64,000 nucleotides of DNA from Prosopocoilus inquinatus. Lineage: Eukaryota > Arthropoda > Insecta > Coleoptera > Lucanidae. Below are positions 1 through 64,000 of the stretch, one piece after another. The DNA is taken from contig CM069876.1 in NCBI GenBank assembly GCA_036172665.1, forward strand, positions 51,057,001 through 51,121,000, written 5' to 3'. Below the pieces are notes generated by a model, which was given only the letters and a program-made list of their open reading frames with translations, searched no databases and was not told the origin of the DNA. The position numbers and the translations under genes were made by a program. Position 1 is the stretch's first letter. Each line of letters starts with the position of its first letter.

Positions 1-198
1 GTGTGTAATAAGTTATGCCTCTTCAATTGCTGAAGCAGTCGGCCTTTATAATCGCAAAACTCACAACTGAACGGTTTCTCGCCGGTATGTATTAAAATGT
101 GTTGTCGCAAGGTTCTGTGGGTTGAAAGTTGACAATCGCATATTCGGCATTTGGATTTTTCTTTATTGGCGGTTTTGGCCTTGGAAATCCGTTTACAC
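1..198 (-). CDS. ZF1: zinc-finger exon, 5' part only, cut by the window edge
   Basis: The exon opens at a TTTTTGTTACAG|G acceptor at position 198 and is open to the window edge. After a basic stretch of about 20 residues it encodes a CRICD-type leader finger ending HILIH, a canonical TGEKPF linker, and a second C2H2 finger (CEFC to HNLLH). The rest lies outside the window. The leader finger places it with ZF2, ZF3, ZF4 and ZF20. The product is presumably a nuclear DNA-binding protein. There is no ATG between the acceptor and the first finger, so translation must begin in an upstream exon. Whether the array stays intact beyond the edge is unknown. Confidence 0.75.
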
Positions 199-568
199 CT
201 GTAACAAAAATTATTTTGTTTGAAAACGATTTTTCAATTAGGCGTACAAAATGATCAAGATGGTAATTCAGTACCTACTGTTCAAGAAGCTCAATAAAAA
301 AAAACAAATTGCAATCTCAACATCGGACAACAGTTTCAGTGATTCCGATGAAAAAGAGTCATCTTGGGCTATCCATGCCCAGAACATCTCAGATGCAAAA
401 AATAGTAATTCATCATCAGAATCTTTTTTTTTTTAGAAAGAAAACTGCTCCTATAATAAGTCAAAAATTTTTCGCTTGAATATTTGCAACGTAAGTAAAA
501 AAAAACACACAAAAAACAAAAAATGTCTTTATTTAATTTAATGGGCAATCCAAATTTGACATCATATT

Positions 569-1058
569 GTACAGGGTTACAACTAATTAAAGGGCCACCC
601 ACTGTGGGGTCTCGTAAACTACATGTAAGAGATACAAAGATGGTTAAATTAGAGAGAAGTTGCGCTATCTTGAGGTCTAAAATAATATACAGAAAAAAAT
701 CTTTTCCATTTTCATTCGTTTCTGAAATATCTTCAAAAAAGCGTGGTGTGCATACCCAAGATGACGTCCGTAAGAAAAGAGACAGTTGACAATCGTATCT
801 GCGAAACTGTCAATCCTAACCTATTTCTTCGAATTCTATTAGATTGTTCATCGAATTTAACAAAAAAAAAAAAAAATCGAATCTGATAATTCTATTTTAG
901 TAATAAGCAAAATATTCCAGATTGAGAAAATAGAAAAGTTTTTTCTTTTTTTAATATTTTGGTAGGCTCTAAAAATAGCGTAATTTAACCGTCGTTGCGT
1001 CCCTTATAGTTTACGAGATCCCCATGTTGGGCCTTTTAATTAGTTGTAACCCTGTATA
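569..1058. mobile_element. MITE-like inverted-repeat element, about 490 bp
   Basis: Bases 569-621 reappear in inverted orientation at 1009-1058 with a few mismatches (TACAGGGTTACAACTAATTA at the outer end). The inside is AT-rich with no transposase-like frame. This is the structure of a non-autonomous terminal-inverted-repeat element. It fills most of the gap between ZF1 and ZF2. Confidence 0.6.
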
Positions 1059-1242
1059 GGGTGTGCCGTTCGAAATAAAAAATGTTGCATCCAGTACCAC
1101 AGCTGTGATTCGTCGAGTTTAGATGAAAATAATTTTATGGTGTAGACTTCTAAAATTTTAAACAGAAACTTTTTCTTGTAACTTCCGTAATTAATCGAGA
1201 TAATACCGCCCGAGCACGCACTATTGGGACACCCTATATATG
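1054..1242. mobile_element. Short element bounded by TATAGGGTGT / ACACCCTATA
   Basis: The right end of the preceding element runs straight into TATAGGGTGTGCC, and ACACCCTATATA follows about 180 bp later in inverted orientation. The match is short (about 10 bp), so this is a weaker call than its neighbour, but the ends resemble the other TACAGGGTG elements in the window. Confidence 0.35.
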
Positions 1243-1316
1243 CAGATAGTTTCTTTATATCGGCTTGCGCATAATCCCACCTCTATTTATAATACTACAC
1301 TTTTCACCACCTTTCT

Positions 1317-2190
1317 TCACTGATGTTTTAGCTTGTGACTATTTAATCGATCACGCCGTCGGCATTTATAATCGCAAAGATCACAACCGAACGGCTTTTC
1401 GTCGGTGTGTTTTAGCTTGTGACGTTTCAAACTTACGACCTGCCGGCATTTATAATCGCAGCGATCACAACTGAACGGCTTCTCGTTGGTGTGTGTTAAC
1501 ACATGGCGTTCTAAATGTTCCGGCCGTGGAGCGTTATAATCGCAAAGGTCACAACTGAACCGCTTCTCGTTGGTGTGTCTTAACTTGTGCCGTTTCAAAC
1601 TTACGAACTGTCGGCATTTATAATCGCAGAGATCACAACTGAACGGCTTCTCGTCGGTGTGCGTTAACATGTGACGTTCTAAATGTCCGAGCCGTAGCGC
1701 GTTATAATCGCAGAGACTACAACCGAACGGCTTTTCGTTGGTGTGCGTTAGCTTATGCCGTTTGACATCTCCGAGCCGCAGAGATTTATAACCGCAAAGC
1801 TCACAGCTGAACGGCTTCTCGTCGGCGTGTTTTAGCTTGTGATATTTCAAACTCACGATTTGCCGGCATTTATAATCGCAGAGGTCACAGTTGAACGGTT
1901 TCTCGTTGGTGTGCGTTAACTTGTGCCGTTTCAGGTGCGCGAGCCGTAGAGAATTGTAATCGCAAAGGTCACAACTGAACAACTTCTCGTCGGTGTGCGT
2001 TAGCTTATGCAATTTCAAATCTCCGCGCTTTCGGCACTTATAATCGCAGAGGTCGCAGCTGAACGGTTTCTCGCCGGTGTGTATTAAAATATGCCGTCGC
2101 AAATTTGCGCCGCTCGTAAGATGATGATCGCATATTCGGCATTTGAATTTTTTTTTCTTGACAGTCTTGACTTTGGAAGTCCGTGTACAC
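1317..2190 (-). CDS. ZF2: 10-finger C2H2 exon, about 290 aa
   Basis: The acceptor is CTTTGTTTCAG|G at 2190 and the stop TGA is at 1317-1319. A CRICD leader finger is followed by nine fingers of about 28 residues. CDYKC-type fingers are interspersed with CDYN/CGYKS-type fingers, which suggests growth by duplication of two-finger units. Linkers are mostly HT[DN]EKPF; only the first is HTGEKPF. The last finger (RRRDRLNSH) is nearly identical to the last fingers of ZF4 and ZF20. All Cys and His ligands are present. Role: probably sequence-specific DNA binding in the nucleus; the target cannot be read. No in-frame ATG precedes the fingers after the acceptor. Confidence 0.85.
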
Positions 2191-2297
2191 CTGAAACAAA
2201 GAGTTCATTATCACTATTTTTTAATATAGTTACAAATATTTACGTACAGCCTACGCTACAGGAAAATTTTTAAATGGTTCAATTTAAAAACAGGCAA

Positions 2298-2762
2298 TTA
2301 TACAGGGTGTTTCATAACAGGTGAAAAAAAAACGAATTCTCATGTACAGAATCTTAGTTTAAGTTAAAATGAAAGAATAGAAAAAAATCAAATTTTGCTT
2401 GGCTTCGGAGTTATCTGAGTTTGAAAATAGAAACTGACACACAAATCAAAGTAATGTCAGTTTTTTTAATTTTTAATGCTGCTCAAGATATCCAGAACAG
2501 AGAGGCTGTATACGTCAATAAGGCGGACACTTTGAACAATTTTTTATAATTCCATTTAATTTGTGTTATATTTTTGTTTTTTGTTTAATGTTTTCATTCT
2601 AAGGCCTTTTGAATGCTTTTTCTGGTCATCTAACTTTAAGTTCAGGTAACTCCGAAACTAAGCAAAATTTGAATATTTTTTATTCTTTCATTTTAATTTG
2701 AAATGAGATGCTGTACATGATATTTCATTTTCTTTCACCTGTTATGAAACACCCTGTATAAC
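2298..2762. mobile_element. MITE-like element with TACAGGGTGTTTCATAACAG ends
   Basis: The left end (TATACAGGGTGTTTCATAACAGGTGAAA) is matched in inverted orientation at 2731-2760. The interior of about 460 bp is AT-rich and contains an internal inverted similarity around TCGGAGTTA/TAACTCCGA. There is no coding frame of note. It lies in the gap between ZF2 and ZF3. The rest of that gap (2763-3316) is AT-rich with nothing I can assign. Confidence 0.6.
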
Positions 2763-3316
2763 AGCAATGACAAGAACATAAAATCAAAACGTTCAAGCGA
2801 CATAGATTTTTTTGCAGTACTATTATAAATATATTATTAATATACTACTATTAATATCAATTGAACAGCTGATATTTTTATAATGATTTCTGTATTTTTT
2901 GTATTGTAAATTGGTTTTCGACCTGTCAGAGCAGAAATTATTATAGTTGTCATTTTGTGTCATAACTTTCAGTACACGCGACATTTACTATGACCTAAAC
3001 ATCAAGACCAATATACACTATGTAAATACAAGCTGCGTTCGTTTATTCAACTTCATTCATTCTATTTTCTTTTTTCGTGCTTTGATCACCCTGTATAGCA
3101 GATTACGTAAATTTATTATTTTTATTTAAAAAAAAAATTATTTCTGACACACAAATGATTACAGGCCTTTATACATATTTTGTTGTTCTCTATAAAAGGA
3201 ATTACTGTCGGAAACAAATGATTGAATAATCTAATTATCCACAACAACAAAAGGAGTTTCTCATGCGTAACCATAAACACAAAACTTATAACACTATACT
3301 TTTTAACGGACGTGCT

Positions 3317-4346
3317 TCACTTATGTCTTAATTTGTGACTATTTAATTGCCATTGCCATCGGCTTTTATAATCGCAAACATCACAACTGAACGGCTTCTC
3401 GTTGGTGTGCGTTAACCTATGCAACTTCAAACTTCGTAGCTCTCGGCATTTATAATCGCAAAGATCACAACCGAACGGCTTCTCGTCGGTGTGTCTTAAC
3501 TTATGCCGCTTCAAGTGTGCGAACTGTAGAGTGTTGTAATCGCAAAGATCGCAACTGAACGGCTTTTCGTTGGTGTGTGTTAGCTTGTGCCGTTTCAGAC
3601 TTCCGAGCTCCCGGCATTTATAATCGCAAAGGTCACAACTGAACGGCTTCTCGTTGGTGTGCGTTAACTTATGCCGTTTCAAATTTGAGAGCTGCAGAGC
3701 GTTGTACTCGCAAAGATCGCAACTGAACGGCTTTCCATCGGTGTGCGTTAACTTATGCCGTTTCAAACTTTCGGGCTTTCTGCACTTAAAATCGCAAAGA
3801 CCACAACTGAACGGCTTATCGTTGATGTGCGTTGACCTGTGCAGTTTGAAGCTTCGGACCTCTCGGCACTTATAATCGCAAAGATCACAAGTGAACGGCT
3901 TCTCGTTGGTGTGTGTTAACTTGTGCTGCTTCAAATTTCTGATCTGTACGCATTTATAATCGCAAAGATCACAGCTGAACGGCTTTTCTTTGGTGTGCGT
4001 TAGCTTATGCCGTTTCAGGCTTACACGTTCACGGCATTTATAATCGCACAAATCACAACTAAACGGCTTCTCGTCGGTGTGTGTTAATTTTTGCTGTTTC
4101 AAATATTCGAGCCATACAGAGTTATAACCGCTAAGATCACAACCGAACGGCTTTCCATCGGTGTGCGTTAACTTATGCCGTTTCAAACTTTCGGGCTTCC
4201 TGCATTTAAAATCGCAAAGATCACAGCTGAACGGTTTCTCGCCGGTATGTATTAAAATGTGTCGTCGTAAATGTGCGTGACTCGTAAGTTGATGATCACA
4301 TATTCGGCATATGAATTTTTCTTTGGCCTTGGAAATCGATTGACAC
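3317..4346 (-). CDS. ZF3: 12-unit C2H2 exon, one finger dead, about 342 aa
   Basis: The acceptor is CTTTGTTTCAG|G at 4346 and the stop is at 3317. It has the CRICD leader finger plus eleven further units. Unit 3 (CDLSGYNSVWLEYLKQQ) has lost its second Cys (to Ser) and its first His (to Gln), so it should not bind zinc. Units 2 and 7 are almost identical (both CRKPESLKRHKLTHTDGKPF), and units 2-3 align with 7-8, so an internal block duplication came before the decay of unit 3. The last unit carries Trp residues in the helix (RWQWQLNSH). Linkers are HT[DNK]EKPF or HTDGKPF. Confidence 0.85.
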
Positions 4347-4943
4347 CTGAAACAAAGAGTTCTTTAATTATCGCTATTACTATCGTTTAATAAAGTGATG
4401 AGCTACGTAGAGCTACTGAAAAATGTCTAATTGTCTCAAGCAAGAATAAGTAATTATTCTCAACAATAAAAAAAAAACAAAATTCAACATTGGGGTGAAT
4501 CGAATTGAACTGAATTGTCTTGACCTTGAAATTTGATTTTGGTTTTAATATCGTTTATAGTTTTAATGTTTCTTGATTTTTTTTTTAAATTTTTTTGCTT
4601 GGATTGAACAGGCTACAGTTCAGTGGTTTACTTGGATTGAGTTAACATTGAAATTGGTTGAGCTTAATTTTAATCTTTTTTTTTTACGAATTTATGAATT
4701 TACGATTTAATTTGCAGCAGAATACATAAATTTATTATTTTTATTAAAAAAAAAAATAGTCAAAAATAGTATAGGAGACTGTGGTTTAAGAAATAATTGA
4801 GAAATTATTAATATTCAATTGAAAAAAGAAATTCCCACAAGCAAAAGATTACAAAAGAAATTTTTGATAAATTTTTGATACATCAAACATACAAGAATAA
4901 ATACAAAAATTATAATACTACACTTTTTATTAACAGACGTGCT
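4347..4943. other. Gap between ZF3 and ZF4
   Basis: AT-rich, with no coding frame. One TGACCTTGA site occurs near 4518, in the T-rich context seen in the larger repeat clusters. Nothing else could be assigned. Confidence 0.5.
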
Positions 4944-5565
4944 TCACTTATGTTTTAACTTGTGACTATTTAATCGATCACGCCGTCGGCATTTATAATC
5001 GCAATAATTACAACTGAACGGCTTCTCGTCGGTGTGCGTTAATTTATGCTGCTTCAAACTTCCGAGCTGTCGGCATTTATAATCGCAGAGATCACAACTG
5101 ATCAACTTTTCGCCGGTGTGTGTTAACTTATGCCGCTTCAAATTTCCGAACTGTCGGCATTTATAATCGCAAAAATCACACCCGAACGGCATTTCGTCGG
5201 TGTGTGTTAACTTGTGTCGCTTCAAATCTCTGAGGCGTAGAGATTTATAACTGCAGAGATCACAACCGAACGGCATCTCGTTGGTATGCGTTAGCCGATG
5301 CTTTTTCAGATCTCCTAGCCGCAGAGCGTTGTAATCGCAAAGATCGCATCCGAATGGTTTCTCGTTGGTGTGTTTCAGCTTGTGCTGTTTCAGACTTTCG
5401 AGTTGTCGGCATTTATAGTCGCAAAAATCGCAGCTGAACGGTTTCTCGCCGGTATGTAATAAAATATGCTGCAGCAAATTTCGGCGACTTGTCAATTGAT
5501 AATCACATATTCGGCATTTGAATTCCTGTTTATTTGCAGTTTTGACTTTGGAAACCCTTTTACAC
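4944..5565 (-). CDS. ZF4: 7-finger C2H2 exon, about 206 aa
   Basis: The acceptor is ATTTGTTTCAG|G at 5565 and the stop TAA is at 4944. The leader finger is CRICD ending HILLH. Six fingers follow, all with complete C2H2 ligands. Fingers 3 and 4 are of the YNALRL/YKSLRL helix type and the others of the CDYKCRQ type. Two linkers are HTGEKPF/HTGEKLI and the others HTDE or HTNE, some ending MPF instead of KPF. The last finger is nearly the same as that of ZF2. It is the shortest complete member of the leader-finger group in this part of the cluster. Confidence 0.85.
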
Positions 5566-6330
5566 CTGAAACAAATAGTTCTTGCTTTAAAAACGCAATT
5601 ATTGTTACTATTGTTTAATAATAAAATGACAAAAAGTTATATGACATTCCATTTAAAAAATTAGTCATCGTGGTTTGAATATTCTCAAGTTTATTAATTT
5701 TTTTATAAGAACTTACGTTGCTGGGATTTTTTGACCTTGACGGTATAACTGAGAACGAGTTTCAAGACGAAACTTTTGCAAAAAATCACAAGTCTCCAAC
5801 GTCATTTGTTCGGAAGATATTTGCATTTGTTTGAGGTAGAGCGATATTTTTTTTAAAAAAGTTGAATAACGCGTTCCATTTAAAATAACAAAGTGACCTA
5901 AAGGCCAGGCTAAATGGAACACCCTGTATATGTCAAGCTAAAATTTAAAACATGCTCCACTTCATTTGAAATATTTTTTCGTAAAATTAATAACTGGATG
6001 AAAGAATCCGTCTTAAGTGGGACAGACTGTACATCAATAAAAAAAAAAAAACAATTATTCAAAATCTTAATAAAATTCTCGAACAATCCTCACACTTACA
6101 AAATTCTCACAAAATACCCGCGGGCAAACAAAATCCTTACAAATTGGGAAATTACTCACAAACTGGCAACGCTGCTCAACTCATTGCCAACCTGATGCAC
6201 TCTACACCAGCTTTAGCGTTTTTAACAAACATCTGGTGATAAAAATTGACATATAGCGTAAATCCTGAGTCATTTTTATGACAATTGCTGCAAACTGCAG
6301 TGTTTTTGTGAAATAAAAAAAAAAGAAAGT
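5566..6330. other. Gap between ZF4 and ZF5
   Basis: It contains a TGACCTTGA site near 5735, and a local inverted repeat (GTTCCATTTAAAATA near 5874 against TAAATGGAACACCCTGTATA near 5911) that ends in the TACAGGGTG-type terminus. An A-rich stretch of short direct repeats (AATTCTCACAAA-like) runs from 6060 to 6170. No gene is seen. Confidence 0.4.
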
Positions 6331-7288
6331 TCAGTTTTTTTTGTCCGCAAGTGTACATTCGATTTGCTTGTCAGTATGTTTCTGCGAGTGCGCTTTCAAG
6401 TCTTCAGCTCGTCGACATTTATAATCGCAAGCGTTGCATTTCAACGGCTTATCGCCAGTGTGTCTCCACGTATGCTTTTTAAACGACGTCTCGTAGTTGC
6501 ACTTAAAATCGCACTGGTCGCATTCGAACAGCTTATCCGCGTTGTGCGTCAGCACGTGCTTATTAAAAGAATACGGCCACCGAAATTCGCGGCCGCAAAC
6601 TTTACACCTGTACGGTTTATCGTCGGTGTGCGTCAACATGTGCGCCTTCAAACTGTAAGACCGCTTGAACGTGCAGTCGCAGACGGCGCACTTCAACAGT
6701 TTCTCGTCGGTGTGTATCAACATGTGGCTTTTTAAATTGCCAGCGCGGCCAAACTCGCTGGCGCAAATCGCGCACCTGAACGGCTTCGAGCCGCTGTGGT
6801 TCGACATGTGCTCCTTCAAGTTGGCAGAACGGAGGCACGCGTAATCGCAGAGCTTGCACTTGAACGGTTTCTCGCCGCTGTGCCTCAACCCGTGCAGTTT
6901 CAAATGCGCGGGCAGCCTACAGCTGTAATCGCAGATGTTGCACTTGAACGGTTTCTCATCGGTGTGTATCATCGCGTGCCTCTTTAAAGTTGAGGCGTGT
7001 TTGCTCGCGTAATCGCAGTGCCCGCATTTAAACGGCTTCTCGTCGGTGTGCATCTTCATGTGGCTCTTCAGGTGTTGAAAATGGCGGCCTTGATAACCAC
7101 ACGTGGTGCATTTAAACGGCTTATCGGCGCTGTGCGTCAACATGTGCACTTTCAATCTTGAAGAATGGGCGCATTTGTAATCGCAGTTGTTGCACTCGTG
7201 TCGCTTCTCGTCGGTCTTCGTCGTCGCGTGCGATTTACGTTTTCCTGGTTTCAATCCACCTAAAGGTTTATTCACCTCGCGAGGTGTC
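6331..7288 (-). CDS. ZF5: 10-finger C2H2 exon, about 318 aa
   Basis: The acceptor is GTTTTGTTTTAG|G at 7288 (TAG instead of CAG) and the stop TGA is at 6331. There is no CRICD leader; a basic segment (KPGKRKSH) comes before ten complete fingers. Fingers 8 and 9 (REFRWPYSFNKH, then CDQCDFKCNY) match fingers 9 and 10 of ZF6, so the two exons arose by tandem duplication. The gap to the ZF6 stop is 166 bp and contains no minus-strand ATG at all. A GTAAGT at 7388-7393 in that gap is donor-like, but the only ATG near it (within the end of ZF6) would splice in the wrong phase. Confidence 0.85.
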
Positions 7289-7453
7289 CTAAAACAAAAC
7301 ACAACGTTAAGATTGACTGACTTCCTAAACGTCAAGGTGACAGTTGGATGACAGCTGTCAAACAATTGTAATGTTTTTAGGTTTTATAACTTACAGAGAC
7401 GTGCCGCGTAAATGAAATGAAACTTCAGCAAGCTTTTCAATTGAATTTTTTTA

Positions 7454-8657
7454 TTATAATTTCTCATGTGATAACATGTGTTTTTTTAAGGACCTAGCCT
7501 GTAAGCATTTATACTCGCAGTGACTGCATTCGAGCGGCTTCCCATCGGCATGTCTCTGCATGTGCACCCTCAGCTGTTCCGGTCGCCTGCACTTATAATC
7601 GCAAACGTTACATTTATGCGGCTTTTCGTCGGTGTGAATCAGCATATGCGTCCTCAACTGTCTGCCCTCCCTGCATCCGTAATCGCAAACACCACACCTG
7701 TACGGCTTCTCGCCGGTGTGTATCCACCCATGCCTTTTCAAGCCTCCGGCGTAATTGCACTTGAAGTCGCACTGGTCGCACTCGAACGGCTTATCGGCGG
7801 TGTGCGTCAGCACGTGCCTGTTAAAACTCTGCGGCCACCTAAACGCACAGCCGCAGATTTCGCACTTGTACGGTTTTTCGTCGGTGTGAATCACCATATG
7901 CGCTTTTAAAGTGTACGACTGGTCGCACCTGTAGTCGCAGACCTCGCACTTGAACGGTTTCTCGACGTCGTGCGTCTTCACGTGCCGCTTTAAGATTTCA
8001 GCGCTGCCATACTCGTAACCACAAATCGCACATTTCAACGGCTCGATGTTAGTGACGGGGGCGGCGTGATTCGCCGCGTGCGCCTTCAAATACTCGGAGC
8101 GGATGGTCGCGTAATCGCAGAGATCGCACTTGAACGGTTTCTCGCCGCTGTGCGTCATCAAGTGTCGCTTCAAGTTCGTGACGTTGCCGCACTTGTAATC
8201 GCAAGTCGAGCACTTAAACGGCTTACAGCCGTTGTGGTTCGACATGTGTATCTTCAGACTGGACGAACGGCTGGAGGCGTAATCGCATAGGTTGCATTTG
8301 AACGGTTTTTCGCCGGTGTGTCTCGCCTCGTGTCGCTTCAAGTTGCCGGCGTTGCAGCATTTGTAGTCGCAGGTCGAGCATTTGAACGGCTTGTCGTCGC
8401 GGTGCGTCAGCGCGTGACTTTTTAAGTACAGGGGGCGCTTGCATGCGTAATCGCAGAAGTCGCACTTGTAGGGTTTCTCGTGGCTGTGCACCGACACGTG
8501 CAGTTTTAAATTGCCCGCGTAATTGCTCGCGTAATCGCATTGGGGGCATCTAAATGGTTTCTCGCCCTCGTGTGTCTCCACATGCGACAACTCGGATGAC
8601 GTGAATAACAGAAAATGTTGCTGATTACCGTCATCTGTGGATTCACGTCCGTAATTC
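7454..8657 (-). CDS. ZF6: 13-finger C2H2 exon, about 400 aa
   Basis: The acceptor is CTTTTGTTTCAG|G at 8657 and the stop TAA is at 7454-7456. An acidic, polar N-terminal segment of about 30 residues precedes 13 complete fingers, joint highest in the window with ZF21. Between fingers 6 and 7 the linker is expanded and contains APVTNIEP, so the protein probably binds as a 6-finger block and a 7-finger block. AATAAA overlaps the stop codon, giving this exon its own poly(A) signal, as expected for a terminal exon. Finger 6 (ATIRSEYLKAH) resembles finger 5 of ZF12. Confidence 0.87.
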
Positions 8658-9432
8658 CTGAAACAAAAGCGTACGTCAAAAGAATTTTCAACTTTTCACC
8701 CTTTTCTTAGTTACATGTGTTTATAAAGACCTGGGCCCAGTACACGTTAAGTTTTTCAGTTTAAAATGCACTTAATTTTGAGTATTTTTTTTTAAATTTA
8801 ATTGCGTTTACGTTACACGTGTAAATAGCAAAAGTGGTTTGGGTATGTTTTCTTTTATGTAAAACAAAAGAAAACACATTAATTAATAGCCCTTAAGGCA
8901 ATCCGATCGTTCTGGGTTTTAATTTATTCGCGTCTTGACCGGTTACTTTGATCCCCTTTTCTCAGAGTGCGCTAAACTTGACCAAAATTCTCAGTAAAAT
9001 ATGTTATTTCAATCAGTATAGTTTTTCTGATCGCTAAACTCATCGATTTTCAAGAAAGAAAAACGATAAAACAATGGTGGTAGACATTCGTAAATTAAAT
9101 AACTTACTATATTTCTTTTACTTTTAATTACTATTATAAAGACTATAACAGTTACAAAAAAACTAAATTAAAATTAAATTTATTCAAAATCTAAAAACAA
9201 AAATCCGGTTCATCTCAAGGTCAACCCAACTCAATTCAATTTGACATAGCTCTGGCGTATCGAGAAGAAATTTTGAAATTATTGAAAGAATTAAAAAGTT
9301 AAAACGGATAAAATTTAAAGATTTTGTTGCAAATCGTTTTTCGTTGCAATGTCAGTTCAAAAAGCGATCGTAGGATGTTGCTGTTTTATCTGTTCGATAA
9401 AATTTAAGAGTCTCTTTAAACTCGTCGCATGA
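8658..9432. other. Gap between ZF6 and ZF7 with conserved blocks
   Basis: It contains the CCTGGGCCCAG element (near 8730), then a stretch from about 8950 to 9250 that is repeated at 12980-13290. One TCAAGGTCA site is near 9216. No coding frame is seen. Confidence 0.5.
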
Positions 9433-10950
9433 TTACGTCGCTTTTTTCTTGTCTCTGTGAACCTTCATGTGATTTTTTAAATTCCAAGCAATGCGGCACC
9501 GATAATCGCAAATCGTGCACTTGTACGGCTTCTCATCGGAGTGCGTCAACATGTGCGTCTTTAGGCACGTAAGATATCTGCTTCTGTAATCGCACACCTC
9601 GCATTGAAAGGGCCTTCCGATAGCGTGCTTCATCACGTGGGTTTTCAAATTTGAAATGTGGCTGCACTGAAAATTGCAAACCGTACATTTGAACAGTTTC
9701 TTGTCGCTGTGGACGAGCGCGTGCGCTTTCAGAGCGCTGGGACGTTTACATCGGAAATCGCAGAGGTTACACTTGAATGGTTTTTCGTCGCTGTGCGTCA
9801 CCATGTGACTTTTTAAATCCGCAGATAACTTAAACGCCCGCTCGCAGACAGTGCATTTAAATGGTCTCTCGTCGCTGTGCTTCGTTATCACGTGACGGCG
9901 TAAGCTTCCGGCAAGGCCAGTTTGGTAATTGCAGATCGTACACCTGAACGGTTTTTCACCGCTATGTCGGACCGTGTGCCGTTTTAAGCTTACAGCGTGT
10001 TTAGTTTCGAAATCGCACACGCGGCACTTGAATAGTTTTCCGTCTTCGCCTCCAAGTTTACGTGATGAAGAACTGCGATCTTCGGCATCTGCAGGCGATC
10101 CACCGGCGATATTCCTGTAACAAAATGCCACGTTAATTTCGAAGAAGTAAATTCGAAAAATTTTGTTTAATTAAAAAAAAAGAATTGGGGAGAAGTAGAG
10201 AATGCGTAATATTCTACAACTATAGCTTACATAAGCTAATCGCAAGCTTAATGCTTCCGTCAATCAAAACACGTGAAAGTTACTAAAACATTTTAATTTT
10301 TAGCTGATTGTGAGTTATCGATTACCTAAGAGTACCGCTTTACAAAACATCCGGTGCAATAGTAAACGAGACGTTTTGGTGGCCGGGCGTTGCTGTTTTG
10401 CGAATTTTTTTTAACTTATTTAACGCGATGCATCAACTTTCTTATGAGTCAAGACGTGTCGCTTCAAGCTCGCCGCGTGCTTGCACCTAAAATCGCACAG
10501 ATCGCAAGTAAACGGCTTTTCGTCACTGTGGACCTTCATGTGACTTCTGTAGTTCCAAGCGCTGCGGCACTGATACTCGCAAACCGCGCACTTGAACGGC
10601 TTTTCGCCGGTGTGCGTCAACATGTGCGACTTGACAGACGCGGAATAGTTGCTTCTGTATTGGCACAGGTTGCATTTGAACGGCCTTTCGTCGGTGTGCG
10701 TCATCACGTGCGTCTTCAGACTTGAAACGTAGCAGCAACGAAAATCACAAATCGTACACTTGAAGAGTTTCTCGCCGCTGTGAATCAGCGCGTGCAGTTT
10801 CAGGGCTTTGGCTCGTTTACATCTGAAATCGCAGAGGCTGCACTTGAACGGTTTCTCGTCGCTGTGGTTTAGCATGTGCCTTTTCAGATTCTGCGATAGC
10901 TTACAGGCGTAATCGCAGAGGTGACACTTGAACGGCTTTTCGTCGTTGTG
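8950..10950. repeat. Segmental duplication, copy 1 (partner 12980-14930)
   Basis: Non-coding sequence, ZF7, the gap and most of ZF8 are repeated at 12980-14930 in the same order and orientation, with scattered mismatches in gaps and in codons. The two copies flank ZF9. The breakpoints given are approximate, taken by eye. Confidence 0.75.
9433..10114 (-). CDS. ZF7: 7-finger C2H2 exon, about 226 aa
   Basis: The acceptor is TTTTGTTACAG|G at 10114 and the stop TAA is at 9433. A polar N-terminus rich in Ser and Gly (GGSPADAEDRSSSS) leads to seven complete fingers. Finger 2 has four residues between the histidines (HVITKH). Linkers are HSDEKPF and variants. It is the paralogue of ZF10 with the same length. 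Several of the substitutions between them fall at helix positions -1, 1, 2 and 3, for example in fingers 1, 2 and 4, so the pair may recognise different DNA. The ATG-like GTGGCA just upstream of the acceptor is not an ATG in either copy. Confidence 0.86.
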
Positions 10951-11188
10951 TATCAACATGTGACGTTTCAGGCCTCCGGACCAGTCGGTCTGATAACTGC
11001 AGATCGTACATCTAAATTGCTTTTCGCCGTTATGCGGGATCCCGTGCGTCACGGTGGTTTCGAGAGCGGCGCGTAGACGGCGATTAAATAGCTTTTCGTC
11101 TTTGTGCACGCACGATGCGAATTTAAATGTCTGTGAGAGATTGCGTTTGGCATCTGCAAATCCAAGGACGATGTGTTTATCACATTTC
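10420..11188 (-). CDS. ZF8: C2H2 exon with 7 intact fingers and a dead first unit, about 255 aa
   Basis: The acceptor is TTTTGTTGCAG|G at 11188 and the stop is at 10420. The first unit (LFNRRLRAALETTVTHGIPH) keeps finger spacing but has lost both cysteines. The same decay is seen in its paralogue ZF11, so it came before their duplication. Seven complete fingers follow, and the last four are nearly identical to those of ZF11. The gap to the ZF9 stop is 271 bp. Its only minus-strand ATG is followed by a stop after two codons, so no local coding first exon is possible there. Confidence 0.85.
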
Positions 11189-11459
11189 CTGCAACAAAAT
11201 GGGCACGTTAATAACGAAAGTAAATTAAAAAAAAAATAACGTGATTAATTTGGGGGGAAAAAAGGACAAAATTTTCAGTATTTCATTCAGTATACTTGTA
11301 TAAGTAGTTAGAGGAGAGTTTCGCGAGTCTTTTCTGAACGCTAAACTCGTCGATTTTCAAGAAAGAAACCCGATTAACCGAAGGCACAAATTAAAGTAAC
11401 TTAGGTAATTGTTTTTTTTTTTTTTTATCTAACACAACAAATAATAACATCTAACACAG

Positions 11460-12342
11460 TTAGTTGGCCATGTGATGTTGCACGTGTTTTTTTAACAGCC
11501 CGACCGTTTCAAATTTGCGATCGCAAATCTTACATTGCAGTGGATTTTCTCTAGTATGTGTCAACATGTGCGTCTTTAAGCTTCCCGTGTATTTGCAACT
11601 GTAATCGCAAACTTCGCACTTGAACGGCCTGTCATCGCAGTGGACCCTCATGTGTCTTCTGAAGTTGCCGGGACTGATGCATCGATACTCGCAAACCGGG
11701 CACTTAAACGGCTTCTCGCCGCTGTGCTTCAACATGTGCCACTTCAACGACACGGAATAGTTGCACGCGTAATCGCACAGGTTGCACTTGAAGGGCTTCG
11801 CGTCGTCGTGCGTCATCATGTGTTTCTTTTTTAGATTTCTGGTGTAGACGCATTCGTAATCGCAAATCGTACACTTGAACGTCTTACCGCCGTCGCCGGT
11901 GTGAGACAACGCGTGCACTTTCAAACCCCCCGATCGCTTACTTCGGAAATCGCAGAGCTCGCACTTAAACGGCTTCTCATCGGTGTGATTCACGCTGTGT
12001 ATTTTCAAAGTCTGGCTGGTCTTGAACGACCTGTCGCAGAGGTCGCACTTGAACGGCCGTTCGTCGCTGTGTATCCTCACGTGACGCTTCAGGCTTCCGG
12101 AAATCAGGGTTTGGTAACCGCAGATCGCGCATTTGAACGGTTTCTCGCCGGTGTGTCGCAGCACGTGATTTCTTATGCTGCCCAGGTGGCCGGTTTTGAA
12201 GTCGCACAGCTTGCATCTGAACAGTTTTCCGTCTTCGTCTTTCGAAAAGCACGACCTGAATTTAAACGGGTGCCTTAAACGCGGCACTGAGAGTTTGCCT
12301 TCGGCGTTTACGAATCCGAGGGCGGTGTCCTTGAGGCGTTTA
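11460..12342 (-). CDS. ZF9: 9-finger C2H2 exon, about 293 aa
   Basis: The acceptor is CCTTGTTGCAG|T at 12342 and the stop is at 11460. The first exon base is T, not G, so the junction codon would be Ser if joined to AG. A basic N-terminal segment precedes nine complete fingers. The linker after finger 4 has two extra glycines (HTGDGGKTF), and finger 5 has one extra residue in the helix (LKKKH). The C-terminus (VQHHMAN) resembles that of ZF13 (LQRHLAN), so the two are related. It sits between the two copies of the duplicated block. Confidence 0.86.
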
Positions 12343-13478
12343 CTGCAACAAGGGTCACGATTACAAGAAAGCAAATTAAAAAAAAAATTGTAGTTGTTTG
12401 CGCCACTTCGCTTAAAACTTTAAGTCGAACTAACAGAGACTTAAAAAAAAAGTCACAGTCATATGTCAAAAAAGATACGAAAACGTAGTTATTTGTGCAT
12501 CAGATTGTGACTTTTGTTCTGAAGCCTCTTAGTTCGATTATGAAATCGGCTTTTATGATCGCGTTTATAATCAGACTTTAAGGAAGCTTTAATTTAAAGT
12601 CACTTTAAGAACAGGGAAACAAATGGATTTTTTTAGGTTAAAGTAACCGCTTAAGTGGGACTTGAAGTTTTAAGTAAGAGTGGCGCAAACTTGCATTAGA
12701 GTTGCCAAAAAAAAAATGGAAAGTAGAAAATGCATTGTCATACTCTTAGGCTGGGCTACATACATTTTTAAGCCGGGATTAAAGTTAAACGTAAGTTAGA
12801 ATGTGACAGATAGGATTACGTACTTATTTATTATGTGTGATATATTCTAAGTTAGGCTTAAATTTCATCCTGGCTTAAATGTTTTATGTAACGAGCAATA
12901 TTTATCGAAACACCTGGGCCCAGAACACGTTAAGTTTGGCATTAAACGTGCAGCTAAGGGATGAGGGCATTTGCAATTCTTTCCTGCACGATCCCCTTTA
13001 CTCAGAGTGCGCTTGGAACTTGGCCAAAATTCTCAGTAAAATATTTTATTTCAGTCAGTATAGTTTTTCTGATCGCTAAAGTCATCGATTTTCAAGAAAG
13101 AAAAATGATAAAACAATGGTGGTAGACATTCGTAAATTAAATAACTTACTGTATTTCTTTTACTTTTAATTACTATTATAAAGACTATAACAGTTACAAA
13201 AAACTAAATTAAAATTAAATTTATTCAAAATCTAAAAACAAAAATCAAGTCCGGTTCATCTCAAGGTCAACCCAACTCAATTCAACTTGACATAGGTCTG
13301 GCGTATCGAGAAGAAAATTTGAAATTATTGAAAGAATTAAAAAGTTAAAACGGATAAAATTTAAATATTTTGTTGCAAATCATTTTTTGTTGCAATGTCA
13401 GGTCGAAAAGCGATCGTAGGATGTCGCTGTTTTATCTGTTCGATAAAATTTAAGAGTCTCTTTAAACTCGTCGCACGT
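12343..13478. other. Gap between ZF9 and ZF10 with conserved blocks
   Basis: It contains an inverted pair, TTTAAGTCNAACTAAG-like sequence near 12420 against its complement near 12520-12670. It also holds the CCTGGGCCCAG element near 12907 and the left part of the duplicated block. TCAAGGTCA occurs near 13259. No gene is seen. Confidence 0.45.
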
Positions 13479-14930
13479 TTACTTCGCATGTTTCTTGTCA
13501 CTGTGAACCTTCATGTGATTTTTTAAGTTCCAAGCAATGCGGCACCGATAATCGCAAATCGTGCACTTGAACGGCTTCTCGTCGGAGTGCGTCAACATGT
13601 GCGTCTTTACGCACGTAAGATATCTGCTTCTGTATTCGCACACCTCGCACTGATAGGGCCTTCCGATAGCGTGCGTCATCACGTGGGTCTTCAAACTTGA
13701 AATGTGGCTGCACTGAAAATTGCAAACCGTACATTTGAACAGTTTCTTGTCGCTGTGGACGAGCGCATGCGCTTTCAGACCGCTGGATCGTTTACATTTG
13801 AAATCGCAGAGGTTACACTTGAATGGTTTTTCGTCGCTATGCGTCACCATGTGACTTTTTAAATCCGCTGGTAACTTAAACGTCCGGTGACAAAGAGTGC
13901 ATTTAAACGGTCTCTCGTCGCTGTGCTTCGTAATCACGTGACGGCGCAAGCTTCTGGGAATGCCAGTTTGGTAATTGCAGATCGTACACCTGAACGGTTT
14001 TTCACCGCTATGTTGGACTGCATGCCGTTTTAAGCTTATTGCGTAATTAGTTTCAAAATCGCACACGCGGCACTTAAATAGTCTTCCGTCTTCGCCTCCA
14101 AGTTTACATGATGAAGAACTGCGATCTTCGGCATCTGCAGGCGATCCACCGGCGATGTTCCTGTAACAAAATGCCACGTTAATTTCGAAGAAGTAAATTC
14201 GAAAAATTTTGTTTAATTAAAAAAAAAAGAAAAGAATTGGAAAGTAGAGAATGCGTCATATTCTTCAACTGTGGCTTACATAAGCTAATCGCAAGCTTAA
14301 TGCTTCCGTCAATCAAAACACGTGAAAGTTACTAAAACATTTTAATTTTTAGCTGATTGTGAGTTATCGATTATCTAAGAGTACCGCTTTACAAAACATC
14401 CGGTGAAATAATAAACGAGACGTTTTGGTGGTCGGGCGTTGCTGTTTTGCGGATTTTTTTTTAACTTATTTAACGCGATGCATCAACTTTCTTATGAGTC
14501 GAGACGTGTCGCTTCAAGCTCGCCGCGTGCTTGCACCTAAAATCGCACAGATCGCAAGTAAACGGCTTCTCGTCACTGTGGACCTTCATGTGACTTCTGT
14601 AGTTCCAAGCGCTGCGGCACTGATACTCGCAAACCGCGCACTTGAACGGCTTTTCGCCGGTGTGCGTCAACATGTGCGACTTGACAGACGCGGAATAGTT
14701 GCTTCTGTATTGGCACAGGTTGCATTTGAAAGGCTTCTCGTTAGTGTGCGTCATCACGTGCGTCTTCAAATTTGAACTGTGGCAGCATCGATAATCGCAA
14801 ATCGTACACTTGAACAGTTTCTCGCCGCTGTGAACGAACTCGTGCATTTTCAGAGCTTTGGCTCGTTTACATCGGAAATCGCAGAGGCTGCACTTGAACG
14901 GTTTCTCGTCGCTGTGCTTCACCATGTGAT
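12980..14930. repeat. Segmental duplication, copy 2 (partner 8950-10950)
   Basis: This copy covers the non-coding block, ZF10, the gap and most of ZF11. Its distance from copy 1 is about 4.03 kb throughout. Ends were estimated by eye. Confidence 0.75.
13479..14160 (-). CDS. ZF10: 7-finger C2H2 exon, about 226 aa, paralogue of ZF7
   Basis: The acceptor is TTTTGTTACAG|G at 14160 and the stop is at 13479. It has the same finger number, length and N-terminal segment as ZF7. Finger 7 is identical, while fingers 1-4 differ at residues expected to touch DNA (for example GLAGS versus GIPRS in finger 2). Finger 2 keeps the HVITKH spacing. The gap to the next exon (ZF11 stop) is 310 bp. A GTAAGC donor-like site in it lacks a preceding open ATG in the right phase. 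Confidence 0.86.
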
Positions 14931-15331
14931 CTTTTAAAGATCCGGGCAACTTAAACGCGCAGTCGCACAGAGTGCATTTAAACGGCCTTTCGTCGCTGTG
15001 CTTCACCATGTGCGCTTTTAAATAACAGGATAACTTAAACGCGCAGTCGCATAGAGCGCATTTAAACGGCCTTGCGTCGCTGTGCTTCGCCATGTGACGT
15101 TGCAGGCTCAGGGAAATGTCAGTTTCGTAAGCGCAAGCCGTACACTTAAACGGTTTTTCACCGATGTGCGGGAGCGCGTGCTTTTTTATGCTTACTGGGT
15201 GATTAGTTTTTAAATCGCGTAGGCGGCGATTAAATAGTTTTTCGTCGTCGCCTTTATGCACGCGCGATTCAAATTTAGACGACGGATTGCGACGATTGCG
15301 TTCAGCATCTTCAAATCCATAGGCACATTTC
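14470..15331 (-). CDS. ZF11: C2H2 exon with 8 intact fingers and a dead first unit, about 286 aa
   Basis: The acceptor is TTTTGTTGCAG|G at 15331 and the stop is at 14470. It is the paralogue of ZF8 but has one more finger: units 3 and 4 (CALCDCAFKL and CTLCDCAFKL) are a fresh tandem copy of each other. The first unit (LFNRRLRDLKTNHPVS) lacks its cysteines as in ZF8. The last four fingers match ZF8 almost exactly, down to the terminal KKVDASR. The 5' gap holds a CTGGGCCCA element but no convincing coding first exon. Confidence 0.86.
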
Positions 15332-15643
15332 CTGCAACAAAATGTCACGTTAATTACAATTAAGTAAGTTCCAAAAATTCAAAGTAGGTAACAAAATATT
15401 CATGTCTGTTTCATTTATGTAGCGCAGCTGCAACGCGCAGTTTGTATACATAGACCTGGGCCCATTACCCGTTTGGCACCAAACGTGCAATTGGTAGTGC
15501 GAAGAAGGAAAACGCGATTCTCTTTCCTTAGAGTCCACTTAACTTGACCAAAATTTTCAGTAAATTATTTTATTCCATTCAGTATACTTATAATAATGAC
15601 ATTAGTAAAATTATCTAGTAGAATATAATATTAAAGGGCGCAT
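15332..15643. other. Gap between ZF11 and ZF12
   Basis: It contains the third CCTGGGCCCA element (near 15449) followed by the TTTTCAGTAAATTATTTTATT block seen in three other gaps. The minus strand stays open for about 60 codons across it, but the equivalent frame is broken in the other copies, so it is probably not coding. Confidence 0.4.
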
Positions 15644-16331
15644 TTAAGGGGGCGTATGCAGCCCCTCGTGTTTTCTTAACAACGAGATGGCGTGGAACTC
15701 CTCTCCACAAATCTTACATTTGAATAGCTTCTCGACGCTATGTTTCGACATGTGCACCTTCAGGCCCGTCGCAAACTTACACTTGTAGTCGCAGATTTCG
15801 CATTTGAAGGGCTTCTCGTCGCTGTGCACCTTCAAGTGACTCTTCAGGTATTCAGAACGGACGGTCATGTAATCGCAGATCGTGCATTGAAATCGCTTAA
15901 CGTCGTCGTGGACCAGCGCGTGCTGTCTCAGCTGTCTCGGTGCCTTGCACCTGTAATCGCAGAGTTCGCACTTAATTGGCTTCTCGTCGTTGTGTGTCAA
16001 CACGTGCTTTTTCAGACCCCAGGGATATTTAGTGGCGAAACCGCAAACGGTGCATTTCAGGGGCTTTTCGTCGCTGTGGCTTAACATGTGGACTTTCAAG
16101 CTGCCGACGTAGCCGCTTTTGTAGCCGCACAGCACGCATTTGAAGAGCTTTTCTTCCTTGGGCTTGAACAGGTGCTTCTGCGCGTGCCTTTCCAGATGCG
16201 TGGCAAAGTTGGTCCTGTAATCACACGATTCACATTTAAAGGGCTTCTCGCCTTCGCATCTGATGCGATACGACTCGGATTCGATCCAGTTTTCCGTAAA
16301 CAGCGAAGGATTACCATCCGCCTCGGAATTC
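15644..16331 (-). CDS. ZF12: 7-finger C2H2 exon, about 228 aa
   Basis: The acceptor is CTTTGTTTCAG|G at 16331 and the stop is at 15644. A short acidic N-terminal segment leads to seven complete fingers. The linker after finger 1 is long and charged (LFKPKEEKLF), which separates finger 1 from the rest. Finger 5 (MTVRSEYLKSH) is close to finger 6 of ZF6. Finger 7 has the CGEEF form instead of CDYKC. Upstream of the acceptor an in-frame ATG exists within the presumed intron (MSGSMTYLALCF), but this is not conserved in other units. Confidence 0.85.
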
Positions 16332-16379
16332 CTGAAACAAAGTGCCAAATAAGTCATAGAACCACTCAAATTTAACTTG

Positions 16380-16800
16380 AAATCAAGTACGGTTCATTTC
16401 AAGTCAATTCAATCTACGAAGAAGATTTTAAATTGAAAAAATTTAAAATTGCCGAAGAAACACCCAACAAAATTAAGGCCGGCGAGTCTCAAGGTCAACC
16501 CGACTGGATTCCTCCACCAAAATTAGATCAATCCAAGAAAAAAAAAGCGTCAAAATATTAAACACTAAACTCGATCGAACAGATCAAGGCCAAAGCAATT
16601 TCAAGGTCAACCCAATCCAATCATATAAATGAATAATTTTAAAATTTAAATGTTTGAACTCAATGTAAATCAAGTTTAAAGTAATGTCTCAAGGTCAAAC
16701 CAATCCAATTGTATGATTAGGTAATGGAATTTAAAAAATAAAATAAAAAGTAAAAGACCTAACCTCGACGCCAATAAAATCCAAAGCAATCTCAAGGTCA
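16380..16800. repeat. Degenerate tandem repeat with four exact TCAAGGTCA cores
   Basis: TCAAGGTCA occurs at 16489, 16601, 16689 and 16792, each in an AT-rich context followed by A-rich and CCAAT-like text (CTCAAGGTCAACCCAA type). Spacing is about 90-112 bp. The core is better conserved than the flanks. It matches the FTZ-F1 (YCAAGGYCR) and ERR (TNAAGGTCA) extended half-sites. Confidence 0.6.
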
Positions 16801-17279
16801 ATCAAAATCAATCAAAAAATATTTCAGTTAAAAAATTTAAAGCAATTTGAAAATCTCCAAAACTACATTTTATTCGTTCCAATCAATCTAGTGACTTAGT
16901 GAGAAATTACTGCCAAATAAATAACATAATAAATAATGCCAAATTAGGTCAGCCAGTCATAAAACTTGAAATTACTAACAAAAAAGACGTTTTTTTTTTC
17001 CCTAACCCTTTCAAAACAAGTTAAACGTCAATGGCATCTAGGGTCCTTAGCGTAAACCAAAACGATAGGATTGTTGTTTGCGAATGCAACATTTTTTAAA
17101 AATTTATTAAATCTATTAATGACATTTTCTTGGCATGTGTAACGGGACAATTATGTTAATAATAACAAAAGTTTGATTTTGCGTTTTTAATTCAGCAGCC
17201 GATTATTTTCTGTGCAAAAGACATTTAAAACTATCGCAAATTGTGTTATTCGCGGTTTTTAAAGCCGTTTACATTGCCG

Positions 17280-17660
17280 CTCGCTTAAAATTGTAAGTTG
17301 GGTCTAGAAGGATAAGTCCATGAAATGCGTTTGTCTAGATGTGATAAGTCGGTTGGTAACAATGACAGACGCGGAGCGTCATGCGCAGTTGTAACGTATG
17401 CGGCCATAGTGCGCGGCGTTTTCAACGGCAAACGCGTCCCTCGAATTATTATAATTAATAGTGTTGAGACTTATTATTAGGGGTGTAATGGTGCAACGGC
17501 GGACATTTCACTTTGAAAAGGGTCGGAAAAGTACGGGAAAGCTTACATATCCGTGTGTGAAAATGGAGAAATGCTTGGGGCAAGCACGAGAAGTGTTTGC
17601 GCATGCGCGTTTCGAACCGCCTTTAAACATTTACGAATTTTGCACGGAATTCGGAATAAT
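17280..17660. promoter_or_regulatory. CpG-richer patch with a perfect NRF-1-type palindrome
   Basis: In an otherwise AT-rich gap, this patch is dense in CG dinucleotides and holds GCGCATGCGC (17599-17608) plus other TGCGCA-like cores. GCGCATGCGC is the NRF-1 / Drosophila Ewg type of site, often found at promoters. A plus-strand open stretch of 82 codons (17461-17709) covers it, with a GTGAGT donor-like site near 17681, but it has no recognisable domain. It could be a promoter inside the cluster, or chance. Confidence 0.35.
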
Positions 17661-17709
17661 TTTGCTAATAAAAAGTAAAACAGTGAGTATTAATTTGGTA
17701 TTTACATGA

Positions 17710-18207
17710 TTATTATATTTTTGTGTTGTAAATTGCGTATCAGGCCGTAAAAAGGGTTATGTAAAATCACAGATCCTAGAGACGCCAGTGTTGCCAGATG
17801 TGGCGCTATTACTTCAAAATCGGCGCAAATTATAAACGAGAACGTTTTTATAAGTAGACAAAGAATTAATAGGGCGATAATAAATTGATGGAAAAGTTTC
17901 CTTTTATTACCTACTCTAATCAAATAATACACATTTCATACGCTCTTGCAACATTTTCTTTTTTTTAATTAAAATTGTTTTTAGGGCAAAACGTTTTTGC
18001 ATTTTCGACTTTAGAAACTTTTTTTTTTTTTAATTCAGCGTACGAGTCCGTTTCGTTTTATCCCCGCGATAAAATCCAACGCTCTTTTTTTTGTAAACAC
18101 GCACTCACTCTTTAAAACGAACTTTCGCCGGTATGTATCAAGACATGCGGTTTTAAATTTGAAAATTCGCTGCCCCCTCGTAACAGCAGACGACAACTAA
18201 CTTGGAT
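17710..18207. other. Rest of the gap 5' of the ZF13 stop, with a finger relic
   Basis: AT-rich. On the minus strand at about 18113-18176 lies a remnant reading SNLKPHVLIHTGE then a stop: the helix, second histidine and linker of a decayed finger. The rest shows nothing assignable. Confidence 0.5.
18113..18176 (-). pseudogene. Zinc-finger relic
   Basis: The translated minus strand reads as the second half of a C2H2 finger with a HTGE linker, then stops after SSF. No cysteine pair precedes it. It is probably the decayed edge of a former array. Confidence 0.5.
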
Positions 18208-19144
18208 TTAGTTGGCCAGGTGGCGCTGCAAGTGTTTATTTAACCGGCCGGCTTTTAAAAATCTGCTGTGGCAAATCTTGCATTTGAAAGTCTCTTCTCC
18301 GCTGTGTTTCAACATGTGTAGCTTCAAGCTTCCCGAATATTTGCTGCGGAAATCGCAAGCGTCGCATTTGAAGGGTTTCTCGTCGCTGTGCACTATCGTG
18401 ACGTGGGTTTTCAGGTTTTCGGGACGATTGCACTCGTAACCGCAGATCATGCATTTAAACGGTTTCTCGCCGCTGTGCGTCACCTCGTGCTTTCTCAGAC
18501 TCGCAGAGTGCCTAAATCTACAACCGCAGACGTCGCACTTGAGCGGCTTGTCGCCGCTGTGTATCAACGCGTGCGTTTTCAGATTTGCAGACTGATTGCA
18601 CCTGAAATCGCAGAGTTCGCACTTGAACGGCTTCTCGCCGCTGTGTATCAACGCGTGCATTTTCAGGTTTGCCGAGTGATTGCTGCTAAAATCGCAGAAT
18701 TCGCACTTAAACGGCGGTTTACTTCTGTGTTTGATTTCATCGCCGTGCTTCGATCGGTGCAATTTCAAATGCGCAGATTGTTTGCAACTGTAATCGCAGA
18801 GTTCGCACTTAAACGGCTTTTCGCTGGTGTGTGTCAGCGCGTGCGTTTTCAGATTTACAGCCTGCGCGCATCTATAATCGCAGAGGTCACACTTAAACGG
18901 CTTCTCTCCGCTGTGTAGTAAGGTGTGCCTTTTCAAGACCGTGGAGTATTTAGTTTTGAAGTCGCAGAGGTCGCACTTGAACGGTTTCTCATCGCTGTGT
19001 GTCTTCATGTGATCTTTCAAGTGGTGAGATTGACCGGTTTGATAACCGCAGAGCATGCATTTGTATAGCTTTTCGCCGGCGGCGTGCGATTTACGTTTTT
19101 GTGATTTAGACCCGTCGAAAAATTGGTCCGTTTGATCGCAATTC
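18208..19144 (-). CDS. ZF13: 10-finger C2H2 exon, about 311 aa
   Basis: The acceptor is CTTTGTTTCAG|G at 19144 and the stop is at 18208. A basic segment (SKSQKRKSH) precedes ten complete fingers. The linker between fingers 4 and 5 is long and basic (GDEIKHRSKPPF), giving a 4+6 layout. Fingers 5 and 6 are recent copies of each other (HSANLKMHALIH and QSANLKTHALIH). Finger 8 has four residues between the histidines (HVTIVH). The terminal finger and tail (LQRHLAN) resemble ZF9. Confidence 0.87.
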
Positions 19145-19249
19145 CTGAAACAAAGTACGAGATTAATATTTTTTTATTATTATTATAAAAAAAGATTGTA
19201 GATAAATTAGTTATACAATAAAAAAAATATTTTTTAGAACTCGAAAAAA

Positions 19250-19830
19250 GTACTTATACAGGGCGATTTTAATAGTTGTCGCGAGTAATACTTTACACTC
19301 GCGAATGAAAAAGAAACTGCTTATACAGGGTGACTTTAATAGTTGTCGCGAGTAATACTTTGCACTCTCGTATGACAGAAACTGCTTATACAGGGTGACT
19401 TTAATAGTTCTGGCAAGTAATATTTTGCACGATTGAAGGTACATTTCTTTGACGCCTGAAAAATCTTTCGCTGTGAGTTGTAGCATGTGAACAACATTCA
19501 AGTAACGGTGCTTTATTAAAAATCCTGAAACAAAACGCCATTGTTACACCTTAAAAATTTAAGGTACTTAAAAGGGAAGAAGAAAACAATCTGCGAAATA
19601 TTTTCTTTTAGAGAACGCGTAAAACGTTTTGTTTATTGGGATTAAATCACTTATACAGGGTGACTTTAATAGTTGTGCCAAGTAATATTACACGATTGCG
19701 CGTTGGTTTATTTAGAAACAAAAGTACTTATACAGAGTGACTTTAATAGTTGGGACAAGTAAAATTTTACACGAGCGAGAGCTGTTTTATTTACAAGCGA
19801 CTTACACAGGGTGACTTTAAAACTTGTGAC
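19250..19830. repeat. Tandem repeat, six copies of CTTATACAGGGTGACTTTAA
   Basis: Three copies of about 65 bp start near 19254, 19320 and 19383 (with TAGTTGTCGCGAGTAATACT following the core), and three more diverged copies lie near 19648, 19725 and 19803 at about 76-bp spacing. The core includes the TACAGGGTG terminus of the inverted-repeat elements. The first cluster overlaps the 3' half of the short exon at 19401-19524. Confidence 0.75.
19401..19524 (-). CDS. Short finger-less terminal exon candidate, 40 aa
   Basis: A perfect copy of the cluster acceptor (GTTTTGTTTCAG|G) at 19524 opens a frame of 40 codons in the same phase 2, ending at TAA 19401-19403. The peptide is basic (SERFFRRQR) with two adjacent cysteines and no C2H2 pattern. 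Its stop lies inside the TACAGGGTG tandem repeat. It could be a true short isoform exon, a decayed array, or an acceptor that is now a decoy. Confidence 0.35.
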
Positions 19831-19841
19831 AAGTACGAGCG

Positions 19842-20763
19842 TTAAGAAAAACTATCGACTAAATGCGACTTCATGTGCGAATTATAGACGGACTTGGAGA
19901 CGAACTGCTTGGAGCAGACGTTGCACTTGAACTGGAATTCCCCGGCGTGGTACTTCTTGTGCTCGACGAGGCTGCACTTCTTCTTGAAAGCCTTGCCGCA
20001 CTCGTCGCACACGAAGCTCTTCTCCTGCGAGTGCGTCCTTAAGTGAGCCTTGAGCGCGGTGGACATCTTGAAAGGCTTGGAACAAACTTGGCACACGAAG
20101 GGCTTGGAATCGCTGTGCGTCAGCGCGTGCGCCTTCAAGCCGTTCTCCTGCAAGAAGCACTTGCCGCACACGTCGCATAAGAACGTGGTCACGTGCATGT
20201 GCTTGGTGTTGATGTGCTGCAAGACCGCGGATTTCGTGGGGGCCCTCTCGCCGCAGAGCTTGCACGCGAAGTCCTCGAGGGTGGCGTCGAAGTAGGCGGT
20301 GTGGAGGGTGAGGGCGTGGGCTTGAAGCGCGACGGTGTTGGCGAAAGACCTTCCGCATTTCCTGCACGGAAACTTCGGCTTCTCCTTGTGCACCGCCATG
20401 TGCGAGGTCAACCTGCTCCTAGTTTTGAAGGTCTTTTCGCAGACGGGGCACCTCGGGACCACGATTTTACAAGGCGTCTCGCTCTTCATGTGCGCGTTAA
20501 GGGCGTCGAAGTTCTGGAAGGAAAGGCCGCACATGACGCAGATGTAGTTGGTGCGGGTGACCTCGATGACATTCGCTGATTTTCTCCGGATCTGGGGTTT
20601 TTCTTTCGCGATGGTTTTCCGAACGCGTCCGCCGATTTTCCGAATTCGCACACCGGGGATCGGTGGCGTTGGCTTGGGCAAGCTGGGGTTGGGGCAGGGC
20701 GCGCTTGGTTTCGATTGCTGATTGGTGACTCGTTTTATTTTGATTCCGGCGGGCAATTTTAAT
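19842..20763 (-). CDS. ZF14: 8-finger exon of a different C2H2 type, about 306 aa
   Basis: The acceptor is ACGTTTCAG|A at 20763 and the stop TAA is at 19842-19844. A Pro-rich, basic N-terminus of about 65 residues (PNPSLPKPTPPIP, then RIRKIGGRVRK) precedes eight fingers of canonical CxxCGKxF form, not the CDYKC form of its neighbours. Finger 1 ends with Cys in place of the second His (MKSETPC). Spacing is irregular in fingers 3 and 4. The coding sequence is visibly richer in G and C. It still uses phase 2 and the same orientation, so it may belong to the locus or be a separate gene within it. Confidence 0.85.
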
Positions 20764-20800
20764 CTGAAACGTTAATTATTAGAGTCAGTGCAGGATTATT

Positions 20801-20888
20801 CTAAATAAAAATCTTTGTAAAGTAGGAAGCGTCTTGCCAATCTAGAAATAAGATTAAGCAGTCCGAAATATCCCTTGAAGTTCCAATC
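20801..20888 (-). CDS. Short finger-less terminal exon candidate, 28 aa
   Basis: The acceptor is GATATTGTTTCAG|G at 20888. In phase 2 the frame runs 28 codons to TAG at 20801. It is rich in Leu, Ile and Phe, without cysteine pairs. Its stop lies just 38 bp upstream of the ZF14 acceptor, so the two acceptors compete at close range. It contains no GT donor that would let it act as an internal exon. Support is the acceptor and phase only. Confidence 0.3.
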
Positions 20889-22696
20889 CTGAAACAATAT
20901 CGCCGAATATAAAGATAAGATCTCTGATTAGGCAACACTGGTGGGACAGGCTTTAAAAACTAAAACTGTTTAAGAATTATTTTTTTTATTAATCATAATA
21001 ATCCTAATGATTGGTACAATAAAAATAATTTTTGGTTTTGATTTTTTTAATAAAAGAAAATGGAGCGAGAAAAACATGACTTCCGGAATGTCAAAATTGA
21101 CGTATGATTGATACAATGTTGTCAAGTGACTAATTTTCTAACTTCGTGTGCTTCTGTAGAGAGCCACAGTCTTTTTTTGTATTAACTATTTCCAAACACC
21201 CTGTATATAATAATAATAATAACACAACCCAAAAAAAATCAACCAAGGACTAGAATTAGTTTAAAAAATATATTATGGAAAATAAAGCCAAAACAAATTA
21301 AAAATTAAATTTTCTAAAAAAACGAACCGAAAAATTTAAAACCGCTAAACGTGTTAAAAATGTGAAAAAGAAAACAGTTTCAAGGTCAACCCAACTCAAC
21401 TGAAGCCCACCGAGATGGAGGTAAAGTCAATCTAAGTAGAATTAAGAAGAATTTAGAATTATTAGGGAAATTTATGAAACATTAAAAAATTTAAATTAAA
21501 TTGAAGTACACGAAACCAAGCCCGAAGTCATCCCAATCCAACTGAACTCGATCAAACGATTAGGTAGAAATGAATTATTAAAAAATTGTGTAAAATAAAA
21601 AAAAAATAATGGAACGCAAGGTCAAGGTCGACCCAATCCAACCGAACCGCAAATAATGAAAATTAAGCAAAACCAAAATCAAAATTCAACTCAAGCAATA
21701 TTCTATCTGGTTTCTATTTTTTTTTTTGAGGAAACAGACGAAATGAAGCCAAAAAAAAGTAAAAAATTAAACTTTCTAAAAAAATTCCAAAATCGTAAAT
21801 GTTGAAAAAACTATTTTAAGGTCAACCCGACCCAACTGAAGCCCACCGAGGTGGAGGTAAAGTCCAACCTAAGTAGAATTAAGAATTATTAGGGAAACTT
21901 ATCAAAAAATTAAAAAAATTAAAATTAAATTAAAGTAAATGAAAGCCGAAAGTAATTCCATTCCAACCGAACTCGACCAAATGATTAAATAAAAATTAAT
22001 TCTTAAAAAAATTACGTAAAACTAAATTTAAAAAAATAAATCAAATTGAGCAAAACCAAGGTCAACCCAACCCCACCCAATTAAAGCGCAAATAATGAAA
22101 ATTAAGTAAAAGTTTAAAGAAAATTTAAATATTCTATCTAAGAGCATTCTATTTTTTTTTTCTTTTTGACGAAATGAAGCCAAGAAAACATTAAAAATTA
22201 AACTTTCTAAAAAAAATTCAAAAAATTAAAAGCTGCTAAACGTGTTAAAAATTTGAAAAAGCAGTTTCAAGGTCAGCCCAACCGAACTGAAGCGCACCGA
22301 AGTGGGGTAAAGCCGATCTAAGTAGAATTAAGAATTATTAAGAGAAGTTATGAAAATTAAAAAAATTTAAAATTAAATTTAACTAAAATGAACCAAGCCC
22401 AAAGTCATCCCAATCCAACCGAACTCGACCAAACGACCAAGTAAAAATTGTGTAAAATTAAAACAAAAAAAAATAATGGAAATTAAGCAAGGCCAAGGTC
22501 AAGGTCAACCCAACCCAACCTAAGCCTAAGTATAACAAAAAGTAAAATATTTAAAGAAAATTTAAATATTCCAACTTAAAGGTTTTTATTTTTTTATTAT
22601 TTATTTTTTTTGAGTAAAAAGTTACTTAAGTAATTTGTAAAAACAAATGATAAATTAGATTCTTTTCTAAATATAAATTTGTTTCTTTTTTTAGTT
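20889..22696. repeat. AT-rich gap with repeated AAGGTCAACCCAAC segments
   Basis: From about 21280 to 22520 three imperfect copies of a segment of roughly 400-440 bp can be followed. Each has a CAAGGTCAACCCAACTGAAG-like block, a GTCATCCCAATCCAACTGAA-like block and a poly-A/T tract. Exact TCAAGGTCA occurs at 21380, 22267 and 22499, with CCAAGGTCA at about 22056 and 22493. A lone CACCCTGTATA end is at about 21187. There is no coding frame. Confidence 0.6.
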
Positions 22697-23549
22697 TTAC
22701 TTTCCGCTCTCTAAATGTGCCATCATGTGCTGCTTCAAGCTCAGCAACTGTCGGCATTTGTAGTCGCAAAGTCCGCATCTCAACGGTTTCTCGCCGGTGT
22801 GTGTTAACAAGTGCTCTTTGTAATGCTTACTCCAAGTGAACTTGTAACTGCAAAAGCCGCAACTGAACGGTTTCTTGTCGGCGTGCGTTTGCATATGCTG
22901 CTCCAAAGTCGTCAGTCGTTTACACTTGTAAGGGCAAACCTCACAGCTGAACGGTTTCTTATCGGTATGTGTTAGCATGTGATCCTTTAAGTTAGTCGCA
23001 CGCTTGCATTTGTAATCGCAAAGATCGCAACCCAACGGTTTCACATCCGTGTGCGTCAGCATATGATCTTTCAAATTCCAGAGCCATTTACACTTGTAAT
23101 CGCAAACGCCGCAACCGAACGGCTTCGCCTCGGTGTGTTCCATCTCGTGCTGCGTCATATACGCGGCTTGGACGCACTTGTAATCGCAAAAACTGCAGCT
23201 CACCAATTTTTTCTTATTGGAAGTGTGCGTTCTCATGTGACGCTTGAATCTCGCGATTTGCCGACACTCAAACTCGCAGAGGTGACAGCTGTGCGGGTTT
23301 TCGCCGGTGTGCGTCAGCAAGTGCTGCTTCACGTTCTCGTCCGGCCGGAATTTCTTGCCGCAGAATTTACAGCTGAAGGCCTTCCTGTCGATGTGAATCG
23401 CCTCGTGGCGCTTCAACTCGGAATGCCCTCGAATTACGTAACCGCAAACGACGCATCTGAACAGCTTTTCGCCGGTACGGCTCGAGGGATGCGACTTGCG
23501 TAATAAATTCTCATGTGTTGATTTATTTCCGAGAATCAGAAACTGGCAT
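22697..23549 (-). CDS. ZF15: 9-finger C2H2 exon, about 283 aa
   Basis: The acceptor is TTTTTTTTCAG|A at 23549 (no G/TTTG block) and the stop is at 22697. A polar, basic N-terminal segment precedes nine complete fingers. Finger 2 has the CGKKF form, and the rest are mostly CDYKC. Fingers 5-6 are near copies (NLKDHMLTHTDVKP and NLKDHMLTHTDKKP). Linkers are unusually varied (TGENPH, SNKKKLV, EAKPF, DVKPL). A partial copy of the last finger survives as a relic at 26.7 kb. Confidence 0.86.
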
Positions 23550-23693
23550 CTGAAAAAAAATAGGGTTTGATAACGCGGCACATTATTCATTGTATGCACA
23601 AAATGAATTCATTATACGCGTAGTAAAGGTCCGGAAAAAAAAATAGAAATGTTTGCGTTTGGTGTTAAGAAATCAAATCGAAACCACTCGCGT

Positions 23694-23747
23694 TACAGCG
23701 ATTTCTCGCAAACAAGCGGTTTTTCGCCGGTACGTGTCAACACGTGT
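23694..23747 (-). pseudogene. Zinc-finger relic upstream of ZF15
   Basis: The minus strand reads VHVLTRTGEKPLVCEKSL then stop: the end of a finger helix, a TGEKP linker and one cysteine of a next finger. Ligands are missing. It is a decayed array edge. Confidence 0.5.
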
Positions 23748-23862
23748 ACTCCTGTTTTTAATTTTTCGTCTATAAAAATAACGTCCATTGCGTGAAAACG
23801 TGATTTGCTTTATTGACATTGGCGGTATTTTCAGTTAAACATTCTTTATAGCCAGCATAAAA

Positions 23863-24109
23863 ATGTTTGACACAGAAACAGCTAATAACGACAAAGTCAT
23901 CAAAAAGGACTGTTTATGTTGGCAATACTGAAAAAGCTTCGGGCTTAAATACACCGCAGAAGAAGAGCAAAAATCAAAAGAAAAATGGTACAGATGAAGT
24001 AAATTCCGATGGACAGAGACTTGACACTGACAGCTGTCATTATTTGAAAAATGTCATTAGACATTTCAAATTCAACATAACCTACAATTTTGTTACCGAG
24101 TCAAATTAA
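23863..24109 (+). other. Coding-like plus-strand stretch, unassigned
   Basis: An open plus-strand frame (with SSKRTVYVGN and a Lys/Asn/Gln-rich stretch) spans about 80 codons, but it begins without an ATG in frame; the nearby ATG at 23863 is in another frame and stops after 22 codons. A GTAAAT donor-like site follows GATGAA near 23997. A TGACAGCTGTCA palindrome lies near 24030. No domain is recognised. Confidence 0.2.
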
Positions 24110-24265
24110 CAAAACGTATCCGGTTGCAGTGTTGCAAATAATCGAATGAGAAACTGCATTCAATTGTATTGCCAACTCAAACGGTCATCCTTGATCACTC
24201 TGTACTAACACCAAAATGTTTTAATTACACCTATTAACAATTACAGGAAAACTTTGGTTTTTTTT

Positions 24266-24947
24266 TTACTTCTCGATGCCATGAAAGAACATAATATGCG
24301 ATTTTAAATGGCCGGCCATTTTGCACTTGTAGTTGCAAACCGTACACTCGAACGTCTTCTCTCTGGTGTGTTTCAGCGCGTGCCTCTTCAAAGTCCCGGA
24401 GGAATTGCACCTGTACTCGCAGGCGTCGCATTTAAGTCGCCTTTTGCTATCGTGCACCGCCATGTGCCGTTTCAATCTTCCCGCCAGGTCGCACTCATAA
24501 TCGCAAATCGTACATTTGAACGGCATGTCGCCGGTGTGCATCGCCTCGTGCGATTTCAAGCTCGCTAGGTAGTTGCAGCTGTAATCGCAGAGGCTGCACT
24601 TGAACGGCTTCTCGTCGGTGTGTATGATCATGTGCCTCTTCAAGTTCCTGGCTTGGTTGCACCGGTAATTGCAGATCATGCATTTGAATGGTTTGGCGCA
24701 GATGTGGGTCAGCTCGTGCTCTTTCAGCCAGACGGACTGTTTGGTTCGGAAATCGCAGAGCTTGCACTTGAACGGCTTCTCGTCGGTGTGTTTGGACATG
24801 TGTCTTTTTAAGTTGCCCAGGCGTTTAGTCACGTAGTCGCAAGTGGGGCAGGAAAATTGTTTTTCGCCTTCGTGCTTGCGCGCGTGCGCTTCGGCTGTAA
24901 ACGCAACGCGCGAGCGTGACGGATGTTTAACAAGCAAACTGCAATTT
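24266..24947 (-). CDS. ZF16: 7-finger C2H2 exon, about 226 aa
   Basis: The acceptor is TTTTGTTTCAG|A at 24947 and the stop TAA is at 24266-24268. A basic N-terminal segment (KHPSRSR) is followed by seven complete fingers with helices dominated by NLKRH, LKSH and RLKRH forms. Finger 7 has four residues between the histidines (HIMFFH). The first exon base is A, so the junction would still read Arg with AG. The 5' gap (24948-25752) has no gene. Confidence 0.86.
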
Positions 24948-25752
24948 CTGAAACAAAATTATCTCGTTAATGTTGGTAACAAATTGCGCGTGGGCAAGGG
25001 AGGGAGGGAGGTACAATTAGGAGAAGTAAATTAAAATTCCCGCCGTTTGATTGGCTGTTTCTAAACTGACTCGTTCGTTTTTTGTTTGTGTGTTGTAAGA
25101 ACGACAACATGCAATGTAGGATGGTCAACAGAAAACAGAAAACAAAAAACGATCGTCGATTCTTATTTGACCGGAAACAACAGAAGTAAATGACGCAGAG
25201 AAAAAATGAAAAGTTGACGATTTCCGGCCCAAAATGTTTGAAAATCAAACTTTATTTGTTTGTTTTCATTTTATTGTTTTTTTTCTTTTGTGAGTAAAAA
25301 AATTAATTAAAAAAAATCAAATAAAAAATAGACAACTTCCGACCAAAAACAAAATAGGCGTTCTTTTGTTTTATTTAATAGCAGGAAGCATTTTTTTTTT
25401 AATTTAGAAAAGACGGATTCCAACGAAAAGACTTTGAAAATCGAACAAATCAAGCTTTCATTTGTTTCTTTGCGTTTCATTAATAATAACACATCATGCT
25501 CATGCATTTTTTTTCTTTTGTTCACTGTCAGATCTGCTTCGCTCCGAAAACAACACCGATCTTCTTTTGTTCTTTATTTATTTCGAGGTTGCGTTTCAGT
25601 TCTTTTTCAGTCAATTCTTTTGTTTTCTTTTTGACCTTGACCGCACCTTAAGATTCAACAAAAATAAAAACAAATGCCGAACTTGTTTTAAGACGTTTAT
25701 TAATCGCTTGCAATAGACAAGTTAAGCCATAATAAAATAAACAAAATATTTT
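24948..25752. other. Gap between ZF16 and ZF17
   Basis: AT-rich, with many CTTTTGTT/AACAAAAG words and a TGACCTTGA site near 25632. No RNA gene or coding exon is recognised. Confidence 0.4.
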
Positions 25753-26452
25753 TCATTTCAATTCGTCTGCATGTTTAATCATGTGCTTCTTCAAATCTTT
25801 AATGTGTCGGCTCTTGAAGTCGCAAAGGCCGCAAGCCAGGGGCTTCTCGCCGGTGTGTATCAACCTGTGCTGTTTCAGATGCTCGCTCCGTCGACATCTG
25901 TAATCGCAGTCGTCACAACGGAACGGCTTTTCGCCGGTGTGTGTCAACACGTGACGCTTCATGCTCCCCAAATGTCTGCTCCCGAAACCGCACAAATTAC
26001 AACAGAACGGTTTTTCGCTGCGGCGTCTGCGCTTGTATAACGTAGCGGACGGACAGCGACTGCCCGGCATCTCGCCGGCGCATGGTAATATGTGCCGTTT
26101 AAAAGTGGTCAGGTTTCGACACTTGTAATCGCAATGCTGGCACCTGTACGGCGGCTTCTTGTCGGTATGAGACAGCACGTGCTGCTTCAAATTTGACAGC
26201 TGTCGGCATGTGTAACTGCAGAGTTCACAACCGAACGGCTTCTCGTCGGCGTGCGTCGACGCGTGCTCCTCCAAGCGCTCGGGATCTCGAAATTTGCAAT
26301 CGCAAACGGCGCATCTGTACAGCTTTTCGTCGGTGTGTCTCAGCACGTGCTCGCGTAAGCGTTTCCAGGAGTCAAACGTAGAATCGCATATCTGGCAATC
26401 GAACGTTATCTCGTCCGTAACTTTAAGTTTATTAGAAGCCCGTCGGGGGCGT
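25753..26452 (-). CDS. ZF17: 7-finger C2H2 exon, about 232 aa
   Basis: I place the acceptor at 26452 (TTATTTCATTTCAG|A) because a second, more typical one 68 bp upstream (TCTTGTTTCAG|T at 26520) meets a TGA after 11 codons in phase 2. Seven fingers: finger 4 ends with Cys in place of the last His (HILPC) and is followed by a spacer of about 30 residues (GEMPGSRCPSATLYKRRRRS), splitting the protein 4+3. The other ligands are intact. The basic RPRRAS stretch near the start could help nuclear import. Confidence 0.83.
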
Positions 26453-26675
26453 CTGAAATGAAATAAATCTATTAAAATGTCAGTCACTCGGTTCGACTGA
26501 ATATTAAAAAAATGATGAAACTGAAACAAGACATGATTGACCTTGACCGAAACAGCCAGCCTTAAACAAACAAAATGCTTTACGGTGTTCTCTTTATTTA
26601 GTTCTTTAAGTGCGACTTGTAAAAATAAATTACAAACTCGGTTAGGTTAAACAAACCAACTTGTTCTTTATTTTA

Positions 26676-26788
26676 GAGTCGCCCTCTATGTGCGCAATCA
26701 CGTACTGCTTCAAACTTAGCAACTGTCGGAATTTGCAGTCGCAAAAGTCGCAACTCAACGGTTTTTCGCCGACGTGCGTCATCAAGTG
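26676..26788 (-). pseudogene. Relic of a last finger, related to ZF15
   Basis: The minus strand reads HLMTHVGEKPLSCDFCDCKF, then RQLLSLKQYVIAHIEG and soon a stop. It aligns with the last finger and tail of ZF15 (RQLLSLKQHMMAHLESGK). The first zinc His is Tyr, and a stop precedes it. No acceptor or further fingers are present. It is a fragment left by duplication. Confidence 0.7.
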
Positions 26789-26938
26789 CTATTTAATGAA
26801 AAAGATAATTTAATTTAATTTTTGTAATTACTCAATCGCTACAGTTCATTACAAGACTACAAGACATCAATTGTTTTGCTTTCCGCTTTGACAAGGACAG
26901 GCGTACCACTACAAAAAGAACATTAAAATTGTCCCTAA

Positions 26939-28046
26939 TTAATTTTTACGATGCACTAACAAATGTTTTTTTAAACTTCCGGAGTACCTAGATTCATAAT
27001 CGCATTCTTCGCACTTGAAAGGCTTCTCGCCGGTGTGTATCATCATGTGCGTCTTTAAGTTTCTGGAAGAAGCACACTTGCAATCGCATATAACGCACTG
27101 GAACGGCTTCTCGCCGGTGTGTCTCCGCGTGTGCGCTTCCAACTGCCCCGGTCGTATACAACTATAGTCGCAAACGGCGCATTTAAAAGGCTTCTCGCCG
27201 GTGTGCACAAGCATGTGCTTCTTTAGTCTTCCGGATTGTTTGCACTTGTAACCGCAGAGGTCGCATTCGAACGGTTTATCGTCGGTGTGCGTGAGCGAAT
27301 GCCTTTTATAATTCTCGTACCACCTGCAGCGGTAGTTACAGAGCTTGCACTTGAACGGCTTCTCGCCGTTGTGCATCGACACGTGCGCCTTCAGGCTCGC
27401 GGAGTGGTTGCACTCGTAATCGCAGAGGTTGCACTTGAATCGCTTGTCACCGCCGTGTATCAACATGTGGCTTTTTAATTCCCCCGGATATTTGCCTACG
27501 AAATCGCACAGGTCGCATTTAAATTGCTTTTCGTCGGCGTGCGTCGACTCGTGTCGCTTGAAATCTTCGGGCCGCCTACACTGGTAATCGCAGAGTTTAC
27601 ATGTGAAGGGCTTATCGCCGTCGTGCGTCGACATGTGCGCTTTGAGGCTTCCGGAACGGTTGCAGGCGTAATCGCAGACGTAACATTCGAACGGCTTCTC
27701 GTCGCTGTGCGTCGTCATGTGCGTTTTCAAATGACCGGCGCGGCTAAATTCGAAACCGCAAATCATGCATTTGAAGGGCTTATCGCCAGTGTGCGTCAAA
27801 ACATGCTCTTTCAACCTTAGCGAATGCTTGCATCTGTAATCGCAAGCGTCGCATTTGTAAGGTTTCTCGTCGGTGTGTGTCAACTTGTGCCTCTTTAAGT
27901 TTCCGTAGTAATCAGTTCTGTAATTGCACAAGTGGCATCCGAATGGTTTCCGAATGTTTCCGTGTTTCGACGCGTGTGACTTGGGTTTAGGTGGCTGCAC
28001 CGTGCGCGATTCGAGTTTGTAATCGTCGCTGGACGTTTCGCATGTC
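26939..28046 (-). CDS. ZF18: 12-finger C2H2 exon, about 368 aa
   Basis: The acceptor is TTTTTGTTTCAG|G at 28046 and the stop TAA is at 26939. A polar N-terminus (KLESRTVQPPKPKSH) precedes twelve complete fingers. Fingers 8-10 (a WYENYKRH helix, then KQSGRLKKH, then RPGQLEAH) correspond to fingers 7-9 of ZF19, with two more fingers added at the end here. Linkers alternate between TGEKPF/TDEKPF and GDK[PR]F. It is among the longest arrays in the window. Confidence 0.87.
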
Positions 28047-28080
28047 CTGAAACAAAAAGCGTACCTGTTAGGAGGGTAGG

Positions 28081-28691
28081 ATTGCTCGTTACTTAATTTA
28101 ACTTGCTGTAACTTTTTTGTTATTGAGTTTTCATCGAAAGTTTATTAACGAAATCGCTTCACTTTAATGACCTCTACCCACCAGTTCAATCTCCCGCATA
28201 AGTTAAAAGACACCCTGTGTATAAGGCCTTTTTTAAAAAATCGAAATTCATGCGGTTTCGGCGATTTCAAAAAAAAAAAACGATTGCTCGTTAATTAATT
28301 TTTAACTTTAACTTGCTGTAACTTTTTAGGTATTGAGTTTTCATCGAAAGTTTATTAACGAAAACGCTTCACTTTAATGTCCTCCGTCCACCATTTCAAT
28401 CTCCCGCATAAGTTAAAAGACACCCTATATAAGGCCTTTCTAAAAAATTCGAAATTCATGCGGTTTCGGCGATTTCAAAAAAAAATGATTGCTCGTTATT
28501 AATTTTTAACTTTAACTTGCTGTAACTTTTTAATTATTGAGTTTTCATCAAAGGTTTATTAACGAAAATGCTTCGCTTTAATCTCCTCCATCCTCCCTTT
28601 CAATTTCCCGCATACTTTACAAGACACCCTGTATAAGACCTTTTCAAAAAATTCAAAATTCGTGCGGTTTCGGTCGTTTCGAAAAGTACAC
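28081..28691. repeat. Three tandem copies of an approximately 205-bp unit
   Basis: Each copy runs from GATTGCTCGTTA through TTGAGTTTTCATC, TCCCGCATAAGTTAAAAGAC and ACACCCTGTATAAGGCC to GCGGTTTCGGCGATTTC. The copies differ at scattered positions. The unit includes one ACACCCTGTATA terminus. It occupies most of the gap between ZF18 and ZF19. Confidence 0.8.
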
Positions 28692-28938
28692 ATGTGAAAA
28701 AAAATATAAAAACAAAAATTAAAAAAGTTCCAAGAATTCCGGAGGTGTTAAATGATAACAGAAAAAAAAAATGTCAGGAAATATTAATTCATTTTCGGAG
28801 ACGTGTTTACTGTTCTAATCAAACACACAAAAAAATTGAAATAAAATTCGTAATTCTTATTACTGCCAAGTGCCAGTGCCAACATTTAAAGAACAGAGTA
28901 TAGGCAACTGTTTGTAAAATAAATTAAACCGGGCGATG

Positions 28939-29821
28939 TTAGAGAGGCATGTCAGCAATGACGTTTAAAACTTTCATTTGTTTATCACGATGTCTTCGCG
29001 CGTGTCTTTTCAATTGTCCGGCTCGTATACACCTGTACTCGCAGTAATCACATTTAAAAGGCTTCTCGCTGGTATGCACCAACGCGTGCTCTTTCAGTCT
29101 TCCCTTCTGCTTACATTTATAATCGCAGTGCTCGCATTTGAACGGCCTATCGTCGCTGTGCGTCAGCAAATGCCTCCGAAAATTCTTATGCCAGGTGTAT
29201 CGATAGTCGCAGAGATCGCACTTCATCGGCATTTCGGTGTTATGCGTCGACATGTGCTCCTTCAGAGTTCCGGAATGCCTGCACGCGTAATCGCACAGCT
29301 CGCATTTAAACGGTTTTTCGTCGGTGTGTATTATCATGTGCCGTTTTAAGTTCGCCGCCCGGCGAAACCGAAAACCGCAGATCGTGCATCGGAAAGGGCT
29401 GTCGCCGGTGTGTATCAGCATGTGGTTCTTCAGGCTTTCCGAATAGTTGCAGCCGTAATCGCAGAGGGTGCATTTCAGCAGCTTCTCGTCGCTGTGTATC
29501 AACATGTGCCTCTTCAGGATTTTCGCTTGCGCGCACTGGTAATTGCAGATGACGCATTTGAAGTGCTTATCGCCGTCGTGTCTCAACAGGTGCTCCTTGA
29601 GTCTGATGGCCAGCTTGCACCTGTAATCGCAGAGGTCGCACTTGAACGGTTTTTCGTCGCTGTGGTAGATGATGTGCCTTTTCAAGCTCGCGCAGTAGTT
29701 GCTCGTGAAGTTGCACAGATGGCATCGGAATCGTTTTTTGTCATCCGGCACGAACGCGTCTTCCGACTTCAACAAACTGTAATAATCGAAGTAGGTTGCG
29801 GCGCCGCACGTCGCATAATTC
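28939..29821 (-). CDS. ZF19: 9-finger C2H2 exon, about 293 aa
   Basis: The acceptor is TTTTGTTTCAG|G at 29821 and the stop is at 28939. An N-terminal segment rich in Tyr and Asp (YFDYYSLLKSEDAF) precedes nine complete fingers. A similar SLLKS motif occurs in ZF22 before its fingers, which supports common descent. Finger 5 is of the CGFRFRRAANLKRH type, repeated in ZF21-26. The last finger (RAGQLKRHARRH) marks the group. An ATG lies in frame 17 bp upstream of the acceptor (ATGTGGTTTTG), so an unspliced start is conceivable here. Confidence 0.87.
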
Positions 29822-30592
29822 CTGAAACAAAACCACATATTAATAATAATTTGTTTTTTAATATATTTTTAAAACAGTTTATATTTTTGTTACTTTTTAT
29901 TTTAGTAAAAACGTTTAAATGTGACTTCGTGTTTGATTTTTGAAAAAAATACAGGGTGATTTATGCCATATGAAAGCTCGCGTTATTTTAAAAAGAAAAA
30001 AAAATCATTTGTTTGATTTCTTTAAAACAAAATGCTGTTACTATAATTAGAAATCTACCAAATGAAGCGCACGGAAAACAAAAGAGAAGACAGAAATAAA
30101 AAGAAAGAATATAATCAACAAAAACAAAACAAAAGAATATCGATGATTTGGGGACTTAACCCTATGATTTTTTATTTTTTTAAAAATCTCCTTGGTTTTA
30201 ACATTTTTCTCCGGCTAGGTTTGACCTTGAAGCCCTAATTTTCGTTAATTTTTTTAATTTTTTTTTCTTGCTTAGGTTGGATTGTATTAATCTCGAGATT
30301 AGCCGGGCTTAATTTTTTATATAAATTTTTGCTTGGGAGGGAATTAAGTTTGGTCGTTGGGTTGGGCCTAATTTTCTTTGTTTTTGTTAAAAAATGTCTT
30401 GTTTTCATTTTTTTCCTGTTTGGGTTTGATTAGGTTGACCTTGAGATTGGTTGGGCTTTATTTTGATGGTCGACAAAAAAAGATTAGAAACAAAAGAGGC
30501 GACAGAAGACTGAAAAAAAAGTTGAAATACGTAGAACACACACTGTATTTATACACACATTGTATTTATTAAAATAATTAGAATCAGAACTA
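29822..30592. other. Gap 5' of ZF19
   Basis: It contains a lone TACAGGGTG end (29951), TGACCTTGA sites near 30220 and 30432 in the usual T-rich repeat context, and no gene. Confidence 0.4.
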
Positions 30593-32196
30593 TTTATACC
30601 GGGTGTCTCGATAAGAGAGCCGACGACCGGCGTTATACAGCAAACCGTAATACCTACAGCTTCGGGAGAAAAAAAAATAGTCAAAGTGCCCAAGAGAAAT
30701 TCAAAGAAAATATTTTTAAGTATCTGAATTGACCCCAAGGGGGCGTGTAAGGGGCTCAACAATAAAAATTAATTTTACTAACAAAATCCTCAGAATAAGG
30801 CGCAGCTTTGATAGCGCCATTAGAAAATTGAACTAATTCTGCAAGTTTTGATTCCAGACTTATTATTTTGTCCCATGGGAAAAAAGACTCGTTTGTAAAT
30901 ACAGAAATAATTTTCTAACTGCCTTGTAAATTGCTTACAGTTTGACAGAATCCAGAATTTTTTGAACATCTTGTAAACTGTCACTTTCTAATCACGATTT
31001 TAATTTAAAATGTGCGTAATCAAATTTTGCTGAAATTTGAATTCTGTGATTCTATTTGACTTAGTTTATTTTCGTTTAAATCGTAAACCCATCGTTTTTT
31101 CTCTTTCCTTAATTCGATTTGACTTTATTATTTATTACTCTTTTGCTCGAACTTTCCGTTAAAAAATTTCATAATCGCCCTTGATTCGATTTGACTTAAT
31201 AATTCTTCTCATAGAATTTTTATTTTCGACTAATCTTACCGATCGTCTTTTGTTTTGTTTTTAAATTTCTCTTCTTTGACTAATCTTACCGATCGTCTTT
31301 TGTTTTTTGTCTTTTAATTTCTTCTTTGACTCTCAATTTAATTTTTAATATATCGCTTGATCGGCTCTTCTTTTATTCGATGTTGTTTGGCTCTTTTTTT
31401 AAATTTTTTGTTAATTCTCAATCAATCAAGTTATCGTCTTTTGTTTTTTTGTGTTCTCTTTTGTTTAATTTTATTCATCAATTAATTGATCGTCTTTTGC
31501 TTTCGTTCTTTCCTCGATCCGGATTTAATTTATTGCAGTTCTTAATCGCGTCGATCGATCTTCGTTTGTTTTCTATTTTATTCGATTTCGCTTTGCGTTA
31601 CTTTTAATCGATAACTTTTTTTTTAATTAAAAACCGATCGTCTTTTGTCTTCTTTCGACTCGATTTCACTTAATTTTACGTCTGAATTGTGAATTTCATT
31701 CTCGTTTGTATTATTTTATTTGTTTTCGTTTGTTCAAATTTTCGGTTAAAAATTATTCGAAGCCGTCCCCGATTCGATTTGAGTTGTTAACGATTATTTT
31801 CACAGAATTTTTATTTTCGACTCATCTCACCGATGCTCTTTTGTTTTGTTTTAATTCCTTCTTTGACTTAATTTAATTTCTAGTATAATCGATCGATCGA
31901 TCGATCGACTTTTCTTTGTTTTTGTTTCTGTATCATTAGACTTGTTTATTTTTTTTTCTTTTAATTCTTAATCACCAATTTATCATTTTTTGTTTTTTGC
32001 TTTCTCTTCTGTTTGATTTTATTTGTCAATTAACTGACCGTCTTCGCTTTCAGTCTTACACTTCAAAAATATCATAAGTTCTGTATTATTTATCAGAAAT
32101 TAATTAATATTTTTTGTTCTTCCGAAGTTGTTCCCGTAGGTTTTACGGTTTGCTATATATCGCCGGTCGCCGCCCATTTTGAGACACCTGGTATAT
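30593..32196. mobile_element. Inverted-repeat element, about 1.6 kb, non-autonomous
   Basis: The left end (TATACCGGGTGTCTCGATAA, then CGACCGGCG, AGCAAACCGTAA, ACCTAC) is matched in inverted orientation at the right end (GTTTGCTATATATCGCCGGT, then GAGACACCTGGTATA), about 70-75 bp in all with mismatches. The interior consists of degenerate repeats of GACTAATCTTACCGATCGTC and CTTTTGTTTT text plus an (ATCG)n run near 31888. No transposase frame is present. It lies between ZF19 and ZF20. Confidence 0.65.
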
Positions 32197-32251
32197 TCAG
32201 TTTCGGAAAAAATTGATTGAAAATGCCAGTTATACACAATAACAAAAGAAA

Positions 32252-32795
32252 TCACTTCGCGTGTTTTAACTTGTGACCGTTTAATTGATCACGCCGCCGG
32301 CATTTATAATCGCAAATGTCACAACCGAACGGCTTCTCGTCGGTGTGCATTAGCTTATGCCGCTTCAAGTGATGCAGCTGGAGGAATTTGTAATCGCAAG
32401 TGTCACAACTGAACGGCTTTTTTTCGTCGGTGTGTTTTAACTTGTGACGTTTCAGACTTACGAGTTGTCGGCACTTATAATCGCAAAGATCGCAACTGAA
32501 CGGTTTCTCGTCGGTGTGCGTTAACTTGTGCCGTTTCAAGTGTCCGAGCCATAGAGAGTTATAATCGCAGAGGTCACAACTGAACGGCTTCGCGCTGGTG
32601 TGCGTCAACTTATGCAGTTTCAAACTCGTGCGCTCGCGGCATTTGTAATCGCAGAAATCACAACTGAACGGTTTCTCGCCGGTGTGTATTAAAATGTGCA
32701 TTCGCAAATTTCGGCGAGTTGTAAGCTGACAATCACATATTCGGCATTTGAATTTTCCTTCACTTGCAGTTTTGAAGATGGAAATGCTTTCACAC
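32252..32795 (-). CDS. ZF20: 6-finger C2H2 exon, about 180 aa
   Basis: The acceptor is CTTTGTTTCAG|G at 32795 and the stop is at 32252. It belongs by sequence to the ZF1-4 group: an N-terminus of the CESISIFK type, a CRICD leader finger ending HILIH, CDYKCRE/CDYNSL fingers and the RRRDQLNGH last finger. Yet it lies 26 kb from that group, among members of other types. The linker after finger 4 has an extra Lys (TDEKKPF). All six fingers have complete ligands. It is the shortest complete array in the window. Confidence 0.86.
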
Positions 32796-33156
32796 CTGAA
32801 ACAAAGAGTACTTTGTTTAAAAACAGAATCATTATTACTAAATTGTTTAATAAAGTTACAGCGCAGATAGTAAACTTTAAAAAGAACGGCTGTTAATATT
32901 TACTGTATGCGAACTAAAAATGTTCGGGTTGGTGTGGACACAGCATAAGAAAACAAAAGACACCTGATTATGAGCAGGGACAAGAAGTCGGCCCACTCGT
33001 TCCGCAATAGTATGAAAATTTAGTATTCGGACTGTATTAGTCCCGCCTACATTAACTTCTGTGACGTGCGAACGCAGCCCTTTCCCTCTCACTCGGAGCC
33101 ACGGAAGGAATGAATGGTACAAATATTAAAAATCATTCACTCTATTCATAACATTA

Positions 33157-33545
33157 TACAGGGTGTTTAAAAAACATGCCGGGATCTTTCACCCAGTCAT
33201 AGATCTCGTCAGTACAAGCACAAAAGTCTTAATAAACATAGGTCCGAAAACCAAGCGTTTACAAGATACAGGCGATTCTATTTAAAAAAATCGCTTGTTA
33301 ACTCTTCTTAACTTCTCAATTTATTCCACTTTTTTTATAAAAATCAATTACAGTAGATGTTCTACAAATCCTGCTTTCGTTTCTATGCATGCCCATCGAC
33401 CTAAAAATGAAAACAATTGCATTTGCGTGCGTAAGTTCCATTTCAAAACCAAAAAAACCTCATTTATCAAGACTTTCTTGGTGGTTTGATGTGATTTATG
33501 TACGACTGGGTGAAATATGCGATGTTATTTCGAACACCCTGTATC
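33157..33545. mobile_element. MITE-like element, about 390 bp
   Basis: The left end ATACAGGGTGTTTAAAAAAC with CATGCC and TTTCACCCAGTCATAG is matched in inverted orientation at 33500-33545 (TACGACTGGGTGAAATATGC then CGAACACCCTGTATC). There is no coding capacity of note. It is in the gap between ZF20 and ZF21. Confidence 0.6.
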
Positions 33546-33646
33546 TAACAGTTAATCTTATCCTAATTCTAACTGAGAAGATATTAAAGTAGTTTCAACG
33601 TTTTATTAAATATCATTTACATGCTGTCAACAATCACAATAATCAC

Positions 33647-34769
33647 CTACGACTGATGTCTTATCATGTGTCTTGCTAAATCGCCAGGTCGTACATATTT
33701 ATAATCACAGATGGCGCATTTAAGAGGTTTCTCAATGTTATGCACCAGCATGTGTCGCTTTAAGCTTTCGGACCGCTTACACGCGAAACCGCAAGCGCCG
33801 CATTCGAACGGCTTATCGTCGTTGTGCGTCAACAAGTGCGTCTTCAAACTGTTGTGCCGCTTGCTGCGGAACTCGCAGAATTCGCACTTGAACGGCTTAT
33901 CGTCGGTGTGCACCAACATGTGCGCCTTCAAACCGTGCGGATTGTTGAAGACGTGCTCGCAGAGGTGACACTTAAACGGTCGCTCGTCGCTGTGCGTCCT
34001 CATGTGTTGCTTCAAGTTTGCAGCTCGCCGAAACTGACAGCCGCAAGTCAAACATTCAAACGGCTTATCGTCGGTGTGCACCAGCATATGCGCTTTCAAA
34101 GCTCCCGACATATTACATTCGTATTCGCAGAGATTGCACTTAAATAGAGGCTCATTACCACTGTGCACGATGAGATGTTGTTTCAAGTGAATGGCACGGC
34201 GAAACTGCCAACCGCACGTCACGCATGCGAACGGCTTTTCTCCCGTATGCAGCAACATGTGCGTCCTCAGAGATCCGGTGTTGTTGCACCTGTATTCGCA
34301 GGAGTTGCACTTGAACGGTTTCTCACCGCTGTGTATCCTCATGTGTTGCCTCAAGTAGGCGGCTCGGCGGAATCGATTTCCGCAAGTCGCGCACTCGAAC
34401 GGGCTCTCGCCGGTGTGCTTCAGCACGTGCGTTTTCAAGGATCCGGGGTTATTGCAGCCGTAATCGCAGAAGTCGCACTTGAACGGCCTTTCGTCGCTGT
34501 GTATCATCACGTGACGCTTCAGGCTCACGGCGTAGGCGCACTCGTAATCGCAGAGCGCGCACTTGAAGAGCTTCTCGTCGCTGTGTATCACCTTGTGCTG
34601 CTTCAAACCCGCGGAATCTTTGCACCTGTAATCGCAGAGGTCGCACGCGAACGGTTTTTCGTCGGTGTGGCGCAGCTCGTGCCGTTTCAAGCTCCTGCGG
34701 TGGTTACTCGTGAAATTACACAAAGGACATTTAAAGCGTTTTTTGTCTGCGTGATCGCGTGGTGACTTC
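33647..34769 (-). CDS. ZF21: 13-finger C2H2 exon, about 373 aa
   Basis: The acceptor is GTTTTGTTTCAG|G at 34769 and the stop is at 33647. Fingers begin almost at once after a short basic segment (KSPRDHADKKR). From finger 4 on, CDYGCNN/CEYRCNN-type fingers alternate with CGxxFRRAAxL-type fingers through finger 9, which points to duplication of a two-finger unit. Linkers vary among TGESPF, SGEKPF, TDDKPF and SGNEPLF. The last finger (RPGDLARHMIRH) marks the ZF19/21-26 group. An ATG lies just inside the presumed intron (ATGTTTTGTTTCAG). Confidence 0.87.
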
Positions 34770-34899
34770 CTGAAACAAAACATGGCGTAAAATTTAAACT
34801 CTTAGTTATTAAATTAAGAAATACCGAATTTTAATTTTTGTGACCTAAGCACGTCCTCATTAATGAAGGATTCCCATAGAAAGAATTTTAAAGAAATTC

Positions 34900-35540
34900 T
34901 GAAAGCACGCCAAAATACAAATGAATTTCAAAGCTTGGCAATAAAATAAATTTGTCCGAGGGTTGATTATAAATTATAAAGAAAAGCTGGAAAATCGATT
35001 CTTAGTCACTAAGCCACGCCTAAATGGTCTGTTTTAATTTTTAGGCATTTGCCCCAAATACCAGTTGAATTGGCGCTGAAACTGAAGAGAGAGAGAGAGA
35101 GAGAGAAAGATGAGAGGGAGAAGAGAGAAGACGGAGAGGGGATGAAGAGAGATAAAATGTTTGTAAGTTCAATTTTTGTTCTAAATCGAAGAATTTCAGA
35201 GCTTGGCGATAAAATAAGTGTCCGAGGGCTCATTATAAATTTAAAAAAAAAATTGGAAAAACGAAACTTGGTCACTAAGCCACGCCCAAATGGTCTGTTT
35301 TAATTTTTAGGCATTTGTTTGCCCCAAATACTAGTTCAATTGGTAGTGAAACTACAAAATAGAGAGCGAGAGAGAGAGAGAGTTGAGAGATAGAAGAGAG
35401 AAGGGGAAAGGAGAGAGAAAATTTTTGCTCGGAATCGAAGAATTTCAAAGCTTGGCAATAAAATAAATTTGTCCGAGGGTTGATTATAGATTATAAAAAA
35501 GTTGAAAAAACGAAACTTGGTCACCAAGCCACGCCTACTT
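34900..35540. repeat. Tandem repeat, about 260-bp unit, 2.5 copies, with (GA)n tracts
   Basis: A block containing AATTTCAAAGCTTGGCAATA, TTTGTCCGAGGGTTGATTAT, TCACTAAGCCACGCC and ATTTTTAGGCATTTGCCCCA occurs near 34926, 35196 and 35443. GA-rich microsatellites (35085-35150, 35360-35415) separate the copies. It fills the gap between ZF21 and ZF22. Confidence 0.75.
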
Positions 35541-35730
35541 CGCTCTATTATAAATTGACATAAAATTCAAAGCGTTTTCAACTTAAAATGAAACATACGA
35601 GGTATTGTAGGGTGATTAATATTAAAGTAACATAACCTAACAAAATTAAAAAAAAAGAAAATCGTTCGTTTAATAATAATATATTGATATTCTACAATTA
35701 TTTGAGACATTTATGTGACTTATACATTTA

Positions 35731-36571
35731 TCACCGATGTCTTCTGTAATGTCTGTTTAAATCCCCTGCTCGCTTAGAGCTATAGTCGCAGGTGTCGCAT
35801 TTAAAAGTACTTTCGCCCTTGTGTATCAACATGTGCTGTTTTAATCTGCCCGATTTATCACACTTATAATCGCAAACGTCGCATTCGAGCGGGTCTTTGT
35901 TGTCGTGCATCGACAAATGTTTCTTCAAATTTTTCTGCCACTTACTACGAAAGTCGCAAAATTCACACTTGAACGGCTTATCGCCCCTGTGCGTAGCCAT
36001 GTGCACTTTCAAAGACTGAAGGTGGCTGTATTCGTAATCACAGAGCTCACACTTGAAAGGCTTCTCGTCGCCGTGTAACCTCATGTGTTCTTTCAGGTAC
36101 TGAGCTCGGCGAAATTCGGAGGGGCACATCGTGCATTTGAAAGGCTTATCGCCGGTGTGTATCAGGACGTGCGTTTTCAAGGACGCCAGGTTGTTGCAAC
36201 CGTAATCGCAGAGGTCGCAGTTGAAAGGTCTCTCGTCGGCGTGTATCAACAGGTGCGCTTTCAGATTGCTCGAACGGACGCTCTCGAAATCGCAAAGCGA
36301 GCATTTAAACGGCTTATCGCTGGTGTGGTTGAACATGTGTTCCCTCAGCCGATTAGGAAGTTTACATTTGTAAGTGCAGAACTTGCATTTAAACGGTTTT
36401 TCGTCGCTGTGGCGCACTTTGTGCCTTTTGACGCTTTGCAGGTAGATGCTCGTGAAATCGCAGCAATCACATTTGAATAATTGCTTCTTGACTCCATCTT
36501 TCGGCGATTTCAGTAAGCTGCACTCGTCTAAATTTCTGACGACGCCGGCGCTAAAATTCTCGTAGTAAATC
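35731..36571 (-). CDS. ZF22: 9-finger C2H2 exon, about 279 aa
   Basis: The acceptor is TGTCTTGTTTCAG|G at 36571 and the stop TGA is at 35731-35733. The N-terminal segment has NLDECSLLKS, like ZF19. Nine fingers follow, all with complete ligands. Finger 1 begins CDCC, with an extra cysteine between the zinc ligands. Finger 5 is CPSEFRRAQYLKEH. The last three fingers (SKWQKNLKKH, DKSGRLKQH, RAGDLNRH) are the shared C-terminal set. Linkers include KGESTF and NKDPLE. Confidence 0.87.
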
Positions 36572-36639
36572 CTGAAACAAGACATTATGTAAACGTTCGC
36601 AATTCGATAAGCAGAAGAGATAATGAAACGATCGATTCA

Positions 36640-37830
36640 AATTAAATCCGATGTACCTCAAGGTCAACCCAACACAAGTCGGCTTATCTCGAGCCCAAGC
36701 CAAGCAAGAAAAATTAAAAACAATATTATTAAAATTAAAGAATAAAGTTTGAATGCGTTCAAGGTCAAGCCGACTCAACTTTAATACTCCTAACTCAACC
36801 CAGCCAAAGCACTCATTTTTTTTTAATTTTAAAGAATTAAAACTAATTAAATCCAACGTTTCTCAAGGTCAACACAATTCGACTTAACTCTGTTTAATCC
36901 ATGCAAAAATTCTAAAAATATTAAAAATAAAGATTAAATAAAAATTATTAAAATTAGGAATAAATCTGAAATAGGTCAATCAATGTCACCCCACTCCATT
37001 CTTCACAACTCTACTCAGCATTTTTTTAAGCATTAAAAATTAAAAGTCGATTAAAAGTAAGTCCAACACATCTCAAGGTCGGCCCAACCTAACTTAACTC
37101 CCCGTCGCGTGCAAAAGATCTAAAAATTAAAATTAAAAACTCGATTCCTCCTAACTCTACTCAGCTGAAGTAAATTTAAAGAAAAATAAATTAAAACTCA
37201 ATGAAATCCACACATTTCAAGGTCAACTCGACTTAACTCTGTCCAAGCCGTATAAGTTCTAAAATTAAAAAAAAAATTTAACTTCAAAAATAAACCTTAA
37301 AATGCAACGCGCGTTATTCAACCCAACCCCACTCAACAAATTTAAAAAATATTAAAAATTAAAACTCAAAATGAAAACCAACACATCTCAAAATAATTAA
37401 AAATTAAATCCCAACCCGACTTAATTCTGTCCAATCCATGCAAAAAAAAAACTAAAAACAATTAAAAACAAAAATAATTAAAGATAAAAATGAAAAGAAT
37501 TCGAAAAATTAAAAGTAAAAATTAAAAAATAAACCTTAAATACAGCTCACATCAAAGTCAACCCAACTCAATGAATTCAAGGAATTCGTATTAAAAATTA
37601 AAACTGAAAATAAAATCTAAAACAACTCAAAAAAATTAAAAATCAATTCAAAGCCGGTTTAATTCTGTCCAATCCATGCAAAAAGATTCTAAAAAGAATT
37701 AAAAACAAAAATAATTAAAGATAAAAATGAAAATTAAAAGAATTAAAAATTAAAAAAAAAGTAAAAATTATTCAAAATTAAGAAATAAACCTTAAATACA
37801 GCTCACATCAAGGTCAACCCAACCCAATAA
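36640..37830. repeat. Degenerate repeat cluster with five exact TCAAGGTCA cores
   Basis: TCAAGGTCA is found at 36658, 36759, 36863, 37217 and 37808, with one-base variants (TCAAGGTCG near 37073, TCAAAGTCA near 37555). The flanks repeat AACCCAACTCAA, AATTAAAAATTAAAA and TCTGTCCAATCCATGCAAAA at irregular spacing of about 100-280 bp. The whole gap 36572-38493 is AT-rich and has no gene. Confidence 0.65.
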
Positions 37831-38209
37831 ATTAAAAAAATTCATATTAAAAATTTAATCTGAAAATGAAATCTGAAACAACTCAAAAAAAAATTAAGAA
37901 TTAATTTAAAGCCGGTTTAATTCTGTCCAATCCTTGCAAAAAATTCTAAAAAAATTTAAAGCAAAAATAATTAAAATTAAAAATAAATTCAACCTAACTC
38001 TAACCAAAAAAAAAATTAAATTAAATTAAAAAGTGGGTGTTTTAAAATGTCATCGGGTTAAGCGAGCTTTTCATTTGTTTGAGCAGACGCTGTTCATTTG
38101 TTTCTTAGATTAATCGACTGTCTGTTGTTGTTTTTTTTTTTTTAATTGTTATACCTACCTTGTCAGTTATTTTAAACTTGGAAATGAAAATCGGTTTTTA
38201 TTCGCCAAG

Positions 38210-38395
38210 TATGTACAGCCAAGCTAGGTATAATCAAAGGCAGGATTTTTTTTCGCAGGTAACTTAGGTATAATCAAAGACATGACTTTTTTCAATAGGT
38301 AACTTATGTGTAATCAAAGACTTGCCTCTTTTCTATGGCTATCCTAGGTATAATCAAAGACATGATTTTTTCAAAGCTAACCTAGAACGAAAATT
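38210..38395. repeat. Tandem repeat, about 55-60 bp, 3-4 copies
   Basis: The unit GTAACTTAGGTATAATCAAA with GACATGACTTTTTTC recurs near 38221, 38259, 38301 and 38343 with mismatches. It lies just 3' of the ZF23 stop. Confidence 0.6.
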
Positions 38396-38493
38396 GATTA
38401 AACCGCCTGGTGTTTCGATGATTTGAGTATTTCGGATTTTCGTCATCTTGATGAATAATGACTCGGTGGCCTAGTGTGTCATGGCCACCCGAA

Positions 38494-39376
38494 TCATCGA
38501 TGCCTGATCATGTGTTTCTTTAAGTCGTGCGCTCTCCTCGTCGCATAGTCGCAGACGTCACATTTGAAAGACCTTTCGTTATTATGAACCAGCATGTGTT
38601 GCTTCAAACTGGTCGGCTGCTTACACTTAAAATCGCAAACGTCGCATCCGAACGGGCTCTCGTCGTTATGCGACAACAAATGCGACTGCAGATTTTGCCG
38701 CCGCTTACCTCGATAGTCGCAGAACTCGCACTTAAACGGCTTATCGTCCTTGTGTGTCAGCAGGTGCGTTTTCAAATTTCTAGGCCAGTTGGTTTCAAAG
38801 TCGCACAATTCACATTCGAAGAGCTTCTCGCTGGTGTGCGTGAGCTGGTGCGCCGTCAGGGATTGCGAGTGATTGGTTCCGTATTCGCAGAGATCGCACT
38901 TAAACGTCTTCTCCTCGCCGTGTATCCTCATGTGTAGTTTCAAGCTTCCGAGTAGGCGAAAGCGACCGCCGCATATTATACATTGAAAAGGCTTATCGCC
39001 GGTGTGCAGCAGCATGTGCGCTTTCAAAGATTGAGACTTGTTGCATCCGTACTCGCAGAGGTTGCACTTGAACGGCCTTTCGTCGGCATGTATCCTCACG
39101 TGCTCTTTCAAGTTTCCGGCTCGGCGAAATCGATAACCGCACGTCTTACATTTAAAGGGCCTTTCGTCGCTGTGTATCGCTATGTGTCTTTTTAAGTTGC
39201 CGGCGTGGGCAAACTCGTGATTGCAAATCGTGCATTTGAACGGCTTGTCGCTAGGCTTTGAAGGATTCTCGTCGGTACGGCGCACGTCATGTCGATCGTT
39301 AATTATTGTGGTATTGCGTAATGGCTCCTCGTGCTCCGATTCGCCCTCATTTAGACTTTCGCCGCCACTAAACTTC
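38494..39376 (-). CDS. ZF23: 9-finger C2H2 exon, about 293 aa
   Basis: The acceptor is TTTCTGTTTCAG|G at 39376 and the stop is at 38494. A longer acidic N-terminus of about 50 residues (SLNEGESEHEEPL) leads to nine complete fingers. Where its relatives have a CNFTS-type first finger, a finger-free stretch (DRHDVRRTDENP) suggests loss of one unit. Fingers 2 and 4 are of the CGYRFRRAGNLKEH class. The last two fingers (KQPTSLKQH, RRAHDLKKH) match the group's C-terminal set. Confidence 0.87.
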
Positions 39377-39712
39377 CTGAAACAGAAAGGTTCTGTTAAC
39401 ATTCACGGTTAAATAAAAATAAAAGTCATGACATCTAGATTTTAAGTTTTTATTTTTTTTTGCGGAGTTTCCTCAGGCCTCCGCGACACGTTGGCAACAC
39501 TTACGTAGAACTGTCAAGGTGACAGCTAACCTCACTGGGGGATTTCATTTTTTTACAACGCTACTTGATTAAAACTGACAGGATTTGAAAGCAAGGTTAT
39601 GTTAACTCTCAAATCTTACGTGAAACTAACTCGATAAAAACAAGACAAGAAAAAGACGCCATCTTTGTTTATTAATTTATCGCCGCTCGTGGCAGAACAT
39701 TTTCAAAATGAT

Positions 39713-40481
39713 TCACCAACGATGTCTTCTCGTATGCCTGTCTAAATCCCTGGGTCGCACACACCTGTATTCGCAAACTTCACACTTGAGAGGCTTTTCG
39801 CTGTTGTGTACGAACATGTGCCGCTTCAAGTTCTCGGCGCGCTTACACTTGTAACTGCAGACGTTGCATTCAAACGGGTACTCGTCGGTGTGCGTCGCCA
39901 GATGCGATTTCAAATTCTTCTGCCACTTGCTCTGATAGTCGCACAGTTCGCACTTGAACGGCTTCTCGCCGGTGTGCTTGAGCATGTGCGCCACGAGAGA
40001 TTGCGGAAAATTGCATCCGTACTCGCAGAGGGTGCACTTGAATTTCCTTTCGACGCCGTGTATCCGCATGTGCTGCTTCAAGTACGCGGCTCGGCGGAAG
40101 TGGCAACTGCACGTCGGACATTTGAACGGTTTTTCGTCGGCATGTATCCACATATGCCTTTTCAAGTTTTTCACGCGGACGCACTCGTAATCGCAGGTCG
40201 CGCATTTGTACAGCTTGGCATCGCGGTGACTCGACAGGTGCTCTTGTAGCCTGGCGGGGAATTTACAACTGTAATCGCAGAGGTGACACTTGAACGGTCT
40301 TTCGTCGGTGTGGCACACCTTGTGCCTTTCCAGGCTCCTCCGGTAATCACTCGTGAAATTACACAAATCGCATCTGTATGTTTTTTTACCCCCGTCCTTC
40401 GATAGGCATACGTTTGACGGTTTAAATGAGATGCAATCATCTGTCACTTGTTTACTATTGGGACTAGATTTCTCATTTTTG
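39713..40481 (-). CDS. ZF24: 8-finger C2H2 exon, about 255 aa
   Basis: The acceptor is TTCTTTTCTTTTCAG|C at 40481 and the stop is at 39713. The first exon base is C, so the junction would read Ser with AG. A Ser/Asn/Lys-rich N-terminus precedes eight complete fingers. Finger 1 is the CNFTSDYRRSLERH type shared with ZF21. Finger 4 is CSCHFRRAAYLKQH. The last three (SKWQKNLKSH, KRAENLKRH, RPRDLDRH) match ZF22. The gap to the ZF23 acceptor is 337 bp. Confidence 0.87.
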
Positions 40482-40499
40482 CTGAAAAGAAAAGAAACA

Positions 40500-41040
40500 T
40501 TCACAATTAAACAAAAATAATAAATAACTCGCCAATGCCATTTAGACTAAATACAGTCAACAGTTAAAAAGATAGCGAGTATTGAGCATCGAAATCAACA
40601 TTTTTCTTATTAAGGGGGAAGGGATGTAAGCAGCCAGAAGATTTTAATTCGCGCATGAAATCAATCCCGTTGTTTTAAACAATGCAAACGCTTCCGTATG
40701 TTTGGTGGTTTGGAACCCCAACTGAACAAAGAAACAAAAACGAAAATTTCAACTGTTTATTCGTTGGACACTCACAATTAAACGAAAATAATAAACAACT
40801 CAAAATGCCGTCTAGACTAAATACTGAACAGTTACAAAGGTATTGAGTACCTATTGAGCATCGAAGACCACATTTTTTTATTAAGGGGGAAGGGATGTAA
40901 GCAGCCGGAAGACTTTAATTTGCATATGAATGAATGAATCCCGTTGTTTTAAACAATGCAACCGCTTCCGTATATTTGGCAGTTTGGAACTAATTAAACA
41001 AAGAAACAAAAAAAATTCTATTCTATTTATTCGTTGAACA
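40500..41040. repeat. Tandem repeat, about 267-bp unit, 2 copies
   Basis: Copies start near 40501 and 40768 (CACAATTAAAC then AATAATAAA). Both contain TTATTAAGGGGGAAGGGATG followed by GTAAGCAGCC and the CCCGTTGTTTTAAACAATGC block. The first copy begins in the presumed intron just upstream of the ZF24 acceptor, and the second ends before the ZF25 stop. Confidence 0.75.
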
Positions 41041-41054
41041 TAAATATTAATATA

Positions 41055-41865
41055 TTACTGATGCGTTCGCGCATGTCTTTTCACATCTCCGGCTCGCGTC
41101 GATTTGTAATCGCAGCTGTCGCATTTGTAAGGCTTTTCGCTGTTGTGTGCCACCATATGCCGTTTCAATGTTCCGGACTGCTTGCACTTATAACCGCAAA
41201 CGTCGCATTCGAACGGCCTATCGTCGTTATGCGTCAACTGATGCGTCCTCAAATTCCTAGGCCACCTGCTCCTGTGATCGCAAAACTCGCACTTGAACGG
41301 CTCGTCGCCGGTGTGCGCAAACATGTGCGCCCTCAGCGACTCGGAATTATTGCAGCCGTACTCGCAGAGGTCGCACTTAAACGGCCTTTCGTCGCTGTGG
41401 ATCCTCAGGTGCTCCTTCAGGTTCCCGGACCGGCGAAATCGACAACCGCACGCCATACATTTGAACGGCTTATCGCCGGTGTGCATCAGCATGTGCTTCG
41501 TCAAGGCCCCCTTGATGTTGCATCGGTATTCGCACAGGTTGCACTTGAACGGCCTTTCGAGGCTGTGCGTCAGCATGTGCGTTTTCATGTTGTTGGATCG
41601 GACGCACTCGTAACCGCAAGTCGCGCATTTAAACGGCTTATCGCCGGTGTGCGTCGCCAGGTGTTCTTTTAAGCTGGTGGGGAGCTTGCATCTGTAATCG
41701 CAGAGGTCGCATTCGAACGGTTTCTCGTCGCTGTGGCGCACCACGTGTCGGCGCAAGCTCCTGCGGTAATTGCTCGCGAAATGACATAAGTGACATCTGA
41801 ATAGCTTTTCACCCCCTACGTCCATTGGCCCTCGTGATTTATACAACCCACAGTCATCATCGTTT
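41055..41865 (-). CDS. ZF25: 9-finger C2H2 exon, about 269 aa
   Basis: The acceptor is TTTTTTAATTTCAG|A at 41865 and the stop is at 41055. A short N-terminal segment (KSRGPMDVGGEKLF) leads to nine complete fingers. Finger 1 is the HFASNYRRSLRRH type. Finger 5 is CGCRFRRSGNLKEH. The last three (SRWPRNLRTH, KQSGTLKRH, TRAGDVKRH) are the shared set. Linkers are of TGDKPF, SLERPF, SDERPF and NDDRPF form. There are no broken ligands. Confidence 0.87.
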
Positions 41866-41869
41866 CTGA

Positions 41870-42600
41870 AATTAAAAAAAAAAGAACAGCTGATAAGAAT
41901 GCAATATTAACCGTCGAAATCGACACTTCTATTAAAGGGGAAGGGATGTAAGCCTTGCATTTTATACTGCCGCAGTGTTTTAGTTCAGAATAAACATTTC
42001 GAGGTTATAAAAAATCTAAACCTGTCGTCCTATCCTTTCTAAAATTGAGAAGAGAAAAAAACAGCTGATAAAATGCCAAAGTGTCAAAATTAAAAATTGT
42101 GACGTTTGTTGTTGTATGATGTTATTACCTAGTTTCTTGATAGAAACGTCATTTCCAGTGGCTTCGAGTGTGGGATGAAATTACGTATTAACCACTTTTA
42201 TTAAGGGGAAAGGGATGTAAGCCCTACATTTCACTTTGCCACGGTAAAAACTTTGAGATAGACATTTTGAGGTTATAAAAAGCAGAACCTCTCATCCTAT
42301 CGTTCTTGAAATTAAAAGAGAAAAAAAATAAAGTGCCAAAATTAAAAATTGTGATGTCAAATTTCTTTTTACATGAATGTTATTACATTGTTTCTTCATA
42401 GAAATGTTATTTCCAGTGGCGTCGAGTGTGGAATAAAATTATGTACCATTTACCATGGGGGCCATCACTTTTATTATTAAGGGGGAAGGGATGTAATCTC
42501 TGCGTTTCACTTTACCGCAGGATGACGATGGGGTGAAATACCCCGGGGCCGGCGATGTTCTTCGACGCCCCTGGTTACCCCTTCTAATTTCGTTGAAGTA
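41870..42600. repeat. Tandem repeat related to the 40.5-kb repeat, 3 copies
   Basis: AAGGGGAAGGGATGTAAGC or close variants occur near 41938, 42204 and 42479, each in a unit of about 265-275 bp with GAGGTTATAAAA and TTATTTCCAGTGGC-like text. Together with 40.5-41.0 kb this makes five copies in two blocks on either side of ZF25. Confidence 0.7.
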
Positions 42601-42653
42601 AAAAAATATATATTTATTAAATGACGTAAAGTATACATAATGCGTTAGGTAGA

Positions 42654-43698
42654 TTAACACCGATGTTTTCTCGTCACGTGTCTTCTTAAAACCCCCGCTC
42701 GTACGCACTCGTAATCACAAACGTCGCATTTCAAAAACTTCTCTCTATTATGTAGCAACACATGTCGCTTCAAACTCCCGGACTGTTTGCACTTGAAGTC
42801 ACAGACGTCGCAGGCGAACGGATTTTCGTCGGTATGCGTCAACGCGTGCCTCTTCAAATTCGAACGCCGGTCGCTCTGAAAGTCGCAAAGCTCGCACTTA
42901 AACGGCTTATCGCCGGCGTGCGTGAACATGTGCGCCTTTAATGACCCAGAACTGTTGCATCCGTACTCGCAGAGGTTACACTTGAACGGCCTCTCTTCGC
43001 CGTGTATCTTCATGTGCTGCTTCAGGGTTCCGGCCAGGTGAAATCGATAACCGCAGATCGTACATTTGAACGCCCTATCGTCGGCGTGCTTCAACAAGTG
43101 CGCTTTTAGGGATCCGGAGCTGTTGCACTCGTAATCGCAGAGGTCGCACTTGAACGGCCTTTCGTCGGCGTGTATCCTCATGTGACGCTTTAGGTTTGCG
43201 GCTCGGTTGAATCGGCTGGCGCACGTCGCGCATTTAAACGGCTTGTCGCCGGTGTGCTTCAACATGTGCTCTTTCAAATACTGAGAATTATTGCACGCGT
43301 ATTCGCACACGTTGCACTTGAACGGCCTTTCGCCGCTGTGCGTCCGCCACGTGTGCGCTCTCAAGCCTCTGGCCTGGCGAAACTGACAGCCGCACGTCGC
43401 GCATTGAAACGGCTTTTCGTCGCTGTGCGTCCCCATGTGGATCTTTAAGCTTCTGGCCCGCGCGCACTCGAAATCGCAGAGCGCGCATTTGATCTGCTTA
43501 TCGCCCATGTGTGTCACCGCGTGTTCTCTCAGACTCCTGGGATATTTGTATCTCTCATCGCAGGCGTTGCACTTCAGTGGCTTTTCGTCGGTGTGCTGGT
43601 TTAAATTAGTTTTGCAATCGCATAAGCGCCATTCTAGTCGTTTCTCGCCTTCTTCCTCCGACGGGTGCGGTTCAAGAAAATAATCGACGCGGTGGATC
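42654..43698 (-). CDS. ZF26: 11-finger C2H2 exon with a decayed first unit, about 347 aa
   Basis: The acceptor is ACGTTTCGTTCCAG|G at 43698 and the stop is at 42654. An acidic N-terminus (EPHPSEEEGEK) is followed by a shortened unit (LEWRLCDCKTNLNQHTDEKP) that cannot form a finger, then eleven complete fingers. Finger 3 has an extra residue between histidines (HTWRTH), and so does the last (HVTRKH). Alternating CEYGCN/CDYECN and CGCRF/CASRF fingers show two-finger duplication as in ZF21. It is the rightmost array, nearest to the candidate shared exon. Confidence 0.86.
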
Positions 43699-44225
43699 CT
43701 GGAACGAAACGTCGTGTTAATAAGCCCTGCCTCTAAATTTAAAAAGAAAAAAAACATACCGGCCTTTGGATTAAACTGAGATCGTAGAAATTCGATAAGA
43801 ACAAATGAATGGCTAGACAGAGAGAGAGGTTGAGTATTAGGGAAGGGCTCCATCTCTTTTTCGCGCCTAGCAGTTGTAAAGTCTATGTTCTCACTTTATA
43901 ACAACGACCTGTATACACGTGAAAATTGAACCGACGTGAATTTTAATTGAAAAACCTAATTCAAACGACTGTATGATCTATTTTACTTCTTTCTTTCTTT
44001 CTTCATTCTTCTTTTGTTTCCGTTGAAAAAAAAATTATTCTTTCTTCCTTCATTCTTCTTTTGTTTCCGTCGAAAAAAATTTCAACTTTCTGAAAAAATT
44101 CAACTTTATTTAAACAAAATTCCAAGACAAAACAAAACTGATAAAAACGTCAGTGACCGAATGTTATTTAAATAATTTTCGATGAAAAAAAATCGTTTGA
44201 AAAAAATAGTTTTCCCCTTTGGCTA

Positions 44226-45430
44226 GGAGATGGCGCTTTTAAAATGATTCCTGCCGCACTTGCCGATACATTTTCGATGAAACACCGTAACGGCAGTTAC
44301 TCTCAGTTGTCTCTTTCGATCAAGAGATGGCGCTTTGAATGACAAACACGGTCATTAATTTTAAAAATCTGATGAGAAGGCGCCGAGTAGAAGGTCTAAA
44401 GCCGGGGGTTCCCAACGGGACCGGTATTCGATGACAACTATTTAGCGGTCGCTTAAAAAGATCTATATCTTGTTGATTCTGTTATACGTCTTTATTCTTT
44501 TGTTTTTTGCCCGTTTGGATAGGAGATGGCGCTTTAAATGATTTCTGTCGAAATACTGCTACAACGCCGGTTCCTTTTTAGGCCAAGAGATGGCGCTTTA
44601 CATGATAACTACGGTCATTGCTTAATTAAAATGTTGATGAGAGGACGCTGAGTAGAGGAGGGTCTAATTCAGGGGTCGCCAACTGGATCGACGTACACTT
44701 AAAAAGGCTCGGTGGACCTGTAAGGGTGGTTTGGAGGTTCAAACACTTCCAGTGGGTCGATGAACTATTCAGCGGTCGACTAAAGGCGTCATTTTTTTTT
44801 TGTTTATTCTATTTTACGTCTGTATTATTTTGTTTCCGTTGAGAAAAAATACCTTTTTTTAAATGAAATTCCGAGACAAAACAAAATCGATGAAAAATCC
44901 GTGAACAATGAACAATGAAAATTAGATCTCCTCTTTGGCTAAGAGATGGCGTTCTAAATGATTCTGAATACTGTTACAAAAGTTCCGTTTTGGTCAACAG
45001 ATGGCGCTTTGAATGATTCCCGTCACGCCGCGCCGCCGTGATTTAATTTTGAAATTAAAATCACTGCGAGGGCAGTGTTTGGATAGGAAAGAAATTTCGA
45101 TTAGAATGAAGTACCTACCCACTTGGTCAAGAGATGGCGCTTCGAACGATTCACGTCACGCCACGATCTTGAACTTTGGAATTTAATCTTTATGAAATAA
45201 ATTTCGTTTGAGAAAGTCGAAGTCAGAACGTGTTAGTGTGAAGACGAAGTTATTATAGGAATTAGTAATTAATGCAACGGACAACAGATGGCGTTCTAAA
45301 TGATTACTCTTACGTGCCAGGATTGAAAACGTTGTTTACACAGAGAATATTATAATGACGAAATCGAATTTTTGACGTTCGATTAAATTAGTTTCCGCTT
45401 TGGGGAAACAGATGGCGTTTCAAGCAGTTC
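44226..45430. repeat. Nine dispersed copies of [GC]AGATGGCGYTYT
   Basis: Copies are found near 44227, 44334, 44523, 44587, 44943, 45000, 45131, 45287 and 45410, all in the same orientation, often preceded by GGCTA or GGTCAA and followed by AATGATTC. Between them are unrelated or weakly similar sequences. On the minus strand the core reads AAAGCGCCATCTC. No coding frame is present in 43699-45688. Confidence 0.7.
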
Positions 45431-45688
45431 AGCTAAATGATGTAAGTAAAATATTTTTTTTTATCAATTAATTATTGTTTCAAGTAATTTATTATTCTAA
45501 CATTGCTCATTTTTGAAAGGGTGTAATTAATCACCCTGTATGTGATTTTAAAAAATTTTAAAATCTAAATTTAACTGTACAGGAAGGAAACGGTCGATAA
45601 AAACTCTTTTATCTTCTAGGGTTAGGAGGTCGATGCTTAAAAAAACATTGGGAATCCCTGATCTACTTGTTTAGTGCCCCCTCAATTT

Positions 45689-46114
45689 ATATACAGGGTG
45701 TCCAGGAACTCGAGCGTCGTAATTTCAGAGGTTATGACTCGAACCAATACGATTTAAAAAAAAAAAGTAGCAAAAAAGTAACAAGGTGGCTGTTTTCGAG
45801 AGTGAAATTTCAAAAACTCGCTTACAACGCGAACTAAAATTATGAAAATCGTTGCATCTAAGGCAATTGTTTATTCAATTTTTATATCAGTTCCTCTAAA
45901 ATAAATTTCGTTGTTGCTTTAAAGTTTCGAACACGAAAATAATGTCGGACAGCACAGCCCACAAATGGCCGAATGTTTTTTTTTTACTTTCATTTATTTA
46001 TAATTCCAAAACGGTTGCACATAGGACATCATATTACATAACATTTTTTGAAGGTATTGATCTAAGCTATCGCCTCGTGTAATTATGGCACTCGGGTCCG
46101 GCACACCCTGTATA
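45689..46114. mobile_element. MITE-like element, about 425 bp
   Basis: The left end TATACAGGGTGTCCAGGAAC with TCGAGCGTCGTAATT is matched in inverted orientation at 46079-46114 (AATTATGGCACTCGGGTCCG then GCACACCCTGTATA). A further CACCCTGTATA follows at once (46118-46130), so another copy was probably inserted next to it. Confidence 0.6.
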
Positions 46115-46163
46115 AGCGCACCCTGTATAATGGCGAAACTTGCTGCGGGGCCAAACTAAAACG

Positions 46164-46179
46164 TCAAAACTCGTCGAAC
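46164..46179 (-). CDS. Very short terminal exon candidate (RFDEF, stop)
   Basis: The acceptor CGTTTTGTTTCAG|G at 46179 is identical in its core to those of the arrays. In phase 2 the frame ends after four codons (TTC GAC GAG TTT, then TGA at 46164-46166). It lies 92 bp from the candidate shared exon, the nearest acceptor to it. It might make a short default product or be a leftover of a lost array. Confidence 0.3.
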
Positions 46180-46270
46180 CTGAAACAAAACGTGTAATTG
46201 TCGGAAGTATTTCGGGAAAATCAATTACTTTTTTTTATGTTGCAGTTCATTTTGCATTTATTTCACTTAC

Positions 46271-46332
46271 CTTGAAGATACTTTCATTAGCTTTTCATTA
46301 CTTACCTTCAAGAATTTTCTTGTACGTTCCAT
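46271..46332 (-). CDS. Candidate shared first coding exon of the zinc-finger locus
   Basis: On the minus strand an ATG in a favourable context (TTAAACATGG) at 46332 opens 20 codons plus AG, ending at a consensus donor (AAG|GTAAGTG at 46271). This gives exactly phase 2, the phase needed by all 25 complete arrays, with AG+G = Arg at most junctions. The peptide is basic (ERTRKFLK, then KLMK). An earlier donor (AAG|GTAAGT, exon end 46306) would leave phase 0 and push the arrays out of frame. An in-frame TGA lies upstream. It has no recognisable domain. Its position upstream of every array fits, but a chance match is possible. Confidence 0.42.
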
Positions 46333-47046
46333 GTTTAACAGGTGAATACAAGGAAAAAGAAAAACTCTCTCACTTCAGGAATGTTAAAAGAGAATTAAAC
46401 GAAAATCAAATTTGATTTTGTTGCCGCGCTTTTGAAAACATCGATGCATTTTGATTGCCTTGAATTTTTTTTTTATGACGCTCTTTATCTTGATCATAAT
46501 GTTATCGGTCAGGTGCGAAATGAAAGTGGGACAAGTCCGGCGGCGATTATGTTTAGTTGGAAAGAGGCGGATTTAATTTTCTTTTCGATAAAAAATTTCA
46601 GTCCGCCTCCTGCGCTATGCCAACCTGTCAACTTGAACTCCATCATTTAATTATTTGGTCTTCTTCAACAATATCAGGACGAAATTTTTAATCACAAAAA
46701 CAAATTATGGCTGCGTATTCATTCACGTGCCGTCCCACCATCACTGCACGTGATTGTCAAAACTACAACCACAAACAAAACATTTTTTTTGAAGTATTAT
46801 TGACATTAGTAGATAAAATTGTGTAATCAGAGTGTGATTTGTACATGTGATAAGGCACCTAGGCGGAATCAGGAACACGATGATTAGATTGCATTTTTTG
46901 CATCACACGCGAATTAATTACTACTAAGGTCCGTCCCCCCCGTTTGGTATTTATCGATTCGTAGAAATTGATTTTGGCAGGTTTGGATTCGGGACCGGTG
47001 GTTTTCGATTATTTATTGACAACTGTACAAGACATTCATCAACATA
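46333..47046. promoter_or_regulatory. Possible divergent promoter region
   Basis: This stretch lies between the minus-strand candidate shared exon and a possible plus-strand first exon at 47047. It contains CACGTG-like words near 46726 (TCACGTGCC) and 46750 (GCACGTGATT) and no open frame of interest. The promoter assignment is inferred from layout only. Confidence 0.25.
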
Positions 47047-47389
47047 ATGGAGTGCTGGTGTGAGGTTTCCCTGAAAGAATTGCTTTCAACGAGGTACGAT
47101 GTGCAAGTCAACAAGCTGGAAGACTTTTTCGAAGTAAGTCTCAATTTTTTTTTTTACATCGCATTTAAAACTAAGCTAAAACAAACCTTACTACGTTTAA
47201 CAACAGTTTCACAATTCACACAACTACAAACAGTTTTATAACTCTAACCTACGAGTGCGTTTGAAAGATAACAAAAATCATTCGAGCCGGTTTTTAACTA
47301 TTTTGGTTTTTTTTTTTTTGTGTATCGAACAGGACAATTCGGGAATAAAAAATTTCTACAAAGTCGTATTGTACTGTCGATATATTTAA
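47047..47389 (+). CDS. Possible two-exon small gene, 47 aa
   Basis: Exon 1 is 47047-47133 (ATAATGGAGTGC start, 29 codons, ending GAA|GTAAGT). Exon 2 is 47333-47389, after a long T-run and GAACAG|GAC. The phases match (0), and the joined frame ends at TAA 47387-47389. The peptide starts MECWCEVSLKELLSTRY and ends KNFYKVVLYCRYI. I do not recognise it. It converges on TRAM, whose stop is about 280 bp away. It may be a genuine small protein, the start of a larger gene with exons I missed, or chance. Confidence 0.35.
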
Positions 47390-47672
47390 TTTTATAGTGT
47401 AAAAACTATTTAATAGGAAACAGTAATTGAGTGAAAAAGAATGTAAAACGTGGATGGATTACTATTATTATTATTATCATTATTAATAATGAGAATGTAG
47501 CTTTGCAGAGTCTCGAACACATGTGGGGGCAAAACGTTTTCTAAAATTAAAATTTAAAAAAAAAAATGGGAAAAACTAGAAATGCAAAGTTACTAAATGC
47601 CATTGACGATGGTTCAAAGGGGGGGGGATGGAAAACATCCCTCGTCGACTGCTACATGAAGCTACATCGGAT

Positions 47673-51229
<3,557 letters not shown>

Positions 51230-51230
<1 letters not shown>

Positions 51231-52210
51231 AGTTCGGTTAGATTAGGCTGACCTTGATTTTCTTGAATTTAATGTTTTTTCTTAGTTTTATTTATTATTT
51301 CTTTCAAATTCTCTTTTATTGTTTTTCTAGTTTTTAATTTTTTACTTGGGTAGAACAGAGTTGAGTTAATTAGAGTTAAATTAGGTTGACCTTGAGATTG
51401 GTCGAGCTTCATTTTAATCTTTAACACTTCTTTTACTTTTTATTTTTTGTATTTTATAACCTTGAGATTGGTCGAGCTTCATTTAATTTTTAACACTTTT
51501 TTTTTCTTTTTATTTTTTGTATTTTGTAACTTTTCGCTTCGATTGAACAAGGTTAGAATGGGTTGACTCCAGTTTTTTTTTATTATTTAATGTTTAGTTT
51601 TATTTATTATATTTTCTTGTCTTTATGTTTTTTTAAAATATTTTTACTTAGGTTGAACAGAATCGAGTTCAGTTGAGTTGAATTGGGTTGACCTTGAGAA
51701 CGATCGAGCTTTACTTTACTAGATCTATAATTTCTTTACATTTTTTTACTTTATTGTATTTTTTACTTTTTATTTCGATCGAACAGAGTTTGAGGTTGAC
51801 CTTGAGATTAGTTGGTTCGTTAGCTTTTAAAAACTTTTTACTTTCTTTCGATTTTAAATTTTTTGCTTGGATAGAACAGGGTTGAGTTCATTCGACTTGA
51901 ATTAGGTTGACCTTGAGATTAGTCAAGCTTCATTTTCATCAATTTTTAATTCGATTCGATGTTTTTAATGTTTGTTTAGTTTTACTTATTATATTTTTTG
52001 CCTTTATTGTTTTTTTTTTTTCATTTTTTTCTTGCTTGGGTTGAACAGAATCGAGTTCAGTTGAGTTGGATTGGGTTGACCTTGAGAACGGTAGAGGTTC
52101 ACTTTATCCGATTTTTAACATTTTTCTGCTTTCCTTTCTTGTTTGTTTCTCTTTTCGTTTTTTTGCTTCAACTGAACAGAGTTTGAGGCTGACCTTGAGA
52201 TTGGTTAGTT
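51230..52210. repeat. Repeat cluster with seven exact TGACCTTGA cores, between TRAM and Pfk
   Basis: TGACCTTGA occurs at 51249, 51387, 51689, 51797, 51908, 52077 and 52190, usually within GGTTGACCTTGAGATTGGTC-like text, with TTTTTTAT-rich spacers. It is the reverse complement of the TCAAGGTCA core seen at 16.5, 21.4-22.5 and 36.7-37.8 kb. The cluster ends about 1.5 kb before the Pfk start codon. Confidence 0.7.
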
Positions 52211-52484
52211 CGCTAGGTTTCTTTTAAATAGATAATTTTGATTTGGCCGGAATTGACGATTATACGCGATTTTTTCTAAGGAAAGTTATCGGCTGCGTAG
52301 AGTTGGCAACGCCGTAAGGAAAAGTGAGGTTACATAATTTAAAACGGTCAACCGACTTTGTTTTTAATTATTAGCATCAAATTCGCGTATTAATTTTTTT
52401 AAATGCAAAATAATAAGCAATCACAACAGAAAGCAAGCAATTTTCAATCAAGACATTTGACGACGCCATGTTGACGCTTTTCAA

Positions 52485-53172
52485 ATGACAGCCATCTTTA
52501 AACAATCGACCGTCTGTTTTTTTTTCTTCATAGGCTACGCGTCGCGTCATTTTCATTTGACAATGTCATTCACTTTTAATGTCAGACAAGTGCTAACAAC
52601 GTTCGGTTTCAAAAAAAATGGGGGCACTCTGCGGTGCTTTTATTTCCGTGTTTGTGTCGGGTGGCGATTTCGAGCTGGCCGCGAGAAATCGGAACGGCCG
52701 GACTGCGCTTGCGCCGACCACATCGTTTGGCAAGGCAGCTTAAAAAACTGCAGAAATTTCGGTGATGTCGCCAAGTATAACATAAAAAATTTTCCTGTAA
52801 GTTACCCGGTGCTTAGTTTATTTATTTTTGTTGTTAAGAAGACAAGGGAGTTGTCGTTTGAGTTGATTTATGAAGTGAGCGCGATCATCGGTAAAGTCGA
52901 TCGCAACCGCAGCGAGCGGTGCGAAAATAAGTTTCTGAACGCACCCCTTCAAGAAATTTAGGAAAAATGCGTCTTGTAGGCGTTGTATTAAAAGTTCTTA
53001 AAAAGAAATAGAATTTTGCGTTGCCCGTGTCTTTTTTTGGTTTTCATGCTTTTAATTACAACAGCTGACCAATAAGCAGTGGAAACTTTAAATGATTTTC
53101 TTTTTGTAGGTTACGAAAATCGGCACTCCGGTGATAGAAAGATCTGTGCCTCTCTTAATTAAAGATTATAAG
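52485..53172 (+). other. Upstream Pfk exons, possibly coding an N-terminal extension
   Basis: A frame open from an ATG at 52485 (another ATG at 52563) reaches a donor at 52796 (CCT|GTAAGT). A 63-bp candidate exon follows at 53110-53172 (TTTTTGTAG|GTT ... AAG|GTACGT). The canonical Pfk start exon opens at an acceptor (GTCCGCAG|GCTAAAACC, 53729), and GCT AAA ACC is in frame with its ATG. All three pieces join in phase 0 without a stop. At the least these are probably 5' UTR exons; the open frame raises the possibility of a longer isoform. The stretch 52600-52740 is rich in CG, as at a promoter. Confidence 0.4.
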
Positions 53173-53737
53173 GTACGTATTGGTTTGTAGTTTATTTAAA
53201 TACGACTCGGGTCTTCATTTATTACAGCGAGTATAGTATGTAATAGTTCAAATGTACTGTAGTAGGCTACACAGGTAGTTAGTGGCGATTTATTCTACTA
53301 GCGAAACGAGTAGTTCTTTTTTTTTATTCCATCATTCGTTTAAATTAAAATAAAGTACCGCATAGAAAAAATCGGCAAAACAAAATCCTCCAAGCAGCTA
53401 CGTTTTCACTTTTTTTTTCATTTTTATTTTTATAAATAGTAACTGTGGCGCCCTCTTTAAATGATATTGGGAACAAACACGTACTGCGATGTTAACCAAT
53501 CATGAACAGGTGTAAGTGGCTTTTTCGGGGTCACCTTGAATCAGTCGCTCTTCAAATTCGAAGAGTAAGGTTGTCCCATAGGAAAATAGAAAAAACAAAC
53601 ATCCAATAAATAAGGTGCTGTGCCTGGTGATTTCGAAAATTTTATTTTTCGTTTGCATATTCGAATTAATCTCCTGGTTAAGTGCCGGTTTATTTGAATT
53701 TTTCTTGAAAAATTTGGCTTGTCCGCAGGCTAAAACC

Positions 53738-61738
<8,001 letters not shown>

Positions 61739-62210
61739 TCCGTTTTTAATTTCTCTTAGAAATGAATTCGCGCGCTTGCAATCGTGTCATCATCATCACG
61801 ATTGTGTTGTTTTTAATTCGATGTAGAAGATGGTAGCAGCAAACGTCTTCTTCTTGATTTTGATAAGCGTAGAAGCTGTCGCAGTTATTATTAACTTTTT
61901 ATTATGTTATTTAGAAAGAAGTCTATTTATTGCACTGGATGTGTTTACTTACTCTCAACATTTTACATTGTTATAAATTGTACTTGCGTAATTCGAATGT
62001 TTTAATAAAATTTTATGTCGTGTCAGTGATACGAAGCAAAATTAATTTCGAACCCCACGTGGAAGAATTGGATTGCAAAAAGTTGCAGGCTACATTCTCA
62101 TATATGTTGTGAGGGGGAGGAAGTCCCCCGGGGAAAGAAATCCTTTTGGGAAAATAAAAATCTTCGCTTTTTGAATTATCTTTATTAAAATAAAGATGTT
62201 TCTATTAATC
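61739..62210 (+). terminator. Pfk 3' UTR and poly(A) signals
   Basis: AATAAA occurs at 62004-62009 (TTTTAATAAAATTTT) and again near 62152 and 62189. The stop is TAG at 61736-61738. The first signal would give a 3' UTR of about 290 bases. Confidence 0.55.
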
Positions 62211-62227
62211 AGATGTTCAAAACACGC

Positions 62228-62356
62228 AGACTTTAGCAATGTTATAGAAATCTGTAAACGAACCTTCGACTACCGTCTACTAGATGGCACGAGTTACACC
62301 TTAGCAATATTACAGAAATCTCTAAATGAACTTTCGATTACCAAACGCTAGATGAC
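62228..62356. repeat. Direct repeat of about 65 bp, two copies
   Basis: TTAGCAATGTTATAGAAATC (62232) and TTAGCAATATTACAGAAATC (62302) each continue through CTTTCGAT/CCTTCGACTACC to CTAGATG. From 62360 to 62750 the sequence is AT-rich with nothing recognised. Confidence 0.7.
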
Positions 62357-62753
62357 GCCAGGTAATCGCATCGTACCAAAATACAATTTAAGGTTGATAT
62401 TCCTTTTAACAAAGGCGTTTTAATCAAAGCAAATTGCCATATAACTAAGTAACGAAAACTTTCAACTATTATTAGTTTAACAGAAGAAGTCATTCAATGT
62501 TAGTAGAATTTACTTTTAACCAAACATACGCATTTTTGATTTTGAAAATGCTAAAATTCTTTATCAGGAGTCTAACACGTTTAAACGTAGATTTATTGAA
62601 ATGTGTAAAATATAAATATGTAATAATTCAATTAATAAGAGAACAGATTTGCAAAATTTGAACGATATATTTTGTAGTTTTCTTAGTTCATGAAATGAGG
62701 CATAATAATCAGAAACTTCCCTGTTTATTTATTAGAAAAACTATATTATTATG

Positions 62754-64000
62754 TTATTGTTATTGGTTTATTATTGTTAGAGTTGTTCTAATTTTTGTTA
62801 CAACATTTATTTTTAGTTTTCTAAATTCATTAATTGTTATTGGTTTATTATTGTTAGAGTTGTTCTAATTTTTGTTACAACATTTATTTTTAGTTTTCTA
62901 AATTCATTAATTGTTATTGGTTTATTATTGTTAGAGTTGTTCTAATTTTTGTTACAACATTTATTTTTAGTTTTCTAAATTCATTAATTGTTATTGGTTT
63001 ATTATTGTTAGAGTTGTTCTAATTTTTGTTACAACATTTATTTTTAGTTTTCTAAATTCATTAATTGTTATTGGTTTATTATTGTTAGAGTTGTTCTAAT
63101 TTTTGTTACAACATTTATTTTTAGTTTTCTAAATTCATTAATTGTTATTGGTTTATTATTGTTAGAGTTGTTCTAATTTTTGTTACAACATTTATTTTTA
63201 GTTTTCTAAATTCATTAATTGTTATTGGTTTATTATTGTTAGAGTTGTTCTAATTTTTGTTACAACATTTATTTTTAGTTTTCTAAATTCATTAATTGTT
63301 ATTGGTTTATTATTGTTAGAGTTGTTCTAATTTTTGTTACAACATTTATTTTTAGTTTTCTAAATTCATTAATTGTTATTGGTTTATTATTGTTAGAGTT
63401 GTTCTAATTTTTGTTACAACATTTATTTTTAGTTTTCTAAATTCATTAATTGTTATTGGTTTATTATTGTTAGAGTTGTTCTAATTTTTGTTACAACATT
63501 TATTTTTAGTTTTCTAAATTCATTAATTGTTATTGGTTTATTATTGTTAGAGTTGTTCTAATTTTTGTTACAACATTTATTTTTAGTTTTCTAAATTCAT
63601 TAATTGTTATTGGTTTATTATTGTTAGAGTTGTTCTAATTTTTGTTACAACATTTATTTTTAGTTTTCTAAATTCATTAATTGTTATTGGTTTATTATTG
63701 TTAGAGTTGTTCTAATTTTTGTTACAACATTTATTTTTAGTTTTCTAAATTCATTAATTGTTATTGGTTTATTATTGTTAGAGTTGTTCTAATTTTTGTT
63801 ACAACATTTATTTTTAGTTTTCTAAATTCATTAATTGTTATTGGTTTATTATTGTTAGAGTTGTTCTAATTTTTGTTACAACATTTATTTTTAGTTTTCT
63901 AAATTCATTAATTGTTATTGGTTTATTATTGTTAGAGTTGTTCTAATTTTTGTTACAACATTTATTTTTAGTTTTCTAAATTCATTAATTGTTATTGGTT
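62754..64000. repeat. Satellite, 77-bp unit, at least 16 nearly identical copies
   Basis: The unit begins TTATTGGTTTATTATTGTTA and ends TTCATTAATTG; successive starts are 77 bp apart from about 62760 to the window edge. I saw no differences among copies by eye. The array continues beyond the window, so its full length is unknown. Confidence 0.95.

Follow-up and report, generated by a model that had tools for sequence, protein, structure and literature searches.

A minus-strand cluster of zinc-finger array exons in Prosopocoilus inquinatus, probably alternative 3' ends of one transcription-factor locus

The window analyzed here, a 64-kb stretch of Prosopocoilus inquinatus DNA with coordinates counted from its first letter, carries 26 arrays of tandem C2H2 fingers on the minus strand, as a sequence-only reading of this DNA had claimed, and none on the plus strand. 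Read along the minus strand, the array exons lie at 42654..43698 (11 fingers), 41055..41865 (9, with a Met within the linker), 39713..40481 (8), 38494..39376 (9), 35731..36571 (9), 33647..34769 (13), 32252..32795 (6), 28939..29821 (9), 26939..28046 (12), 25753..26452 (7), 24266..24947 (7), 22697..23549 (9), 19842..20763 (7, of a divergent GC-rich type), 18208..19144 (10), 15644..16331 (7), 14470..15331 (8), 13479..14160 (7, a recent duplicate of 9433..10114), 11460..12342 (9), 10420..11188 (7), 9433..10114 (7), 7454..8657 (13), 6331..7288 (10), 4944..5565 (7), 3317..4346 (11), 1317..2190 (10), and 1..198, which is cut by the window edge and has 10 fingers once read into the left flank. Five further arrays lie beyond it in that flank, and the cluster thus comprises 31 exons in ~57 kb, reaching ~12.9 kb left of the window, with 6-14 fingers per array exon.

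Tandem duplication is visible in the cluster (2,035 bp at 93%), and the pairs of array exons tested, six plus a partial one, are under purifying selection (dN/dS = 0.17-0.34). Used as queries, the array proteins retrieved C2H2 proteins at 25-46% identity, with no close relative among the best 120 matches of each protein search. The divergent array (acceptor 20763) has close relatives in short contigs only, at 47-56% identity. Three of the seven relatives aligned with it (P0240, P0242, and P0243) read back in the same phase through an acceptor-like site at the position homologous to its acceptor, as judged from protein letters alone; three of the other four begin at an internal Met, and P0238 has no such residue.

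With acceptors assigned, the length from acceptor to stop is 1 modulo 3 in 26/26 window exons and in 31/31 exons when the five of the left flank are added, although these are not independent cases, since the arrays are paralogous and have partly inherited phase and acceptor. This sustains the earlier claim that complete arrays are single exons following this rule. The search for acceptors was confined to the open frame, and for four arrays an in-phase acceptor was assigned although another scored higher. When a generic matrix blind to phase was applied to the AGs of the open frames, the in-phase AG ranked first in 22/26 arrays, the exceptions being the arrays whose acceptors were placed at 43698, 26452, 24947, and 20763. 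In one array, that with acceptor 26452, the acceptor with the best match, at 26520, is out of phase. A matrix trained on the window acceptors, used in the flanks with a cut of 12.5 bits, gave the five left-flank acceptors 14.7-20.5 bits, all five in phase; it also scored sites without arrays, one on the minus strand (12.6 bits) and one on the plus strand (13.1 bits) in the left flank, and likewise in the 200-kb flank.

The window acceptors have T at -6 and -5 in 26/26, C at -3 in 25/26, and G at -7 in 22/26, and the first exon base is G in 19 arrays, A in 5, C in 1, and T in 1, in line with the earlier observation that at least 19 acceptors share one form followed by G. A branch-like word, [CT]T[AG]A[CT], begins 19-25 bases upstream of the acceptor in 14/26 arrays, a count without a chance control. 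Left-out matrix scores fall below 10 bits for five array acceptors (41865, 40481, 26452, 20763, and 12342). The 14-base acceptor form is a common one, with 633 exact matches genome-wide versus 96 for the reversed control; the first places listed in that search fall on contigs C1 and C2.

Starts belonging to the individual arrays are scarce. An in-frame Met occurs in 2/26 window linkers (41865 and 20763), and 29/31 linkers of the cluster, left flank included, lack an in-frame ATG. The window linkers amount to 871 codons without a stop, which is no independent proof because the acceptors were sought inside open frames. In seven more window arrays the open frame contains an in-frame ATG ahead of the acceptor, and the remaining 17/26 offer no ATG anywhere upstream of the fingers, as had been said of most arrays; Met codons do occur inside the finger region of many. 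The smallest gap, 165 bp from the previous stop to the array at 7288, contains no ATG and is followed in size by gaps of 271, 305, 309, 312, and 336 bp. In total, 7/30 gaps are shorter than 400 bp, spanning 165-336 bp, and the sizes on which it had been argued that several gaps are too small for a promoter plus first exon hold (165, 271, and 305-312 bp). In 29/30 gaps, no frame opened by an ATG runs into a phase-2 donor scoring at least 5 bits. Pfam scans of inter-array gaps covered three gaps on the minus strand in three frames each, and the plus-strand scans extended up to 57 kb, with one frame missing beyond 51.3 kb. Since the arrays share one phase, mostly lack a start codon before the fingers, and in several cases are separated by gaps too small for a first exon, an upstream coding donor would be needed, and a shared one is strongly implied.

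A candidate for such a shared 5' leader exon lies on the minus strand at 46271..46332, where an ATG opens 20 codons (MERTRKFLKVSNEKLMKVSS) plus two bases, followed by GTAAGT in phase 2. Its donor, at 8.2 bits, is the top one among ATG frames of at least 8 codons on the minus strand between 43.7 and 64 kb, in a first-exon search limited to ATG-bearing exons, and the same ATG has an equally strong phase-0 donor after 46306, 35 bp earlier. The leader occurs once in the genome, both as DNA and as peptide, and has no known relative. A phase-2 exon of this kind appeared in 0.45% of 2000 resampled 3.55-kb stretches, with a threshold set after the leader was seen. A donor exon ending in AG forms a sense codon whichever base the next exon begins with. 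Downstream of the leader, the first acceptor of the array type (TTTTGTTTCAG, then G; 46164..46179, minus strand, 19.8 bits) follows after 91 bp and opens a four-codon tail and a stop. Two more minus-strand acceptors of the array type lead into tails without fingers, one of 28 codons at 20801..20888 (17.5 bits) and one of 40 codons at 19401..19524 (21.1 bits, low end derived from the translation). The leader is the best local donor candidate.

We propose, with a probability of roughly 0.7, that the cluster makes up the body of a single complex transcription-factor locus, in which an upstream donor would feed 31 or more 3'-terminal exons that are alternatives to one another. Each array exon would encode a linker and 6-14 C2H2 fingers and end in its own stop, and an upstream coding exon ending two bases into a codon would be spliced to one array acceptor per mRNA, giving every mRNA a common N-terminus and a different DNA-binding array. 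The donor would be the leader at 46332-46271, serving all arrays, and we infer this role, like the splicing itself, from the letters of the DNA.

The earlier figure of about 26 proteins is too low, given 31 exons in the cluster and more of this type elsewhere on the same contig, C8. At least 93 plus-strand and at least 7 minus-strand places with similar arrays were found at 44.8-50.6 Mb when a single array served as query (44-59% identity; rows within 1.6 kb merged; 111 of 1913 candidates scored). Opposite-strand places of the same array type lie at 46.7-50.6 Mb, and therefore one cis leader cannot serve all. With the divergent array as query, at least 48 plus-strand places were detected at 50.49-50.82 Mb at ~31-44% identity (129 of 2324 candidates scored); these may represent another class, because the identity is no better than that of C2H2 frames on other contigs. 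Four remote arrays read, on the opposite strand at a distance of 1.4 Mb, all share the phase rule and acceptor style, although two of their acceptors score 11.1-11.2 bits, under the flank cut, and none of the four has G as first exon base; intactness of remote exons was checked for four places only. Between the arrays of this remote 7-kb stretch, no ATG frame of at least 8 codons was found with a donor of at least 3 bits in any phase.

These remote arrays bear on what we regard as a possible, if not a likely, alternative: a donor transcript made elsewhere, on either strand, would be trans-spliced to arrays having their own promoters, and the leader at 46332 would be coincidental or serve this cluster only. 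That arrays of this type occur on either strand across several Mb, with acceptor style and phase alike in 4/4 read, is consistent with this explanation, and mod(mdg4) offers a precedent, being reportedly produced in Drosophila through trans-splicing alone, with some of the acceptors on opposite strands and with promoters of their own, according to a passage in PMC12692577. A passage on Aedes aegypti (PMC4667647) puts the distance between donor and acceptor at 0.95-1.28 Mb. However, a local cis candidate exists, a donor elsewhere was not identified, and the shortest gaps leave scant room for separate promoters, though several arrays could share a precursor. A more far-reaching reading would take all arrays of the type on the contig (31 in the cluster and ~100 at 44.8-50.6 Mb, spread on the two strands across ~6.3 Mb, perhaps with the ~48 weaker ones) as 3' exons of one BTB-less system with one small donor and trans-splicing. 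We consider this rather doubtful; if true, it would imply a repertoire several times larger than that of lola or mod(mdg4).

It is improbable that the arrays are ordinary independent zinc-finger genes, each with a promoter and a short coding first exon and with the phase inherited via duplication. The tandem duplication is clear, an in-frame ATG precedes the acceptor within the open frame in seven window arrays, and finger-only ZF271-like families of Hemiptera are described, in the part of PMC6444547 consulted, as genes in tandem clusters; yet nearly all gaps, 29 of 30, lack an ATG frame leading to a suitable phase-2 donor, seven measure a few hundred base pairs at most, and the gaps within the remote 7-kb stretch were equally devoid of such frames under their own thresholds. 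Spliced-leader trans-splicing, or a start at a Met inside the fingers with a non-coding linker, is very improbable: many arrays do carry Met codons in the finger region, but a non-coding linker would sit poorly with the phase common to all arrays, a spliced leader ending in AT needs G as first exon base while another base is found in 7/26 window and 4/4 remote exons, and no match to known Rfam families was present in the window. The arrays are hardly ZAD-type genes, a common insect C2H2 class, with a missed ZAD exon, considering that all 54 genome-wide matches to ZAD (PF07776) lie outside C8 (113/113 candidates scored).

If the preferred reading, one locus with alternative 3'-terminal exons, is correct, the cluster would be a third insect locus at which a single start yields dozens of DNA-binding proteins. 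This would suggest that some C2H2 families consisting of fingers only, now annotated as separate genes, are in fact sets of headless exons belonging to shared loci, with consequences for gene counts and for models of C2H2 family origin, and a new locus would be at hand for a direct comparison of cis and trans splicing. No earlier locus that combines long finger arrays with the absence of BTB is known to us, and our search of the open-access literature found no published BTB-less example.

No BTB was detected in three minus-strand frames at 43.8-58.6 kb and one frame at 58.5-64 kb. Within 200 kb on the upstream side, BTB exons lie 77-95 kb beyond the window, and these resemble germ cell-less and ARMC5, judging from the peptide and one sub-threshold Pfam match. 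The TTK-type BTB motif was absent from the window plus 200 kb upstream (264 kb); as a control, the motif pattern was found in 6/12 BTB loci of this genome. TTK-type BTBs are called Arthropoda-specific and are mostly paired with one or two C2H2 fingers, as stated in a portion of PMC11426971. No FLYWCH was among the matches listed in C8:51.04-51.32 Mb (150 of 302 candidates scored). BTB, ZAD, and FLYWCH were rejected as the shared part of the cluster, none having been found locally.

Dscam and the clustered protocadherins are cell-surface proteins and not DNA-binding arrays. They resemble the proposed locus in having many isoforms, and great isoform diversity from a single locus is noted for them in an excerpt of PMC4835542. 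The ZF271-like/APEZ families of Hemiptera, large lineage-specific C2H2 families with fingers only, likewise have fingers without another domain in tandem clusters; by the description in that part of PMC6444547, however, they are genes in clusters of 4-8 with varied exon structure, whereas here 31 uniform headless exons are found. Drosophila lola has a common 5' part and many alternative 3' exons, mostly zinc-finger, joined by cis- and trans-splicing, according to a section of PMC1947980. The lola-type finger pair gave 38 matches, all at C8:34.75-35.19 Mb and none in the cluster (150 of 2317 candidates scored), which upholds the earlier statement that the arrays lack this pair; these exons lie 16 Mb from the cluster, with BTB exons beside them at C8:35.22 Mb. 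The four lola-type exons read also have T-rich acceptors, but 4/4 fit 2 modulo 3 as opposed to 1 modulo 3 in the arrays, with the lola acceptors chosen visually, and by analogy, from several AGs. Thus, lola differs from the cluster in its BTB N-terminus, its place, and its phase, and the cluster in its 6-14 fingers. In Drosophila, mosquitoes, and Lepidoptera, mod(mdg4) joins one N-terminus to ~30 or more alternative 3' exons by trans-splicing, with 3' exons on both strands in some species, as described in passages of PMC12692577 and PMC4667647. Its 3' exons are mostly FLYWCH, its N-terminus is BTB, and its locus is separate, a FLYWCH cluster with a BTB exon at C4:48.01-48.04 Mb being taken to be mod(mdg4) here. 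The cluster is set apart from both because no BTB part was found, and the sequence-only proposal of a locus of the lola/mod(mdg4) kind is supported for the way of working, 3'-terminal exons in one phase, and is not supported for identity with either locus or a shared BTB part. The feature in common is many one-phase 3' exons without a start of their own (31/31 exons, 29/31 linkers, and 29/30 gaps), and we rate the cluster as a BTB-less variant of the multi-3'-exon way of working already known from lola and mod(mdg4).

The sequence evidence supports well, short of proof at the RNA level, the proposal that the zinc-finger arrays are alternative 3' exons of one locus, as the sequence-only reading had suggested. 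In a six-frame scan of the window, C2H2 arrays were confined to the minus strand, where they occupy 26 stop-to-stop frames. The array at the left edge was completed from flank sequence, which then contained five more minus-strand arrays and, beyond these, none further in the 30 kb of flank examined. In total the cluster comprises 31 arrays and 285 fingers, each array having between 6 and 14. The earlier observation that the minus-strand arrays lie in phase-matched single exons was confirmed: with one acceptor assigned to each array, the length from acceptor to stop is 1 modulo 3 in all 31, a count that partly reflects choice, since acceptors were searched within the open frame and four arrays were given an in-phase acceptor below the top score. 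With dN/dS values of 0.17 to 0.34 (six pairs of exons plus one partial pair), the array exons look to be under selection. The four positions through which the fingers contact DNA are among the most variable (entropies of 3.06-3.51 bits). A 2-kb duplication with 93% identity (8950-10968 and 12990-15018) contains one entire array, its upstream gap of approximately 305 bp, and part of the next array.

A generic acceptor matrix blind to phase ranked the in-phase AG first in 22 of the 26 window arrays. A second matrix, for which the 26 acceptors of the window served as the training set, recovered all five left-flank acceptors in phase, along with one minus-strand and one plus-strand flank site without an array. 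In the window, it returned 24 minus-strand sites of at least 13 bits, of which 21 were array acceptors and 3 were others, and the plus-strand maximum was 11.8 bits; five array acceptors scored below 10 bits once excluded from their own matrix. In the 200 kb upstream, the trained matrix gave nine minus-strand and seven plus-strand sites above 12.5 bits, the top one at 16.3. The form of the array acceptor is that of a common strong acceptor across this genome, and the lola exons here carry similar acceptors; it is therefore not a private signal. One array has a good out-of-phase acceptor at 26520 and a weaker in-phase acceptor at 26452, which counts against a perfect phase rule. Three array-type acceptors on the minus strand, scoring 17.5 to 21.1 bits, open tails without fingers, at 46179 (a four-codon tail), 20888, and 19524 (short tails). 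These sites may represent finger-less isoforms or else decayed arrays.

Start codons are scarce ahead of the fingers. Met is absent from 29 of the 31 linkers between acceptor and first finger, and in 17 of the 26 window arrays the fingers are not preceded by any in-frame ATG. The window linkers, 871 codons in sum, are all stop-free, which is no independent proof because of how the acceptors were chosen. In seven window arrays, the part of the open frame that precedes the acceptor contains an in-frame ATG, which could serve a transcript beginning there. The gap from one stop to the next acceptor is below 400 bp in 7 of 30 cases, and the shortest, 165 bp, lacks ATG in all frames. A single one of the 30 gaps held an ATG frame, of whatever length, that ends at a phase-2 donor scoring 5 bits or more, and this donor scores 5.0; with the thresholds set to 3 bits and to 8 codons, two such frames were found in the gaps of the window. 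The divergent, GC-rich array 19842-20763 has relatives at 47 to 56% identity in short contigs. In three of seven aligned relatives (P0240, P0242, and P0243), the protein continues upstream through CFR, IYR, or FFR immediately before the conserved start, which, as read from protein sequences only, is what an acceptor AG with A or G as the next base would give in the same phase; of the remaining four, three start at an internal Met and P0238 is without such a residue.

Upstream of the cluster lie a TRAM-like minus-strand gene with a TLC domain and a plus-strand phosphofructokinase gene (its Pfam match slightly below the cut-off). On the phosphofructokinase side, a 77-bp tandem repeat (62756-64000; 16.2 copies, 100% matches) extends to the window edge. 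The frames scanned revealed neither a BTB nor another N-terminal domain that was convincing. The search for a first exon took in ATG-bearing frames only, and on the minus strand from 43.7 to 64 kb, the ATG at 46332 owns the top-scoring donor after any such frame. Two equally strong donors follow it, one in phase 2 after 46271 (20 codons, 8.2 bits) and one in phase 0 after 46306 (9 codons, 8.2 bits); only the former matches the array phase. The first donor of the TRAM-like gene scores 5.4. The array-type acceptor at 46179 comes 91 bp after the phase-2 donor. The leader 46332-46271 occurs once in the genome, and an equal or better phase-2 leader appeared in 0.45% of 2000 resampled 3.55-kb stretches, at a threshold set after the leader had been seen. 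We consider this candidate about as likely to be the shared donor as not.

Places similar to the arrays lie elsewhere on contig C8, of which the window covers C8:51057001-51121000. A search of the genome (649.6 Mb) with one array gave 256 matches and, among the matches listed, all were on C8; merged, they mark at least 93 places on the plus strand (46.76-50.55 Mb) and at least 7 on the minus strand (44.78-45.05 Mb). The divergent array added at least 48 plus-strand places at 50.49-50.82 Mb, with identities no better than those of C2H2 frames elsewhere. In one remote 7-kb piece, all four arrays have array-style acceptors (11.1 to 17.8 bits), the phase of the cluster, and linkers without Met, and none of its gaps held an ATG frame that reached 8 codons and had a 3-bit donor. 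If remote arrays generally fit this pattern, one leader in cis cannot serve them all, and several local leaders or trans-splicing would be needed.

The sequence-only reading had also likened the cluster to Drosophila lola and mod(mdg4), described as the two best documented cases of intergenic trans-splicing in insects (PMC4667647), both with BTB N-termini (PMC4667647; PMC11426971; PMC12692577). Membership in either does not hold, since these are separate loci, no BTB was found for the cluster in the frames scanned, and the lola phase differs. The lola finger pair was found at 38 places over 440 kb (C8:34.75-35.19 Mb; 150 of 2317 candidates scored), with BTB exons at C8:35.22 Mb, all on the minus strand and approximately 16 Mb from the cluster; the four lola exons examined all fit entry at 2 modulo 3, whereas the arrays enter at 1 modulo 3. 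If each of the 38 matches is an exon, they outnumber the Drosophila isoforms, reported as 20 (PMC1947980). FLYWCH exons and a BTB exon, probably those of mod(mdg4), lie together at C4:48.01-48.04 Mb; the arrays are on C8. Genome-wide, FLYWCH candidates numbered 302 and 150 matches were scored; many of these lie in equal 473-codon frames across contigs, which looks like a transposon family. The nearest two upstream BTB exons resemble germ cell-less and ARMC5 and were rejected as the shared part. ZAD matches numbered 54 genome-wide (113 of 113 candidates scored), with none on C8. In Hemiptera, a family whose proteins have fingers and no other domain has been described as genes arranged in tandem (PMC6444547), and titles and abstract openings in the open-access literature yielded no recognisable BTB-less locus of the present kind. 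The way of working of lola and mod(mdg4) nevertheless fits the array cluster, and lola, with three reported isoforms without fingers (PMC1947980), would share finger-less isoforms with it if the sites at 46179, 20888, and 19524 are isoforms.
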